This document shows, in pieces, positions 1 through 64,000 of a DNA stretch of 64,000 nucleotides. The stretch covers positions 2,604,001 to 2,668,000 of the forward strand of contig NZ_CP162004.1 in the NCBI RefSeq assembly GCF_040822115.1, given 5' to 3'. The first letter of the stretch is position 1, and each line of letters opens with the position of its first letter. This stretch comes from Flavobacterium sp. WC2421. Lineage in GTDB: Bacteria; Bacteroidota; Bacteroidia; Flavobacteriales; Flavobacteriaceae. Both the position numbers and the translations under genes were made by a program. The notes beneath the pieces were generated by a model. That model had not been told where the DNA came from. It did no database searches and saw nothing but the letters and a program-made list of their open reading frames with translations.

Positions 1-18
1 AAACGCCTGTTAGCACCA
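1..18 (-). repeat. attC-like site 0, right edge only
   Basis: Only the last bases of a site are in the window. The GTT-side box at 9-18 (GTTAGCACCA) is the exact reverse complement of the AAC-side box at 467-476, so these two boxes bound the first visible cassette. The hairpin of this site lies outside the window. Confidence 0.7.
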
Positions 19-46
19 GTGGTTCGTTCGTGTCGGTCTTTCGTTG

Positions 47-439
47 TCATTTTCCGTGAGTTATTCTAATTATTTTACAGTCTCTTGAGTCAATGATTAT
101 TAAAAATGTCCCACCTAAATATTCTTTTGGAAGTGTTCCACCAATTACCCAATAACTGTCAATGAAGTAAATTTCATATGGTCGCTGTTTAGTAATGTTG
201 TCTTTGCCGTAAATGCTGAAAAGAATTGGTTCTGCTATGTTTATTGCAGTCAAACTGTCTTTAATAATTGAAGTCTTGTTATCAATTACGTTGTGTTGGG
301 ATTTGTCGGTAAGTGCCGATTTAAGTTCTTGTTCAGCGTATGATTTTCCAAGTATAGTTCTGTCACTTTTTGTCTGTCCACACGCAGTTAATGTGAAAGT
401 CAAAAGTGTCAAAAAGTAAATTGCTTTTATGTTTTTCAT
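47..439 (-). CDS. NTF2-fold immunity lipoprotein, YbbC/YhhH type
   Basis: A small lipoprotein of 130 residues. The start at 439 gives a clean lipoprotein signal ending in LTAC, so I prefer it to an in-frame start at 580 that lies inside the attC palindrome. The second half carries the pattern of the NTF2-fold immunity family: a run with SIYGKDNI, then QRPYEIYFIDSYWVIGGTLP, then YLGGTFLIIIDSRDCKI and a final THGK. Members of this family are thought to neutralise polymorphic toxins or are found as stand-alone proteins, and no toxin gene is seen next to it. It is the only gene in cassette 1 and is read in the same direction as most cassette genes. Family assignment is from the motif pattern, and the partner toxin is unknown. 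Confidence 0.75.
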   Translation of the reverse strand: MKNIKAIYFLTLLTFTLTACGQTKSDRTILGKSYAEQELKSALTDKSQHNVIDNKTSIIKDSLTAINIAEPILFSIYGKDNITKQRPYEIYFIDSYWVIGGTLPKEYLGGTFLIIIDSRDCKIIRITHGK

Positions 440-466
440 TGGTCTGTTTTTATGTCGTCCTACCAT

Positions 467-608
467 TGGTGCTAACGGTTTACGGCTTGGCGATGTGGCG
501 GAAATCGAAGCACAAATGTTCAGTTCTGTACAAAAGTTCAATCGAAAAACTGAACTTGAATTTAGCACTTCAGCCGCCATATTGCCAAACCGATGTTAGC
601 GGTAGTGG
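467..608 (-). repeat. attC-like recombination site 1
   Basis: A 142 bp imperfect palindrome. The outer boxes are TGGTGCTAAC (467-476) and GTTAGCGGTAGTGG (595-608). The inner arms GGCTTGGCGATGTGGCGG and CCGCCATATTGCCAAACC pair with three mismatches or wobbles. The left box matches the edge of site 0 and the right box matches site 2, as expected if each cassette carries one box at each end. Confidence 0.8.
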
Positions 609-633
609 TTTGTCTCGAAGTCTTATATTTCTG

Positions 634-1536
634 TCAATTAAATGTTTGCCTGAACGCTAAAGGTGATAAACTTGTCTTTGTTTTAAATAAATTGCTGAAT
701 GATTGGGGATAGTCAAACCCTAACTGATATGCAATTTCACTAACCGATAGGTCTGTTGTTGACAATATTTCTTTTGCCTTGTCAATCAATTTATCTTGTA
801 TGTGTTGTTGCGTGCTTTTGCCTGTCAATACTTTTAGTAAACTGCTTAGATAATTAGGCGTTAAGTTTAATGTTTTAGCGATGTCTTGCACGGAAGGAAT
901 TCCAGTATTTAGCGATGCATCAGTATTAAAATAATTGGTAAGCAAATCTTCTAAACGAATTAATATTTGATGATTTGCTTTTTTTCGGGTAAGGAATTGG
1001 CGATTGTAAAATCGCTCAGAATAATTGAATAATAATTCCAACTGGGCTATAATTACATTATCGCTAAACTTGTCAAGATTTGAGTGATATTCCAGTTCAA
1101 TAGATTGCAGGATATTGATAATCATTGTTTCTTCCTTTTGTGAAAGATGCAAGGCTTCATTTGCCGAATAATCAAAAAAATCGTATTCTTTGATGGTCTT
1201 AGCCAATGGGGTGTTCCATAAAAAGTCTGGATGGATTGATAAAATCCATCCAGATGGCTTTGTCTTAATTTCGCTAACCTCTCTGCTCAAAACCTGTCCT
1301 GGCTTCATAAATAGCATTACACCTTCATCAAAATCAAATTCTTGCTGGCCGTATTTAAACTTTGTGTTTAAGGCTCTTTTGACAGAAACAGTGTAAAAAT
1401 CAAAAATTAAACTTATAGACTCTTTAATAGGCTCAAGATGGTCTAAATTAATCAGGCTTATTAACGGGTGTTCAGGTTTAGGTATTCCCAATGCCTGATG
1501 ATATTGGCTTATTGTTTTAATTTTTTGTATTCTCAT
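634..1536 (-). CDS. AraC-family transcriptional regulator
   Basis: 300 residues, the usual length for the family. The last 100 or so residues are the two helix-turn-helix motifs of AraC/XylS proteins, ending with the signature SVSEIAYQLGFDYPQSFSNL and FKTKTSLSPLAFR. The first 180 residues are a cupin-like ligand-binding region. The gene is 23 bp downstream of the oxidoreductase at 1560-2459 on the same strand, so the two probably form an operon in cassette 2, with the oxidoreductase first. It is strikingly similar across its length to the chromosomal AraC protein at 30556-31476, which also neighbours an NAD(P)-dependent oxidoreductase. The ligand and target genes cannot be read from the sequence. 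Confidence 0.9.
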   Translation of the reverse strand: MRIQKIKTISQYHQALGIPKPEHPLISLINLDHLEPIKESISLIFDFYTVSVKRALNTKFKYGQQEFDFDEGVMLFMKPGQVLSREVSEIKTKPSGWILSIHPDFLWNTPLAKTIKEYDFFDYSANEALHLSQKEETMIINILQSIELEYHSNLDKFSDNVIIAQLELLFNYSERFYNRQFLTRKKANHQILIRLEDLLTNYFNTDASLNTGIPSVQDIAKTLNLTPNYLSSLLKVLTGKSTQQHIQDKLIDKAKEILSTTDLSVSEIAYQLGFDYPQSFSNLFKTKTSLSPLAFRQTFN

Positions 1537-1559
1537 GATTTGCCAATTGAAAGTAATTT

Positions 1560-2459
1560 CTATTTATTGTAAGCCGCTGCAAATTCCTTTGCAAAATCTT
1601 TCATTTTAGTTTTCCCCAAAGCTGGTCGATTTCGGTAATATTCTACATACAGTTCACCACTGTGTATACTTGAAAACATTTCTACAAAGCCTTTTGCGAT
1701 GTGAAGGTTCATCCCAAACTTAACCATCCCGTCCAGAACCTGCTCATCAGAAATAAGTTTCCATTTTAAATCCGGTTTGCCAATGGCAGCACCTAAAATT
1801 CCTGCGACATCATTTCCAGAAAGTTCCTCACTCACTACATACCGGATTTTTATTCTTTCAAATGGGGCTTCCATTTCTTCCGCAATAGCAGTAGCAATGT
1901 CTAATGGTGATACCCAGAGAACAACATCATCAGCACCATAGTTAGATGTTATTACCCCTTGATTTTTTATAGCTGGTATAAAACTTAATAAATGGTAGTA
2001 AAAACCACCTGGTCGCATAAACGTAATGGAAACGTCATCAGGCAATTGCCGTAAAATATTTTCTACATTATAGTGTATGCGTAGGTTACCATTGCCCTTG
2101 TTAGTATGTGCACCGTTAGTGCTTAAATATACCACACGCTTTACACCCGACAGTTCAATTGCTTGTTTATAATTATTGCCAATTCGGGAATAATATGCTA
2201 CCAAATCAAAATGTGGGTCAAAAAAGTCTTTACTGTCATTTGTTATCATACAATAAACAATATCAGCTTTTTTAAAAACTGTCGATAGAAATTCCACATT
2301 TTCCATTGTGCCAATAGCTGCTTTTGCACCCAAAGCCTCAATTTCGTCTTTTCGTTCGACTTTACTACTGATAACTGTAACCGAATGCCCCTTTTGTATC
2401 AACTCTTTTGCTAGTTGCTTACTGATGTGTCCTAATGAACCTGTAACTATTATATTCAT
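1560..2459 (-). CDS. NmrA-like NAD(P)-binding oxidoreductase or sensor
   Basis: 299 residues with an N-terminal Rossmann fold: MNIIVTGSLGHISKQLAKEL carries the dinucleotide-binding loop, here TGSLGHI instead of the common TGATGxxG. YLSTNGAHT and MRPGGFYYHL match the NmrA/NAD(P)H-binding family (extended SDR). Proteins of this family either reduce small carbonyls or quinones or act as redox sensors without catalysis. The active-site YxxxK of classical SDRs is not evident, so a sensor role is possible. It is the first gene of the two-gene unit in cassette 2, followed by its likely regulator. Confidence 0.8.
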   Translation of the reverse strand: MNIIVTGSLGHISKQLAKELIQKGHSVTVISSKVERKDEIEALGAKAAIGTMENVEFLSTVFKKADIVYCMITNDSKDFFDPHFDLVAYYSRIGNNYKQAIELSGVKRVVYLSTNGAHTNKGNGNLRIHYNVENILRQLPDDVSITFMRPGGFYYHLLSFIPAIKNQGVITSNYGADDVVLWVSPLDIATAIAEEMEAPFERIKIRYVVSEELSGNDVAGILGAAIGKPDLKWKLISDEQVLDGMVKFGMNLHIAKGFVEMFSSIHSGELYVEYYRNRPALGKTKMKDFAKEFAAAYNK

Positions 2460-2579
2460 TTTCTATTTTTATTTAATGCAAAATTCGGCATCGAAGAAAC
2501 AACAGAAATAAGCGTATCTACTTTTGTCGTATGAAAATGTAAGGTTTTTAATGATTGTGAACATTGAAGTGGGTCGTAA

Positions 2580-2716
2580 CCATTACCGCTAACGTTTTGC
2601 CACTTTGAGATGGCTGGAAGTTCGTAACCGCTCAATTTTCGGCTTAACGAAAACTTGACGCGGAACGTTAATTCCACTAAATTCCAGCTATATCAAAATG
2701 GCTGTTACCTGCTGGC
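2580..2716 (-). repeat. attC-like recombination site 2
   Basis: A 137 bp imperfect palindrome with outer boxes CCATTACCGCTAAC (2580-2593) and GTTACCTGCTGGC (2704-2716). The arms GCCACTTTGAGATGGCTGGA and TCCAGCTATATCAAAATGGC are complementary except for three positions. The centre contains TTCGTAACCG followed by ATTTTC, shared in part with sites 3, 4 and 6. Confidence 0.82.
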
Positions 2717-2720
2717 ATTT

Positions 2721-4172
2721 TTACCATTTTATTAAATCTTCTTCTTCCAATACTTTTCTGATTGCTACTTTATTTAGTTGCAAATTTGAATTTATATTGA
2801 TTAGTTCAATTGGACAAGATAGAAAATTTGAAAAAATTTGTTTTAATCCTAATTCATTCTTTCCGTGAAAATCATAATTTGCAATTTCATTCGTGATATC
2901 TATTGAATTACAAGAAATTTTATTTATAACTTGATATTCGATATCATCACCAACAAAATTTTTAATATTTTGATTTGTACAGACTATATCAATATCGATT
3001 ATTTCATCTACCGCTTTGGGCAGATAAATTAAAGGATAATCATTGCTGATTAGTAGATTAATTATAAAATCAAATGATTTTTTAAATTCTGGGAGTTTGC
3101 GTAATTTAATAATGTTTTCAAAGAAATGTTTTTTTGTTTTTTCTTTTCTAAAGTCACCATGTGCATTGAAATAAATTTCAAATAAAACACCATTTAAAAC
3201 ATCATTTTCACCATCTATTTTTGTGTATTTCTGTAGTTTATTCTGAATATCTTCCATAAACTCACCTGCATTAAATGCGGCACCACTTGTTTGAAGTATA
3301 TTTCTTCCTAAAATAAATTCTTGATTTCTATCTAAATCATCTTTAGGTAAATTCAATAGTTTTTCAATGGCTGGATTTTGTTTGTTCCAATTATAAGATT
3401 TTAATTCTTGAATTAGAATTCCAAAACTGTCATTACTATTATATTTAATATCTTTAACCACATCTTCAGAATAAGGTAAAGCTAAAGAATAAACTAATTG
3501 TCCCGTATTAAAATAAAAATCACCAATTAAAGATGTATGTTCCCAAGTAGTTTGTTTTCCAGCGCTCAATGCATAAACTGTTTTCCTAACTTTCTTGAAT
3601 AATTCTTCAACAGATAATCTTTCTCTACCAATATATTTTAATAAAGCTCCTGTGAAAACACTATTTCCTTCAAATCCTTCATCACTTGCGCCATCATTTG
3701 GAGAAGTCGAGAAAGCAATAAAAGTTCCTTTTGGAGCACGAAATGGTGATGTTGCAATTACGCTTCCTCTTCCAAATCCTCTTCTACAAGCGTCTAAAAT
3801 TAATATATTTATTTTGTTAGTATTGTTACTATATATTTTCAATAAATCAGATACTTGAATGCAAGTTTGTTTGCAATGATACGAATTCGGATCTCCAATC
3901 TGACATTCAGTGAATGCTAAATAATTTTCACCGTCTTGCTCAAAACCATGACCTGCAAAAAAGAATATAGTTGCATCGTAATCTTTGATTCGATCTTCAA
4001 ATTCGGTTAATATTTCAACAATGTTTTTTGAATTTCCATCTGTTAAAAACATTATATCATAACCAAGTTTTTCAAATTCGTTTTTTAAACTAGTAGCATC
4101 GTTGACAGCATTTCCAAGTTTATGACCTTCATAATATTCATTGTTTCCAATGATTAGAGCTAATGTTTTCAT
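2721..4172 (-). CDS. Caspase-like (peptidase C14) protein
   Basis: 483 residues. The first 230 form a caspase/metacaspase domain: LALIIGNNEYY at the start, the catalytic histidine at about residue 75 in FFFAGHGFEQ, and the catalytic cysteine at about residue 129 in LILDACRRGFG. Both catalytic residues are present, so the protease is probably active. The remaining 250 residues resemble nothing I recognise and have no clear membrane segment or signal peptide. They may sense a trigger or bind a partner. Bacterial caspase-like proteins often act in cell-suicide defence against phage, and this one is the sole gene of cassette 3, which fits a portable defence module. The defence role is inference. 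Confidence 0.85.
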   Translation of the reverse strand: MKTLALIIGNNEYYEGHKLGNAVNDATSLKNEFEKLGYDIMFLTDGNSKNIVEILTEFEDRIKDYDATIFFFAGHGFEQDGENYLAFTECQIGDPNSYHCKQTCIQVSDLLKIYSNNTNKINILILDACRRGFGRGSVIATSPFRAPKGTFIAFSTSPNDGASDEGFEGNSVFTGALLKYIGRERLSVEELFKKVRKTVYALSAGKQTTWEHTSLIGDFYFNTGQLVYSLALPYSEDVVKDIKYNSNDSFGILIQELKSYNWNKQNPAIEKLLNLPKDDLDRNQEFILGRNILQTSGAAFNAGEFMEDIQNKLQKYTKIDGENDVLNGVLFEIYFNAHGDFRKEKTKKHFFENIIKLRKLPEFKKSFDFIINLLISNDYPLIYLPKAVDEIIDIDIVCTNQNIKNFVGDDIEYQVINKISCNSIDITNEIANYDFHGKNELGLKQIFSNFLSCPIELININSNLQLNKVAIRKVLEEEDLIKW

Positions 4173-4222
4173 TTTTTAAGTTGTTATATTTTCGTCATTT
4201 TAGGTATGCTTGCAGGTAACGT

Positions 4223-5937
4223 CAGTCTGTGAAAAAACTTTCGTTTGATTCTCAATCAAATATAGCAAAATACTAGAATAAAAAGAGGAATTTTCGTATT
4301 TTTAGTCATGCAACACATCACAGGAATTTCCCGCCACCAAATGCGTTTTTCGAGTTTAGAAGACGCCATAAGTACAGATAATCAGGTACGCTTTATCGAT
4401 GCCTTCGTTGGACATATTGATCTGAGCAAGCTTGGTTTCGCTGTAAAAACGCTTAAGACCGAAGGTCGGCCCAGTTTCAATAGCCAAGTCTTTCTAAAAA
4501 TCTACTTATACGGTTATCTCAACGGGTTCAGAAGTGGTCGTGACTTAGAAAAAGAATGTTCAAGAAATATAGAAATGCAATGGCTTTTAGAAAATATTCG
4601 TCCCAATTACCATAGTATCACTGATTTTAGAAAGAATAATCCTTTGGCTTTAAAAAACACCTTTAAGCTATTTGTTTCCTTTTTAAAAGATTCCGACTTA
4701 ATAGGCGGTGAAACCATAGCCATTGATGGCACAAAAAGTCGAGCTCATAATAGTAAGAAAGCCAATTTCAACCAAAAGAAAATTGACAAACACCTCGAGT
4801 ATATTGAATCCAAAACCCAAGAATACTTAACTGCTTTGGATGAAAATGATGTTAAAGAAAGTGCTACTAAAATACAGCACATCCAACAAAAAATAGAACG
4901 ATTAAAGGGGAATAAATTGCGTTATGAACTACTGGAAGAAAAACTAAAAGCCAGCGGAGAACCACAGATAAGCACCACCGATAGCGATGCTAGAGCGTTA
5001 TTAGTTCAAGGGCAAGTGGTCGAGATTTCCTTCAATATCCAAGCTGCAGTTGATTCCAAACATAATCTTGTGGTTGCAACTCACACCATTAATCGTAATG
5101 ATCGCAGTGCATTATCAGCAATCGCTTTGGAAGCCAAAGAAAACTTAGGCATTGAGACTTATACGGCTTTGGTAGACAAAGGTTATCATAATGGCAGACA
5201 AATAGAAATTTGCCAGCAAGCCAATATCACTACCATAGTAGCTCAACCTGAACAAGGAAAAAGCAATGAAAATGGAACAACCGCAGCCTATTTAGTTTCC
5301 CAATTCCAATACGATAAAACCACCGACAGCTATACTTGTCCAAAGGGCGAAGTATTAAAAACGACAGGTAGTTGGCACAAGAAAAGCAAAGATAGAGATA
5401 GTTATAATTTTAAAAAATACCGAACCCCCAAATGCAAAGGATGTTCGGTAAAACATTTATGCACAAGTCGAGCAGGAGGCAGGGAAATAGACCGCAGTCA
5501 ATATGGGGATGCTGTAGAAGCAAACAATAAACGCTATCACGCAAATGCACAACTCTACCGCAAACGACAGGAGATAAACGAACACATCTTTGGAACCATC
5601 AAGCGGCAATGGGGTTACAATTATACCAATTTAACAGGATTGGAAAAAGTAAACGGCGAACACAGCTTAATAATGCTAGTTTATAACATCAAACGCAGTA
5701 TCAACATCCTGGGCGTTCCTGATTTGATTACCAAACTAAAAAAATGGAACTCACCCTACAAGGCAAAAGTCTTGCTTTGGTTAAAAACGAACTATTTAAG
5801 ACTGAAATTAGCCTTCGTATCATATAAAACTAAATTAGCAGCGTAAAAAATTAGCCTTCTTACAAGGCTTTATTAGTAGTGTTGCGATATGAAAATTGAG
5901 TGATTTTGAGGAAAAAAGGAGGTTTTTTCACAGCCTG
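4223..5937 (+). mobile_element. IS1182-family insertion sequence, copy 1
   Basis: 1715 bp. Terminal inverted repeats are CAGTCTGTGAAAAAAC on the left and CAGGCTGTGAAAAAAC (read inward) on the right, one mismatch in 16. The element is flanked by ACGT on both sides (4219-4222 and 5938-5941), a 4 bp target duplication. It holds a single transposase gene followed by a small hairpin (AGCCTT/AAGGCT, 5853-5869) that may end its transcript. Confidence 0.92.
4308..5846 (+). CDS. IS1182-family transposase, copy 1
   Basis: 512 residues, full length for the family. The N-terminal third is the DUF772-type domain (FLKIYLYGYLNGFRSGRDLE). The DDE core follows, with candidate aspartates in IAIDGTKSRAHN and LVDKGYHNG and the glutamate in EINEHIFGTIKRQWGY. 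A cysteine cluster in PKCKGCSVKHLC precedes the last part, typical of IS1182 transposases. It differs from copy 2 at three residues: Ser168, Arg297 and Tyr439 here. No frameshift is present, so it is likely functional. Confidence 0.95.
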   Translation: MQHITGISRHQMRFSSLEDAISTDNQVRFIDAFVGHIDLSKLGFAVKTLKTEGRPSFNSQVFLKIYLYGYLNGFRSGRDLEKECSRNIEMQWLLENIRPNYHSITDFRKNNPLALKNTFKLFVSFLKDSDLIGGETIAIDGTKSRAHNSKKANFNQKKIDKHLEYIESKTQEYLTALDENDVKESATKIQHIQQKIERLKGNKLRYELLEEKLKASGEPQISTTDSDARALLVQGQVVEISFNIQAAVDSKHNLVVATHTINRNDRSALSAIALEAKENLGIETYTALVDKGYHNGRQIEICQQANITTIVAQPEQGKSNENGTTAAYLVSQFQYDKTTDSYTCPKGEVLKTTGSWHKKSKDRDSYNFKKYRTPKCKGCSVKHLCTSRAGGREIDRSQYGDAVEANNKRYHANAQLYRKRQEINEHIFGTIKRQWGYNYTNLTGLEKVNGEHSLIMLVYNIKRSINILGVPDLITKLKKWNSPYKAKVLLWLKTNYLRLKLAFVSYKTKLAA

Positions 5938-6076
5938 ACGTTTTGCGGCTTTGCGAGGTTACGAAGTTCGTAACCGAGATTTTTCTGCTAAGATAAAATT
6001 TCTTGCGATAGATAAACGTGAATTTACCACATATTTCGCAATCTCGCAAAACCGCTGTTACCTGCTGGCTTTTTAT

Positions 6077-7132
6077 TTATTTCAAAATGGTGTTATAAAT
6101 TTCATTCAATAGTTTATTTCTAATTTCTGAGTTTCTTTGGTTTATCAATATAATAATTCCCCAATTTTTGGCTCTATTATAGCATATAAGTGAAGATTGC
6201 CCCATTAAATCACCAGATTTTTGATAAAGTGTGTTTTTTTCATCTTTCATTATGTTTGTACCTAAACCTAATTGTCTTTTTTCATCTTTATAGAAGATTT
6301 CTTCTGTCATCATAGCGGCTTTACCAATTGCCGTTTCATTATTTAAGACCGCTTTCAGGTATTTAACCATATCAGAAGCATTAGATTTTATTAATCCTGA
6401 TGGTGCAGTGATATTCCAATTAAATAATTCTTGAGCACCTCCATCAGGGTTGTAACCAACAACTCTGTTTTTCACATCGAAGTTTATAGTTAAGGTATTA
6501 GTCATTTTTAATGGATTTATTATGTTGCTTTTGATAATTTTATCATAACTTTTGCCATACACTTTTTCTAGAATTAGTCCCAGTAAAGTATAGCCAATGG
6601 TAGAGTAACGGTATTTACCATAATCTTTTAACTCTGTACAATTATTGATTATCGTAGTCAATGTTTCTTCCGTTATGCTGCTTACTGGCTGTTGCGGATC
6701 AATCTCAATTAACTTTGCAAAATCAATATCAGGCAAACCAGATTGATGAGAAGCCAAGTCAGAAATTTTGATTTTGTTTTTGAGATTTTTATTTAAAACA
6801 TAGGCTTTCGGAATATAGTTATCAATGTAATCTTCTAATTTTATTCTATTCTCAATAACTGCCTGTGCAATTAAATTTGAAGTTAAGATTTTAGTAATAG
6901 AGGCAATTTCGAATAGAGTATTTTTGTCAACTTTAGTCTGACTATCCTTACTCAAATTACCATACGCTGTAAAATATTCTACATTATTGCTAACGAAACC
7001 AACGCTAATGCTAACGTCAGGATTTTTTTGATAATTCGCATTTATTATAGAATCAATCTTTTTAGAAATGTCTTGTGCAAAAGAAAAGTTGCTTACTAAA
7101 AGCGCTGCTAAAATTTTTAATGAAGTTCTCAT
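6077..7132 (-). CDS. Serine beta-lactamase-fold hydrolase, exported
   Basis: 351 residues with a signal peptide (MRTSLKILAALLVSNFSFAQ). It is a class C beta-lactamase/penicillin-binding-like protein: the nucleophile motif SxxK is ASITKILTSN at about residue 77, and the second motif appears as RYSTIGYTLLG, where the family usually has YxN, so the Asn is replaced by Thr. A KSGD segment near residue 300 may serve as the third motif. Such proteins include beta-lactamases, esterases and D-amino acid peptidases, and antibiotic hydrolysis cannot be claimed from sequence. It shares cassette 4 with the membrane AraC regulator upstream, 140 bp away on the same strand. Confidence 0.85.
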   Translation of the reverse strand: MRTSLKILAALLVSNFSFAQDISKKIDSIINANYQKNPDVSISVGFVSNNVEYFTAYGNLSKDSQTKVDKNTLFEIASITKILTSNLIAQAVIENRIKLEDYIDNYIPKAYVLNKNLKNKIKISDLASHQSGLPDIDFAKLIEIDPQQPVSSITEETLTTIINNCTELKDYGKYRYSTIGYTLLGLILEKVYGKSYDKIIKSNIINPLKMTNTLTINFDVKNRVVGYNPDGGAQELFNWNITAPSGLIKSNASDMVKYLKAVLNNETAIGKAAMMTEEIFYKDEKRQLGLGTNIMKDEKNTLYQKSGDLMGQSSLICYNRAKNWGIIILINQRNSEIRNKLLNEIYNTILK

Positions 7133-7272
7133 TGTATCGTTTATTTTGTGTTAATAAATTATTTCGATACAAATTTGTGGAAGAATTGAAACTTATGCGA
7201 CCGAATGGATGTACTCGACCACATTTCTGAAAAAAAATTGGTACGAATAGTTAAAGTAAAAAGTACGAGTAA

Positions 7273-8409
7273 TTACAAGTGTTTGTTTTTTAGTCTTTTA
7301 CGATAAGAAGTTGGCGTATTTCCTGTGTGTTTTTTAAAAGCAGTATTAAAAGAAGATTTAGAATTAAAACCAACTTCATACAAAATCTCAAGAACTGTGA
7401 CTTTACTTTTTGATGAATCTTTCAAAATTTCAATTGTATTTTCGATCCGGTAAGTGTTCACGAAATCATAAAAATGCTGACCCAACTGATGATTAATTAA
7501 AACTGATAATTCACGAACTGGAATATCTAAAGAATTTGAAATATCCTGAATCGTCAAAGCAGGATCAAGAAATGGCTTTTCATCAGCCATATATTTCTTT
7601 AATCTCAAAAGATCTTCGTTTAAAGTTTCAGGTTCGATTTTTTTCTCTTCAGAGATAATATCAGAAACCAGTTTTAATTTTGAATCAATATTCCTGAATA
7701 AACTGGGATTATTTAATGCTTTATATAAATACCAAAAAATGATGAAGAATTCAAATACCAGAAGTCCAATTTTTAACCCTTCGGAGATGTTAAGATACAC
7801 TGTAAACTTAAATATGTTTTTTACTAGCGCAATGAAGTAAAAGGCTGACAATGCAAAGGTAAATTGAAATAACCAATTAAGTGATTCGATACTTGCTCCT
7901 GCATAATTTTCAAGATAAATTTTCCTTGCTTTTCTCAATATCATAAAAGCTGCAACGATGTATAACAGCATTTGAATGTGCATTAAAATATGATTAAACT
8001 GTATTTCTGGTATACTACTACTTTTTTCGAGCAAACGAATTTTTGAAGGCAAATCGACAGTATAAAAGTGGGGTAATAAGATTAAATTTGCTATTAAAAA
8101 AGCAACACTATGAATTAAATGTTTTTGCTTGAGCTTAAAATCAGAATAGCAAACGGATAAGACATATAAATAAAAAGTAGGAAGTTGTAAGAAAAAAAAT
8201 GAACTTATAAAAACTCTAACATTCAACGAAATATAAAACAAAGAGTTTATATTTCCAATCATGTCAATTGCAGTTAAAACCAAAAAAAAGGCAAAAAGAC
8301 TATTACTTAATTTATGTTCTGTTTTGACTGTAACCAAAAATAATGCTAGAAATAATGAAATGAACATTGTTATTACAGAGATTGTAACCAATAAATTAAT
8401 TTTATCCAT
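7273..8409 (-). CDS. Membrane-anchored AraC-family regulator (7TM type)
   Basis: 378 residues. The first 230 contain about seven hydrophobic segments, starting with INLLVTISVITMFISLFLA and ending near IGLLVFEFFIIFWYLY. The last 100 residues are an AraC DNA-binding domain with VLEILYEVGFNSKSSFNTAF and KKHTGNTPTSYRKRL. This arrangement is common in Flavobacteria, where a membrane domain senses an unknown signal and the cytoplasmic tail binds DNA. It lies upstream of the beta-lactamase-fold gene in the same cassette and may control it. The signal is unknown. Confidence 0.9.
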   Translation of the reverse strand: MDKINLLVTISVITMFISLFLALFLVTVKTEHKLSNSLFAFFLVLTAIDMIGNINSLFYISLNVRVFISSFFFLQLPTFYLYVLSVCYSDFKLKQKHLIHSVAFLIANLILLPHFYTVDLPSKIRLLEKSSSIPEIQFNHILMHIQMLLYIVAAFMILRKARKIYLENYAGASIESLNWLFQFTFALSAFYFIALVKNIFKFTVYLNISEGLKIGLLVFEFFIIFWYLYKALNNPSLFRNIDSKLKLVSDIISEEKKIEPETLNEDLLRLKKYMADEKPFLDPALTIQDISNSLDIPVRELSVLINHQLGQHFYDFVNTYRIENTIEILKDSSKSKVTVLEILYEVGFNSKSSFNTAFKKHTGNTPTSYRKRLKNKHL

Positions 8410-8478
8410 TAATCTTTTTTTTATTTTTCATTTTGTTTCTTGAATTTTCCACATTTTTTTTAAGCTTGCAGGTAACGT

Positions 8479-10193
8479 CAGTCTGTGAAAAAACTTTCGT
8501 TTGATTCTCAATCAAATATAGCAAAATACTAGAATAAAAAGAGGAATTTTCGTATTTTTAGTCATGCAACACATCACAGGAATTTCCCGCCACCAAATGC
8601 GTTTTTCGAGTTTAGAAGACGCCATAAGTACAGATAATCAGGTACGCTTTATCGATGCCTTCGTTGGACATATTGATCTGAGCAAGCTTGGTTTCGCTGT
8701 AAAAACGCTTAAGACCGAAGGTCGGCCCAGTTTCAATAGCCAAGTCTTTCTAAAAATCTACTTATACGGTTATCTCAACGGGTTCAGAAGTGGTCGTGAC
8801 TTAGAAAAAGAATGTTCAAGAAATATAGAAATGCAATGGCTTTTAGAAAATATTCGTCCCAATTACCATAGTATCACTGATTTTAGAAAGAATAATCCTT
8901 TGGCTTTAAAAAACACCTTTAAGCTATTTGTTTCCTTTTTAAAAGATTCCGACTTAATAGGCGGTGAAACCATAGCCATTGATGGCACAAAAAGTCGAGC
9001 TCATAATAGTAAGAAAGCCAATTTCAACCAAAAGAAAATTGACAAACACCTCGAGTATATTGAATTCAAAACCCAAGAATACTTAACTGCTTTGGATGAA
9101 AATGATGTTAAAGAAAGTGCTACTAAAATACAGCACATCCAACAAAAAATAGAACGATTAAAGGGGAATAAATTGCGTTATGAACTACTGGAAGAAAAAC
9201 TAAAAGCCAGCGGAGAACCACAGATAAGCACCACCGATAGCGATGCTAGAGCGTTATTAGTTCAAGGGCAAGTGGTCGAGATTTCCTTCAATATCCAAGC
9301 TGCAGTTGATTCCAAACATAATCTTGTGGTTGCAACTCACACCATTAATCGTAATGATCGCAGTGCATTATCAGCAATCGCTTTGGAAGCCAAAGAAAAC
9401 TTAGGCATTGAGACTTATACGGCTTTGGTAGACAAAGGTTATCATAATGGCAAACAAATAGAAATTTGCCAGCAAGCCAATATCACTACCATAGTAGCTC
9501 AACCTGAACAAGGAAAAAGCAATGAAAATGGAACAACCGCAGCCTATTTAGTTTCCCAATTCCAATACGATAAAACCACCGACAGCTATACTTGTCCAAA
9601 GGGCGAAGTATTAAAAACGACAGGTAGTTGGCACAAGAAAAGCAAAGATAGAGATAGTTATAATTTTAAAAAATACCGAACCCCCAAATGCAAAGGATGT
9701 TCGGTAAAACATTTATGCACAAGTCGAGCAGGAGGCAGGGAAATAGACCGCAGTCAATATGGGGATGCTGTAGAAGCAAACAATAAACGCTATCACGCAA
9801 ATGCACAACTCTACCGCAAACGACAGGAGATAAACGAACACATCTTTGGAACCATCAAGCGGCAATGGGGTTACAATCATACCAATTTAACAGGATTGGA
9901 AAAAGTAAACGGCGAACACAGCTTAATAATGCTAGTTTATAACATCAAACGCAGTATCAACATCCTGGGCGTTCCTGATTTGATTACCAAACTAAAAAAA
10001 TGGAACTCACCCTACAAGGCAAAAGTCTTGCTTTGGTTAAAAACGAACTATTTAAGACTGAAATTAGCCTTCGTATCATATAAAACTAAATTAGCAGCGT
10101 AAAAAATTAGCCTTCTTACAAGGCTTTATTAGTAGTGTTGCGATATGAAAATTGAGTGATTTTGAGGAAAAAAGGAGGTTTTTTCACAGCCTG
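8479..10193 (+). mobile_element. IS1182-family insertion sequence, copy 2
   Basis: 1715 bp, the same length, termini and orientation as copy 1, and flanked by ACGT on both sides (8475-8478 and 10194-10197). Outside the element the flanks match copy 1 only over the short core box on the left (GCTTGCAGGTAACGT) and ACGTT on the right. It therefore looks like an independent insertion into a homologous position and not a duplication of a larger block. Confidence 0.92.
8564..10102 (+). CDS. IS1182-family transposase, copy 2
   Basis: 512 residues, intact. It is identical to copy 1 except Phe168, Lys297 and His439 (Ser, Arg and Tyr in copy 1). Position 297 directly follows the GYHNG motif near a candidate catalytic aspartate, and the Arg/Lys exchange is conservative. 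The near-identity suggests recent transposition within this genome. Confidence 0.95.
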   Translation: MQHITGISRHQMRFSSLEDAISTDNQVRFIDAFVGHIDLSKLGFAVKTLKTEGRPSFNSQVFLKIYLYGYLNGFRSGRDLEKECSRNIEMQWLLENIRPNYHSITDFRKNNPLALKNTFKLFVSFLKDSDLIGGETIAIDGTKSRAHNSKKANFNQKKIDKHLEYIEFKTQEYLTALDENDVKESATKIQHIQQKIERLKGNKLRYELLEEKLKASGEPQISTTDSDARALLVQGQVVEISFNIQAAVDSKHNLVVATHTINRNDRSALSAIALEAKENLGIETYTALVDKGYHNGKQIEICQQANITTIVAQPEQGKSNENGTTAAYLVSQFQYDKTTDSYTCPKGEVLKTTGSWHKKSKDRDSYNFKKYRTPKCKGCSVKHLCTSRAGGREIDRSQYGDAVEANNKRYHANAQLYRKRQEINEHIFGTIKRQWGYNHTNLTGLEKVNGEHSLIMLVYNIKRSINILGVPDLITKLKKWNSPYKAKVLLWLKTNYLRLKLAFVSYKTKLAA

Positions 10194-10294
10194 ACGTTCT
10201 CGCGCTTCTAGATGTTTGCAACTTACGAAGACGAGTATTTTCGGCTGAACGAAGATATGATAAAAAACGGTAATTCCACTAAAATTGCAAATAT

Positions 10295-10831
10295 CTAGAA
10301 ACGTGTGTTGGTGGCTGGTTCTATTTTCCGCTCTACAAATTCAACAACTTTTAAAAATTCTGCTTTTCCAATTTCGCTTTCTGATAAAGTATAATAACTT
10401 CCATTTTCTTTGAAACCAAAGAAAAGAGTATTGTCTACAACTTCAGAATATTTTACAGTTTCCCAATTAATTTTATAATCTCCACCATAAAATTTAAATC
10501 TAAAAAAATCATCTTCAAACTCCCAAATACTTATTGGATTATTATTCCAAATTTGGATATTTTCAATCATTATATTTTCCGTTGCTTTTTTTGCTTTTAA
10601 GTATTTCTGTAAACGATATAAAAAAACAATACCTGCTAATATTCCAAGGATTATAAATAAATTCCCGATATCACCATTTCCACATAAAATAATAATTCCA
10701 AGTAAAATGAAAATAAATGCAATAATTGCGAGTTTTTTATTTTCTGTTTTCGATTTTGACCAAGAACGATTAAACGTTAATTCTATCTGTTTTTTAAAAA
10801 TGTTTTCGTCAAATTTTATTTCAAATTTCAT
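10295..10831 (-). CDS. Small membrane protein with YcxB-like C-terminal part
   Basis: About 178 residues from the start at 10831. An in-frame start at 10864 would lie in the attC box and is less likely. Two adjacent hydrophobic segments (LAIIAFIFILLGIIILCG and IGNLFIILGILAGIVFLY) form a hairpin in the membrane. The C-terminal half (IWEFEDDFFRFK, then INWETVKYSEVVDNTLFF) resembles the YcxB-like/PH-like domain of small bacterial membrane proteins of unknown role. The last four or five codons and the stop fall inside attC-like site 4, so the gene fills its cassette. No function can be given. Confidence 0.7.
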   Translation of the reverse strand: MKFEIKFDENIFKKQIELTFNRSWSKSKTENKKLAIIAFIFILLGIIILCGNGDIGNLFIILGILAGIVFLYRLQKYLKAKKATENIMIENIQIWNNNPISIWEFEDDFFRFKFYGGDYKINWETVKYSEVVDNTLFFGFKENGSYYTLSESEIGKAEFLKVVEFVERKIEPATNTRF

Positions 10832-10856
10832 ATTTACGTTCTGTTTTTTTGAACTT

Positions 10857-10999
10857 GCCACCAACGGTTCGCTTGTTTATTTCAGTTGTGGACTTGACAA
10901 GCGGAATCTATCGGAAATAACAAATTAAACCAAATATTACTAATCATTAAATTAAAGAATTATGCCACAATTGAATAAACAAGCTGTTAGTAACAGTAC
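10857..10999 (-). repeat. attC-like recombination site 5
   Basis: 143 bp. Outer boxes are GCCACCAAC (10857-10865), an exact reverse complement of the right box of site 4, and GTTAGTAACAGTAC (10986-10999). The arms GCTTGTTTATTTCAGTTGTG and CACAATTGAATAAACAAGC pair almost perfectly apart from a one-base bulge. The start of the methyltransferase gene (10962) lies in the right arm. Confidence 0.8.
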
Positions 11000-11726
11000 T
11001 TTATTTTTTAACGACTGCTTTGACGTTTTCCCGATAATAAAAGATAAAAGTATTGATATGATATTTTGTGATTTACCTTATGGAACAACTAACTGCAGTT
11101 GGGATTCTGTTTTAGATTTGCCTAAATTATGGAAGGAATACGAAAGGGTTATAAAAGATAATGGTGCAATAATATTAACAGCACAAACGCCATTTGACAA
11201 GGTATTAGGAGTTAGTAATCTAAAGTTATTGAGGTATGAATGGATATGGGAAAAAACAACAGCAACTGGACATTATAACGCAAAAAAAATGCCTATGAAA
11301 GCACACGAAAATGTACTTATATTTTACAAAAATCTACCAACGTACAACCCAATAAAAACGCAAGGACACAAACCTGTAAACTCATTTACAAAATATATCG
11401 AAACTCAAAACGGAACGGAAATATATGGAAAATCAAATAAAGAGGTTTCAGGAGGAGGAAATACTGACAGATACCCAAGAAGTGTACAGATATTTGCATC
11501 TGATAAACAAAAATTAAAACTACATAGTACACAAAAGCCTGCAGCTTTGACTGATTATTTTATAGAAACTTACTCAAACGAGGGTGATGTGATTTTAGAT
11601 AACTGTATGGGTAGTGGAACAACAGGAGATTCTTGTGAAAGATTAAATAGAAAATTTATAGGAATAGAAAATCTAAAAGTTCATTTTGACACTGCAGTTA
11701 ATCGCATCACGCAGTATTGTTACTAA
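10962..11726 (+). CDS. Orphan DNA methyltransferase (N6-adenine/N4-cytosine type)
   Basis: 254 residues. Motif IV is CDLPYGTTNCSWD near residue 38, with DLPY instead of the usual DPPY. The AdoMet-binding motif I lies near the C-terminus (VILDNCMGSGTTGDSCERL, then RKFIGIE). Motif IV before motif I is the beta-class order. A TRD-like stretch lies between them. No restriction endonuclease gene is adjacent, so it is a solitary methylase that may protect against restriction or mark DNA. It is the only cassette gene read on the plus strand. Its start codon is inside the attC-like arm of its own cassette, and its stop TAA is formed by the core box at 11724-11726, so the gene uses the cassette end to end. 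Confidence 0.9.
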   Translation: MPQLNKQAVSNSTLFFNDCFDVFPIIKDKSIDMIFCDLPYGTTNCSWDSVLDLPKLWKEYERVIKDNGAIILTAQTPFDKVLGVSNLKLLRYEWIWEKTTATGHYNAKKMPMKAHENVLIFYKNLPTYNPIKTQGHKPVNSFTKYIETQNGTEIYGKSNKEVSGGGNTDRYPRSVQIFASDKQKLKLHSTQKPAALTDYFIETYSNEGDVILDNCMGSGTTGDSCERLNRKFIGIENLKVHFDTAVNRITQYCY

Positions 11727-11857
11727 CGTTTCGCGGCTTCAAGAAGTGGCGAACTTCGTAACCGCATATTTTCCACTAAGATAATATTTCTTGCGAAAGA
11801 AATACATCAATTTAGCACATTTCTCGCCATTTCTTGAAACCGCTGTTGTGCGATCGC
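11714..11857 (-). repeat. attC-like recombination site 6
   Basis: 144 bp with outer boxes GTATTGTTACTAAC (11714-11727) and GTTGTGCGATCGC (11845-11857). The arms GCGGCTTCAAGAAGTGGCGA and TCGCCATTTCTTGAAACCGC pair with few mismatches. The central stretch with CTTCGTAACCG, CTAAGATAA and TTTCTTGCGA is nearly the same as the centre of site 3, although the arms of the two sites differ. Confidence 0.82.
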
Positions 11858-11860
11858 TTT

Positions 11861-13105
11861 TTATATTTTTGATACGATTGCAACAATTTGAATTGATACG
11901 TTTATTCCAAAAGTCATATCATTATTTTTTATTCCTATTCGTGGATTTTTTAATGGAAAATTTCTAATTTGTACAATTCCTGATTTAAAATTTTGCCTTG
12001 TTCCAATTGGAAAATGGTTAAACGTAGTTCCGTTTAAAAATTGATTGTAATATTCATTTTCAAATAAATATACATCACAAACATCATTTCCTGGTGGAGA
12101 TGAAAACATATTAATTGAAGCATTTAGTAAACCAGAAGTGTCAATTAAGGAAGTCAATTGTTTCGCTAAACTAAATTGTTGAACATTTGATTGAACCAAT
12201 TCTTTATTTCTTGATGAAGTATATTCGTAATACCATTCTACAGTTCCTTCTGGAAGTTCTACTGGAATTATTGATTTTGAATTTCCACCTTTCCAATAAG
12301 CATTACTTGTACTATTTAGATATAGGTTTTGAATAGGTAACTTAACAACTTCATATTGTGCTTTTTTTGTAATTATTTCTCCATTATTTATTGTAGAAGT
12401 TTCACTTAAAGCGGTTCCATTTTTATATTCAATTTCTTTTTCCAAACTTCCGTCTTTTTTGTACCAAGAACATTTTCCATCATATTTAAATGGGAGAAAA
12501 CTTAAAAGTTTATATTCTGATTTTAATGTTCCGTCAGGATAATAATCTTTACACCAACCAATTGGAATGTCATTTGTAAAACTTATTTCTCTGTAAAATC
12601 TAATATCTTCTTTTAATTCTGCAAAATTACCTTCCTTGTCTAAACCCATTTTCCATTTACCTTGTTTTTTATTGTAACAAGTCAAGTTATTAGGTTCTAT
12701 TTTTATTGTATTACTTTCTAAAGTATTAATTTTTGTTTCTATAAATTTATATTTTAAAATTAATGAATTATTATAATTTACATTATTATCAGCATTCGCA
12801 ATTGTAAAAGCATCTTGTTTATTCACGTATAAACTTGTATTCCCGAAAAAACCTTTGTCACATTTTTCTATTGTTGCACAATAATAAAATTTTTCACTAC
12901 CAAATAGCTTTGGAGTATATAAATTTTGCTCTTCGTTTGGTTCAATTGGAAACCAACCTTTTGTTGTCCAACCAGTATTTTTTTCGTAAAACCCAATGGC
13001 AACAAATATTTTACTTGAACCTGTATTTTTGAAAATAACTTGGCTAAATGATTTAGTAAAAAGTAAGAAAGTAATAATTATTAATTGGTATTTTTTTATT
13101 TTCAT
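11861..13105 (-). CDS. Exported DUF1036 and MORN-repeat protein
   Basis: 414 residues with a signal peptide (MKIKKYQLIIITFLLFTKSFSQ). The N-terminal 90 residues (VIFKNTGSSKIFVAIGFYEK, then GWTTKGWFPIEPNE) match DUF1036, a small periplasmic or surface domain. The middle has two or three MORN_2-type repeats (IGWCKDYYPDGTLKSEYKL, KCSWYKKDGSLEKEIEYKNG), as in the antitoxin-like MORN proteins of Bacteroidetes. The last 150 residues are not recognised. It is the sole gene of cassette 7. The combination is unusual, and a role at the cell surface or in toxin immunity is only a guess. Confidence 0.7.
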   Translation of the reverse strand: MKIKKYQLIIITFLLFTKSFSQVIFKNTGSSKIFVAIGFYEKNTGWTTKGWFPIEPNEEQNLYTPKLFGSEKFYYCATIEKCDKGFFGNTSLYVNKQDAFTIANADNNVNYNNSLILKYKFIETKINTLESNTIKIEPNNLTCYNKKQGKWKMGLDKEGNFAELKEDIRFYREISFTNDIPIGWCKDYYPDGTLKSEYKLLSFLPFKYDGKCSWYKKDGSLEKEIEYKNGTALSETSTINNGEIITKKAQYEVVKLPIQNLYLNSTSNAYWKGGNSKSIIPVELPEGTVEWYYEYTSSRNKELVQSNVQQFSLAKQLTSLIDTSGLLNASINMFSSPPGNDVCDVYLFENEYYNQFLNGTTFNHFPIGTRQNFKSGIVQIRNFPLKNPRIGIKNNDMTFGINVSIQIVAIVSKI

Positions 13106-13157
13106 ATTATTTTAATTTCGTTCTATTTCGTTCTATTTCGTTCAGTTTTTCCAAAGT

Positions 13158-13299
13158 GTCGCACAACGTCCCCGCGCTACACGCAGTTTGGGACTAAATT
13201 AAGCCCATTCTTCGGATTTGCCAAATCTTCCAAATACAAAACCAATTTTTCATTTAAGCCAAATTCCCAAATTGCTTGTAGCGTGTGTTATGCGTAGTA
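13158..13299 (-). repeat. attC-like recombination site 7
   Basis: About 142 bp. Outer boxes are GTCGCACAAC (13158-13167) and GTTATGCGTAGTAA (13287-13300). The arms CGCTACACGCAGTTTGGGA and TCCCAAATTGCTTGTAGCG pair with three mismatches. The centre is less like that of the other sites. Confidence 0.8.
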
Positions 13300-13302
13300 A
13301 TT

Positions 13303-13803
13303 TTATAGATAATCATTATCTGATTCTGCTAAATTCAGCACTTGTTCTTTCTTGTATATAATTTCCCATATCATTTTATAAAATTCCAAAAAAGGTTTCG
13401 CTCTTTGATCATTTAAATCACTTGTAAAACCTGTTTTATAAGAGACAAATTTTTTTTCTCCATTAGAATAGATAATTACACTCCTTTGAAAACTAGGATT
13501 TTTAATTGTTATGATTTTTTCTTTCGGTTTAAATTGATTAGGCATTTTATGAAAACTTATTTTTTTCATGAATGAATAAATTCTTTCTTTTTCATCTTTT
13601 GTTAATTCTACTTTAATAGTCGCAACGCTATCTATGTATGTTCTGTAAAAGTTGTTGTATAGAGAATTGTAAGCATTATTTCCGCCGTCACTAATTTCAA
13701 AATGGAAGTCAGTTGGGATTTCATTCAGCAATTGTTTTTTTTGACTGAAACAGTAAAAACTAAAAAGTGAGAATATTAAAACTATATATTTTATTTTTTT
13801 CAT
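13303..13803 (-). CDS. Exported protein of unknown function
   Basis: 166 residues from the start at 13803, which opens a clear signal peptide (MKKIKYIVLIFSLFSFYCFS). An in-frame ATG at 13827 sits inside the core recombination box and would add eight charged residues before the signal. The mature part has no motif I recognise. It contains FHFEISDGGNNAYNSLYNNF early and a basic beta-rich stretch (IITIKNPSFQRSVIIYSNGE). It is the only gene of cassette 8, the one next to the recombinase, which in an integron would be the most recently inserted. Confidence 0.7.
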   Translation of the reverse strand: MKKIKYIVLIFSLFSFYCFSQKKQLLNEIPTDFHFEISDGGNNAYNSLYNNFYRTYIDSVATIKVELTKDEKERIYSFMKKISFHKMPNQFKPKEKIITIKNPSFQRSVIIYSNGEKKFVSYKTGFTSDLNDQRAKPFLEFYKMIWEIIYKKEQVLNLAESDNDYL

Positions 13804-13816
13804 ACGCTTCGTTTTA

Positions 13817-13874
13817 TTATTACGCATAACTTGTATATAACATCAAATATATACATCTTTTTGGATGTTTTTGA
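13817..13874 (-). other. Candidate attI-like insertion site
   Basis: Between the recombinase stop and the first cassette lies one core box without a full palindrome. TTATTACGCATAAC (13817-13830) is complementary at 13 of 14 positions to the right box of site 7. On the minus strand this reads GTTATGCG, the point where cassette 8 would join the recombinase side. The rest (13831-13874) is AT-rich with a small hairpin, ACATC/GATGT. Lack of large arms is what distinguishes attI from attC in integrons. Confidence 0.6.
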
Positions 13875-15629
13875 TCAATCTTTCAGTTTTTTCTTGTTAT
13901 TTTCATCTACCAAGCGATCTAATGGACTGAGTATCTTATCAGTTGCCATCTTCGAAACATGCGTGTATATTGTAGTCGTTTTAATACTAGCATGACCTAA
14001 GAATTTTTGAATGTATCTAATGTCTGTGCCACTTTCTAATAGATGGGTGGCAAAACTATGGCGTAAGGTATGTACAGTAGCACTTTTCGATAATCCGGAT
14101 TTTTTTAGTGCTTGTCGCATTACTGATTGCGCACTACCAATGCTGTAGGGTTCCCCTGCATATTGCCCTTCAAAAACATATTTATTGGGTTCGTATAATG
14201 TCTTATAAAGCTCCAGTGAACTTACAATAGAGTAGGGCAACATCACCAGGCGGTCTTTCTTGCCCTTGGCATTTTTAATATGAATTTTATGCTCGGCAAA
14301 TAATATATCGCGCCACTCTAGAGTTACAATCTCACTTACACGTAGGCCTGCACCATAGCCTATTAACAATAATAATTTGTGTTTTGGGTTGTCTACAGCT
14401 CTGAAAATTTGTAGACATTCTTCCATGGTTAATACTGCCGGTAATTTTTTTTCACTTTTTGGTCGAGGAATTTTTAGTTCAAAGCCTTTTTGATGTTCAA
14501 TTTGCTGATAATAAAATAATAAAGCATTTACCATATTGTGTCCGGAGGAGGCTGATAAACCGCGCTCCATAATGGAAGCCAAGTATTTTATGATTTCTTT
14601 TTGTGTAATGGTGTGAGGATCTCTAAACTGGTGATCCCGCAGGAATTTTAAAAAGGAACTGGTATACGTTCGCATCGTGGAACTACTGTAATTAAGCGCC
14701 AATATAGTGTCTACCATTAACGTAATATAGTCATGTGCTGCATCAGGAACTTGGTTGAATAGTTGCGCTTTGGTTTTACTTAAATCGAGTTGTTTCCTGT
14801 TAGGTAAGTTTTGTTTCAATAAATACCCTTTAGGAAGCCGGTTGTTAATTAGTACTTTATGAGGCTCAAATTGCATTCCCATGGCCTCATATACACTAGG
14901 TGCGGCAGGAAGTAAATAACAGTCTTTGATGGTACTAAAACGAGCCATAGAGAACCGTTTTATTTTTTCTCGCAATACAAGAAATGGTGGTACATACACT
15001 TCCATCCATTTCGGGTCTTCTGGATGTGGTTTTACTATAATCGATTCAGATGTAAAGACCGTTTCGCTTTTGTAAGAATCATTTTCAGGAAAAAAAGAGG
15101 ATGCGCCAAGTATTTTTTCAACTTGCAATTTTACATTAGTGTTCCTTAGCACCATGTAAACCTTATAATTGGCATTCCAATAGACTCCTTTTGTGGCCAA
15201 TAATTGCCTGCTTATTGCCTGATAATACTGCATCTTGAAAACCCAATACTTACCTAAATTAGGCAGTAATTCTAAACGCATGTTGGGTGCTAACGAATTT
15301 GTTTTCGCTATATGTTCAGGGTTATTCAGCATTAGTGCCGAATCTAACTGAAGGTTGGCTGTGGCTATGGCTGGAAGGTCACGGCCTATGGTAAGGCCGG
15401 CCAGCGGTTGCGTTTTAGTCTTTTTTGGGTTGTCAATAACCAAATCATCAAAGGTTTGACTTATGAGCTTGTAATTTACAGCATTGTAATCAAAATACCA
15501 ACAACGGAGCGACTGGCTATAGATTCCTCCCAATTTTTTTAATTGAGAAATAGTCCCACTATCATAGGTAAAAAAAAGTCCGATTCGATCTGCATCGCGA
15601 TGCCATATCTTTTTTACAATTATTTGCAT
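13875..15629 (-). CDS. Tyrosine recombinase of the cassette array, with long N-terminal extension
   Basis: 584 residues, against about 300-370 for XerC/D and IntI. The C-terminal catalytic domain is complete: Arg in GAGLRVSEIVTLEW (about 425), Lys in AKGKKDRLVMLP (about 453), HTLRHSFATHLL (about 520), LGHASIKTT and the nucleophile Tyr in IYTHVSK (about 556). A SAM-like core-binding domain precedes it (about 300-385). The roughly 35-residue IntI insertion between the beta hairpin and HTLRH is absent. The first 290 residues appear to hold three related modules, near 5-60, 115-178 and 195-275, each with a hydrophobic strand, a helix rich in K/L, then an aromatic strand such as SLRCWYFDYN or NYKVYMVLR. 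They could bind folded DNA, which is inference. The gene ends 45 bp from the first cassette box and is co-oriented with most cassette genes. Confidence 0.9.
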   Translation of the reverse strand: MQIIVKKIWHRDADRIGLFFTYDSGTISQLKKLGGIYSQSLRCWYFDYNAVNYKLISQTFDDLVIDNPKKTKTQPLAGLTIGRDLPAIATANLQLDSALMLNNPEHIAKTNSLAPNMRLELLPNLGKYWVFKMQYYQAISRQLLATKGVYWNANYKVYMVLRNTNVKLQVEKILGASSFFPENDSYKSETVFTSESIIVKPHPEDPKWMEVYVPPFLVLREKIKRFSMARFSTIKDCYLLPAAPSVYEAMGMQFEPHKVLINNRLPKGYLLKQNLPNRKQLDLSKTKAQLFNQVPDAAHDYITLMVDTILALNYSSSTMRTYTSSFLKFLRDHQFRDPHTITQKEIIKYLASIMERGLSASSGHNMVNALLFYYQQIEHQKGFELKIPRPKSEKKLPAVLTMEECLQIFRAVDNPKHKLLLLIGYGAGLRVSEIVTLEWRDILFAEHKIHIKNAKGKKDRLVMLPYSIVSSLELYKTLYEPNKYVFEGQYAGEPYSIGSAQSVMRQALKKSGLSKSATVHTLRHSFATHLLESGTDIRYIQKFLGHASIKTTTIYTHVSKMATDKILSPLDRLVDENNKKKLKD

Positions 15630-15740
15630 AAGGCGTATATGAAGTAACTAAAATACTACTTTATTTTAAATAATATCATATAATTTATTGATTTTGAATG
15701 GTCTATGATGAATTTTATTTCGAATAGTTAAAAATGCCTG

Positions 15741-15868
15741 TTTTCGCTGTCGCAAAAGGGGATCTTGCGTGAAGGATCAAAGTGGAAATCCTCCCGATTT
15801 TTTTCGGGAGATTGTAGCGTAGAGCCTGACGCTGCTGCAACGGAGTGGAAGCTGGGGCACGCCCAAAA
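15741..15868. repeat. GC-richer intergenic element with hairpin
   Basis: A gene-free stretch clearly richer in G and C than its surroundings. It contains a hairpin CTCCCGA (15791-15797) with TCGGGAG (15804-15810) around a T-run. From memory, similar sequences recur between genes in Flavobacterium genomes, which suggests a dispersed repeat. I cannot verify that here. It marks the junction between the cassette array and the core-like genes. Confidence 0.45.
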
Positions 15869-15892
15869 ATAGGGAATCGTGAAAGTCGTTTT

Positions 15893-16172
15893 CCGTTGAT
15901 CGTTTATCGAACTACGAACATCGAACTACGAACATCGAACAACGTGCATCGAACAACGAAAACCGTCCATCGCAAGATAGATCATCTACTAACGAACAAC
16001 GGTCAACGAAAACCGTCCACCGTTTACCGTCCATCGCAAGATAGATCAACTACTAACGAACAACGGTCAACGAATAACGGTCAACGAACAACGAACAACG
16101 AACAACGTGCATCGAACAACGGTCAACGAACATCGGTCAACGAACATCGGTCAACGAACAACGATTAACAAT
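15893..16172. repeat. Degenerate short tandem repeat tract
   Basis: About 280 bp built from variants of CGAACAACG, CGGTCAACGA and CGAACATCG. A longer unit of 47 bp occurs twice (15963-16009 and 16027-16073) with one mismatch, and CAACGTGCATCGAACAACG recurs near 15940 and 16105. The tract reaches the last codons of the serine dehydratase gene. Its apparent open frame encodes only low-complexity TNNGQR-type repeats and is not a gene. Confidence 0.75.
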
Positions 16173-17592
16173 CGGCCATATTAACCGCGATTGCTAATCC
16201 ACCCTCCGAAGTTTCTTTGTACTTATTGTTCATATCCTTAGCGGTTTGCCACATAGTATCGACTACTTTGTCCAATGGTACTTTGGCGTTTTTTGGGTCG
16301 GTTTCAAGGGCGAGTTCGGCGGCATTGATGGCTTTTATAGCACCCATCGTATTGCGTTCGATACATGGAATTTGGACTAAACCACCTATAGGGTCACAGG
16401 TCAATCCTAAATGGTGCTCCATGGCAATTTCGGCGGCCATCAATACTTGTTCGGGTGTTCCACCCATCAGTTCACAAAGTGCCGCTGCAGCCATAGAGGA
16501 GGAAACGCCTATTTCGGCTTGGCAACCACCCATAGCGGCTGATATGGTTGAACCTTTCTTGAAAATACTGCCTATTTCTCCTGCTACGAGTAAGAATTGT
16601 TTGATTTCTTTTGGGCCCGCATTGTGGTTTTCAATTACCAAATAATACATTAAAACGGATGGAATTACTCCAGCACTACCATTTGTAGGTGCGGTTACAA
16701 TGCGGCCTAGTGCTGCATTGACTTCGTTTACGGCCAAGGCAAAACAGCTTACCCATTTTAGGATTTGGCGAAACTTCACTTCGGTCAAGCGTATTTGTTC
16801 TAACCAAGTTTGTGGATTACTATAATTAGACAATCCTATTAAATTTTGATGCATATCAAACGCTCTTCGGCGTACATTTAATCCACCCGGAAGGATTCCT
16901 GAAGTATGACATCCTATGTACATACATTCGAGCATGGTGTTCCAAATGCGCATCAATTCATGATCGATTACTTCCTCCGTGCGCATGGATTTTTCGTTTT
17001 CATAAACAATCTCCGAAATGCTTTTATTTTCGCTTTTGCAAAAGGCTAATAGCTCAGCCGCATTATTGATCATGTAAGGGAAAGCACATTTTATTTTGAT
17101 TTTTTCCTTGGCGTTAATGCGTTCTTCTTTTACTACAAATCCACCACCGATGGAGTAGTAGGTAGCCTCATATGCAATCTCGTTTCCAATAAAAGCAGTA
17201 AATGTCATCCCATTAGAATGAAAAGGAAGAAACTCTTTATTGAACGTAATATCATCAGCGAACTGATAGGGTATTGGATATTGATTTCCTAAATTGATTA
17301 GGTGGGTATCTTTAATGATTTTTATAATTCCATCGATGTTTTCCACCGGAATATATTCTGGGTCTTGACCGCTAAGTCCTAGCATCACTGCCAAGTCAGT
17401 CGCATGCCCTTTGCCTGTTAACGACAAGGAGCCATATAAGTCGGTTTTAATTCGCGTAACAGTAGGTAAAAGGTTTTCCTCTTTCAATTCTTGCAAGAAG
17501 CGTTCAGCGGCACGCCATGGGCCTAAAGTATGAGAACTTGATGGTCCAATACCAATTTTAAGCATGTCAAAAACTGAAATACACTCTTCCAT
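16165..17592 (-). CDS. sdaA: L-serine ammonia-lyase, iron-sulfur dependent
   Basis: 475 residues, single-chain form with both the beta and alpha parts. It converts L-serine to pyruvate and ammonia. The start [20 protein letters not shown] is the classic N-terminus. Cysteines for the [4Fe-4S] cluster are found in [29 protein letters not shown] and [18 protein letters not shown]. The gene is single, with no partner close by, and the stop codon adjoins the short-repeat tract on its 3' side, where I see no clear terminator. A cytosolic enzyme of amino acid catabolism. Confidence 0.95.
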
Positions 17593-17767
17593 ATGTTGCG
17601 AATTTTTTTAAACAAATATAATTGAAATTAGCAATGAATTACCTTTAACAGCAACAAAGATGTAATAATTATTGTGTTTTAAGGTTTTATTATGATTATT
17701 CTTTAATAAATCAAATAAAAAAATAGTATTGTAAATTTTGAAGCTATTGGTAATTAAAGTAATAGGT

Positions 17768-20062
17768 CTAAAATGGATATCCAATAGCCAGATTAAATAC
17801 TAAATTGTCATTTCGCCAAGATCCACTTCCAAAATTTACTTTGTCCAATACCCAGCGTTGACCATCGGGCAAGTACGGTTTACGTATAGGAAAAGCAAGA
17901 TCCGTTCTCAGGACCAGAAACGAGAAATCAAATCGCAATCCAGCACCTACACCCACAGCGAGTTCGTTTAAAAAGTCTTTAGAGAATTTGGCGCCCGGTT
18001 TGTCTATGTTGTCTTTTAAAAGCCATATATTTCCGGCATCCATGAACAAAGCTCCTTTAACCAATCCGTAAATTTTTGCTCTATACTCTGTATTGAATTC
18101 AAGTTTTAAATCTCCTGATTGATCCGGTAAAAAGGTATTGGCATTCGTTGATCCATCAAAGGTTCCAGGACCAATAGAGCGTGCTCTAAAGGCTCTAATA
18201 CTATTCGTACCACCATTAAAAAATTGTTTGATGAATGGCATTTCATTTGAGTTGCCATAAGCAAAACCTGCTCCCACGATAATTCTACTAGCGAGTTGTG
18301 ATTCGGCACCTAATTTTAGGTAATGCCTGAATTCATTTTCTACTTTTATAAATTGACTAAATGGTACCTTAAATACTTTAACGGTATCTCCTGATTTTAT
18401 ATTAGCACCGGATAGTAATCCTGTTATATTCCCAGCGAGGTCAATACTTCCCTTGTAATAAAAGGTATTCTTTTTTCTTTTCTCCATGGTATTAGTATAC
18501 GTATAGGAGTAAGTAGGACCAAAAATCAATTGTTTTTCGATTACTTTTCCAAGTGATGCATTGGCAGCAATTTGTTCGCGATACAAAGCCGTAACATTTT
18601 GTGGACTGGCAAAGGTGATCTCAGTGACATTCAACAAGTGTTCTTTGCGTTCATTCTCTTTCCATAAATATCCAAAAGAACCTTTGAAGGTTTGCAAGGA
18701 ATATAATTTGGTTCTGTTTTGAAACTCATATCCTAGTGTTGCTTTTGTTTTTGGAACAAAACCACTGGAAGATTGAAATTTAAAAGGAGCAATAAGGCGC
18801 GGCCAAATTAAATTAGCCTCTGTTCCAAAACGGTATACATTAAACCCATTATTTTGTCCAGATACCTGTACTTCAACGCCACCAAATGCTGATATTGTAA
18901 GCTGTTCCGCACCTTTCCATAAATTACGATTGCTCCAGTTTACATTGAGTTCTGTTCCAGTATAATTAGCTGAATTGGTTTTGGCCAACACTTCTACACG
19001 AATGGATTTCTTAGGCAAAGGAGTCAAATAATAATAGGCATCGAGATAATTACTTATCGTATCTGCTACTTTAAACTGGTTTTTTACAAACTTGAAAGTG
19101 CCTAAATTGACTAATCGATTTAAAGATAAATTGTGGTTGGTGCGGTTGTAATAATCCCCTTTTTTAAAATAAAGCGTTCGGTCAAAAATGCTGGGATTAA
19201 ATAAATGTTCGTTATCTATAATCGTAAAATCCTTGTAATGAACAATTGAATCACTGTTGCTGGAGGCATTATCTGTATTAATGGAATAATTAGGATACAC
19301 GACCACTTTATTGATCTTGTATTGCTCTTTGGACAGTTGGGGCGCATCTGTTTTTATCTTCACGATCAAATCTACTTGATGATCGGCTACTGTACTGTCT
19401 ACCTGTACGAGCAAATAATCAGGATTGAAATAATAGAATCCTTTTTCTTTGAGTCGGGTATCAATTCGTTCTCTTTCGGTTTTAATAACTTCTAAACTGT
19501 ATCCTTCTCCTTTTTTTAATAAAGAGCGTCTTTGTGTTTTACGCACTGCTGCAGCCACAGCCGATGAATCTTCGGGAAATTTTACGTCTCTAATAAAGTA
19601 ACGTTTGTTTGGTGTAACAGTATACGTCGCTTTTGCTTTTTTTCCCGTTCTCGTGGAATCAGCAGTGGATTTTACATTGAAATACCCTTTGTTTTCACTA
19701 TAGTTTTGTAAAACACTTTTGTTGTATTCTAGATCTACTTTACTGTATAAAACAGGTGCTTCCCCTAGTTTGGTTTTGATCCAGTAGCGAATTCCTTTTT
19801 CTTTTTTTGGCTGTCCCGCCAAATTATAAAAGAACAGTTTGGGCCTCATCCCTAGAAAGGAAGAATTGGGTTTTGGCCTTACCAAAAGCTCTAATTCTGA
19901 TTTTAGTGCTTTGCGTTCCTTTTTAGCAGGTTCATTTCCTTCTATTTTAATTTTTGCACCTGTATAAAGCAGTTCTCCTTCGGGTAAATATTTAGTACCA
20001 CTGCATCCAGATAGGAACAAGATGACAAAAAGGAAATAGAGTAGTGGCGCTTTGTTTTTCAT
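17768..20062 (-). CDS. tamL: TamL-type BamA-family outer membrane lipoprotein
   Basis: About 764 residues. A lipoprotein signal (LLYFLFVILFLSGCSG) starts the protein from ATG 20062. An alternative start at 20083 overlaps the tamB stop as TAATG and would add seven residues. POTRA-like domains cover about residues 25-320, and the C-terminal half is a 16-strand beta barrel of the Omp85 superfamily, ending in the terminal aromatic NLAIGYPF. It contains a RAFRARSIGPG segment, matching the conserved (V/I)RGF-type barrel motif region. In Bacteroidetes, TamL replaces TamA as the partner of TamB in moving lipids or proteins to the outer membrane. It is directly downstream of tamB, so the two form an operon. 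Confidence 0.92.
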   Translation of the reverse strand: MKNKAPLLYFLFVILFLSGCSGTKYLPEGELLYTGAKIKIEGNEPAKKERKALKSELELLVRPKPNSSFLGMRPKLFFYNLAGQPKKEKGIRYWIKTKLGEAPVLYSKVDLEYNKSVLQNYSENKGYFNVKSTADSTRTGKKAKATYTVTPNKRYFIRDVKFPEDSSAVAAAVRKTQRRSLLKKGEGYSLEVIKTERERIDTRLKEKGFYYFNPDYLLVQVDSTVADHQVDLIVKIKTDAPQLSKEQYKINKVVVYPNYSINTDNASSNSDSIVHYKDFTIIDNEHLFNPSIFDRTLYFKKGDYYNRTNHNLSLNRLVNLGTFKFVKNQFKVADTISNYLDAYYYLTPLPKKSIRVEVLAKTNSANYTGTELNVNWSNRNLWKGAEQLTISAFGGVEVQVSGQNNGFNVYRFGTEANLIWPRLIAPFKFQSSSGFVPKTKATLGYEFQNRTKLYSLQTFKGSFGYLWKENERKEHLLNVTEITFASPQNVTALYREQIAANASLGKVIEKQLIFGPTYSYTYTNTMEKRKKNTFYYKGSIDLAGNITGLLSGANIKSGDTVKVFKVPFSQFIKVENEFRHYLKLGAESQLASRIIVGAGFAYGNSNEMPFIKQFFNGGTNSIRAFRARSIGPGTFDGSTNANTFLPDQSGDLKLEFNTEYRAKIYGLVKGALFMDAGNIWLLKDNIDKPGAKFSKDFLNELAVGVGAGLRFDFSFLVLRTDLAFPIRKPYLPDGQRWVLDKVNFGSGSWRNDNLVFNLAIGYPF

Positions 20063-20082
20063 AATGCTATAGGTAGGATTCA

Positions 20083-23000
20083 TTATTTCTTTTTGTTTTT
20101 CTCTTTTTGAGTTTTACTTTTTTGAAATAATTCTTTAAAATGATTGTAATCTAAAGTGATAATAAAAGCAATTCCTGTTTCTATTACTTGTCCTTGCAGT
20201 GCCACTTGGTATTTGTTTAAACGGTAGGCTTTTAACTTGTATCGTCCATCTTTAGACAATTGATATTCAACAGATACGTCACCCGCAATGTTATTGTTAG
20301 TTTCATTGGTTTGTTGTGGCCCTTCCAGCCCAAAACTGCTCCCAACGGTTACTTTCAATCGATCGTTCAGTAATTTTTTAGAAATCCCTACATTCAAATC
20401 GGTTTTATTTTCAAGTTGTCCCGTGGTATAATCTTCGGTTGAATTTAAATCAAAATTCAATTCGACACCGCTAATTAAGTTTCCGGCCAAATTGTTCAGT
20501 TGTTGCGATAGGATTTTACTGGCACTTTGTCGCGCTATGGATGTCAAAGAACTACCACCAGCTTCACTAGCAAAAGGATTTTCACCTATAAAACGATTCA
20601 ATAGCAGTAACGCAAATACTTGCTTGTTGAGTTCGTCTGGTTGCTGACGCAATTGCGTTAATTTAGCTTGAGTTGTATTGATAATTTCGGTGGATACACT
20701 ATTGTTTCCATCGGGCAAAATAATATCAAAACTGATGACGGGTTTCATTAGCTCCCCAGTCATTTTTAATTCGGTTTCAAAAGGGATTTTTTGTTTGTAG
20801 GTATTTCTTACTTCTGCCGAAACATTAGCCAATTGGTCATCAATAAGATCAATAGGAGCAGCCTGATTTTTGTAAACAGCAGTTATATTAATATCTGCCG
20901 ATGTTGGTTCGCCTGTCCATAGAATATAACTACCGCTCTTAATATCGAATTTTCGTTTGATAAAATTAAAATTCATTTCATAAGCTCCTTCTTTTAGCTC
21001 ATATCTTCCTGTTAAGGTCGTTTTTCCTGAAGGATCAATTCCACCATTTAACTGCGCTTCTCCTTTTAATTTTAAAAAGTCACCATTGGATTTGTCAATT
21101 ACAATAGATAATTCGGCCTCTTTATCGACTTCTATATTGACCGATGCATTGATTCCTTTTATTTCTGTTTTACTTAAATTTTCATCTACAGCAATGGTTT
21201 CAATCATCGAAGGATTGTCTTGGTCAATAAATTCCACAATTCCTTCTCGATCCGCGATGGATGGATCCGATTGTGGCATTACAATAGTCAGTTTGGTGTC
21301 TTTATTTACTTTTATATCTCCATCTACAATAGGATTATTGAAATCTCCTTTTATTCTTAAATGGTTGTCTAAATATACTTCTCCATAATACAAAGGATTG
21401 TCTTTCTCTTTGGAATTTAAGGCTTTGAAATTTGTGGCATCTAATGTTAGATCAAAACCGAAATTATTGAAATTTGCACTATTGATTTTTCCGTTAATAA
21501 CTAAATCATTGTCTTTCTCATCTTTAATGGTAAAATGATCAAATAGAATGGCATCATTGGTAAACGAAACGGCATCATTCATGGACTTAAATGTGGCGTT
21601 GAGTGGCGTTACTTTGAATCCGATATCATTCAATTTTAAGTCACCAATCATTTTAGGTTGATCTGTAGTTCCTGTTATTTTAAATTTACCATTAAAAAAA
21701 CCAGTACTTTCTTTTAGGTTATCCAATGTAAATCCTTGAATGCTTTTCAGATTTAGTTTTACAATATCCAGGTTGAAGTCCATTGCACCATTTCCTATTT
21801 TGTAAGTTCCATCTAAATTCACTTGATTGTCCTGACCTGTTATAGCTACTTTTGCATTATAACTGTTGGCAACGATATTATCCACTTGAATATTGATTGT
21901 CCCAACGGTGTCTTTTTTAAATGCAAAATCAGAAATGGTAAGATTAGAAGTAAAAACAGGCGTTTGATTTAAATTTTTTAGTAGAACCGCACCATTTGTA
22001 GTTCCACTAATGGTTAAGTCACTTTTTTCGGCAATGCTAGTCAGCGTCTCTAGTTTAAAATCTTTGAAATTAATAGCCAGTGGCGCATTTGTTTTTTGAG
22101 ATTCAGATTGCAATTCAATGCTACTCCCGTCTTTGCTTAGTTTAAGCTGGTTAGCATACAATCCTTTAGGACCAAAACGGATTACATTATCAGGATCTAT
22201 ATTCCAGGATTCGTAATTAAGCAATAGGTTTTTTGGATCAAAATGAAGGTCATTATTTCCATTTTTAGCCTCAACTGTACCAGCAATCAAATACCTTTCT
22301 TTGTCTTTTAAGTCTTTTAATTGTAAAACATAATTGGCAGTATTGTTTTGTATTTTACCAGTTAGGGAAGTGTACGGCAGTTGAAATTGAGTGTTTTGTA
22401 AATCATCAACCATTAAGTTGTATACCAAAGAATTGTCTTTAGTATCTATTTTAAAAACGGCATTTGTCACTGTGTTTCCTCCATAAATAACTTTTGGAAT
22501 GGCGGCATTCAAAACAATAGAATCATTTATGGTATTGTATCTTCCAGAAATAGCTATAGGTTCCAGGCTCTTTAAATTAGGAATTAATTTCACTAAAAGC
22601 GGACTGTCAGCAATTCCAATTTTGAATTCCAATTGCTGCTTTTCAACTGCTTTAGTTTTCGAATATGAATCTGTTGAATAATATTTTGAAATAGACTGAG
22701 ACAAGGCAGCACCAATTTTAGATAGTTTGTATTTTCCGTTTACGCTAGCAGTCATAAATGGAGATTTTAAATCCAAAGTATTTTTATCAGCAGTAGAAGT
22801 GGCAATTAAAGTAATGGAATCGGTGACATATTGCGTTGCCTCATCAGCAACGGTTAAGTTTAAAACAGTAAATTTACCATTGAGGTAATCCAGATCAGCT
22901 GATTGAATATCAGCTTGTACAGTTCCTCTTATTTTTAGTGGACCAGCGTGCAGGTTTAACTTTTCAAGGTCAGCAATATCAATATTAAGGTTAATGGTAC

Positions 23001-25047
23001 CAGCGGGATATTTATCTTTAAAACTACCGCTGCTCACTAAGTCAAAAGTAAGATTGGGATCAGGGCTGCTTGCATTTATTTTATATAAACCATTATGAAT
23101 GGCGCCTTTTAAATCCAAGTTTTGATAGGTATATTTATTGTAATATAGTTTTTGAATGGTCCCGCTTATGGATGTATTTGCTGTTTTGGGATCAAAACCT
23201 GTTCCTTTAATAGTAGCATTTAAACTGATTTTACCAATATCACTATTTTTTATCAATTTGCCTAAATCAAAATTAGTCAGTTCTGTATCTAGATTGTACT
23301 TTTCTTTGTTTTTAATTTGTTGGTTGTACTGCCCCTTAACGGTAGCATTTCCATAACTACTCCCTAAAACGAGATCGGTATAGAAATCATTTAGCGTTCC
23401 TTTAAATTTTCCTACGGCATTAAATACGGCCGGAAGTGCAATGGTATTAGGAATCGTTTCTTTTGGAATAAATTCGTTTATATCTTTAGAAGTGGTTTTG
23501 AATTCATTGATGACCAAATCAAAATGCGCTTTATTGACATCAGGTAAACCTGTTATTGTACCACTGGCATTTACTTTAGTCGTTCCCAAGCCACTTACTT
23601 CTAGTTTTGGTATTTTGATGTTATTGAGCTTTCCACTGACTTTACTGTCAATAAGAAGGATGGCGTTAGGATTACTATCAAACGGCTTTGTAGTGGATAA
23701 TGTAGGAACAAAAATTAAAATGTCTTTAAAACCAATACTGCTTTTTTTCAAATTGGCAATCAGACTTAGATCACCTAAATTTTTCGAAATATTTGCTATG
23801 GATTCATAGCCAATTTGGATTTCGTTTTGTAATTGGGTTTGGGGAGTTTTGAGATATAAATTTTTAAAGAAAGCATTCTTTCTTCCGTAGAACACATCCG
23901 ATTTTAAAGCGAGTATATTTAACCCACTTTTTTCCTTCCCTTTGAATGAGTCAATATTTGCAGAAATACTGATGGGGCTATAACGGAAGTTTTTGGCTTC
24001 GGTACTTAAGGATGAAAATTTCAGATGGTTGTAATCAATCCCTTTTTCTAGGACAGTAGCATTATAATTGTCATAAATAAAACCCACTCTTTTTAAACTA
24101 AGTTCCCTTATTTTTACTTCCCAATTATTAGAATCAGTAGCTGTTGTACTAGTAGCAACTATTTCTTTTAGCTTTCCAAATGCTAAATTTCCTTCGGCAT
24201 CGGCTAGCGAAACTTTATCAATTAATAAAAATTGGTTGTTGATATCTGTTTTATCAAATTTTACCAATAGTTTTTTTAAGGAAAGGGTAGTGGTTAATTT
24301 ACTTTTTTCATCTTGGTAGTCAATGGCAATTTTAGACAAATCTACTTCTCCTAGTCCAATGTTGAAATTCGATTTAGATGCTGTACTATTTGCTACACTG
24401 GTAATTTCTTTTGGAATTCCTTGTTTTAGCTTTAGCTTCAATCCTTTGATTTTGATTTTTGGAACCTCAAAATTCATTTGCTCCAAATCAAAAGTTTTGA
24501 TTCTCGTTTCTAAATGCCTTAGTTTTAGTGTTAAATCATTTTTAGAAAATGCATCAGTATATTTTAGGTTTATGGTGTCTAGATTGACTTCATCCAATGA
24601 AAAAATCATTGGTGTGCTGTCTTTGGGTTGTTTATCTGGGGACGCAAAAGCTTTGATTATATAATCGAAATTAAAATCTCCTGTTGCATTTCGGTTTATA
24701 TTTGCCGTGATTCCATTTAAATCAATAGAATTAATAGCAACCGTATTATTTATTAGTTGCCACATACTAATATCAACTGCTATTTTTTTACCAGCCAAAA
24801 GCGTATCTTTTTTTTGACCTTCAAAATAAATGCCTTCCAGGATGATTTTTTTGGGAAACTCAATTTTTAAATGGTTTATGGAAACTTTAGTTTGAATTTT
24901 TTCTTGGATATAGGATACCACTTTTTGTTTCGCAACGTTTTGTACCGAAGGAATTTGTATGAGGATTAGAAGTATTAAAAACAAGCTAAAGATTGTTCCT
25001 ACTATCCAAATAAATAACCTTAAACTCTTTTGTAAGTATTTTTTCAA
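20083..25047 (-). CDS. tamB: TamB translocation and assembly module protein
   Basis: 1654 residues. One N-terminal membrane anchor (FIWIVGTIFSLFLILLILIQ) is followed by a very long beta-rich periplasmic region of repeated strands, and the C-terminal DUF490/TamB domain (about residues 1200-1630) with DINITAVYKNQAAPIDLI and FALLLLNRFIGENPF. TamB-family proteins span the periplasm as a hydrophobic groove that carries phospholipids toward the outer membrane and work with TamA/TamL. It is first in a two-gene operon with tamL. The N-terminal start follows an AT-rich 166 bp gap. Confidence 0.95.
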   Translation of the reverse strand: MKKYLQKSLRLFIWIVGTIFSLFLILLILIQIPSVQNVAKQKVVSYIQEKIQTKVSINHLKIEFPKKIILEGIYFEGQKKDTLLAGKKIAVDISMWQLINNTVAINSIDLNGITANINRNATGDFNFDYIIKAFASPDKQPKDSTPMIFSLDEVNLDTINLKYTDAFSKNDLTLKLRHLETRIKTFDLEQMNFEVPKIKIKGLKLKLKQGIPKEITSVANSTASKSNFNIGLGEVDLSKIAIDYQDEKSKLTTTLSLKKLLVKFDKTDINNQFLLIDKVSLADAEGNLAFGKLKEIVATSTTATDSNNWEVKIRELSLKRVGFIYDNYNATVLEKGIDYNHLKFSSLSTEAKNFRYSPISISANIDSFKGKEKSGLNILALKSDVFYGRKNAFFKNLYLKTPQTQLQNEIQIGYESIANISKNLGDLSLIANLKKSSIGFKDILIFVPTLSTTKPFDSNPNAILLIDSKVSGKLNNIKIPKLEVSGLGTTKVNASGTITGLPDVNKAHFDLVINEFKTTSKDINEFIPKETIPNTIALPAVFNAVGKFKGTLNDFYTDLVLGSSYGNATVKGQYNQQIKNKEKYNLDTELTNFDLGKLIKNSDIGKISLNATIKGTGFDPKTANTSISGTIQKLYYNKYTYQNLDLKGAIHNGLYKINASSPDPNLTFDLVSSGSFKDKYPAGTINLNIDIADLEKLNLHAGPLKIRGTVQADIQSADLDYLNGKFTVLNLTVADEATQYVTDSITLIATSTADKNTLDLKSPFMTASVNGKYKLSKIGAALSQSISKYYSTDSYSKTKAVEKQQLEFKIGIADSPLLVKLIPNLKSLEPIAISGRYNTINDSIVLNAAIPKVIYGGNTVTNAVFKIDTKDNSLVYNLMVDDLQNTQFQLPYTSLTGKIQNNTANYVLQLKDLKDKERYLIAGTVEAKNGNNDLHFDPKNLLLNYESWNIDPDNVIRFGPKGLYANQLKLSKDGSSIELQSESQKTNAPLAINFKDFKLETLTSIAEKSDLTISGTTNGAVLLKNLNQTPVFTSNLTISDFAFKKDTVGTINIQVDNIVANSYNAKVAITGQDNQVNLDGTYKIGNGAMDFNLDIVKLNLKSIQGFTLDNLKESTGFFNGKFKITGTTDQPKMIGDLKLNDIGFKVTPLNATFKSMNDAVSFTNDAILFDHFTIKDEKDNDLVINGKINSANFNNFGFDLTLDATNFKALNSKEKDNPLYYGEVYLDNHLRIKGDFNNPIVDGDIKVNKDTKLTIVMPQSDPSIADREGIVEFIDQDNPSMIETIAVDENLSKTEIKGINASVNIEVDKEAELSIVIDKSNGDFLKLKGEAQLNGGIDPSGKTTLTGRYELKEGAYEMNFNFIKRKFDIKSGSYILWTGEPTSADINITAVYKNQAAPIDLIDDQLANVSAEVRNTYKQKIPFETELKMTGELMKPVISFDIILPDGNNSVSTEIINTTQAKLTQLRQQPDELNKQVFALLLLNRFIGENPFASEAGGSSLTSIARQSASKILSQQLNNLAGNLISGVELNFDLNSTEDYTTGQLENKTDLNVGISKKLLNDRLKVTVGSSFGLEGPQQTNETNNNIAGDVSVEYQLSKDGRYKLKAYRLNKYQVALQGQVIETGIAFIITLDYNHFKELFQKSKTQKEKNKKK

Positions 25048-25213
25048 CTGTTGTTGTTTTAGATTTAAAATTGTCAGAATAAACTGAAAACCTCTTTTTA
25101 AATTTAAAATTGAATTTTACACAAAGATGAAAATTAATATTCATATTGGCTTATAAAATTTAGAGTAAATCTTATAAAATTTTTTGAATTTAATTTTCTA
25201 TATACAAGTAGTT

Positions 25214-26896
25214 TTAAGTTTTATACACGGGAATTTCATTAAAGTCTTCAGCTAGTTTTTCTTTCAGTAGAAAATCTTTTATAGCCATAAACATAGCTTT
25301 ATTTGAAGTGAAAAGTTCTCTGTTGAAATTGATAACTGTGGTAATATCTATATCTTCAATTGGCGCATTTTGTACCTCTGAATAAAAAGTGTTTAGTGCC
25401 GATGTATAATTGATTTGTATGGAATTAAATAAGCTTTGTAATTTTTCAAATGTAATTTGATTTTTTTCCGTTAAATAGGAGTTCAACTCCATATAAAGGA
25501 TTTTAGTTTCTTCTTTATGATGGATAAAAAATTGGTACTTGATATCTTTAGAAGAATGACTTAGATTCGAAATATTAGTTCCAATATCCTTAACGCTTTT
25601 TACAGCATGCATTGCAGATCGCACTGCTGATATTAATTGGTTGATTTCGGAATATTCTTCTGTCTGTAATTTGGGTCTTAATTTCAAATAAAAAATTTGT
25701 AGTTCCCCTTGCAATTGTTTTAAGAAATCATATTGATCTTCTTTAGTTTTAGAGAAAAATTTATGTTTATCATTGATGCTTTTAAATACAGCATTTTCCC
25801 GAAAATCGTGAGTGTCAATTTTGAACAATTCCATATTGAATAGCATGGAATTATGTATAAAATAGTTGGTTTCTCTTCTAAATAAATCCAATGCTGTTAT
25901 GGGCTCAACAATCGAGGCATGAGTAATAAAAGCAGCGGTATTTCCATTAAGATCTTTGAAAAACCGTTCTAGAAATTGCGCAAAATTATCAAGGAAAGGA
26001 AGGAAAAAAAGGATAGAAAATAAGTTGATTAGACTTGAAAAAGTGACTAAACCAATCAGTGGATTTTTAATATTGAAAACATCCGTAATAAGACTCAAAA
26101 TAGGTTTTAACAAGATAAAAGCAAACACAGTAACAAAAACATTGAATAGAAAATTACCCAAAACAACTCGCTTTTTAGAAGCATTACCGCCAATAGCTCC
26201 TAACACAATTTTTATGGTTGTCCCTGTTTCTGATCCCAATACAATAGCGGCAGCAATTGGAAAACTTAACGCTCCAGCATGAAGAGCACTAAGAGTTAAT
26301 GCCATAGTAACTGAGCTAGATTGAACTAGCATGGTTATAATAAATCCAATAACTAAGAAAATGATTAATGGCATTTCGGCATATTTTGAGAAATCAAAAA
26401 TCTTAACTTGCGCTTCCATTGCCGTTTTCATAAAAGAAAGTCCAATGAACAATAATCCAAATCCGAAAAGAAAAAAAGCAATGTATTTAATGGTTTTCCG
26501 GTTACCCAATAGGATTAAAAGTAAACCACCCACACAAACGGCGGGATAAGCTACTACTTCAATATCAGTTTTAAAACCTAATGTAGCTACTAACCAGCTA
26601 TCGAGCGTGGTTCCAAGATTAGCACCCAAAATTATAGCCATCGCATTTTTCATCGTAAATACACCTGCACCTACGAAGGCCAAAACCATAAAGGAAACCA
26701 TAGAACTACTTTGAAGAATGGCTGTTACTATTGCTCCACCAGTTACAGCTCCAATCTTATTTTTTGTAATGCGTTGTAGAAATAGTTTGAAACTACGACC
26801 CGACAAATTTTTGAGAGATTCTTCTAGCAAGTACATGGCAAAAAGGAATAATCCTACACCAGCAGCAAGTTTAAAGAAATGGTTGAGCGTATCCAT
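25214..26896 (-). CDS. Na/Pi cotransporter family protein
   Basis: 560 residues. Two inverted membrane repeats each carry a QSSS motif: AILQSSSMVSFMVLAFVGAG and MLVQSSSVTMALTLSALHAG, with ANLGTTLDSW and GSETGTTIKIVLGAIGG nearby. This is the NptA/PhoU-like family that couples sodium to phosphate uptake in the inner membrane. The C-terminal 230 residues are helical and resemble a PhoU domain (AMHAVKSVKDIGTNISNLSH). A single gene, transcribed alone. Transport direction and substrate are taken from the family. Confidence 0.93.
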   Translation of the reverse strand: MDTLNHFFKLAAGVGLFLFAMYLLEESLKNLSGRSFKLFLQRITKNKIGAVTGGAIVTAILQSSSMVSFMVLAFVGAGVFTMKNAMAIILGANLGTTLDSWLVATLGFKTDIEVVAYPAVCVGGLLLILLGNRKTIKYIAFFLFGFGLLFIGLSFMKTAMEAQVKIFDFSKYAEMPLIIFLVIGFIITMLVQSSSVTMALTLSALHAGALSFPIAAAIVLGSETGTTIKIVLGAIGGNASKKRVVLGNFLFNVFVTVFAFILLKPILSLITDVFNIKNPLIGLVTFSSLINLFSILFFLPFLDNFAQFLERFFKDLNGNTAAFITHASIVEPITALDLFRRETNYFIHNSMLFNMELFKIDTHDFRENAVFKSINDKHKFFSKTKEDQYDFLKQLQGELQIFYLKLRPKLQTEEYSEINQLISAVRSAMHAVKSVKDIGTNISNLSHSSKDIKYQFFIHHKEETKILYMELNSYLTEKNQITFEKLQSLFNSIQINYTSALNTFYSEVQNAPIEDIDITTVINFNRELFTSNKAMFMAIKDFLLKEKLAEDFNEIPVYKT

Positions 26897-26998
26897 AAGA
26901 CATAAATAGACTTAAAGATAAGAATAAAATTATTGAAAACTGTTCTTAAGGTTGGATTTAAGCGGACTTGAAATGCTTTATTATGCAAGCGGGAATTA

Positions 26999-27373
26999 CT
27001 ATTTAGAAATAATCATTCCCTTTAATGACCAAAGAATTGCTAACACCTCTTTTTTTGAATCTTCATCAATATTATGTTTATCTAAAACACGAAAGATATC
27101 CTCCATGACATGCATGTACTCTCCTCGATTTACATTCATGCCAGTGTGGGCTGTACTCATATCTTTGCCACTATAAGTTGCGGGACCTCCGCTACCTGCG
27201 CTAAAAAATTCAATAGTGTGCTTTTTAATGTTTGCCAATTCTTCTGGATGGTCCCTAAAGGGTATAAATCGAGCATTTATTGCAGGATTATTCATGTGTT
27301 CTTCAACCACATCATTGACAATTTGTGTAATTCCAGAATTTCCTCCTAAGCGATCGTAAAGTAAAGTCGTCAT
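26999..27373 (-). CDS. Group 1 truncated hemoglobin
   Basis: 124 residues from the start at 27373 (MTTLLYDRLGGNSGITQIV), which fits the family better than an upstream start that adds 11 residues. The shortened globin fold is recognised by YDRLGG, FSAGSGGPATYSGKDMSTAH and the candidate proximal histidine in AHTGMNV. Truncated hemoglobins bind oxygen or nitric oxide and often detoxify NO. No reductase gene sits beside it. Confidence 0.9.
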   Translation of the reverse strand: MTTLLYDRLGGNSGITQIVNDVVEEHMNNPAINARFIPFRDHPEELANIKKHTIEFFSAGSGGPATYSGKDMSTAHTGMNVNRGEYMHVMEDIFRVLDKHNIDEDSKKEVLAILWSLKGMIISK

Positions 27374-27543
27374 AATAGTATTTTTTATGATTAAACAATA
27401 GAACAATAGTAGTTTTGATATTTGAAATAAGATAGTAGTATTCTTGGGGAGAAGTTAAAGCGCTATTTTAGCTTTACTAAGTTACTCATTTTTTTAAGTA
27501 ATAGAGTATTTTAAATAAAAATATAATTATAGAATTCTGATAA

Positions 27544-27675
27544 TTAATTATTTAACTGTTGTAGTGCTATTTTTATTTCGGTTGTAGGCCTATGGCATAC
27601 TTTATCTTTACAAATATAAATAGTGGTCTGTTTTGGGGTTAATTTCTCCTCTAATAATGCTAATTGAAATAGAAC
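27544..27675 (-). pseudogene. C-terminal remnant of a DUF255 (YyaL-type) protein
   Basis: Between the hemoglobin and hibernation factor genes a minus-strand frame of about 43 codons reads through ALLEEKLTPKQTTIYICKDK and VCHRPTTEIKIALQQLNN to a TAA at 27544-27546. The segment TTIYICKDKVCHRPT resembles the C-terminal end of thioredoxin-domain DUF255 proteins (usually about 670 residues), where a T-x-Y-x-C...C-x-x-P pattern is typical. Nothing else of such a gene is present, because the frame runs into the hibernation factor gene. It is probably the relic of a deletion, but the match is short. Confidence 0.5.
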
Positions 27676-27974
27676 TAATGCAATTGTCTTTCACTCTTGC
27701 GTTTGTTTAATTGTACAGTTAAATCTTTTATGGTTTCTGCTACTGCAGCTTCTAAAGTTTCCTCGTTAGAAGAGGCAAAAATTGGAGGTCCAGGACAGCT
27801 AATAGTAACATCGCACAATTTCCCTTTTCCATTTGTGTCTTTTTCCTCTTTGAAAAATACTTTTGCTCGAATAATCCAGTCAAAGTGTTTGTATAATTGG
27901 TCCAGTTTTTCCAATACAAGATTTTCTGCAATTTTGTTTTTTTCTGTATTAACAAATTGAATCGTAGTTTCCAT
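27675..27974 (-). CDS. Short ribosome hibernation promoting factor (HPF/RaiA family)
   Basis: 99 residues covering one RaiA-type beta-alpha-beta-beta-beta-alpha domain: METTIQFVNTEKNKIAENLV, LDQLYKHFDWIIRAKVFFKE, and a C-terminal helix ending in IKDLTVQLNKRKSE with the basic patch expected for rRNA contact. It is the short form without the dimerising tail. Such proteins bind the 30S subunit and stop translation in stationary phase. Its 3' end abuts the DUF255 remnant. Confidence 0.9.
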   Translation of the reverse strand: METTIQFVNTEKNKIAENLVLEKLDQLYKHFDWIIRAKVFFKEEKDTNGKGKLCDVTISCPGPPIFASSNEETLEAAVAETIKDLTVQLNKRKSERQLH

Positions 27975-28188
27975 ACTATTTATTTTTAGGATTAAACAAT
28001 AAAATTAATAGGTATTGAGGCAAAACAAACGGAATAATTACAGATGTGTTTTTAGTTGTATTTGAAAAAAGGTTTTGCCTTTAAATGTAGTATTCAAATT
28101 TACGATTTTAATTTGCAGAAATAAAGGATATAACACTTTAATACGCTAATAATAAGTGGATTTTCATGTTTTTGGTAATGATCAAAAA

Positions 28189-28221
28189 AAGAACCACAAC
28201 GTTTATAGTTGTGGTTTCTTA
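28189..28221 (-). terminator. Hairpin terminator after the NIPSNAP gene
   Basis: AACCACAAC (28192-28200) and GTTGTGGTT (28208-28216) form a 9 bp stem. An A-run to its left gives a U-tract on the minus-strand transcript. It ends the gene whose stop is at 28248. Confidence 0.8.
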
Positions 28222-28247
28222 CTATTGATTTATCAATAGGCTTATCC

Positions 28248-29042
28248 TTAATAATCAGAATACTCTGTTGGATATAAAAAGGTAATATCCATATGGGATA
28301 TATTATTTTTGTACTTTTCCATAGCTATCAATTCTTTCCATTCTGGTGATGCTGAAAAAGCTTTCCAGTGGGCATCACGACTTTCTTGATCTGCAAAAGT
28401 GGTCATGTACATCAAGTTGGGCATCTTGGCTCCTGAAAGTACTTGGCCATAAAAAACAGCATTAAATTGAAGGCGGTTAAAAAGTTTAACTTCACCACCA
28501 GCATTAAACATGTCCACTTTATTGGCATGAATAGCTTCAGTAGGAGATTCGTAACTTCTTAATTCATACACTCGTTTGTCTCTAGGACTGTCAAGTGCTG
28601 GAGTAATTAAAAAAGGGTGATCTGTAAAAGCTTTTAATAAAACTGATTCAATGCGTAGGTAAGGGGTCTGCTTATAATTGGCATTTAAATAGGCTGCTCC
28701 CGCCGATAAATAGATTTTGTCTTTGGATAATTTCTCATCAAGATTTAGAAATTGATCCATTGATTTAAAAGGAATTACGACAATTATTTTTTTTAGGGTA
28801 TCTGTATCAGTAGCATTTGCTTTCGGTTTAAAAACGCCAATATTCTTAATTCCCAGTCTTTTTAAACCAGGCAAATAGGCTTCTTTCAAGAATTTATCGG
28901 TAGCTTGAACTTGCTCATCTGAATGTAAGATATACGTTTTGAGCTGGTAGAATTCTCGTGATTGGTTTGTTTTGTTAATTGATTTAAAACTTGTTATTGC
29001 AAAAGCAAGAACCACAAGAAATAGTATTTTGGTTGTTTTCAT
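28248..29042 (-). CDS. NIPSNAP-family exported protein
   Basis: 264 residues with a signal peptide (MKTTKILFLVVLAFAITSFK). Two NIPSNAP-type ferredoxin-like domains follow: the first begins at REFYQLKTYILHSDEQVQAT and the second at KRVYELRSYESPTEAIHANK. The second has the family's typical WKAFSASPEWKEL near the end. The biochemical role of these domains is not settled. A single gene followed by a strong terminator. Confidence 0.88.
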   Translation of the reverse strand: MKTTKILFLVVLAFAITSFKSINKTNQSREFYQLKTYILHSDEQVQATDKFLKEAYLPGLKRLGIKNIGVFKPKANATDTDTLKKIIVVIPFKSMDQFLNLDEKLSKDKIYLSAGAAYLNANYKQTPYLRIESVLLKAFTDHPFLITPALDSPRDKRVYELRSYESPTEAIHANKVDMFNAGGEVKLFNRLQFNAVFYGQVLSGAKMPNLMYMTTFADQESRDAHWKAFSASPEWKELIAMEKYKNNISHMDITFLYPTEYSDY

Positions 29043-29106
29043 AATAAATTTGATTAATTTTTAAACGGTATTATTTTTTAGTAATAGAATAGTATGAGGA
29101 TTCTTT

Positions 29107-29796
29107 TCAGCTTAAAGCAAATTTTACAGCAGCAGCCGAATGTATTATTGCGGTGTCAAAAACAGGAACAGTGACATCTTCTTGTTGAATTAACAATGGA
29201 ATTTCAGTACACCCTAGAATAATTCCTTCAGCACCATTTTCTATTAATTTATTGATAATAGCAATGTAGCGCTTTTTAGAATTGGGGTTAATGATACCTT
29301 TTCCCAATTCATTGTAAATGATATCCTGAATAAAATCTCGATCTTCCGCATCTGGGATAATAGCTTCAATATTTTGGTCGTTGAGTTTTGAACTAAAAAA
29401 ATTAAGTTCCATGGTGAACTTAGTACCTAGAAGTCCCACTTTGGATAAATGGTGTTTTTTTATTTTTTTTGCCGTTTCAGTAGCAATATGGATAACGGGA
29501 ATGTTTATTTTTTGCTCAATTCGGTCCGCAAGGAGGTGCATTGTATTTGCACATAAAAGAATCGCTTCCGCACCGCTTTGTTGTAAGTTTTCACATGCTT
29601 CGGATAGCATGATAAAAGTTGATTCCCAATCGTTATTATTGTTGTTTCTTACAATATCGGCATAGTTAAAGGAATGGATGATGCATTTGGCAAAATTGAT
29701 ACCACCCAGTTCTTTGTTAATGCCTTCATTTATAAGTTTATAATAATCAGCAGTTGAAACCCAGCTAATTCCACCGATAAGACCTAATGTTTTCAT
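29107..29796 (-). CDS. Aspartate/glutamate racemase family protein
   Basis: 229 residues. The start MKTLGLIGGISWVSTADYYK is typical of the Asp/Glu racemase (YgeA/RacX-like) family. The two catalytic cysteines are in LLCANTMHLLAD (about residue 82) and LGCTEIPLLI (about residue 195), so it should be catalytically competent. The substrate could be aspartate, glutamate or another amino acid. Cytosolic, and apparently transcribed alone. Confidence 0.92.
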   Translation of the reverse strand: MKTLGLIGGISWVSTADYYKLINEGINKELGGINFAKCIIHSFNYADIVRNNNNNDWESTFIMLSEACENLQQSGAEAILLCANTMHLLADRIEQKINIPVIHIATETAKKIKKHHLSKVGLLGTKFTMELNFFSSKLNDQNIEAIIPDAEDRDFIQDIIYNELGKGIINPNSKKRYIAIINKLIENGAEGIILGCTEIPLLIQQEDVTVPVFDTAIIHSAAAVKFALS

Positions 29797-29867
29797 CTCT
29801 TTTAGTTATATTTTATTATCCCTTTTCATAAATCAGGACTTGAGTTGTTTTTTTATAAAAGTATAAA

Positions 29868-29898
29868 AAAAACTATAACTTTTTGGGTTATAGTTTTT
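29868..29898 (-). terminator. Hairpin terminator after the repeat lipoprotein gene
   Basis: AAACTATAAC (29870-29879) and GTTATAGTTT (29887-29896) form a 10 bp stem, with A-runs on the left that become a U-tract on the minus strand. It follows the gene ending at 29917. Confidence 0.75.
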
Positions 29899-29916
29899 GG
29901 GTAATTTTTTATGGTT

Positions 29917-30474
29917 TTATTCTAAAATTTTTCTAACAGTTAGGTGGTTTTCTTCCCCCATTTTCCATAATTCCCCAAATAAATTAACCGTTTCTCCAAT
30001 TTTAAATAAGCGATATTTTTCGGGACTTCCTAGATTTGGAATACTGATTGTAGCAAAATAAAGCAGTCCATTTGTTGTTTTTATTTTGGCTGTATAGCCA
30101 TCTTTTCCTCTTTCGATACTTTGAATTATACCAGTGATTTTTGCTTCGGCGCTATCTTTCTTTTTTAGTTCAAGTATTTCTTCAACTTTAATGTGTTTTT
30201 CTGTTCCCATTTTCCAAACTTCCCCTTTTACAACTATAGTATCCCCAACGGATGCTTGTTTGAATAAATGTGGATTACTCAAATTGGGAATGCTAATTGT
30301 TCCCAGATACATTTTGTTTCTTTCGTTTTTAATTGTCGCTGTGTATCCGTCTTTTCCAGATTGAATATCTGTGATTTTACCACTAACAGTCGCTGTTTTT
30401 ACTGTTGAGCATGACCCCAAACTTACTAGGATAATAAGGCTTAAAATTCGTTTTTTTATTGAGAATATTTTCAT
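29917..30474 (-). CDS. Lipoprotein with two tandem copies of a beta-rich domain
   Basis: 185 residues. The signal IILVSLGSCS gives a lipoprotein. The mature protein is an internal duplication: VSGKITDIQSGKDGYTATIK, LGTISIPNLSNPHLFKQASV and VVKGEVWKMGTEKHIKVEEI in the first half match ITGIIQSIERGKDGYTAKIK, FATISIPNLGSPEKYRLFKI and LFGELWKMGEENHLTVRKIL in the second. The strand pattern suggests an OB-like fold. Function unknown. It is probably in the periplasm or on the outer membrane. Confidence 0.8.
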   Translation of the reverse strand: MKIFSIKKRILSLIILVSLGSCSTVKTATVSGKITDIQSGKDGYTATIKNERNKMYLGTISIPNLSNPHLFKQASVGDTIVVKGEVWKMGTEKHIKVEEILELKKKDSAEAKITGIIQSIERGKDGYTAKIKTTNGLLYFATISIPNLGSPEKYRLFKIGETVNLFGELWKMGEENHLTVRKILE

Positions 30475-30555
30475 GTTTCTATTTTTAATAACTATGTAAT
30501 AAACGATAAAGATATGATTTGTTATTAGAAATAGGATCTACTATTAGAAATGTAT

Positions 30556-31476
30556 TTAATTGAATGAACTTCGATACTCCAAAGGGGAAACATTGGTTCT
30601 GTTTTTGAATAATTTACTAAAAGACTGTGGATATTCATAACCCAATAGGTATGCAATTTCACTAACGGATAAAGAGGTTGTAGTCAAGATTTCTTTGGCT
30701 TTTTCAATTAACTTATCTTGGATGTGTTGTTGCGTACTTTGTCCTGTAAGAGAACGAAGCATATCACTTAAATAATTGGGTGAAACATGCAATTGCTCTG
30801 AGATGTATTGAACAGTTGGAAGGCCTAATTCGGCTACTTTATTAGTGTTAAAATAATCGGTAAGTAGTTTTTCCAGTGCAGTCAATAGGTCATTACTAGC
30901 ATTTTTACGGGTGATAAACTGACGGTTATAAAATCTGTTGGAATAATTAAGCAATAATTCAATTTGTGAGATTATCACATCCTGACTAAAACCATCAATT
31001 ACAGAACAATATTCAATATAAATACTTTGCATAATATCAGTAATCATTATTTCTTCTTCATCCGAAAGGTGTAACGCTTCATGTGTGGCATAAGAGAAAA
31101 AACCAAAGTCTTTAATGTTTTTTGCCAAAGAATAATTTTGAATAAAATCGGGATGTATAACTAACCATCTGCCGGATAAAACAATATCTTCTTTAACAGC
31201 GGTAGATATTACCTGACCTGGAGAAAAAAAAGTCATTATACCTTCGTCAAAATCGTAATAATTTTGTCCGTATTTCAATTTACCTTTAAAATCATTTTTG
31301 GTACAAACCGAATAAAAATTGTAAATAAAATTATTTATTTTATCATCAAAATCACATTTAATTTCATTCAAATTAATAACGGATACTAAAGGGTGCTTTG
31401 GTTTAGGTAATTCTAATAAACGATGCAACTCAGAAATGGAATTGATCACATGCGGAGCATTAGTTTCTTTTTTCAT
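30556..31476 (-). CDS. AraC-family transcriptional regulator
   Basis: About 306 residues from the start at 31476 (MKKETNAPHVINSISELHRL). An upstream ATG at 31509 would add 11 hydrophobic residues. The C-terminal AraC domain is clear (SVSEIAYLLGYEYPQSFSKL, RTNVSPLEYRSSF). The N-terminal part is the cupin-like sensor seen in the cassette copy at 634-1536, to which the whole protein is closely related. It lies downstream of, and co-oriented with, the aldo/keto reductase and may regulate it. Confidence 0.9.
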   Translation of the reverse strand: MKKETNAPHVINSISELHRLLELPKPKHPLVSVINLNEIKCDFDDKINNFIYNFYSVCTKNDFKGKLKYGQNYYDFDEGIMTFFSPGQVISTAVKEDIVLSGRWLVIHPDFIQNYSLAKNIKDFGFFSYATHEALHLSDEEEIMITDIMQSIYIEYCSVIDGFSQDVIISQIELLLNYSNRFYNRQFITRKNASNDLLTALEKLLTDYFNTNKVAELGLPTVQYISEQLHVSPNYLSDMLRSLTGQSTQQHIQDKLIEKAKEILTTTSLSVSEIAYLLGYEYPQSFSKLFKNRTNVSPLEYRSSFN

Positions 31477-31544
31477 GGTACGAATTATAAATACAATAGG
31501 AAAAACCAATGGTCAAGATAGTTTTTCCTACTGTATAATTTGTT

Positions 31545-32555
31545 TTATTGATCGATGGCTTGCATGTTTGCAGCGTCATAACGAGCGCCGGTTATGGTTC
31601 CTAAAGGGATGGTAGTTTCTAAACGGTTTATTTCTTCAGTGCTTAATTTAATTTCTGCTGCGGCATTATTTTCTTCAATATATTTCACTCGTTTTGTTCC
31701 TGGTATGGGTATTATCCCTTTTGAAACAATCCAAGCAATAGCCAATTGCGAAGGTGTAATTTCTTTTTCATTGGCCAATGTTTTTATTTCATTTACCAAC
31801 GTAATGTTTTTGTAAAATTGTTCGCCTTGAAAACGAGGTAAACTTTTTCTAAAATCATTTTCAGGAAAATCATCAATGCTTTTAATATCCCCAGATAAAA
31901 AACCTCTACCTAACGGAGAGTAAGCTACAAACCCAATTCCAAGGTCTCGAATTGTTTTTAGAATCCCAGCTTCTTCAATGCCACGCTCAAACAAAGAATA
32001 TTCAGTTTGTACTGCGGTTAAAGGATAAACATTGTGTGCTTTTTTGATGGTTTCTGATGAAACTTCTGAAAGACCAATATGACCAATTTTCCCTTCTTTT
32101 ACTAACTCAGCCATTGCCTGAACCGTTTCTTCAATTGGCGTATTCGGATCTAAACGGTGCAAGTAATACAAATCAATATAATCAGTTCCTAAGTTTTTAA
32201 GGGAACGTTCTACTGCTTTTTTTACATAATCCTTTTTACCATTGAATTGCCAAGTCAGTTGCTCATTGTCATCGATTTCATAGCCAAATTTAGTAGCAAT
32301 AGTATATTGGTTTCTATTTCCTTTGATCGCTTTGGCGACAAGCCTTTCATTTAATAATGGGCCATATAAATCAGCAGTATCTAAAAAGTTATATCCTAGT
32401 TCTAGTGAGCGGTGAATGGTAGCTATAGATTCAGCTTCATCCGCTTTTCCATAAATATCCATTCCTGCAATTTGGGTCATTCCCATACAACCTAATCCTA
32501 CTTTTGGAACATAAAGTCCTTGACTTCCCAGTTCGATTTTTTTATTGGTATTCAT
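31545..32555 (-). CDS. Aldo/keto reductase
   Basis: 336 residues with the TIM-barrel AKR signatures: YNFLDTADLYGP holding the catalytic Asp and Tyr, IATKFGYE with the Lys, and LYYLHRLDPNTPIEE with the His. IPIPGTKRVKYIEEN near the C-terminus is the NADPH-binding region. It resembles the YakC/AKR13-type enzymes that reduce aldehydes and ketones with NADPH. The gene lies 68 bp upstream of the AraC gene on the same strand. Confidence 0.94.
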   Translation of the reverse strand: MNTNKKIELGSQGLYVPKVGLGCMGMTQIAGMDIYGKADEAESIATIHRSLELGYNFLDTADLYGPLLNERLVAKAIKGNRNQYTIATKFGYEIDDNEQLTWQFNGKKDYVKKAVERSLKNLGTDYIDLYYLHRLDPNTPIEETVQAMAELVKEGKIGHIGLSEVSSETIKKAHNVYPLTAVQTEYSLFERGIEEAGILKTIRDLGIGFVAYSPLGRGFLSGDIKSIDDFPENDFRKSLPRFQGEQFYKNITLVNEIKTLANEKEITPSQLAIAWIVSKGIIPIPGTKRVKYIEENNAAAEIKLSTEEINRLETTIPLGTITGARYDAANMQAIDQ

Positions 32556-32681
32556 ACTTTTTATTTAATTGTTTAATTAACAATACAAATGTCAGTCGAA
32601 TACTAAATTTATAATTATCCCAATCTCTAATAATTGTATCCAAAATGAGAATCAAGGATAATTATTTGTTTCAAATCTCTT

Positions 32682-33119
32682 TTAAAGGCTTACAAAATCA
32701 TCACTTTTAGGAAAACTACTTAACGCTTTCACAGCCATTTCTGGAGTTGGGTTGGCAATTTTTCTAAGTTTAGTATCCATCCATGCTCCATCAACTGTAA
32801 TTGTAGCACATATTTGGCTTTCTTCATTCATGAATTCATGAACAATGGACCAGCGAGAAGCATCTGCTTTCATTTTGGATACTTTAGTTTGCATAAAGAT
32901 GATATCAGAAAGTTTGATTTCTTTTCTAAAAACGCATTCTTCTCTAAAGAGAATTGGTCCAAAATGATTGGTTTGTAATACTTTCATGGTCAAGCCAAGG
33001 TTTTCCAAAATCTCAATACGATGTTGTGCTCCAAAATCATAATATGCACTATGACGAACATGAAAATTAGGATCTAAATCAGACCAACGAAAGGATAATT
33101 GTTTTCTAAAAGATGTCAT
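32682..33119 (-). CDS. Acyl-CoA thioesterase, hotdog fold
   Basis: 145 residues, one 4HBT-type hotdog domain: SFRWSDLDPNFHVRHSAYYD holds the conserved D-x-N-x-H-V pattern at the start of the long helix, followed by IEILENLGLTMKVLQ. These enzymes hydrolyse acyl-CoA thioesters. An ATT triplet tract lies just upstream of its start codon. Confidence 0.85.
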   Translation of the reverse strand: MTSFRKQLSFRWSDLDPNFHVRHSAYYDFGAQHRIEILENLGLTMKVLQTNHFGPILFREECVFRKEIKLSDIIFMQTKVSKMKADASRWSIVHEFMNEESQICATITVDGAWMDTKLRKIANPTPEMAVKALSSFPKSDDFVSL

Positions 33120-33131
33120 AAATTATTTTAC

Positions 33132-33162
<31 letters not shown>

Positions 33163-33206
33163 TAAAAAGGATACTCCAACACAATTAAATTATTTTTTTT
33201 CCAAAA

Positions 33207-33578
33207 TTATTTTTCAGCTTTAAATGCGCCAAAATGCCATAGAATACCCGATGGATCATGTAGGTAACATTCACTTCCCCATAGTTGCTCACGTATTGGG
33301 ATTAATTTTACACCAATGTATTTAGCAGTAAGATCAAGTGCTAATAGGTTATTGTAAAATTGCGGAACATCTTCTACCTCCATAAAAATCATGGTGTTGT
33401 CAACCCAATCTTTGACATAAGCATCCTGTAAATAGAACCCTAAATTATCCAATTTGAAATAGGACATATTAGTAGCTAAAATAATCTCTTGAAATCCGAG
33501 GTCTTGATAGAATTGACGCGATATGGCATAGTTTTTTGCTCCTATGAATGGACGAATAGATTTGCCTTTATGTTCCAT
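33207..33578 (-). CDS. Glyoxalase/bleomycin resistance-like protein
   Basis: 123 residues from the start at 33578 (MEHKGKSIRPFIGAKNYAIS). The longer frame to 33641 overlaps the neighbouring hydrolase and adds a lysine-rich leader that looks non-coding. The VOC fold is seen in YAISRQFYQDLGFQ and in YLHDPSGILWHFGAFK at the end. Metal ligands of true glyoxalase I are not all evident, so the role is open. Confidence 0.8.
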   Translation of the reverse strand: MEHKGKSIRPFIGAKNYAISRQFYQDLGFQEIILATNMSYFKLDNLGFYLQDAYVKDWVDNTMIFMEVEDVPQFYNNLLALDLTAKYIGVKLIPIREQLWGSECYLHDPSGILWHFGAFKAEK

Positions 33579-33606
33579 ATTGATGGTATTATTACTTTGC
33601 ACTTTC

Positions 33607-35076
33607 TTATTTTGTGATTTCTTCCAGCACTTTTTTTCCATTTTGATTATTAGGATCCAATTCTACTGATTTTTTATAATTTAAAATGGCACCTTTTTTA
33701 TCACCGTCTTTTAAATAGGCTTCTCCTAAACTATCATATGTATTTCCTGATTTTGGAAATGATTCAACATTGAGTTTAAAAATAGCGATGGCTTCTTTTA
33801 CTTTTCCCGTTTGTAAAAATTGGTATCCTTCATTATTCATTTCACTTTCATTTAGGGCATAGGTATCTGATTTTTTATTTTCGTTAAAAAAAGTAAGTCC
33901 AGATACAATTCCCCTTTCTAAAATAATAGCTACGAGCTCGCTCGCCAATGATTTTTTAGGTAAACTATATGGCGTATTGTAAAGTATGTTTCTAATGGCT
34001 GTACTTATTTCGTTTAACTTTGCACCGCCCGTATTGTTTAGTAAAACAACTAAATTTTTATCAGATGGAATTCGAGAAACTATAGTGTTAAAGCCATTTA
34101 TTCCACCGCTATGCTCCACCACCGTTAAGCTGTCTTTACTTTCGCCATTAGGCACCTTATTGATAAACCAACCATAACCATAAAACCCTGGTCCTGCGGG
34201 GATATAAGAATTAAATAATAGCTCTCGGTTTTTTGTTGAAAGTAACTGTTCTGTATATAATGCTTGATCCCATAAATAGAGATCCTCAACTGTTGAATAT
34301 AAGGAACCCGCAGCGTAAGGGATAGACATATCTAGATAATTGGCATTACTATAGTCTTTCCCTTTTTTCTCATAACCAGATGCTCTGTTTTTTAGAATAG
34401 TTTCTAGGTGATCATATCCTGTATTATTCATTTTAAGTGGTGTGAGAATATTATCTTGTAAACACTGTTCATAGCTTTTTCCAGAAACTTTTTCAATGAT
34501 ATAACCTAATAAAAAATAACCCGAATTACTGTATGCAAATTTTTCACCTGGAGTAAATTCCAATGGCAAATTAGCGAATGTTTTTACAAATGCTTCTGGA
34601 CTGTACAGGTTGATGCTTACTTCTTTTACGAAATTTGGGAACGACGTATAATTTGGAATTCCAGAGGTGTGGGTGAGTAATTGATGAATAGTGATTTGAT
34701 CTCCTGATTTTTTAGGATAATCAGGTAGGTACGTAGTAATAGGAGAGTCCAACTTTATCTTTCCTTGTTCCACTAATTGCAGAATTAGCATGGAAGTAAA
34801 TTGTTTAGTAACGGAACCTAATCTATGCTTTGTGTCCGTTTGATTGGGAATATTCCATTCCATATTTGCCATTCCAAATCCTTTTTTATAAATCACTTTG
34901 CCTCCATCGGCCACTAGCACGGAACCATTAAACTGCCCGTAACCCGAATATAAACTCATTAATTGATCGATTTTTTCGGCTTTAGTTTGTCCATTGGAAA
35001 CTGTTACGGTTGCCAGTTGAACGAAGAGAACAATAAGGAGTGTCTTGCATACAAAGTACTTGGAATGTTGATTCAT
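33607..35076 (-). CDS. Serine beta-lactamase-fold hydrolase with C-terminal TPR
   Basis: 489 residues with a signal peptide ending in TVSNGQ. The beta-lactamase/PBP4-like domain has all three motifs: SVTKQFTS (SxxK), YSNSGYFLLGYIIE (YxN) and HSGGINGF (HxG). Residues from about 410 to 485 form two TPR units (EGYQFLQTGKVKEAIAIFKL, YDSLGEAYLKDGDKKGAILN). The combination is widespread in Bacteroidetes. The enzymes are usually esterases or peptidases of unknown substrate. It is 28 bp upstream of the glyoxalase-like gene and could be co-transcribed with it. Confidence 0.92.
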   Translation of the reverse strand: MNQHSKYFVCKTLLIVLFVQLATVTVSNGQTKAEKIDQLMSLYSGYGQFNGSVLVADGGKVIYKKGFGMANMEWNIPNQTDTKHRLGSVTKQFTSMLILQLVEQGKIKLDSPITTYLPDYPKKSGDQITIHQLLTHTSGIPNYTSFPNFVKEVSINLYSPEAFVKTFANLPLEFTPGEKFAYSNSGYFLLGYIIEKVSGKSYEQCLQDNILTPLKMNNTGYDHLETILKNRASGYEKKGKDYSNANYLDMSIPYAAGSLYSTVEDLYLWDQALYTEQLLSTKNRELLFNSYIPAGPGFYGYGWFINKVPNGESKDSLTVVEHSGGINGFNTIVSRIPSDKNLVVLLNNTGGAKLNEISTAIRNILYNTPYSLPKKSLASELVAIILERGIVSGLTFFNENKKSDTYALNESEMNNEGYQFLQTGKVKEAIAIFKLNVESFPKSGNTYDSLGEAYLKDGDKKGAILNYKKSVELDPNNQNGKKVLEEITK

Positions 35077-35138
35077 GAATGGATAGTTTAAATGATTAAT
35101 TCTTTGATTGATAATTTAATTTGATGATTTAGATTGTA

Positions 35139-35528
35139 TTAAGTAGGAATTTTTTCGATGATAAGTGCATCCCCTGCAGTTGTTAAATAGGTACATGTCA
35201 TTTCAATAATATCAATACGCCACTTAGCAATTCCGCATTGAGCAGCCTGTTGGCAAAAGGTAAAATAATCTGTTTGACCACTTTCATGCTTCACAAGACA
35301 TTCAATAAAACGCTCTTTATTACCAGTGGGTGTGATGTATAATGGTTCGTATTTTTTATCGGTACTTACTTCGTAATCGGTATCGCTGTAATAAACAACT
35401 CTGCTATCGCTTACGATAGTATCATATCCTTTAATCCCTAAATGAATTAATTCTTGAATGTAAATTGCAAAATCAGATTCTGTTTGGACTTTATCGTACG
35501 CTTGTTTGATTTGTTCTAGAGTAAACAT
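35139..35528 (-). CDS. DUF1398 family protein
   Basis: 129 residues. The start MFTLEQIKQAYDKVQTESDF and the middle GIKGYDTIVSDSRVVYYSDT match DUF1398 (YbcV-like), a small cytosolic family with no assigned function. It may contain the catalytic-looking FCQQAAQCGIAKW common to the family. It has an ATT microsatellite directly upstream of the start. Confidence 0.85.
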   Translation of the reverse strand: MFTLEQIKQAYDKVQTESDFAIYIQELIHLGIKGYDTIVSDSRVVYYSDTDYEVSTDKKYEPLYITPTGNKERFIECLVKHESGQTDYFTFCQQAAQCGIAKWRIDIIEMTCTYLTTAGDALIIEKIPT

Positions 35529-35534
35529 ATATTT

Positions 35535-35558
35535 ATTATTATTATTATTATTATTATT
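35535..35558. repeat. ATT triplet microsatellite upstream of the DUF1398 start
   Basis: Eight ATT units, only 6 bp upstream of the start codon at 35528, so the mRNA leader is an AAU repeat. This is the second such tract at a start codon within 2.4 kb. Confidence 0.9.
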
Positions 35559-35681
35559 TAAGTTTTTCTTATTGATGAGATCCTTTTTTATTTTTTTCTC
35601 CTCGCTTTACAATTGATTTATTTCCATGGATAAAGTTAGTCAACTATTTTTAGTACGCAAACAGAAAATGTAAGGCAAAAA

Positions 35682-35712
35682 AAAAGAGAGTTTCATATTG
35701 AAACTCTCTTTT
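35682..35712 (-). terminator. Terminator after the Tyr/Asn-rich exported protein gene
   Basis: AAAAGAGAGTTTC (35682-35694) and GAAACTCTCTTTT (35700-35712) form a 13 bp perfect stem with a 5-base loop. A further A-run on the left gives the U-tract on the minus strand. Confidence 0.9.
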
Positions 35713-35734
35713 GCATTTAAATAAATGTAATGAA

Positions 35735-36235
35735 TTAACGTCTGTTATTGTTTTCGTATTTATCACGCCCGTTTTGGTTGCGATCATTTGAAGCATATCT
35801 ATTGTCTTTCCAATCTTTAGACTTGTTTTTATTATACTCTTTACGATTGTCTTTACGATTCTCTACAAATCTATGATTCTCTCCTCTGTATCCTTCATAA
35901 TATCTAGTTCTGTCATTATTGAAGTTGTTGTACGGTTGGTTTCCATGATAGTCATTCAATGCTACTTTATAACCATTTCTGGTATCATAGTTTCTATATT
36001 GATTAGGTAAGTATCTTGAACGTTCCCAGTTCCCTCTTTCCAAATAAATATATTGATTAGCGCGAACATCGTAATAGGATTGAATGTCTGGCAAATAATA
36101 ATATCCTACAGCTACATTTGCTGAATTTTGATATACAGGGGCAGTCCCTATGTTTAGACTAATTGAAATTTGTGCATTTGATGTGCTTGATACAAGTAGA
36201 ATTATTCCAACGGCAATTAATTTTAAGGTTTTCAT
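35735..36235 (-). CDS. Exported Tyr/Asn/Arg-rich protein of unknown function
   Basis: 166 residues with a signal peptide (MKTLKLIAVGIILLVSSTSN, cut before QIS). The first mature part (ISISLNIGTAPVYQNSANVA, then YYYLPDIQSYYDV) looks folded. From residue 95 the protein is low-complexity and very hydrophilic, dominated by Asn, Arg, Tyr, Asp and Lys (ENRKDNRKEYNKNKSKDWKD). Similar proteins are common in Flavobacteria with no known role. It has its own strong terminator. Confidence 0.78.
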   Translation of the reverse strand: MKTLKLIAVGIILLVSSTSNAQISISLNIGTAPVYQNSANVAVGYYYLPDIQSYYDVRANQYIYLERGNWERSRYLPNQYRNYDTRNGYKVALNDYHGNQPYNNFNNDRTRYYEGYRGENHRFVENRKDNRKEYNKNKSKDWKDNRYASNDRNQNGRDKYENNNRR

Positions 36236-36380
36236 ATTTTCTATATTTTAGAATTATATTTAATTTTTTTTTATTCGTTTCGTATATACATTTTCTGTAA
36301 ATCCAACAACTGTGCCACAGTATTTTTTTAACATTATATTGGGCTGAAGCAGCTGAGTTGTATTACGAATTTTAGTATAA

Positions 36381-36430
36381 TAAAATGCTGAATATAAATA
36401 AGTTGCGACTTATTTATATTCAGCATTTTA
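36381..36430 (-). terminator. Long perfect hairpin after the amidoligase-like gene
   Basis: A 23 bp perfect stem (36381-36403 and 36408-36430) with a TGCG loop. It lies 38 bp downstream of the gene that ends at 36469. The stem is far longer than needed for a terminator and its outer end is AT-rich. Confidence 0.65.
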
Positions 36431-36468
36431 ATTTATAGAAAATATTTTTTTTAATGCCTAACGGGTCA

Positions 36469-38067
36469 TTAAACTTGAGTAAGTAATTTATTTTTATGAT
36501 TTTTTTTCCGAATGTAGCTAATCTTAGGAGACGCTACACCTCTAATTTGTAATTGATGTTGTTCCGTTTGGTATTTATTAAAGTTGTCCCATTTTGGAGG
36601 GAAATCTGTTTTTTGTCCGCACATCGCGTCGACACATACATTGTTGTCTTTGTACTTCGTGTGTAGCACTGCTACAATTTTAAAGAAAAATTCATCAAGC
36701 AGTACGATGGTATCAAATTCTGCCTTAAGCGTATTACAATTTGCATCTGAAGGATTGATTAGCTGTAATAAATCCAATACTTCTTCCTTTTCTTCGGGGT
36801 TAATTTCTGTTAAATAACCATATTTTAAGGTTTTAAAAACCAAATTATTCCAAGCTTCACTATCGTGTCCCCATTTAACATCGGGAAGGTTTAAAGCATG
36901 TTCACAGATTAAGATAATAGAAAAAAGAACATCATTTAAGTAGGTTGCTGGGAATTCGTCAAGGCTTCTAAATTCAAAACCACTTTGGTACATTTTTTCC
37001 TGATTAAAATCAAGACCTACTTCAGGAAGTAATTCATATTCCATTTCCTTTTCGATTTGATCTCTCCACCAAATGTTGTCTTCTTTTTTAAATTGTAAAA
37101 GGGCTCTAAAATCATCAACTTTGTAGGTTAAGATTTTTCCTTTTGGCATTGATTTATTATAAGTACCAACTCCAATATAACGAGACATGGCATTTCGCAT
37201 AGAACCTAAAGTGTAGTTTTTGTCTAAATCATGAGTATTACTAATCACTCCCATAATATCTGGGCTTCCTAGTGTGGCAATAAAAAAAGGCTCAAACCAT
37301 TGCAGTAAGTAAATTGCGTTAGCATGTGTTTTATCAAAAGCAGGGTAATCAACAATTCTACTGTTTTCTGTTAGAGTAGGTAATGTGATATGGAAATGGT
37401 AGGTTCCATTATTAAACAAAACAAGATTTTCTTGATTGGTCATAAACATATTAAGACCAGTATTATAATCTGGAAAACTCAACTTTTCTTTTAGTACCGA
37501 TGATTCGTTGATTTTGTCAAGGAATAACTTTTTGGTTGCTTTCAATTCATTGCAAGAATCAACGATAGTTCTATTTTCAAAATATTTAGTTACAAATTCG
37601 ATAGAATCACCATCAAAATGTACAGATCCCATCGTTTTTTCTCTTTGAGTAATCATACTTTGAATATTGTACGGTTGCTTCTCTAGAAAACGTTCCATAA
37701 TAGACTGCCCAATATATTCGGGATTGTCTATGGATTGCGGTTTTCCATCAGCAGCTTGATCACTATTCGTTACTGCATTTATTGCTGGTATTGTTTTGTG
37801 TTGGAAGTTGATGTCAAGCTTTTCTAAGGAATGACTATTCATCATTCGGCTCACTTTATAATTTTTGTCTGAGCTAAAAGCAGTTACTAATAAAGGCGCT
37901 ATGCTTTCTGGTTTATAACATTTTCTATAATCAATACTGTATTTCTCAAAACCAATTTTTTCTTGTATAAAATCACCAGATACTATTAAGGGGTCTTCAA
38001 ATTGCATGTAGGTTTCGTTTTCTAATCCAATTCCCCAATAATATTTTGTTGTCTGATTTTCTTTCAT
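36469..38067 (-). CDS. Possible amidoligase/GCS-like ATP-dependent ligase
   Basis: 532 residues, cytosolic, without signal peptide. I do not recognise it with certainty. Its start, KYYWGIGLENETYMQF, resembles the G-x-E-x-E metal-binding strand of the glutamate-cysteine ligase/amidoligase superfamily. Further features in the same order as in that fold are NGTYHFHITLP (a histidine-bearing strand) and LLQWFEPFFIATLGSPDIMG followed by RYIGVGTYN. Enzymes of this superfamily join an amino group to a carboxylate using ATP. A cysteine peptidase-like gene lies 600 bp upstream on the same strand. The assignment is tentative. Confidence 0.5.
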   Translation of the reverse strand: MKENQTTKYYWGIGLENETYMQFEDPLIVSGDFIQEKIGFEKYSIDYRKCYKPESIAPLLVTAFSSDKNYKVSRMMNSHSLEKLDINFQHKTIPAINAVTNSDQAADGKPQSIDNPEYIGQSIMERFLEKQPYNIQSMITQREKTMGSVHFDGDSIEFVTKYFENRTIVDSCNELKATKKLFLDKINESSVLKEKLSFPDYNTGLNMFMTNQENLVLFNNGTYHFHITLPTLTENSRIVDYPAFDKTHANAIYLLQWFEPFFIATLGSPDIMGVISNTHDLDKNYTLGSMRNAMSRYIGVGTYNKSMPKGKILTYKVDDFRALLQFKKEDNIWWRDQIEKEMEYELLPEVGLDFNQEKMYQSGFEFRSLDEFPATYLNDVLFSIILICEHALNLPDVKWGHDSEAWNNLVFKTLKYGYLTEINPEEKEEVLDLLQLINPSDANCNTLKAEFDTIVLLDEFFFKIVAVLHTKYKDNNVCVDAMCGQKTDFPPKWDNFNKYQTEQHQLQIRGVASPKISYIRKKNHKNKLLTQV

Positions 38068-38666
38068 TTATACGAGTTCTTTTTTTTATGGTTAATGATT
38101 ATATAATTTTTTTATAGGTGTACAAAATCGTATTAGTTGTCAATCATTTTAATGCCGTTTTGCTGCATTAGAAATAAGTATTTACAACCATTTAATCGCT
38201 TTTTACTTTTAAATTACAGGAATTTAATTTCAGTCTCAGAAAGTTTGTGTTTGTATCGACTGAATGATTGATAAGAATCCAAATTTTATAATGTTATTGT
38301 AAAATTTGAACTGCTTTTAATTTATTTTATATCAATGATTTATGTAGATAAATAGCTAAATTTTAATTTTGCCATTTTTGTGATTTTCCAAGTTGCAAAA
38401 GTACTTTATTATTATGTCATTTCCAACTAGATATTGGAATGAAAATTATGAAAAAAGAAGGAAGTTTAATTTTAAAAAAGGAAGAGTAATTTATTTAAAA
38501 AAGAAAGGCTTTAATGTGTTGATTGTGAATATTTTAATATTAAATTAAATAAAATTTTAATTATGCCAATTAGTATAGTTGAAAACTCTTTTTTTTAATT
38601 GAAAGTATTGGTCTATTTTAAGATGCCTATAAGTGTTCCTTTAATGGTATTATGTAGAACTTAAAT
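38068..38666. other. 599 bp AT-rich intergenic region without a gene
   Basis: No convincing gene, repeat or hairpin. A 44-codon plus-strand frame at 38414-38548 is Lys-rich and unsupported. The region separates the amidoligase-like gene from the peptidase-like gene, so each probably has its own promoter. Confidence 0.6.
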
Positions 38667-39404
38667 TTAGTCATGATAGTAAAATACAAAGGAAGAATAT
38701 AACGGATCATTCCACCAATCTTTTTTAACTTCAGAGAAGTAATTGTAGTTCAGTTTTCCAGCTTGTGATTGCAATGGATATAGAACTACGCCATTTTCTC
38801 GGTATGCTTTATTTGTGTCTGTTTCGGGTACAACGGGAACGATGTGTCCTGAGAGTCCTTTTTGTTTTCTTTTGGCACAAATAATGGCAACACCTCCATT
38901 GGTATTTACTTTATTTTGCATTTCTTCGACGCTAAATATTCTTTTCCAGCCAAAACTGCTTCCCCATTTCAAAAACCAATCATGGATCGCACTAGAATAA
39001 ATTGTTTTTACAGTTTCATTATAAATAGCTTCTACTTCTTGTCCATCCAATATTTTTTGGATTGCTTCATCTGTCCACCAAACAGTAGGGATATAAACAT
39101 TAGAAAAATAACAATAATCATAAGAATAAACATTGCAATAGGTGTCTTCTACTGTCCTTTTATAGCGAATGTTTTTAGTAACATCTAGTTTGTCGATCAG
39201 GCGAGCAATGCTCTCACGTTTTGTTGTGGGGTTTGTTAAGTCTCTAAACGGGATGCTGGAGTCACAAATGGGTTTGTACTTCATCACTGTGGAATCTAAA
39301 CGGGATTGAGGATCGGGTAAAAAACCAGCAATTTTTATTCTGGGATCTGGAATTGCATCTTCAACTATTGATTTATTTGGATTGGTAGTGGTATCATTCT
39401 TCAT
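38667..39404 (-). CDS. CHAP/NlpC-like cysteine peptidase or amidase
   Basis: 245 residues without a clear signal peptide. TYCNVYSYDYCYFSN (Cys at about 90) matches the start of the papain-like CHAP domain, where T-x-C-N-x-(F/Y) leads the catalytic helix, and GHIVPVVPE (His at about 187) gives the second catalytic residue. IHDWFLKWGSSFGWKRIF and GVAIICAKRK fit the region between them in CHAP/lysozyme-type amidases. It could cleave amide bonds in peptidoglycan or a specialised peptide. Lack of a secretion signal and the nearby ligase-like gene leave the substrate open. Confidence 0.6.
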   Translation of the reverse strand: MKNDTTTNPNKSIVEDAIPDPRIKIAGFLPDPQSRLDSTVMKYKPICDSSIPFRDLTNPTTKRESIARLIDKLDVTKNIRYKRTVEDTYCNVYSYDYCYFSNVYIPTVWWTDEAIQKILDGQEVEAIYNETVKTIYSSAIHDWFLKWGSSFGWKRIFSVEEMQNKVNTNGGVAIICAKRKQKGLSGHIVPVVPETDTNKAYRENGVVLYPLQSQAGKLNYNYFSEVKKDWWNDPLYSSFVFYYHD

Positions 39405-39681
39405 TTTGACTAATTTGATGTACTCTAAACTTGATTTTTAGGAGTTACAGTTAAACCTAGTTTTCTATTAAAGTAACTTTTCTAAGTTTAGAATTCTTAT
39501 AGTTTTCAAAAACTCCTTAGCATATATTTCTCTAAAATTTAAATGTAATAAAAAAAACTAAAAAAGGAAATGAAATTAAGTTATAAATATAAAACGGAGT
39601 TGAAAAAGAATAGGGGTCATTTGATTTTACTATCATTAGAAAAAAAAAAAACAATATAAGCTACCGTTTAGGATGTTTTTT

Positions 39682-40584
39682 TTATTCTATTGGAATACAC
39701 AAATCAACAATGCTTAATTTTTCAGGGTGTTCATTAAAATTATTATAATAGATTTCATAAGGATTTCGGTCTGCTTTTTTATATCCATTTTCATTCATCC
39801 AAATAAATAAACTACTCCATGATTTTTCGAATTCGTGTAATGCAATTTCAAAATGTCCAACGATACATTTTCCTTTTTCAATTGTTGTTAGCCCAATTTC
39901 GCCACTAACTTCAACTTTTTGGTTCAATGAAATGCAAGCACTCATTCTTACTTTCTCAGGCTCTGTTATTTTAAAGCTATCGTGATAAATTGTAACTATT
40001 TTTAAATTTTCATTTTGTAATAGTCCTTTTGGTATTGCCCATTTAATTAATTTGTCGTAGGTCTTTTCCATTCCAATGTGGCCAATTTGTGTAATAAAGG
40101 CTAGATGCAGTTGAGGCATTTCTTTAATTTCAGTTTTTGCTTTCATTTTAATCCAATTTTGATGATTATTAATGTTGCAAATATATTGTTCAAATGTTTC
40201 CTTTTCTTGTCCATTCTTGCTTTCAATTGTACTAATCTTGCTATATTTATTAGGATTTGACTTTCTGAATGCGGTAGGACTTAATCCGTAAAATTTTTTA
40301 AAAGTTCTGGTAAATGAAGAATTGCTATTGAACCCATACTGTAAAGAAAGCGTAGTAACTGTAGTTTCTGGTTTATGTAAAAGAATTGAGGCCGTTTTTT
40401 CAATTCTTTTACGAGTAATATATTCGTTTAAAGTTTCATTGGTTATTGCTTTGAAAATTCGGTGCAGATGAAATGGAGAATAAAACCCAACTTTTGCTAA
40501 AGTTTCCAAATTTAATTCTCGGTCTAAATTTTCGTCGATAAACAAGAATATGTTATTGATTCTTTTTACATAATCGTCTTTCAT
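39682..40584 (-). CDS. AraC regulator with GyrI-like effector-binding domain
   Basis: 300 residues. The AraC DNA-binding domain is at the N-terminus (about 8-108, with TLAKVGFYSPFHLHRIFKAI and TTLSLQYGFNSNSSFTRTFK). A GyrI/Rob-like small-molecule-binding domain follows (about 140-300: MPQLHLAFITQIGHIGMEKT, KGKCIVGHFEIALHEFEKSW). This resembles Rob/SoxS-type regulators that sense xenobiotics. Its start overlaps the stop of the upstream DUF2461 gene by 4 bp (ATGA), which indicates a two-gene operon with translational coupling. Confidence 0.9.
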   Translation of the reverse strand: MKDDYVKRINNIFLFIDENLDRELNLETLAKVGFYSPFHLHRIFKAITNETLNEYITRKRIEKTASILLHKPETTVTTLSLQYGFNSNSSFTRTFKKFYGLSPTAFRKSNPNKYSKISTIESKNGQEKETFEQYICNINNHQNWIKMKAKTEIKEMPQLHLAFITQIGHIGMEKTYDKLIKWAIPKGLLQNENLKIVTIYHDSFKITEPEKVRMSACISLNQKVEVSGEIGLTTIEKGKCIVGHFEIALHEFEKSWSSLFIWMNENGYKKADRNPYEIYYNNFNEHPEKLSIVDLCIPIE

Positions 40585-41270
40585 ATTTTAATTTCTCCAT
40601 TTAAATCAGTCCTAAGAACTAAACTCAGATGATCAAAAAACGGGCGTACGGTTTTGAAGATGTCGTTTACTTTGTTAGCAAATGCGGAGTCAAGTATTTC
40701 TTCATCTGTAAAATTATGTCGCAGTATAAATTGTTTGTGTCTGATTAAATCTATGGCTTCATGGTCTTTAGGGAATCCTTTTGGGAAAGTAGGAACTTTA
40801 TTTCCGGCCAATGCAACAAAATTATCTTTGATTGGTTTTGCATTTAAAATTTTATACCAAACTGCTGGGTTCAACTCAATATCTTTTCGGATTCTTTTTA
40901 AGTCCTCTGGGTTAGGAGAGAAAAAACCACAGGCTAAGAAATTATTACCGGGTTGAATATTCATATAATAACCGCCTCTTTTTAGTTTAGTAGCTCGTTG
41001 TAAGCTAAAAGCAAATCGAGGTTTATAAGGTGCTTTGTCTTTACTAAAACGGACATCGTTATAAATGCGATATAAACTTTTTTTAGCTGAAGTATTTTCA
41101 ATAGCGTCGTGGCTATTCATAAGCACGATGAGCTGATCTACAAAAGCGATCATATTACTTTGCGCTTCAATGTAGGTTTCCTTGTTATCGTTAAACCAAT
41201 CTCTATTGTTGTTTATTGCTAAGTTATTCAAAAAAGAAATGCTGCTTGGGAGTATAGAGGAATCTTTCAT
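40581..41270 (-). CDS. DUF2461 family protein
   Basis: 229 residues. NNRDWFNDNKETYIEAQSNM near the N-terminus and YRIYNDVRFSKDKAPYKPRF in the middle are the family signatures, followed by GGYYMNIQPGNNFLACGFF. The function is unknown. A single cytosolic domain of the usual length. It is the first gene of an operon with the AraC-GyrI regulator. Confidence 0.9.
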   Translation of the reverse strand: MKDSSILPSSISFLNNLAINNNRDWFNDNKETYIEAQSNMIAFVDQLIVLMNSHDAIENTSAKKSLYRIYNDVRFSKDKAPYKPRFAFSLQRATKLKRGGYYMNIQPGNNFLACGFFSPNPEDLKRIRKDIELNPAVWYKILNAKPIKDNFVALAGNKVPTFPKGFPKDHEAIDLIRHKQFILRHNFTDEEILDSAFANKVNDIFKTVRPFFDHLSLVLRTDLNGEIKI

Positions 41271-41395
41271 TTAAAATTGATGTCAAGTTTGTTTTTCATT
41301 TGGATGTTAAAGTAGAACTTGTACTTCACAAGAAGTTTTCAAGTCTAAAAACATAATTTGTAAATATAATCAAACTTTATTTCATCTAGACATCC

Positions 41396-41428
41396 ATTGG
41401 ATGATGTAAACAATTTTGTTTACATTTG
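41396..41428 (+). promoter_or_regulatory. Autoregulated promoter and operator of the toxin-antitoxin operon
   Basis: A perfect palindrome GTAAACAATTTTGTTTAC (41406-41423, 8 bp arms) overlaps a Bacteroidetes -7 box TACATTTG (41421-41428). A TTG at 41396-41398 could be the -33 element. The box ends four bases before the antitoxin ATG at 41433, so the mRNA would have almost no leader. The palindrome is a likely binding site for the antitoxin's HTH domain. Confidence 0.65.
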
Positions 41429-41432
41429 TAGA

Positions 41433-41900
41433 ATGAAAACGATAGATATCATAAAAGGGATTCATCCAGGAAAAATGGTTGAGCGAGAATTGAAGAAAAG
41501 GAATATCAATAAAAGACAATTTGCTCTTTCTATTGGTGAATACCCTCAAATATTAGGTGCCATTATCAAGGGAACGAGACGAATGAATGTTGATTTGTCG
41601 CTTAAAATAGAAGAGAAACTGGAATTAGAAGAAGGTTTCTTGATGACACTTCAAGTTTTTTATGATATCAAAGAAGCAAAGAAAGACAGTAATTATAAAC
41701 CGGATCTTTCAAAATTTAGAAAAGGTATATTTTGGGATACTGATTTTGATAAAATTGACTGGAAATTGATGAAGGTTTCAATAGTGAAACGTGTTTTTGC
41801 TTATGGGAATAAAATAGAACAGGGGGAAATCATTCGTTTTTATGGAAAAGAGGAAGTTTCTAAAATTAATTTGTTGCATCCTGAATTTTTAACTAGATAA
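41433..41900 (+). CDS. HTH antitoxin with DUF6922-like C-terminal domain
   Basis: 155 residues from the ATG at 41433. An ATG at 41397 lies upstream of the operator and is unlikely. Residues 1-75 form an XRE-type HTH (KRQFALSIGEYPQILGAIIK) like HigA antidotes, including the HPGKMVERELKKRNINK lead-in. The C-terminal half (KGIFWDTDFDKIDWKLMK, ... EIIRFYGKEEV) matches the small DUF6922 domain that is often encoded just before AbiEii-like toxins. Here the two are fused. It should bind the palindrome upstream and neutralise the toxin encoded 3 bp further on. Confidence 0.8.
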   Translation: MKTIDIIKGIHPGKMVERELKKRNINKRQFALSIGEYPQILGAIIKGTRRMNVDLSLKIEEKLELEEGFLMTLQVFYDIKEAKKDSNYKPDLSKFRKGIFWDTDFDKIDWKLMKVSIVKRVFAYGNKIEQGEIIRFYGKEEVSKINLLHPEFLTR

Positions 41901-41903
41901 CTT

Positions 41904-42536
41904 ATGTATTGGAATACAGTTTCCCGCTTGCTTAAACAAGTTTTAAATGATTTGATGAAAGAAGAATTATTCTCTCCTTTCAGATTGGTTGGTGGAACGT
42001 CTCTGAGTTTGCAAATAGGCCATAGAATGTCTGTTGATATTGATTTGTTTACAGCGGCTGAATATGGCTCGATTGATTTTAAGGCGATAAAAATTTTTCT
42101 TGAGAATAAATACCCATATTGTAGCTCTAGAAATCTTGAGAATGTTGCTTTTGGAACTTATTTTGAAGTTGGAAATTCAAGAGAAGACTTTGTAAAAGTT
42201 GATTTATATTATACGGATAATTTTATTTTTGATATAGTTTATATAGATAGAGTTCGTATGGCTTCTGAAAATGAAATTATAGCTATGAAACTGGATGTTA
42301 TTTTGAGAGGTGGTAGAAAAAAAGATTTTTGGGATTTACATTATTACCTAAATAAAGTAACTATTGATCAAATGATTTTATTTTACGAGGAACGTTATCC
42401 TTATAAGGATTGCTCCACTTTGAAAAGTCAATTTGTAAATTTTGATTTGGCTGATGCCGATTTTGATCCAATATGTTTATTAGATAAATCATGGGAACTA
42501 ATAAAATTAGATTTCTTTGAAAGTCTTAATAAATAA
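41904..42536 (+). CDS. AbiEii/AbiGii-type nucleotidyltransferase toxin
   Basis: 210 residues. FRLVGGTSLSLQIGHRMSVD followed by IDLFT is the nucleotidyltransferase signature (GG-x-S then D-x-D), and MASENEIIAMKLDVILRGGR with KKDFWDLHYYL is the conserved second half of the DUF1814 family. AbiEii-type toxins use nucleotides to modify RNA targets and stop growth, giving phage exclusion or plasmid stability. It starts 3 bp after the antitoxin stop, so the two are one operon. Confidence 0.9.
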   Translation: MYWNTVSRLLKQVLNDLMKEELFSPFRLVGGTSLSLQIGHRMSVDIDLFTAAEYGSIDFKAIKIFLENKYPYCSSRNLENVAFGTYFEVGNSREDFVKVDLYYTDNFIFDIVYIDRVRMASENEIIAMKLDVILRGGRKKDFWDLHYYLNKVTIDQMILFYEERYPYKDCSTLKSQFVNFDLADADFDPICLLDKSWELIKLDFFESLNK

Positions 42537-42574
42537 AATATTGATTCCACTAAACAGGTTTAAAGCCATAGATC

Positions 42575-42690
42575 CCATAGCCCCGATTGGAGCGACATCT
42601 CTCATTTAGAAAAACAAGGCTTTTTTCAAGCTGTAGTTTTTTTATTGGGAATACAGCGGATAGTGGGAAATAGCTTCTTATTATTATGTA
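42575..42690. repeat. Flavobacterium-like intergenic element
   Basis: Gene-free DNA with CCCCGATTGGAGCGACATC and GCGGATAGTGGGAAATAGCT separated by about 65 bp. I recall variants of these phrases (AGCCCCGAT...GGAGC and GCGGATAGCGGGAAATAGC) between genes of other Flavobacterium genomes, so this is probably a dispersed repeat. That is memory and not checked. Confidence 0.45.
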
Positions 42691-42749
42691 ATGAAACTGT
42701 CATCCTGATTATAGTGTTTTCTCAATGACAGTCCGCCTAAAATGTCATC

Positions 42750-42836
42750 TTGTCAGATTTATTTCCGCCAATTTTAACAAAAACTGACAATTTCCTATGA
42801 CCATAAGCATTGGCACAAAGATTGACTTATGCACCT
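42750..42836 (+). promoter_or_regulatory. Candidate dnaK promoter with inverted repeat
   Basis: TTGTCAG (42750-42756) and CTGACAA (42784-42790) form an inverted repeat. Downstream, TTGGCAC (42810-42816) with TTGA at 42822-42825 has the GG-N10-GN spacing of a sigma-54-type -24/-12 promoter, although the -12 GC is GA. It lies about 50 bp upstream of the dnaK start. Sigma-54 control of this gene is a hypothesis. Confidence 0.45.
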
Positions 42837-42881
42837 TGAGTTAATAAAATTAGTATACATTATAATTAAATATAAATAAAA

Positions 42882-44765
42882 ATGGGTAAAATAATCGGAA
42901 TTGATTTAGGTACGACAAACTCTTGTGTTTCTGTAATGGAAGGTAACGAGGCAGTTGTTATTCCTAACGCAGAAGGAAAAAGAACAACGCCATCTATCAT
43001 CGCTTTTGTAGAAGGTGGAGAAATTAAAGTGGGAGATCCTGCAAAAAGACAAGCAGTAACTAATCCAACTAAGACTATTGCTTCTATTAAACGTTTTATG
43101 GGACATTCTTTTGCTGAGATTACAAACGAAGCAAAAAGAGTTTCTTACAAAGTAGTAAAAGGGGACAACAATACACCACGTGTGGATATTGATGGTCGTT
43201 TATACTCTGCTCAAGAATTGTCAGCAATGACTCTTCAAAAAATGAAAAAAACAGCTGAAGACTATTTAGGTCAAACAGTTACTGAAGCGGTTATTACTGT
43301 TCCTGCTTACTTTAATGATGCACAACGTCAAGCGACTAAAGAAGCTGGTGAAATTGCAGGTCTTAAAGTAATGCGTATCATCAATGAGCCAACTGCTGCG
43401 GCACTTGCTTACGGATTAGATAAAAAAGGAACAGATCAAAAAATTGCAGTTTACGATTTAGGTGGAGGTACTTTTGATATCTCTGTTCTTGAATTAGGAG
43501 ACGGAGTTTTTGAAGTATTGTCTACAAATGGTGATACTCACTTAGGTGGAGATGATTTTGACCACGAAATTATTGACTGGTTAGCTGACGAATTTAAAAC
43601 TGAAGAAGGTATTGACTTACGTCTTGACCCAATGTCATTGCAACGTTTAAAAGAAGCTGCTGAAAAAGCAAAAATTGAATTGTCATCTTCTGCTGAAACT
43701 GAAATCAACTTACCTTATGTAACTGCTACAGCTTCAGGACCAAAACACTTAGTGAAAAAATTAACTAGAGCTAAATTTGAGCAATTAACTGATTCATTAG
43801 TTAAACGTTCTATGGCACCAGTTGCTAAAGCACTTAAAGATGCAGGTTTATCTGTTTCTGATATTGACGAAGTTATTCTTGTAGGAGGTTCTACTCGTAT
43901 GCCAAGAATTGCTGACGAAGTGGAGAAATTCTTTGGTAAAAAAGCGTCTAAAGGAGTTAACCCTGATGAGGTTGTTGCAATTGGAGCAGCTATTCAAGGT
44001 GGAGTTCTTTCTGGAGATGTAAAAGATGTATTGTTACTTGACGTTACACCTTTATCTTTAGGTATCGAAACTATGGGTGGAGTTATGACTACATTAATTG
44101 AGTCTAACACAACTATCCCAACTAAAAAATCTCAAGTTTTCTCTACAGCTGCAGATTCTCAACCAACAGTTGAAATCCACGTTTTACAAGGAGCTAGAGC
44201 AATGGCTGCTGATAACAAAACTATCGGTCGTTTCCATTTAGATGGTATTCCACCAGCACCAAGAGGTGTTCCACAAATTGAAGTAACTTTTGATATTGAT
44301 GCTAATGGTATCATCAAAGTTTCGGCAACTGATAAAGGAACTGGAAAATCTCATGATATTCGTATCGAAGCTTCTTCTGGATTAACAGCTGAAGAAATCG
44401 AAAGAATGAAAAAAGATGCTGAAGCAAATGCTGATGCTGACAAAATTGCAAGAGAAAGAGCTGAAAAATTGAATGAAGCAGATGGAATGATCTTCCAAAC
44501 TGAAACTCAATTGAAAGACCTTGGAGCAAAATTATCTGATGAAAACAAAGTTGCTGTAGAATATGCATTGACTGAATTGAGAATGGCGCACCAATCTCAA
44601 GACATTCCAGCTATTCAAACTGCACTTGATAACATCAATGCTGCTTGGAAAACTGCTACTGAAGCAATGTACGCTCAAGGAGAACAAGGTCAAGCAGATG
44701 CACAGCCACAAGCTGAAGCTGAAGGAGACAATGTTCAAGATGTAGATTACGAAGAAGTAAAATAA
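42882..44765 (+). CDS. dnaK: Chaperone DnaK (Hsp70)
   Basis: 627 residues. The ATPase domain starts with [19 protein letters not shown] and has the phosphate 2 motif [19 protein letters not shown] and [17 protein letters not shown]. The substrate-binding domain includes [17 protein letters not shown]. The acidic tail ends in [11 protein letters not shown], the co-chaperone-binding EEVD-like end. It folds and refolds proteins with DnaJ and GrpE, whose genes are not in the window. Single gene with a double-hairpin terminator. Confidence 0.98.
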
Positions 44766-44776
44766 TTATTTCCTGT

Positions 44777-44845
44777 AGAGATGCACTGCTGTGCATCTCT
44801 TACATCATATAGAAACCGTTCACTACTAGTGAACGGTTTTTTTTG
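44777..44845 (+). terminator. Two consecutive hairpins after dnaK
   Basis: AGAGATGCAC (44777-44786) pairs with GTGCATCTCT (44791-44800). AAACCGTTCAC (44813-44823) pairs with GTGAACGGTTT (44829-44839) and is followed by eight Ts. The second hairpin is a standard intrinsic terminator. The first may protect the 3' end of the mRNA. Confidence 0.85.
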
Positions 44846-45004
44846 TTTTAAAACGAAACATGATTTTTCTCATAGAAAAAGATTAGGGTTGTCATTACTT
44901 TTGTTTGGTATTAAAATAAATACATAAAATAGTATTTCAAATATGTTAAGGGATAATAGATTCCTAAAAGTTTTTTGTAATATTACTGTATATACCATTT
45001 TTGC

Positions 45005-46075
45005 ATGAGAAAAATTAAATTTAAAAAAATCCGTAAATCACAAACTAATCCTTTAGTGTATACTGGTAAGCATAAAAAGTTTGAGTCTGAAATGCAATTA
45101 TTTGTATATGATGATTTAGAGGTTACGGAATATGATGATTTTGAAATTGAAGATTTAAAAAAATGTGTTTTTAAAGACAAAATTAATTGGCTCAATTTGC
45201 ATGGTTTAAATGAAATTGTAATTATTGAAGCGATTGGTTCCTTTTTTAAAATTGATAATTTCCTTATTTCGGATATTTTAAATACAACTAGAAGAACAAA
45301 ATTAGAAGAGTCTTCAGATAATCTTTTTTTTAATATAAAGTCTTTATTACCAACAGAAAACTCAGATAATATAAGTGCTGAACAGATTAGTTTTTTAATT
45401 CAAGACGGGGTGTTAATTTCTTTTCAGGAAAAGCGTTCTGATTTTTTTACTCATATAAGAGAGCGAATAAGAGACCATGCAGGTTTGGTACGATTAAAAA
45501 AAGCAGATTTTTTACTATATATGCTTCTGGATGCAATTATGGAAAATTTCTATGTAACCATAGAGAATGAGGAAGATAAAGTAGAAGAGTTAATCAATAT
45601 ATCAAAAAGCAGTGCAGATCCAGAAATATTAGTCCGAATCGAAAAACACCGTGATAATTTTAATTTTTTGAAGCGATCTATTATTCCACTTAGGGATTCA
45701 TTATTTGCAATAAAAAGTTTAAAAGAGGATGAGGATTTTAAGATAATAGAGCAGGAAACCTTTCGTTATTTTTCTAGATTACATCAAAAAACGTTGGAGT
45801 TATTGGAACAAATAGATTCTGATATGGGAATGCTGGAAAGTGCTTCTAATTTCTTTTTTTCATCACAATCGCATAAGATGAATGAGATTATGAAAACGCT
45901 TACGATTGTATCGGCAATTTTTATTCCTTTGACCTTTATTGTTGGTGTTTATGGAATGAATTTTGAACACATGCCAGAATTAAAATACGAAAACGGATAT
46001 TATGCTGTAATAGGAGTGATGGTCTTGATTGGGCTTATTATGATTTTCTATTTTAAAAGAAGGCGTTGGTTTTGA
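45005..46075 (+). CDS. corA: CorA-type magnesium/cobalt transporter
   Basis: 356 residues. A large cytoplasmic domain is followed by two C-terminal membrane helices, with the signature YGMNFEHMPE between them (IVGVYGMN is the GMN selectivity filter) and a basic tail (FKRRRWF). The pentameric channel imports Mg2+ in most bacteria, while some relatives move Co2+ or Zn2+. A possible -7 box TACTTTTG lies at 44896-44903. Single gene. Confidence 0.95.
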   Translation: MRKIKFKKIRKSQTNPLVYTGKHKKFESEMQLFVYDDLEVTEYDDFEIEDLKKCVFKDKINWLNLHGLNEIVIIEAIGSFFKIDNFLISDILNTTRRTKLEESSDNLFFNIKSLLPTENSDNISAEQISFLIQDGVLISFQEKRSDFFTHIRERIRDHAGLVRLKKADFLLYMLLDAIMENFYVTIENEEDKVEELINISKSSADPEILVRIEKHRDNFNFLKRSIIPLRDSLFAIKSLKEDEDFKIIEQETFRYFSRLHQKTLELLEQIDSDMGMLESASNFFFSSQSHKMNEIMKTLTIVSAIFIPLTFIVGVYGMNFEHMPELKYENGYYAVIGVMVLIGLIMIFYFKRRRWF

Positions 46076-46209
46076 GTTTACTGAATTGGAGAAGATGAGA
46101 AAGAAGAAAGAAGAAAGAAGAAAGACTAAAAGGGAAGAGAATTAGTAGTTTAGGAATGAGTTGGGATTTTTATAATTGGAATTCAAAATAATAATATAAA
46201 ATAAATAGA

Positions 46210-48303
46210 ATGAACAAGGCTGTATATATTGCAACTAGTGAACACAATAGCGGGAAGTCTATCGTAACTCTTGGTTTAATGAGTATGTTGATAGGTAAAA
46301 CGGCCAAAGTGGGTTATTTTAGGCCTATAATTGAAGATTTTGAAGATGGAAAATTAGATAATCACATCGAGACTGTGATTTCGCATTTTGGATTGGATAT
46401 CGATTTTGAGGATGCTTTTGCTATTACCAAAAGCAAATTAATCAAAAAAAAGAACAAAGGCAAGATAGGCGAGGTACTGGATTTGATTATTGAAAAATAT
46501 AAAAAACTGGAAGAACAGTTTGATTTTGTTCTCGTAGAAGGAACTAGTTTTAGTGGTGAAGGAACCGTTATTGAACTCGATATGAACGTTCTTATTGCTA
46601 AAAACCTTGGAATACCCACAATTATTGTGGGTTCGGGTGTTGGTAAAACCTTAGAAGAATTAATTGATAGTTTGTATTTGGCTTACGATTCTTTCAAAGT
46701 AAAAGAGGTAGAAGTTTTGGCTGTTATCGCCAATAAAGTGCAACCAGAGAATGTCAAACTAGTTACTGATGGTTTGAAATCAAATTTACCAAAAGAAGTA
46801 TTAGTAAATGCAATTCCGATTATTTCCAGTTTAAATAACCCAACTATTAAAGAGATTGTAGATGTTCTAGAAGCAAAAGTCCTTTTTGGAAAAGAGTTTT
46901 TAAATAATGAAATAGGAAACTTTAGTGTGGGTGCTATGCAATTGCATAATTATTTATTGCACTTGAAAGAAAATGCATTGGTTATTACTCCGGGAGATAG
47001 AGCAGATATTATTTTGGGTGCTTTGCAAGCTAATGAATCGGCTAATTATCCAGCTATTTCAGGAATAGTATTAACAGGAAACATTATCCCAGAAGATAGT
47101 ATTTTAAAATTGATTGAAGGATTGACTAGTATAGTCCCTATAATATCTGTAGTAGGAGGAACATATAGTATTACGAACAGAATAGGTAATATAAAATCTC
47201 AAATCTATGCTGATAATACACATAAGATAGAAACATCGATAAATACCTTTGAGAAATTTGTTGATGTGGATGATTTATCTGCTAAATTGAGTGCTTTTCA
47301 CGCAGATGGAATGACTCCAAAAATGTTTCAATACAATCTAGTAAAGAGAGCTCAAAAACATAGAAAACACATTGTTTTACCAGAAGGGAATGATGAACGT
47401 ATCATTATTGCGGCCTCTCGTTTATTGGCAATGGATGTAGTCGATATTTCCATTATTGGTAATAAAAAGCAAATTGAGCACAAAGTAGCAGAGTTGGGTA
47501 TTGCTTTTGATTTTTCAAAAGTGGATATTATCAATCCAATTGAGTCTGAGAAATATGAAGATTATGTAAACACCTACTATGAGTTGCGTAAGAACAAAAA
47601 CGTAACTATAACTATGGCCAAAGATTTAATGGAAGATGTATCCTATTTTGGTACCATGATGGTGTATAAAGGAGATGCTGACGGAATGGTTTCTGGTGCA
47701 GCACATACTACACAACATACCATTTTACCCGCTTTACAATTCATCAAGACAAAACCAAATACTTGTATTGTTTCCTCTATATTTTTCATGTGTTTAGAGG
47801 ATCGAGTTTCTGTTTTTGGAGATTGTGCCATTAACCCAAATCCTACTGCAGAACAATTGGCTGAAATTGCGATTTCTTCAGCCGATTCAAGTGCGGCATT
47901 TGGTATCGAACCTAAAATCGCCATGTTATCTTATTCTTCAGGAGCTTCTGGAAAAGGAGATGAAGTAGATAAAGTAAGAAAAGCAACAGAAATTGTAAGA
48001 GAAAAACGTCCCGACTTAAAAATTGAAGGGCCTATACAATATGATGCTGCCGTAGATATGGAAATTGGTCAAAGTAAAATGCCAAATTCAGAAGTAGCAG
48101 GACAAGCCAGTGTGCTTATTTTTCCTGATTTGAACACAGGAAACAATACTTATAAAGCGGTTCAAAGAGAAACAGGAGCTTTGGCTATAGGACCAATGTT
48201 ACAAGGTTTAAACAAGCCTGTAAATGATTTAAGCCGTGGTTGTACTGTAGATGATATTATAAATACAGTTGTGATTACAGCGATTCAAGCACAAGGTTTG
48301 TAA
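46210..48303 (+). CDS. pta: Phosphate acetyltransferase
   Basis: 697 residues, the long form. The N-terminal BioD-like P-loop domain begins KAVYIATSEHNSGKSIVTLG. A DRTGG domain covers about 220-340. The catalytic PTA domain (about 370-697) starts at HRKHIVLPEGNDERIIIAAS and has SYSSGASGKGDEVDKVRKAT and the final GLNKPVNDLSRGCTVDDI. It interconverts acetyl-CoA and acetyl phosphate. ackA follows after 117 bp on the same strand, so the pair handles overflow acetate and acetyl phosphate. Confidence 0.97.
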   Translation: MNKAVYIATSEHNSGKSIVTLGLMSMLIGKTAKVGYFRPIIEDFEDGKLDNHIETVISHFGLDIDFEDAFAITKSKLIKKKNKGKIGEVLDLIIEKYKKLEEQFDFVLVEGTSFSGEGTVIELDMNVLIAKNLGIPTIIVGSGVGKTLEELIDSLYLAYDSFKVKEVEVLAVIANKVQPENVKLVTDGLKSNLPKEVLVNAIPIISSLNNPTIKEIVDVLEAKVLFGKEFLNNEIGNFSVGAMQLHNYLLHLKENALVITPGDRADIILGALQANESANYPAISGIVLTGNIIPEDSILKLIEGLTSIVPIISVVGGTYSITNRIGNIKSQIYADNTHKIETSINTFEKFVDVDDLSAKLSAFHADGMTPKMFQYNLVKRAQKHRKHIVLPEGNDERIIIAASRLLAMDVVDISIIGNKKQIEHKVAELGIAFDFSKVDIINPIESEKYEDYVNTYYELRKNKNVTITMAKDLMEDVSYFGTMMVYKGDADGMVSGAAHTTQHTILPALQFIKTKPNTCIVSSIFFMCLEDRVSVFGDCAINPNPTAEQLAEIAISSADSSAAFGIEPKIAMLSYSSGASGKGDEVDKVRKATEIVREKRPDLKIEGPIQYDAAVDMEIGQSKMPNSEVAGQASVLIFPDLNTGNNTYKAVQRETGALAIGPMLQGLNKPVNDLSRGCTVDDIINTVVITAIQAQGL

Positions 48304-48420
48304 AAAATGGTTTAAAGTTTAAAGTTTCAGGTTGAAAAAAGTATAATAAAGACAAAGTAATTCTATCCAGTCAGTTTTTCTTTTGGAGAGGGCTGGGGAG
48401 AGGAAATAAATATAAGTTTA

Positions 48421-49605
48421 ATGAAAATAGTCATAATAAATTCAGGTAGTTCATCTATAAAATACCAACTAATAAACATGCCATCAAAGGAAGTAATTTG
48501 TAATGGTATGATTGATCGAATAGGATTGGAAACTTCTAATTTTACTTATAAAACGGATAAAGACAGTTTAGAAGAAATTTTGCCAATTGCCAATCATAAA
48601 ATTGGATTAGAGAAAATTGCTCAGTTGTTGATGGATGACAAAGTAGGAGTGATAAGGAGTACAAAAGAAATTGATGCAGTTGGACATCGGGTAGTGCATG
48701 GAGGAGCTAGTTTTTCGGATACTGTAATTATCGATACTGATGTAAAAGAAAAAATAAAACAACTTTTTGATTTAGCACCGTTGCATAATCCAGCCAATTT
48801 AGAAGGGATTATTGTCGCCGAGGAAATTTTTGGAACGGCAAAACAAGTAGCTGTTTTTGATACTGCTTTTCATCAAACGATTCCTGTTTTGGCACACAAA
48901 TATGCGTTACCAAATTATCTTTTGACCGAAAATAAGATTAGGGTCTATGGATTTCATGGAACGAGTCATAAATATGTTTCGGAAAAAGCGATTGATTATT
49001 TAGAGAAAACCTCAAAAATAATTACAATTCATTTAGGTAATGGTTGCAGTATGACTGCCATTAAAGACGGGAAAAGTATCGATCATACGCTTGGTTTTGG
49101 ACCTATGAATGGGCTAATTATGGGGACGCGTTCTGGTGATGTTGATCAATCAGTAATTTTTTATCTGGTTAATTCATTAGGCTATTCATTGGATTCAGTG
49201 AATACAATGTTGCAAAAACAAAGTGGGATGTTAGGTCTTACTGGATATAGTGATTTACGGGATATTGAAGATAATGCTGAAAAAGGGAATTTAGATTGCC
49301 AGTTAGCATTAGCAATGAATGCCTATCGAATTAAAAAATACATTGGTTCTTATGCTGCTGTTTTGAACGGTCTGGATGCGATAATATTTACGGCAGGAAT
49401 TGGAGAAAATTCTTCTTATATTAGAAAATTAGTGTGTACGGATATGGATTATTTTGGAATAGAAATAGACATAGAAAAGAATGAAACCCGTTCCAAAGAA
49501 ATTCGGGAAATCAACACTTTAGATTCAAAAACTAAAATTATGGTGATTCCAACTAACGAAGAAATAGAAATTGCAAATCAAGTTTATCATTTACTTTTGA
49601 GTTAA
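48421..49605 (+). CDS. ackA: Acetate kinase
   Basis: 394 residues, family length. MKIVIINSGSSSIKYQLINM and GFHGTSHKYVSEKA, with TAGIGENSS near the C-terminus, are the acetate/propionate kinase signatures. It converts acetyl phosphate and ADP to acetate and ATP. It is transcribed with pta and followed by a strong terminator. The upstream gap carries a GGAGAGGGCTGGGGAGAGG phrase of unknown meaning. Confidence 0.97.
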   Translation: MKIVIINSGSSSIKYQLINMPSKEVICNGMIDRIGLETSNFTYKTDKDSLEEILPIANHKIGLEKIAQLLMDDKVGVIRSTKEIDAVGHRVVHGGASFSDTVIIDTDVKEKIKQLFDLAPLHNPANLEGIIVAEEIFGTAKQVAVFDTAFHQTIPVLAHKYALPNYLLTENKIRVYGFHGTSHKYVSEKAIDYLEKTSKIITIHLGNGCSMTAIKDGKSIDHTLGFGPMNGLIMGTRSGDVDQSVIFYLVNSLGYSLDSVNTMLQKQSGMLGLTGYSDLRDIEDNAEKGNLDCQLALAMNAYRIKKYIGSYAAVLNGLDAIIFTAGIGENSSYIRKLVCTDMDYFGIEIDIEKNETRSKEIREINTLDSKTKIMVIPTNEEIEIANQVYHLLLS

Positions 49606-49622
49606 AACTAATCCTGTTTTGT

Positions 49623-49651
49623 AAAAAGCTTCTCGGTTGAGGAGCTTTTTT
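49623..49651 (+). terminator. Terminator after ackA
   Basis: AAAAAGCTTCTC (49623-49634) and GAGGAGCTTTTT (49639-49650) form a 12 bp stem with one G-T pair and a T-run. It separates pta-ackA from the glucan locus. Confidence 0.9.
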
Positions 49652-49706
49652 TATGCCTAAAAATCGAATAAATCTGATTATATTTGAAAATAAAAACTTC
49701 CCAAAA

Positions 49707-52451
49707 TTGAAAGCTAAGACAATACCATTATTCTTTTTCTTTTTTCTATCTATTCAACTATGCGCTCAGGATTTACTGCCTTTTGTAGAAAATTACAGCA
49801 AATCCAATTACCAAGGCGACAACCAAATTTGGAATGTAGCTCAAGGAACTGATGATGCCATGTATTTTGCTAATAATTATAACTTGTTGCGTTATGATGG
49901 TGTAAAATGGGAAAAATATTCTTTGCCAAACAAAACAATTATTCGATCTATAATGGTAGACGGAGACCGAATATATTCAGGTTCTTATAAAGAATTTGGG
50001 TATTGGTTTCGTAAAGGCGGGAAGATGCAATATGTTTCACTATCGAAAGGAAACAAAGTATTTGATGACAAGAATAATGAAGAAATTTGGAAGATAATTA
50101 AATTTAAAGGACAAATTTATTTTCAGTCATTTAATAGTCTTTTCCTTTTTGACGGAAAAGCAATCAAGCAAATAAAATTTCCTTTTTTAGCTTCTTATTG
50201 CTTTGTTGTAGACAATCAACTATTGATAGCATCAGTAGAGAAAGGGATTTATAAAATGAATCAAGGGATTATTCAAAAAGTGAATGAATGGTCCATTTTA
50301 GAAAATAATGTAATCCATGCCATTCAAAAACACGACGGCAAGATCTATTTTTTTACTAAAAAAAATGGAGTTTATGTATTAGAAAATAATACTCTTATTC
50401 CATGGAAAAATGCATTAAACACGATGCTGAAATCAGCAAATATAAATGTGGCTGAATTCATTAAAAATAATAAATTAGTAATTGGTACGGCAAGTAAAGG
50501 AGTTTTTATTTTTGATTTAAATGATGGTTCTTATACAAACATCAATAGAAATAATGTATTGATGAATAATTCTATTTTGAGTATTGGCCACGATAAAGAA
50601 GATGATCTTTGGTTAGGCTTGGATAATGGAATTGCACATATCGAAGTCAACTCACCTGTATCTATTTTTTATGACAGCTCCGGTATTCTAGGATCGGTTT
50701 ATTCTGTTGCCAGTATTCCAAAAGGGTATTTAATGGCTTCTAATCACGGGGTATACAAATATGTTGACAAACAGTTATCGCTAATTCCCAATTCAGAAGG
50801 TCAAGCATGGAATATTAGTAAAATCAATAATAAATTCCTTATTGGTCATAATGAGGGGACTTTTATTTATGAAAATGATTCCTTTTATAAATTGAGTTCT
50901 ATAAATGGAGGTTGGAATATGACCAAGAGTAGCATCAATAATTCTTTTATTCAAGCTACTTATAGCGGTGTGGTAATTTACAATGATGTTAACGATTTAA
51001 GCAAACATATTGTAGTGAAGGGAGTATTGAAACCAATTAAATATGTTGCGCAGAATAGAAAAAATGAAATATGGGCCGCTGATAATAACAGAGGTCTTTA
51101 TCGAATAGTCTATAATGATGCATATGAAACACTAAGTGTAGATAATGTAACACAACTGAGTAAGATAACGAATGATTTTGGGGTTAAAATAGTGGAATTC
51201 CGTAATGAAATTCTTTTTTTAATACATCATACTTGGTATACGTACAATTCAATTACTAATCAATTAGAAGAAAATGAATTATTTAATGTGAATTTTAAAA
51301 ACGTTTCCGATATAGTGACTATTGATGAAAATCATTTTATGGTGCTTAAAGATGGCCTTTTGTATCACATTTTTGCTAATAAAAATAAGTTTATTTGGAA
51401 TATAGTTCAAGAAAAATATTACAAAGGTAAAATCATTAATGACAATTTGAATGTGTTCAAGAGTAATGATAATTATCTATTAAATTTAGATGATGGTTTT
51501 ATAAAATTGCAACTAAAATACAATAATAAACCGATCCCAAAAATCAAGGTAGAAGCATTTAATGTAGATCAATTAGTAGTCAATAAATCAAAGATTGATT
51601 ATAACTCAGAATTAAAACTGCATGTAATTTCAGGTATATATGGAGCAAATAAGCCTAGTCTATTTTATAAAATTAATGATTCAAAAGAATTTTTAGGTGT
51701 AAAAGAAGGAACGATCGTTCTTAATAATTTGGATAGTGGTGATTATGAAGTTTCTGTTTATAATCATGACGGTTTAAATTATAATAAAGTGGCTGAGTTT
51801 AATTATGAAGTAGCTAAGCCATGGTATTATTCTTTTTGGATGATTCTACTCTACCTTATTGTAATTAGTGTCATTTTATATGTGTATTATAGATGGAATA
51901 AAATTAGATACATTCAAAAATTGGCTTTAAGAGAAGAAGAGTTAAAGCATCAAAAGAAAATTCTTGAAATGGAATTGAAAGCGGAGAATGAGCTAAACAG
52001 TCAAGAGTATGAAAAACACATTCTAGAATTAGAATTGCAATCTAAATCATCAGAAGTTGCTGGAAAATCACTTTCGATAGCTAAGCAAAGTGAGATGATT
52101 GAAAAAATTCAAGGGATTTTAAATACGGAAACCGATATTAATAAATTAACGAGTGAGATTAAAAAGGCGATAAAAATTAACGCAGTTAATAAACATGAAT
52201 GGGAAACTTTTGAAACTAATCTTAATCAGATTCATAATGAGTTTATAATAAATCTTTCTAAAAAGTTTCCAATTCTGACACCTAAAGATATCAAGCTTTG
52301 CATTTACTTAAAAATGAACCTTTCTTCAAAAGAGATCGCTCCCATGATGAATATTTCATATAGAGGGGTTGAATTACACCGTTACCGTCTTAGAAAGAAA
52401 TTGAACCTTGTTCAGGATGAAAATCTATCCAAATTTTTATTAATGATATAA
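49707..52451 (+). CDS. Propeller/triple-Tyr sensor with LuxR-type DNA-binding domain
   Basis: About 914 residues from a TTG start at 49707. The only in-frame ATG (49653) touches the ackA terminator and gives an odd leader. The TTG gives a normal signal peptide (MKAKTIPLFFFFFLSIQLCA) and lies 20 bp after a -7 box TATATTTG (49679-49686). The start is therefore uncertain. A periplasmic two-component-type propeller (NQIWNVAQGTDDAMYFANNY, ILSIGHDKEDDLWLGLDNGI) is followed by a Y_Y_Y-like domain, one membrane segment (FWMILLYLIVISVILYVYYR), a coiled coil and a C-terminal LuxR HTH (LSSKEIAPMMNISYRGVELH). No kinase domain is present. It should sense a glycan and control the adjacent sus genes. Confidence 0.85.
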   Translation: MKAKTIPLFFFFFLSIQLCAQDLLPFVENYSKSNYQGDNQIWNVAQGTDDAMYFANNYNLLRYDGVKWEKYSLPNKTIIRSIMVDGDRIYSGSYKEFGYWFRKGGKMQYVSLSKGNKVFDDKNNEEIWKIIKFKGQIYFQSFNSLFLFDGKAIKQIKFPFLASYCFVVDNQLLIASVEKGIYKMNQGIIQKVNEWSILENNVIHAIQKHDGKIYFFTKKNGVYVLENNTLIPWKNALNTMLKSANINVAEFIKNNKLVIGTASKGVFIFDLNDGSYTNINRNNVLMNNSILSIGHDKEDDLWLGLDNGIAHIEVNSPVSIFYDSSGILGSVYSVASIPKGYLMASNHGVYKYVDKQLSLIPNSEGQAWNISKINNKFLIGHNEGTFIYENDSFYKLSSINGGWNMTKSSINNSFIQATYSGVVIYNDVNDLSKHIVVKGVLKPIKYVAQNRKNEIWAADNNRGLYRIVYNDAYETLSVDNVTQLSKITNDFGVKIVEFRNEILFLIHHTWYTYNSITNQLEENELFNVNFKNVSDIVTIDENHFMVLKDGLLYHIFANKNKFIWNIVQEKYYKGKIINDNLNVFKSNDNYLLNLDDGFIKLQLKYNNKPIPKIKVEAFNVDQLVVNKSKIDYNSELKLHVISGIYGANKPSLFYKINDSKEFLGVKEGTIVLNNLDSGDYEVSVYNHDGLNYNKVAEFNYEVAKPWYYSFWMILLYLIVISVILYVYYRWNKIRYIQKLALREEELKHQKKILEMELKAENELNSQEYEKHILELELQSKSSEVAGKSLSIAKQSEMIEKIQGILNTETDINKLTSEIKKAIKINAVNKHEWETFETNLNQIHNEFIINLSKKFPILTPKDIKLCIYLKMNLSSKEIAPMMNISYRGVELHRYRLRKKLNLVQDENLSKFLLMI

Positions 52452-52519
52452 AAACAACTCTATTTTTATAGATAGTTTATTATTTACATTATTTTTTTAC
52501 GGAATTACAACTCATCATT

Positions 52520-52540
52520 ACTACATCATAACGATGTAGT
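52520..52540. promoter_or_regulatory. Palindrome upstream of susC, candidate regulator site
   Basis: ACTACATC (52520-52527) and GATGTAGT (52533-52540) form a perfect 8 bp inverted repeat with a 5-base gap in the 241 bp between the regulator and susC. A half-site, ATGTAGTAAT, recurs about 75 bp further on. It is a plausible operator for the LuxR-type regulator. Confidence 0.5.
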
Positions 52541-52692
52541 CGAGTACTCATTTTCCTTGACAGCCTCTTTATAGCGTTGATTTGTTAGTTGTTTCTTTTC
52601 ATTTGATGTGGCTATGTAGTAATTCCTTTATAGTTACTATAACGTTGTAATTATCTAATTTGGCTCCACTAACTTTAACAAATTATTAATAC

Positions 52693-55680
52693 ATGAGAAA
52701 TTTTATTTTGAGCTTTATAGCACTCATCCTACTTCCAGCTTATATGTCTGGTCAAGTAATTAAGGGAAAAGTATTAGATAAAAATGGAATGGGAATACCA
52801 GGAGCAATTGTGGTATCTTCAAGTTCAAATACTGATACTGATTTTGACGGAAATTTTAATATCAATGCCAAAGTAGGCGAGACATTAAAAGTGACCATGT
52901 TGGGTTTTGAAGCTGTTTCTATAACTGCTACAGCTGCCCCAATGACTATAACACTGTTGGATTCCAAAGACACTGCACTAAAAGAGGTAGTAGTAATTGG
53001 GTATGGAACTAGAAAAAGATCCGATAATACTTCGGCAACTACTTCAATAAAGGCAGAAGAAATTTCGAAAACTAAAGTATTGAATGCATCACAAGCTATT
53101 CAAGGTAAAGCAGCAGGGGTGCAAGTTATTGCTTCTGATTTGCCTGGTTCAACTCCAACGGTTGTGATTAGAGGTTTAGGAACTGCTTTAGGAGGAAGAT
53201 CTCCTTTGTATGTTGTTGACGGAATGCCAGTAGAAAACATAAATAATATCAATACAAATGATATTACTTCTTACGATATTTTGAAAGATGCATCTGCATT
53301 AGCAATTTATGGTAATAGAGCAGCAAATGGGGTAATTTTAATTACAACAAAAAAAGGGAGTGGAGAGAAAGCAACTGTTGAATTTGAATCGTATGCCGGT
53401 TTTAGAAATGCATTAAAGAATGTAAAAATGGCGGGTAGCAACAAGTATTCTTATTATTCTAATGTAGCTTTGGGAAATACTACTTTCTCACAAGACCAAC
53501 CAACTAATACGGATTGGTACAAAGCAATTACTAGAACAGGATCATACACACAAAATAATGTTTCAGTTTCAGGTTCATCTGAAAATGTAAAATACTTTTT
53601 TAGCTTGGGTCACTATGATGAAAAAGGAATTTTGGATGGATTGGATTATAATAGGTTGACTTTAAGAAGTAACAATGATTTCAAAATTTCTAAAAGAATC
53701 AATTTATCTCAAAATTTCAGTGTAGGATTTACGCATTCAACTCCAAAACCGTTATCAGCATTTACAAATGCGTATAAGCAATCACCAATCGTTCCCGTGT
53801 ATTTTCCTTCTGGACAATATGGTGTACCATTTGTTGGTTCAAACGGCTTTGCTTCTACAAGCGGATCTGCATTTAATAATGTAGGTAATCCAGTTGCTCA
53901 ATTAAACTTTTTTGATGAACAACAAAAAAGTATCACCATGCAAGGTGGTTTAAAACTGGATGTAGAGTTACTTAAAGGATTGAAATTTACTTCTCAGTTT
54001 AATGCGGAATATTATACTTGGAAAAATTACAATTATGAAGACACTCAAAAAATTTGGTTGGCTGCTGATCCAACACGAGTATCAAGTACGTATTCTTCTA
54101 CGGCAAATATTAATTTATTGACTAAAGAAAATGAAGATTATTTCAATTGGAATTTATCAAATTATTTAGTGTATAATAAAGTAATTGGAGAACATGATAT
54201 CGAATTAATGGCTGGTGTGGAGCAATCATCAAAAGGCGCAAGAGAACACATAAAAATATCAAGAAAAAATGTGAATGCAAATGAAAACTATTGGTCTTTA
54301 TCCGGAGTTGATTATGCAGCTAACGTAACTAGTTTGACTGATGTTGTCAATAATGAAAGAAGTTTGTCTTCTTATTTTGGTCGTTTCCAATATAAATTGA
54401 TGGATAAATATTTAATAACAGGTACAATAAGAAGAGATGGTTCTTCACAATTTGCCAAAGATTATCGTTGGGGAACTTTCCCATCCGTAGGATTAGGTTG
54501 GATTATATCTAAAGAAAGTTTTTTAGCTGATGTTAAAGGAATTGACATGTTAAAATTACGTGGAGGTTGGGGTAAATTAGGAAACCAAAATGTTCCATTG
54601 AATAATCAATCTTTTGCTTCTGGTTTAGACAGTTATTTAGGAGGTTCTATTTTATATCCAGGTGTAAGTGTTGATTCTCAAGTTGACCCTAGTTTATCTT
54701 GGGAAATTACGGAGGAAAAAACAATAGGTTTAGATTTTGAGTTTATGGACCGCAGATTAAAAGGAGCCATTGATTTATATGATAAAAAAACTAACAATGT
54801 AATTTTAGATACTAAACCTTATTTAACAGCAGGTGTAGGTTCTACCTCTCCAGCACATGTAGGTGCGGTTTCAAACAAAGGGTATGAATTATCATTACGT
54901 TGGGATGACAAAATAAATGATAATGTATCGTATTGGATTGGTGGTAACTTCTCAAATAATAAAAATGAGTTGACTAGTTTAAGTAATCCTAATTTACCTG
55001 ATAAAATTGGTGGAGGTTTAGGAAATGGACAATGGACAAAATTATTGAATAATTCTTCAATAGGACAACCATTAGGTAGTTTCTTCTTGTATGAATATGC
55101 TGGTTATGATGCTAATGGACAAATGCAATATTTAAAAGCCGATGGTTCAATTGTTAGCCAAGGATTATTAAGTATTGAAGACAGAAAATACGTTGGTTCA
55201 ATATTACCAAAATCGACCTACGGAATTTCATTGGGTGTAAATTATAGAAACTTTGATTTCTCAGTTGATGGATACGGAACTAATGGAAGTAAAGTATACA
55301 ATGGTAAAAAAGCACAACGTTTTTCTGGTGAAAACATTGAAAATGTTTTGGCAACAGATTTCTTTACTGTTAATAATACTGCAGCTGTAAATCCAGCTCC
55401 TTTCAATCAAGTACCAGTAGCTTCTACTTACTATATGGAATCAGGTGATTTCTTCAGAGTAAATAATATTACTTTAGGATACAAACTACCTATAAAAAGT
55501 GAGTTTATTAATTCAGCCAGAATTTACTGCAATGCAATAAATCCTTTTATCACTCAAAAATTCTCAGGATTTTCACCTGAATTGAATGGTGATGGAGATC
55601 CTTACGGTTCGCAAGGCGTTGAACTAGATGCTTATCCTGTTTTGAGATCTTTTGTAATAGGTGCTAATTTAAAATTTTAA
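52693..55680 (+). CDS. SusC/RagA-family TonB-linked outer membrane transporter
   Basis: 995 residues. The signal peptide (MRNFILSFIALILLPAYMSG) is followed by a carboxypeptidase-like regulatory domain (GKVLDKNGMGIPGAIVVSSS), a TonB-box-type region (LKEVVVIGYGTRKR), the plug (VLNASQAIQGKAAGVQV, TPTVVIRGLGTALGGRSPLY) and a 22-strand barrel ending in VIGANLKF. It imports oligosaccharides across the outer membrane with the SusD partner, driven by TonB. It starts the sus operon. Confidence 0.97.
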   Translation: MRNFILSFIALILLPAYMSGQVIKGKVLDKNGMGIPGAIVVSSSSNTDTDFDGNFNINAKVGETLKVTMLGFEAVSITATAAPMTITLLDSKDTALKEVVVIGYGTRKRSDNTSATTSIKAEEISKTKVLNASQAIQGKAAGVQVIASDLPGSTPTVVIRGLGTALGGRSPLYVVDGMPVENINNINTNDITSYDILKDASALAIYGNRAANGVILITTKKGSGEKATVEFESYAGFRNALKNVKMAGSNKYSYYSNVALGNTTFSQDQPTNTDWYKAITRTGSYTQNNVSVSGSSENVKYFFSLGHYDEKGILDGLDYNRLTLRSNNDFKISKRINLSQNFSVGFTHSTPKPLSAFTNAYKQSPIVPVYFPSGQYGVPFVGSNGFASTSGSAFNNVGNPVAQLNFFDEQQKSITMQGGLKLDVELLKGLKFTSQFNAEYYTWKNYNYEDTQKIWLAADPTRVSSTYSSTANINLLTKENEDYFNWNLSNYLVYNKVIGEHDIELMAGVEQSSKGAREHIKISRKNVNANENYWSLSGVDYAANVTSLTDVVNNERSLSSYFGRFQYKLMDKYLITGTIRRDGSSQFAKDYRWGTFPSVGLGWIISKESFLADVKGIDMLKLRGGWGKLGNQNVPLNNQSFASGLDSYLGGSILYPGVSVDSQVDPSLSWEITEEKTIGLDFEFMDRRLKGAIDLYDKKTNNVILDTKPYLTAGVGSTSPAHVGAVSNKGYELSLRWDDKINDNVSYWIGGNFSNNKNELTSLSNPNLPDKIGGGLGNGQWTKLLNNSSIGQPLGSFFLYEYAGYDANGQMQYLKADGSIVSQGLLSIEDRKYVGSILPKSTYGISLGVNYRNFDFSVDGYGTNGSKVYNGKKAQRFSGENIENVLATDFFTVNNTAAVNPAPFNQVPVASTYYMESGDFFRVNNITLGYKLPIKSEFINSARIYCNAINPFITQKFSGFSPELNGDGDPYGSQGVELDAYPVLRSFVIGANLKF

Positions 55681-55684
55681 TAAA

Positions 55685-57139
55685 ATGAAAAAGATATATA
55701 TATCAGCATTTGTCCTTTCGGCATTAATTTTCTCTGGATGTACTAATGATTTTTTAGATACAAAGCAAACAGAAACCATATCAACTACAGATTTAGCCTT
55801 GTTTAATAATGATGCTGGAGCTCAAGGTTTTGTCACGGCTATTTACAGTAAATTCACAGATTGGAACATGAGTTCTTTCTCATGGATAGGGCTATCAAGT
55901 ATCACATCTGATGATGCGGACAAAGGTTCTTCTCCAGGAGATACAGGATCAGATAAAGATTTAATGGATGCATTAACTTACAACTCATCAAGTGGTTCAG
56001 TTGAAGAAGTGTTTACAGCTAATTATCAAGGTATTAATAAATGCAACCAGGCTTTATCCTTTCTTCCTCAATTAGACCAAGCCGATGCTAATTTGAGAGC
56101 TCGATTAATGGGTGAAGCCAAGTTTTTAAGAGCATTTATGTACTTTACTTTAGTAAAAACATACGGAGGTGTTCCAATTGTGGATCATTTACCAAATCCT
56201 TCTTCAGAGGAAGATAGAGTAATGCAGTTAACTCGTCGTAGTACAACAGAAGTTTATGCTTTTATTGTGAGTGATTTAACGGATGCTATTGCTGTTTTGC
56301 CTGCAAAAGGGACCTATAGTGCTTCTGAAAAAGGAAGAGCTTCTATAGGGGCTGCTTATGCTTTGTTATCTAAAGTGTATTTGTACCAAAAAGAATGGCA
56401 AAAAGCTTTGGAAAATGCAAATTTAGTTGTGGGATATAGCTTGGCAACAGATTATGCTTCACAATATAAAATCACAGGAGAAAATGATTCGGAATCTATT
56501 TTTGAAATTCAAGGAACTGGTTCGACTCCAGCCAAAGGAATTCAAGGTTATTCTGCTACCCAAGGCGCTCGTGGTGCTGGTGGATGGGGTTGGGGATTCA
56601 ACACGCCTTCAATGAGTTTAGTGAATGCTTATGAAGTAGGTGATGTTAGAAAAAATGCAACAATCATTTTTGCAGGAACCACTTTGTATGATGGTAGAGT
56701 AGTGCCACTAACCGTTGAAAATCCAAGATACAATTACAAAGCGTATTCTTCGGCTTATACTGATGCTTGGGATTCTGATGTAAATATTAAATACTTAAGA
56801 TATGCCGAAGTTTTATTAATAAAGGCAGAGGCTATGAATGAATTGGGGCAAACGGCGACTGCAATTCCAATTTTAAACCAAATTAGAAATAGAGCAGGTT
56901 TAGCTAATACTACTGCCGTTTCTCAAGCAGATGTTAGAACTGCTATTTGGAAAGAAAGAAGAGTTGAGTTGGCTTTTGAACATGATAGATTCTATGATCT
57001 TGTAAGAACAGGTCAAGCAGCAGCTGCATTTGCTATTGATGGGAAAACATTTACTGTAGGTAAAAATGAACTTTTCCCAATGCCTCAAAAATTTATTAGT
57101 GAAGCAAATGGTTTATCGACTCAAAATCCTGGGTACTAA
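55685..57139 (+). CDS. SusD/RagB-family surface glycan-binding lipoprotein
   Basis: 484 residues with a lipoprotein signal (LSALIFSGCTNDFLDT). Helical TPR-like SusD fold, with the hallmarks GEAKFLRAFMYFTLVKTYGG and IWKERRVELAFEHDRFYDLV. It caps the SusC channel and captures the glycan. It starts 4 bp after the susC stop, so the two are translated together. Confidence 0.97.
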   Translation: MKKIYISAFVLSALIFSGCTNDFLDTKQTETISTTDLALFNNDAGAQGFVTAIYSKFTDWNMSSFSWIGLSSITSDDADKGSSPGDTGSDKDLMDALTYNSSSGSVEEVFTANYQGINKCNQALSFLPQLDQADANLRARLMGEAKFLRAFMYFTLVKTYGGVPIVDHLPNPSSEEDRVMQLTRRSTTEVYAFIVSDLTDAIAVLPAKGTYSASEKGRASIGAAYALLSKVYLYQKEWQKALENANLVVGYSLATDYASQYKITGENDSESIFEIQGTGSTPAKGIQGYSATQGARGAGGWGWGFNTPSMSLVNAYEVGDVRKNATIIFAGTTLYDGRVVPLTVENPRYNYKAYSSAYTDAWDSDVNIKYLRYAEVLLIKAEAMNELGQTATAIPILNQIRNRAGLANTTAVSQADVRTAIWKERRVELAFEHDRFYDLVRTGQAAAAFAIDGKTFTVGKNELFPMPQKFISEANGLSTQNPGY

Positions 57140-57157
57140 TTTTTTAAAATTGTAATT

Positions 57158-58135
57158 ATGAAAAAAAATAAATTTATATATTTTCTTGCCTCAATTGTTG
57201 CAGCTCCATTTTTTGTAAGCTGTGCTGGAGATAGCTTAGATACAGTTAATAGCCCAATTGCCTATGAAGCAATTGGTGGCTATGATAACTCAGATGATAT
57301 TGCTGCAAGTAACTTACTTGTCAAATTAAGTTTTGATGATAATTTAACTGATAGTAAAAACAATATTACTGGATTAGTTGGTAAAAACGTTGGGTACACT
57401 CAAGGAATAAAAGGGAATGCCTATAATGGTTCAAGCTCTGAAGAGCGTTATGCAATTGGAAATGCTACAACTGCAATTACATCTTTAAACAATTATACAA
57501 TTTCATTTTGGATGAATACGGCTAATACTGTTGATCCTGGAACTCCAGGTCAAGGTAAAGGGGCACAAGGTATTTTTTCTATTGTAAGACCACTTGAATT
57601 TTGGGGTGGAATTAATGTTTTTATGGAAAATCCTGATGGCGCTTTCCCAAACAGAATCAGATTAAAATTAGGTGTTGAGAATGGAAGAGCTGGAGTTGCT
57701 TGGAGAGGGCAAGGCGCTATCATGAATTTAGACAATAGTTTGAACCAATGGGTCCATGTTGTATTTAGTTATAATGCTACAAATAGTACAATTTCGGCCT
57801 ATGTAAACGGTGAATTAGCTACTAATTTATCTGGTTTTGCTTATGCGCCTTCGGCTGGTGTTGCAGGTGTTGCTACATGGTATGCTGATAATCCAGGAAG
57901 TTTGGACAATATGAATAATGCTCCTAAATACGGAAATTTTGAAATGGCAGGCACCAATGGTAAAGTTGTTTTTGGAACACACCAATTTGAAACTACGCCT
58001 GCACTTAATAATGGTTCACAACAAGATTGGGCTACTAGTTATGCAGGATTAATGGATGAATTCAGAATTTATAATGTTTCCCTTTCTAATAATGATGTGA
58101 AAGCATTGTACTTGTTAGAAAAAGACAATAGATAA
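57158..58135 (+). CDS. LamG-domain surface lipoprotein
   Basis: 325 residues with a lipoprotein signal (VAAPFFVSCAGDS). One laminin-G/concanavalin-A-like jelly-roll domain covers most of the protein: LLVKLSFDDNLTDSKNNITG, YTISFWMNTANTVDPG and LMDEFRIYNVSLSNNDVKAL are typical strands. Such proteins in sus loci bind glycan at the cell surface (SGBP-like). No catalytic residues of a glucanase are apparent. The third gene of the operon, 18 bp after susD, and closed by a terminator. Confidence 0.88.
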   Translation: MKKNKFIYFLASIVAAPFFVSCAGDSLDTVNSPIAYEAIGGYDNSDDIAASNLLVKLSFDDNLTDSKNNITGLVGKNVGYTQGIKGNAYNGSSSEERYAIGNATTAITSLNNYTISFWMNTANTVDPGTPGQGKGAQGIFSIVRPLEFWGGINVFMENPDGAFPNRIRLKLGVENGRAGVAWRGQGAIMNLDNSLNQWVHVVFSYNATNSTISAYVNGELATNLSGFAYAPSAGVAGVATWYADNPGSLDNMNNAPKYGNFEMAGTNGKVVFGTHQFETTPALNNGSQQDWATSYAGLMDEFRIYNVSLSNNDVKALYLLEKDNR

Positions 58136-58145
58136 AAAATCAGAT

Positions 58146-58175
58146 AAACCTCTAGTTTTTTAAACTAGAGGTTTA
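58146..58175 (+). terminator. Terminator between the binding-protein genes and the enzyme genes
   Basis: AAACCTCTAGTTT (58146-58158) and AAACTAGAGGTTT (58162-58174) form a 13 bp perfect stem with a very short loop. The following tract is TTAATTATT and not a pure T-run. It may lower expression of the enzymes relative to SusCD. Confidence 0.75.
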
Positions 58176-58201
58176 ATTATTAATCCTATTATTTTATTAC
58201 G

Positions 58202-59590
58202 ATGAAGATTTCATTATGTTTAGTAGCCCTGATTAGTCTTTTTAATTCTTGCTCGTCTTCTAGCCCAGATACAAAAGGTGGTACGGGAACTCCATTACCT
58301 ACTACTCCTACAGCACCTATAACTGCTTTAACAGATACGGAAGTTTTAGACCAAGTTCAAAAAGATGCCATAAAGTATTTTTGGGATTATGCTGAACCCA
58401 ACTCAAAATTAGGAAGAGAACGATATCATACAGACAATCCTAGTTTCGAAGCAAACAAAGTCACAACTGGAGGTTCTGGTTTTGGGTTAATGTCATTGAT
58501 TGTTGGAATTGATAGAGGTTTTATTCCAAGAGTTGAAGCCGTAACTAGAATGACTACTGCAATGGATTTTCTTGATAAAGCGGATCGTTTTCATGGAGCT
58601 TGGGCACATTGGATGGATGGAGCAACTGGTCACGCAATTTCATTTGGTAATAAAGATGATGGTGGTGATATCGTTGAAACAGCTTTCCTGTGTCAAGGAT
58701 TGATTGCTGTAAGAGAATATTTTAAAAACGGAAATACCCAAGAAATGGCATTATCGGCCAAAGCTGATAATTTATGGAAAGGGGTAGAATGGAGTTGGTA
58801 TACTAATGGAGAAAACGCCATGTATTGGCATTGGTCTCCTACGTATCAATGGGAAATGAAATTCAAATTAGAAGGGTATAACGAATGTTTGATTGCTTAT
58901 ATTCTAGGAGCAGCTTCACCTACTCATCCAATTCCTGCCGCGGCATATCATGAAGGATGGGCAAGAAGCGGAACTATTGTAACTGGAAAAACACAATATG
59001 GAATTCCTTTAATCTTTAAATACAATACGGTTTCTGGAAATGCAGGTCCTTTGTTTTGGGCACAATATTCTTACTTAGGATTAGATCCTTCTCAATTATC
59101 GGATCAATATGCAAACTATTGGGATTTGACTCAAAATCAAGCTAAAATTATTTATACTCATTGTGTTACTAATCCAAAAGGATGGAAAGGGTATTCAGAT
59201 AAATGCTGGGGGCTTACCGCTAGTTATTCTCGAAATGCCGATGGAACAACTGGGTATTCAGCTCATGATACTGATAATGATTTAGGAGTGATAACACCAA
59301 CAGCAGCGCTTTCATCATTTCCTTATACTCCAACAGAATCCATGAAGTTTCTACATTATTTATATGATGAGAAAAAATCAGATTACGTAGGAATTGCAGG
59401 ACCTTATGATGCATTTTCACCGAATTACAACTGGGTTACACCGCGTTATTTAGCGATTGATCAAGGAACGATTGCTCCCATGATTGAAAATTACCGTTCG
59501 GGTTTAATTTGGAAATTATTTATGAATGCTCCAGAAGTAAAACCCGGCTTAGAAAAATTAGGATTTCATTCGACTAAATATAATTTTTAA
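58202..59590 (+). CDS. GH144-type endo-beta-1,2-glucanase (glucoamylase-like), lipoprotein
   Basis: 462 residues with a lipoprotein signal (VALISLFNSCSSSS). The (alpha/alpha)6 glucoamylase-like domain (PF10091) starts at VQKDAIKYFWDYAEP. KVTTGGSGFGLMSLIVGIDR, GDIVETAFLCQGLIAVREYF, YWHWSPTYQWEMKFKLEGYN and LGLDPSQLSDQYANYW are conserved in this family. Characterised GH144 members cleave beta-1,2-glucan to sophorose-type oligosaccharides. The family also contains uncharacterised specificities. Placed on the surface or periplasm by its lipid anchor. Confidence 0.85.
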   Translation: MKISLCLVALISLFNSCSSSSPDTKGGTGTPLPTTPTAPITALTDTEVLDQVQKDAIKYFWDYAEPNSKLGRERYHTDNPSFEANKVTTGGSGFGLMSLIVGIDRGFIPRVEAVTRMTTAMDFLDKADRFHGAWAHWMDGATGHAISFGNKDDGGDIVETAFLCQGLIAVREYFKNGNTQEMALSAKADNLWKGVEWSWYTNGENAMYWHWSPTYQWEMKFKLEGYNECLIAYILGAASPTHPIPAAAYHEGWARSGTIVTGKTQYGIPLIFKYNTVSGNAGPLFWAQYSYLGLDPSQLSDQYANYWDLTQNQAKIIYTHCVTNPKGWKGYSDKCWGLTASYSRNADGTTGYSAHDTDNDLGVITPTAALSSFPYTPTESMKFLHYLYDEKKSDYVGIAGPYDAFSPNYNWVTPRYLAIDQGTIAPMIENYRSGLIWKLFMNAPEVKPGLEKLGFHSTKYNF

Positions 59591-59596
59591 AGAATT

Positions 59597-60298
59597 ATGA
59601 AATATAAAATTGTATTAATTGCCCTTTTATTTTCTTTTATAACGTATGCCCAAAAAGATATAAATGGAATACTAAAAACCGAAATCGTGCAAAAACACGA
59701 AATGGGTTACGCCTTACATATTCCAGTGAATACAAAAGAGAAAAAACCATTAATCATTTTTCTTCATGGTTCAGGTGAAAAAGGAACGGACATTGAAAAA
59801 GTAAAAATTCATGGGCCTTTTAAATATTTAAAAACACATGATTTAGACGCCTATGTTTTAGCTCCGCAATGTCCTGAAAATGAAGAATGGGACAATGAAG
59901 TATTGTATCGATTGATTTTAAAAATTGAAAAAGAAAACAATATTGATCCAAACCGAATATACCTTACGGGATTAAGTTTAGGTGGTTGGGGATCTTATAA
60001 TCTCGCGTTTGCACATCCTAATCTATTTGCTGCTCTAGTTCCAATTTCGGGTTTTGTCGATTTAATTCAATTAGAACAGGCTTGCACGATTGCAACTATT
60101 CCCACTCATATTTTTCACGGTTTAATGGATGATGTTGTAAATCTAGATTATGCAATTGCAATTTATAAAGAACTAAAAAAATGCAATGGAAATGTAGAGC
60201 TAACCATTTTTGATGATTCAGGACATGATAGTTGGTCTCGAGTATATGACAACAAAGAAATTTATGATTGGATGTTCCAACAAATAAAAAAACAATAA
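59597..60298 (+). CDS. Exported alpha/beta-hydrolase (carboxylesterase-like)
   Basis: 233 residues with a signal peptide (MKYKIVLIALLFSFITYAQ). The nucleophile elbow GLSLGGWGSYN has the G-x-S-x-G motif. The acid is probably in HGLMDDVVN and the histidine in DDSGHDSWSR. HGSGEKGTD carries the oxyanion region. It is of the phospholipase/carboxylesterase or PHB depolymerase-like type. In a glycan locus it may remove acyl groups from the polymer. It starts 6 bp after the GH144 stop and ends 3 bp before the GH3 start. Confidence 0.85.
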   Translation: MKYKIVLIALLFSFITYAQKDINGILKTEIVQKHEMGYALHIPVNTKEKKPLIIFLHGSGEKGTDIEKVKIHGPFKYLKTHDLDAYVLAPQCPENEEWDNEVLYRLILKIEKENNIDPNRIYLTGLSLGGWGSYNLAFAHPNLFAALVPISGFVDLIQLEQACTIATIPTHIFHGLMDDVVNLDYAIAIYKELKKCNGNVELTIFDDSGHDSWSRVYDNKEIYDWMFQQIKKQ

Positions 60299-60301
60299 GA
60301 A

Positions 60302-62599
60302 ATGAATAACAAATTTATCATAGTGTTTTTGTGTTTTTCAGTCTTTGGCTTCAGCCAAAAAAAGGGAAATAAAAAAGCAGAAATTATTAAACCAAAAGCA
60401 GAGTTTGTTGCCGAATTAATGGCAAAGATGACTTTGGATGAAAAAATAGGGCAATTAAACTTACCCACTTCAGGCGATATTACTACTGGTGCGGCCAATA
60501 GTTCCAATGTTGCTAAAAATATTGAAGAAGGTAAAGTAGGCGGTTTATTTAATATAAAATCGGTTCAAAAAATCAAAGAAGTTCAAAAGATTGCTGTTGA
60601 AAAAAGCCGACTAAAAATTCCATTGCTTTTTGGAATGGACGTTATTCACGGGTACGAAACCACTTTTCCTATTCCACTTGGATTGTCTTGTACTTGGGAC
60701 ATGAAGTTGATTGAAAGAAGTGCTCAAATTGCAGCACAAGAAGCAAGCGCCGATGGGATTAACTGGACTTTTTCACCAATGGTTGATATTTCACGCGATC
60801 CACGTTGGGGAAGAGTTTCTGAAGGTTCTGGTGAAGACCCATTTTTAGGAAGTGCTATTGCAAAAGCAATGGTGCAGGGATACCAAGGAAATAATTTAGC
60901 AAACAACAATACAATTTTGTCATGTGTAAAACATTTTGCATTATATGGGGCTCCAGAAGCGGGTCGTGATTACAATACGGTCGATATGAGCCGAATCAAA
61001 ATGTACAATGATTATTTTCCTCCTTACAAAGCGGCGATTGATGCTGGTGTAGGTTCTGTAATGGCTTCTTTCAACGAGATTGATGGAATTCCAGCTACAG
61101 GGAATAAATGGTTGATGACAGATGTGTTGAGAAAACAATGGGGCTTTAAAGGTTTTGTAGTTACTGATTTTACAGGAATTCCAGAAATGATTCAGCATGG
61201 TATGGGTGATTTACAAACCGTATCAGCACTAGCACTAAATGCTGGAATTGAAATGGACATGGTAGGAGAAGGTTTTTTAACTACTTTGAAAAAATCATTA
61301 GACGAAAAGAAAGTAAGTTTAGCACAAATTGACAACGCCGTTAAATTGATTCTTGATGCAAAATATGATTTAGGTTTGTTCCAAGATCCTTATAAATATT
61401 GTGATGTAAATAGAGCAAAAACAGAAATTTTTACAAAAGATCACAGAGCCGAAGCTAGAAATACAGCGGCACAATCCTTGGTTTTGCTTAAAAATCAAAA
61501 TCAATTACTTCCATTAAAAAAGACTGGAACTATTGCTGTGATTGGCCCTTTGGCTGATGCTAAAGAAAATATGGCAGGAACTTGGAGTGTAGCTACCAAT
61601 ATGGATAAATCTATTTCTCTTTTGGCAGGAATTAAGGAAGTAACAGGAAATGCGAATGTGCTTTATGCCAAAGGAAGTAATCTAGATTATGATGCTGTTT
61701 TTGAACAAAACGCAACCATGTTTGGCAAAACTTTACACCGAGATAATAGAACAAGTGCGGAGTTATTAGTGGAAGCGTTAAAAATAGCTAGTCAATCGGA
61801 TGTGATTGTTGCGGCTCTAGGAGAATCTGCTGAAATGAGTGGAGAAAGCAGTAGCCGTACTAAACTGGAAATTCCGCAAGCTCAAAAAGACTTATTGCAA
61901 GAATTACTTAAAACTGGAAAACCAGTTGTTCTGGTATTGTTTACAGGACGTCCATTGGTTTTAGTACAAGAAAACGAAACTGTTCCAGCAATATTGAATA
62001 CTTGGTTTGCGGGTAGCGAAGCTGGTTCAGCAATTGCCGATGTTTTATTTGGTGATGTAAATCCTTCGGGTAAATTATCAGCAACATTTCCTAGAAGTGT
62101 AGGACAAGTGCCTATTTATTACAATCAAAAAAATACAGGAAGACCTCTTGGTAATAAAGAAGGAAAGTTTGAAAAATTCAGATCAAATTATATTGATGAA
62201 AGAAACGAACCTTTATATCCTTTTGGTTTTGGATTGAGTTATACCACATTTAAATATTCAAATTTAAAAATCTCATCGGAGAAAATGAACGTCAATGATA
62301 CGGTAAAAGTAAGTGTTGACGTTACTAATGACGGAAATTACGATGGAAAAGAAGTAGTTCAATTGTACATTAGAGATTTAGTGGGTTCAGTTACCAGACC
62401 CATAAAAGAGTTAAAAGGATTTCAAAAAATATTCCTTAAAAAAGGAGAAACACAAATAGTGACTTTTGAAATATCAGAAGAAACATTAAAATTTTATAAT
62501 TCCGAATTGCAATTTGCTGCTGAGCCGGGTGCTTTTGAGGCTTTTGTAGGTACAAATTCTGATACGGATATGAAAGTTGTTTTTGAGTTGAATAAATAG
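60302..62599 (+). CDS. bglX: Glycoside hydrolase family 3 beta-glucosidase
   Basis: 765 residues with a signal peptide (MNNKFIIVFLCFSVFGFSQ). The N-terminal barrel has VDISRDPRWGRVSEGSGEDP and the nucleophile Asp in FVVTDFTGIPEM (the usual SDW is TDF here). The second domain has ALGESAEMSGESSSRTKLEI with the candidate acid/base Glu. The C-terminal fibronectin-like domain begins at about residue 650. It resembles BglX and would release glucose from the oligosaccharides produced by the GH144 enzyme. It is followed by a terminator. Confidence 0.95.
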   Translation: MNNKFIIVFLCFSVFGFSQKKGNKKAEIIKPKAEFVAELMAKMTLDEKIGQLNLPTSGDITTGAANSSNVAKNIEEGKVGGLFNIKSVQKIKEVQKIAVEKSRLKIPLLFGMDVIHGYETTFPIPLGLSCTWDMKLIERSAQIAAQEASADGINWTFSPMVDISRDPRWGRVSEGSGEDPFLGSAIAKAMVQGYQGNNLANNNTILSCVKHFALYGAPEAGRDYNTVDMSRIKMYNDYFPPYKAAIDAGVGSVMASFNEIDGIPATGNKWLMTDVLRKQWGFKGFVVTDFTGIPEMIQHGMGDLQTVSALALNAGIEMDMVGEGFLTTLKKSLDEKKVSLAQIDNAVKLILDAKYDLGLFQDPYKYCDVNRAKTEIFTKDHRAEARNTAAQSLVLLKNQNQLLPLKKTGTIAVIGPLADAKENMAGTWSVATNMDKSISLLAGIKEVTGNANVLYAKGSNLDYDAVFEQNATMFGKTLHRDNRTSAELLVEALKIASQSDVIVAALGESAEMSGESSSRTKLEIPQAQKDLLQELLKTGKPVVLVLFTGRPLVLVQENETVPAILNTWFAGSEAGSAIADVLFGDVNPSGKLSATFPRSVGQVPIYYNQKNTGRPLGNKEGKFEKFRSNYIDERNEPLYPFGFGLSYTTFKYSNLKISSEKMNVNDTVKVSVDVTNDGNYDGKEVVQLYIRDLVGSVTRPIKELKGFQKIFLKKGETQIVTFEISEETLKFYNSELQFAAEPGAFEAFVGTNSDTDMKVVFELNK

Positions 62600-62623
62600 T
62601 TTGGTTTTTATTTTACTTGGTTT

Positions 62624-62656
62624 ACCCTTCAGTTTAAGTACTGGAGGGTTTTTTTA
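62624..62656 (+). terminator. Terminator after the GH3 gene
   Basis: ACCCTTCAGT (62624-62633) and ACTGGAGGGT (62640-62649) form a 10 bp stem with one G-T pair, then a T-run. The GH97 gene downstream probably needs its own promoter. Confidence 0.85.
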
Positions 62657-62732
62657 TGTAAAATTGTATGCTACTATCTGTTACTTATAAGGTAAGAATT
62701 TGCTATTTTAGCAATTCTAAAAACGTTACTAA

Positions 62733-64000
62733 ATGAAATACTATTTCTCTTTTTTCCTTCTGTTTGCGATGAGTTTACTTCACGCACAAAGTATTCAATC
62801 TCCTTCCAATAAAATAACTTTAAATTTTAAACTTGCTGGAAATGGACAACCTGCTTACTCCGTTAATTATAAAAATAAGACAGTTATTCTTGAAAGTATT
62901 CTTGGAATAAAATTAAAAGAAAAACCAGCTTTAGACGCTAATTTTGAAATTACAACATCTACAAAAGCAACATTCAATGAGACTTGGCAACCCGTTTTAG
63001 GAGAACAAGCCAATATCGTTAATCATTACAACGAACTTACAATAGCACTAACTCAAAAAGGAACCAATGTAAAAATGAATATCATTTTTCGAGTTTTTGA
63101 TGAAGGAGTCGCTTTTAGATATGATTTTCCAAGACAAAAAGAATTGAATTATTTCATCATTTCTGATGAAGAAACACAGTTTAATTTAACTGACGACAAT
63201 AAAGTTTTTTGGATTCCTGGCGATTTTGACAGTAATGAATACGAATATAATGAAACCAAATTATCTGAAATTGATAATACCAAAATTAATATGAATAATG
63301 GAATTGGTGTAAAATCTATTCCAGGGAAATATATGGTTCAAACGCCATTGATGATGAAATCTCCGGCAGGATTATATCTCAATATTTTTGAAGCAGCAGT
63401 AGTGAATTATCCTGTGATGCATTTAAATGTGGGTGTAAACAATTATAAATTAACATCTCAATTAGTTCCTAATGCGATTGGAGATAAAGCCTATTTACAA
63501 ACGCCATGTGTATCGCCTTGGAGAACGATTATGGTGAGTGACGATGCAAGAGATATTGTGAGTTCCAAAATGATTTTAAACTTAAACGAGCCTTCAAAAA
63601 TTGAAGATACTTCATGGATCAAACCAATGAAATATGTTGGAATTTGGTGGGAAATGCATGTTGGTAAATCAACTTGGGATTATGCAGGTTCTCAAAATGC
63701 TACTAATTTTGCCGATGCTCCCAAAGCGTCAGGAAAACATGGAGCGACTACTGAAAATACAAAAAGATATATTGATTTTGCTGCTAAAAACGGTTTTGAT
63801 GGCGTTCTGGTAGAAGGATGGAATGTAGGTTGGGAAGATTGGAATGGAAACTGGAAAGAGGAAGTTTTTGATTTCACTACGCCTTATCCCGATTTTGATA
63901 TAGCTGCTATTTCGGCTTACGCCAAATCAAAAAACGTGAAAATGATTATGCACAATGAAACTTCGGGTTCTGTTGCTAATTTTGAGCGTCATTTAGATCG
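62733..64000 (+). CDS. Glycoside hydrolase family 97 protein, cut by the window edge
   Basis: 422 codons are visible and the 3' end lies outside the window. A signal peptide (MKYYFSFFLLFAMSLLHAQ) is followed by the GH97 N-terminal beta-sandwich (SPSNKITLNFKLAGNGQPAY, FRVFDEGVAFRYDFP) and the start of the barrel (MKYVGIWWEMHVGKSTWDY, FDGVLVEGWNVGWEDW, MIMHNETSGSVANFERHLD). GH97 enzymes are calcium-dependent alpha-glucosidases or alpha-galactosidases. An alpha-specific enzyme beside beta-glucan genes suggests a mixed or branched substrate, or a separate unit. Confidence 0.93.
   Translation, partial: MKYYFSFFLLFAMSLLHAQSIQSPSNKITLNFKLAGNGQPAYSVNYKNKTVILESILGIKLKEKPALDANFEITTSTKATFNETWQPVLGEQANIVNHYNELTIALTQKGTNVKMNIIFRVFDEGVAFRYDFPRQKELNYFIISDEETQFNLTDDNKVFWIPGDFDSNEYEYNETKLSEIDNTKINMNNGIGVKSIPGKYMVQTPLMMKSPAGLYLNIFEAAVVNYPVMHLNVGVNNYKLTSQLVPNAIGDKAYLQTPCVSPWRTIMVSDDARDIVSSKMILNLNEPSKIEDTSWIKPMKYVGIWWEMHVGKSTWDYAGSQNATNFADAPKASGKHGATTENTKRYIDFAAKNGFDGVLVEGWNVGWEDWNGNWKEEVFDFTTPYPDFDIAAISAYAKSKNVKMIMHNETSGSVANFERHLD

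What the first reader, a model, noticed from the sequence alone, without database searches (positions are those of the whole stretch)
1..15629. Integron-like cassette array driven by a recombinase that is not a standard IntI
Seen: seven palindromic sites of 133-144 bp punctuate the DNA, each between one- or two-gene units, and the array ends at a tyrosine recombinase. The right box of each site is complementary to the left box of the next (for example GTTAGCGGTAGTGG at 595-608 against CCATTACCGCTAAC at 2580-2593), exactly as in integron cassettes. Known: integrons use IntI, attI and attC. Inference: this is an integron-type gene capture platform of Bacteroidetes with its own recombinase type, which IntI-based searches would miss.
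Basis: partly seen in the sequence, partly recalled or inferred. Interest (0 to 1): 0.95.

Follow-up and report, generated by a model that had tools for sequence, protein, structure and literature searches.

The report
Integrons lacking the hallmark integrase domain
This stretch of a Flavobacterium-like genome holds gene cassettes, separated by hairpin sites, that have been swapped between bacteria and are likely moved by the recombinase beside them; similar sites occur in most sampled genera of its class, yet the recombinase lacks the extra domain that integrons are said to need.

Summary
Seven hairpin sites lie in the window (12 in the whole array, which starts upstream), with an attI-like leader beside a tyrosine recombinase. 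A covariance model from nine sites matches 241 of 395 sampled genomes of the class (130 of 196 genera). The box of one site is complementary to the box of the next in 72/79 and 58/74 adjacent pairs, against 2/99 and 4/103 within a site. In 17 of 21 related loci homology stops at or within 19 bp of the attI GTT. One 1.3-kb cassette with its hairpin is 96.8-98.7% identical to copies in five other genomes (five families in all), cut at GTT; in two further genomes a more diverged or partial copy sits at an attI or attI-like leader. So the cassettes move as in integrons. The enzymes differ from IntI: the IntI insertion (I2) is missing in 41/41 measured, scores lie below the IntI cut-off, and they group beside IntI, apart from Xer. 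Hairpins carry a near-invariant A·C mismatch, not bulged bases. Gut arrays that fit the definition of rAID have recombinases of this group and partly follow the box rule. Activity is untested.

The parts
1..21 (-). end of site 0 (GTT/AAC box at 9-19); the rest of the site, split by a third IS copy, lies upstream of the window
464..607 (-). hairpin site S1
   Evidence: R1 120.6 bits
634..2459 (-). cassette cargo: AraC-type regulator (634-1536) and NmrA/NAD-binding protein (1560-2459)
2581..2716 (-). hairpin site S2
   Evidence: R1 128.2 bits
2721..4172 (-). cassette cargo: caspase-domain protein
4205..4222 (-). hairpin site S3, outer part cut off by the IS
4223..5937 (+). IS1182-family element inside S3, ACGT duplication
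5938..6069 (-). hairpin site S3, main part
   Evidence: R1 124.1 bits for 5926-6069
6077..8409 (-). two-gene cassette cargo: beta-lactamase-fold protein (6077-7132) and AraC-type regulator (7273-8409)
8466..8478 (-). hairpin site S4, outer part cut off by the IS
8479..10193 (+). IS1182-family element inside S4, ACGT duplication
10194..10319 (-). hairpin site S4, main part
   Evidence: R1 112.7 bits for 10182-10319
10295..10864 (-). cassette cargo: unknown protein
10853..10998 (-). hairpin site S5 (overlaps the start of the methyltransferase ORF)
   Evidence: R1 101.6 bits
10962..11726 (+). cassette cargo: DNA methyltransferase, against the array sense
11715..11857 (-). hairpin site S6
   Evidence: R1 129.3 bits
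11861..13105 (-). cassette cargo: DUF1036 protein
13154..13299 (-). hairpin site S7
   Evidence: R1 107.1 bits
13303..13827 (-). cassette cargo of the first cassette: unknown protein
13818..13862 (-). attI-like leader, TATATACAA|GTT plus the box of the first cassette (GTT at 13828-13830)
13875..15629 (-). tyrosine recombinase, 584 aa, without I2; residues 306-563 catalytic, 1-260 three modules

Best explanation
It is an integron-type array whose cassettes, each ending in a hairpin site, have been exchanged between bacteria at a GTT box, most likely by the adjacent tyrosine recombinase, which lacks the IntI-specific domain. Each cassette starts at GTT and ends with an AAC box whose ten or so bases are complementary to that start, followed by the hairpin. 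New cassettes are inferred to join the attI-like leader just behind the recombinase gene. Shown by comparison: unit boundaries at GTT, exchange between species and families, linkage and orientation of sites to recombinase genes. Inferred: that this enzyme does it, that the site is used as a folded single strand as in IntI integrons, and that the A.C and T.G mismatches give the site its polarity in place of the extrahelical bases of attC.
For: Box rule 72/79 and 58/74 adjacent pairs against 2/99 and 4/103 same-site. In 40 class loci that I picked (22 families), sites lie downstream on the recombinase strand in 28; 104 such sites against 5 others. In 21 named loci 15 hold sites, 62/62 on the recombinase strand and 61/62 downstream. 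Homology to the window ends at 13809-13828 in 17 of 21 of these loci, at 13826-13828 in 10. Cassette L075_c11 with hairpin: 96.8-98.7% identical over 1440-1451 bases in G399, G402, G374, G417 and G122; left edge 1-2 bases before GTT, right edge 0-11 bases past the GTT at the end of its hairpin; flanks unrelated. It follows the attI leader in G408 (93% over 395 bp, contig edge) and an attI-like sequence in G447 (87%). Recombinase and sites in 395 genomes: both 167, recombinase only 35, sites only 74, neither 119, odds ratio 7.7. Cassette ORFs: 96/120 in array sense, 8 against, 16 unclear.
Against: No activity was measured. 74 of 395 genomes have sites without a recombinase at E<=1e-60 and 35 the reverse. 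12 of 40 class loci show no downstream site; 6 of the 12 are within 1.4 kb of a contig end. In G022 the recombinase is divergent from its array. 7/79 and 16/74 adjacent pairs break the box rule. In 4 of 21 loci homology ends inside the recombinase gene. Many genomes are drafts or MAGs, so mis-binning of single shared cassettes cannot be excluded.
Confidence: 0.93

Rival explanations
1. The hairpins are relics or repetitive elements of fixed place, and cassettes are exchanged by homologous recombination between the similar hairpins, without site-specific recombination.
For: Sites without a nearby recombinase are common (74 of 395 genomes; several arrays of the own genome).
Against: The box of a cassette start matches its own end box and not that of its neighbour hairpin; shared cassettes are cut at GTT with unrelated flanks; the same cassette is found behind different hairpins and behind attI leaders.
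Confidence: 0.03
2. The cassettes are moved by another enzyme (XerCD, a transposase) and the adjacent recombinase is a passenger.
For: No activity data; 74 of 395 genomes have sites without this recombinase at the threshold used.
Against: Linkage, orientation and attI position next to the recombinase in 28 of 40 and 15 of 21 loci; co-occurrence odds ratio 7.7. The two other Xer-like genes of the own genome lie elsewhere.
Confidence: 0.04
3. Same mechanism, other history: the enzymes are true IntI that lost I2 and whose sites lost their bulges, not a lineage that never had them.
For: The group lies beside IntI in both trees; the integron-like subgroup was already described as not fully conserving the insertion (PMC8138268, passages).
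Against: 41 of 41 relatives in two deep branches lack it and form a separate group from IntI (97/69; 85/86 with added rows). The trees are unrooted with only two partial XerA rows, so order of gain and loss is not settled.
Confidence: 0.25

Closest known systems
IntI integrons (mobile, chromosomal and archaeal)
   Same: recombinase beside attI, cassettes with a palindromic AAC...GTT site, start box complementary to the cassette's own end box, co-oriented ORFs, arrays without a recombinase
   Different: enzyme lacks I2 and has one to three N-terminal modules; boxes of about 10 bp, of which 9/120 fit GTTRRRY and 9/120 RYYYAAC; fixed mismatches, rarely bulges; attI 3' of the recombinase gene with the array co-directional, one divergent exception
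rAID, recombinase-associated acquired interbacterial defence, of gut Bacteroidales
   Same: recombinase in the same I2-less group, co-oriented gene array, intergenic motifs that follow the box rule in 11 of 22 adjacent pairs against 12 of 274 others
   Different: hairpins of about 40 nt that R1 does not find; cargo of T6SS immunity genes, here mixed; I assigned the two plasmid loci to rAID by gene content, and in the passages I read rAID is not called an integron
XerC/XerD with dif, archaeal XerA
   Same: tyrosine recombinase fold; closest structures are XerA and IntI4
   Different: 66-aa spacing in 15 of 15 Xer measured, separate group
Integron-like Y-recombinase subgroup of a 2021 classification (PMC8138268)
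   Same: described as not fully conserving the insertion
   Different: passages seen give no arrays, attI or sites for the members without it

Membership tests
IntI integron | integrase over the TIGR02249 cut-off (265 bits) | tested here: not met
   216 bits; five relatives 197-212
IntI integron | IntI-specific additional domain (I2) | tested here: not met
   K-motif to HxLRH spacing 58-59 aa in 41 of 41 rows, 100 in the 25 of 29 IntI rows that could be measured, 66 in 15 of 17 Xer; stated as defining and necessary in PMC9668308 (passages)
IntI integron | palindromic sites with AAC and GTT boxes | tested here: met
IntI integron | canonical RYYYAAC / GTTRRRY boxes (recalled consensus) | tested here: not met
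   9/120 each
IntI integron | extrahelical bases in the folded site | tested here: not met
   8 of 144 sites gain 4 or more pairs from a one-base bulge; A.C mismatch at one place in 121 of 122 sites of the three main registers
IntI integron | cassette start box complementary to its own end box | tested here: met
IntI integron | attI beside the integrase gene | tested here: met
   9 of 10 loci. Insertion there is seen by comparison only
IntI integron | mobile cassettes | tested here: met
   by comparison:
IntI integron | attI x attC recombination by the encoded enzyme | not testable with these tools
   needs an assay
IntI integron | SOS control of the integrase gene | not tested
   no search for LexA boxes was made
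rAID | recombinase of the rAID kind | tested here: inconclusive
   two rAID-type recombinases fall in the same I2-less group, spacing 59, but group support is 85/86 and the bootstrap had not settled
rAID | array of orphan T6SS immunity genes | tested here: not met
   window cargo is caspase-like, methyltransferase, regulators, hydrolase and unknowns
XerCD-dif | Xer spacing and group | tested here: not met

The most novel reading that the evidence does not exclude
The class Bacteroidia runs its own integron system, sister to IntI and older than or independent of the I2 domain: hairpin sites with fixed mismatches instead of bulged bases, read by an enzyme without I2. It is the intermediate that the I2/attC chicken-and-egg problem calls for, it feeds a cassette pool shared across families, and the gut rAID immunity arrays are one branch of it, which explains how they gain genes.
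Probability: 0.6. Interest if true: 0.97.

Novelty: new variant of a known kind. Interest (0 to 1): 0.92.

Why it matters
Integron theory ties folded attC sites to the I2 domain, and how the pair arose is called a chicken-and-egg paradox in PMC4792948 (passages). A class-wide system that exchanges hairpin-ended cassettes without I2 makes that question testable: purify the enzyme, change the mismatches, compare with IntI. It also offers a mechanism for how rAID arrays gain immunity genes, which PMC12247911 (passages) names as open. And it suggests that surveys resting on IntI models are likely to overlook gene capture in much of Bacteroidia: over-cut-off IntI appeared in 84 of 296 phylum genomes, of which one (G075) is of the window's class.

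Tried and rejected
Rfam has no family for the sites; the one overlap (MIR7807 at site 7) is far below its gathering score. Foldseek places both models with XerA and IntI and says nothing on the N-terminal modules; the long model is weak (pLDDT 73, pTM 0.35). A DUF5710-like match of the module is not significant (E 0.04-0.17). Candidate U3 (-6011) was dropped after alignment because its boxes did not fit. My first scans of the rAID-type arrays used hairpin rules that found too little; the count given is. R1 finds nothing convincing in L234-L238 (two weak matches). Phage records: 24 with a relative, none covering 80% of the query, not pursued.

Cautions on counts. Of the 111 rows and I left out two each: weak opposite-strand readings of palindromes already counted. 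Pairs without AAC/GTT near the expected place dropped out. In one search I left out sites cut by a contig or locus edge and L094 8074-8206, which lies upstream of its recombinase. GTT and AAC are fixed by my box finder, so their 120/120 is by construction; A at position 11 in 119/120 is not. R1 was built with the mismatch columns and so favours sites that have them; the nine founding sites were chosen by palindrome and boxes. One search also shows a second, variable mismatch place (42 of 85 paired in the main register). One search scored at most 8 candidates a genome with strict filters. In one search the reversed control pattern also had 3 matches, as against 7. The 40 class loci were picked by hand. 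In the 75-row tree an IS91-associated recombinase with Xer spacing falls beside IntI on a long branch (92/68), so 'sister of IntI' is not exclusive.
Full report
Observation. The window is G000:C1:2604001-2668000 of a single-contig 3.83-Mb genome. Seven hairpin sites of about 136-146 bp stand between one- and two-gene units; two are split by IS1182-family insertions. Read on the minus strand, away from the recombinase, each has an AAC box, a stem arm, a variable middle, the second arm, a short A-rich unpaired stretch and a GTT box. In a 9-site alignment 93.8% of stem cells pair and 17 of 18 pairs have changes on both sides; none of 500 shuffles did as well. On 111 matches the figure is 92.2%, covariation score 0.743 against 0.173 in shuffles (that alignment is fitted to the model). 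The whole array has 12 sites over G000:C1:2598973-2617299.

Box rule. In an integron the start of a cassette is complementary to the end box of the same cassette, so in an array the right box of one site matches the left box of the next. Here 72 of 79 adjacent pairs match at 10 or more of 12 positions, against 2 of 99 within a site, 36 of 902 non-adjacent within arrays and 213 of 9722 over all other pairs. In 40 further loci of the class it is 58 of 74 against 4 of 103. The common start is GTTR followed by variable bases and an A at position 11 in 119 of 120, opposite C in 106 and G in 14 of the end boxes; 9 of 120 fit the classical GTTRRRY.

attI. Behind the recombinase stop codon lies a leader that ends in TATATACAA|GTT and the box of the first cassette. 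In 9 of 10 recombinase loci a box matching the first site (9-11 of 12) was found in that place, with related though not identical leaders. Three other arrays of the same genome begin with the same leader, one beside a recombinase remnant; 4 of 7 genomic matches to TATAWACAAGTTR start arrays, and a reversed control pattern had 3 matches. That the one intact recombinase serves them in trans is inference.

Species comparison. Twenty-one named or MAG loci of Flavobacterium and kin hold a close recombinase. In five of them (L089, L090, L091, L094, L109) the flank from about 16125 onward aligns too. Homology to the window ends at 13809-13828 in 17 of 21 loci, at 13826-13828 in 10; in the other four it ends inside the gene. 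Beyond the leader only the hairpins align. Sites were found in 15 of the 21 loci, all 62 on the recombinase strand, 61 downstream.

Movement between families. One cassette (L075_c11 of G011; about 1.32 kb plus its hairpin) is 96.8-98.7% identical over 1440-1451 bases in G399, G402, G374, G417 and G122: six genomes and five families with the source. The left edge lies 1-2 bases before GTT, the right edge 0-11 bases past the GTT at the end of its hairpin, and the flanks are unrelated. G635 holds 950 bases at 99.8%, its left part masked. In G408 (93% over 395 bp, contig edge) the cassette follows the same leader that one search reports for that genome with another cassette; in G447 (87%) it follows an attI-like sequence. 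This is the pattern expected of insertion at attI, seen by comparison only. In all 29 of 395 sampled class genomes hold some match at E<=1e-50, most of them diverged or partial. A 365-bp cassette occurs twice, identical, within one array.

Distribution. R1 matches 241 of 395 sampled class genomes, 130 of 196 genera, at E<=0.001. An alignment of 12 recombinases matches 202 of 395 at E<=1e-60. Both occur in 167, recombinase only in 35, sites only in 74, neither in 119. In 40 recombinase loci that I picked from 22 families, 28 have sites downstream on the same strand (104 sites, 5 others); 6 of the 12 without lie within 1.4 kb of a contig end. In G022 the recombinase is divergent from its array. 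A plasmid of Chryseobacterium sp. SNU WT5 carries a recombinase with six downstream sites.

The enzyme. It scores 216 bits against the IntI model (cut-off 265), 188 against XerA and about 160 against XerC and XerD. Among five relatives none reaches the IntI cut-off, and two pass that of NF040815, which NCBI names 'site-specific tyrosine recombinase/integron integrase'. The spacing between the catalytic-lysine motif and HxLRH is 100 aa in the 25 of 29 IntI rows that could be measured, 66 in 15 of 17 Xer, and 58-59 in 41 of 41 relatives: the IntI insertion is absent. In a tree of 89 rows IntI (29 rows, 100/100) and this group (41 rows, 97/69) are together separated from Xer and XerA with 100/96. 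With plasmid and rAID rows added the joint group keeps 100/97 and this group 85/86; the bootstrap had not settled, and an IS91-associated recombinase falls beside IntI on a long branch. The models show one N-terminal beta-alpha module in the short type and three in the window's type; their role is unknown. [quoted passage not shown]

The hairpin. Of 144 sites measured, 8 gain four or more pairs from a one-base bulge. In the three main registers (122 sites) an A·C mismatch sits at one place in 121, with its neighbours paired in 97-100%; a T·G stands nine positions nearer the box in 89. Published work says that I2 holds the extrahelical bases of attC, is not known elsewhere, and poses a chicken-and-egg problem (PMC4792948, passages). 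Here both are absent together and fixed mismatches stand in their place. That these give polarity is inference.

rAID. Two gut Bacteroidales plasmids have a recombinase of this group followed by co-oriented immunity-type genes. This fits the published definition of rAID (tyrosine recombinase, co-oriented short genes, conserved intergenic motifs); the same preprint calls the mechanism of rAID biogenesis an area of active research (PMC12247911, passages). The short intergenic hairpins follow the box rule in part: runs of 7 or more in 11 of 22 adjacent pairs against 12 of 274 others, 6 of 7 in Parabacteroides distasonis and 5 of 15 in Bacteroides ovatus. The original 2019 paper is not held, so I cannot say whether it drew the integron comparison.

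Literature. Ten searches of the open-licence library listed no paper that I could recognise, from titles and abstract starts, as reporting such arrays in Flavobacteriia or an I2-less integron. IntegronFinder 2 reports a complete integron in Salinibacter and, in the earlier survey, only integrases without arrays in Bacteroidetes (PMC9024848, passages). Most subscription papers are not covered.

Verdict. By comparative evidence it works like an integron. By the tested defining features it is not a member of the IntI family. New variant of a known kind, class-wide, with a direct bearing on how integrons arose.

Noticed in passing
window 4223-5937 and 8479-10193; G000:C1:2602173-2603889: All three copies of an IS1182-family element found in the genome sit at the same TAACGT core of three array sites with ACGT duplications: an insertion sequence that seems to target these hairpins.
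   Followed up: yes
window 15762-15835: Flavo-1 RNA (RF01705, 49.5 bits) just upstream of the recombinase gene.
   Followed up: no
window 15887-16177: Degenerate tandem repeats of CGAACAACG type between the recombinase and the sdaA-like gene.
   Followed up: no
L234: On an Acinetobacter plasmid a relative of this recombinase group lies just before tet(X3), with a hairpin and GTT between them and an AAC box with the start of a hairpin behind the gene; the two boxes do not match. Described only.
   Followed up: partly
L072 (G022): Array divergent from its recombinase, unlike the other recombinase-linked arrays.
   Followed up: no
window 2721-4172 and 10962-11726: Cassette cargo includes a caspase-domain protein and a DNA methyltransferase that match PADLOC models.
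   Followed up: partly
window 14730-15629: N-terminal part of the recombinase is predicted as three copies of a roughly 60-aa beta-alpha module, single in shorter relatives; weakly like DUF5710.
   Followed up: partly
L081:4974, L082:4961, L085:5911: Three other arrays of the same genome start with an attI-like leader but have no intact recombinase beside them.
   Followed up: partly
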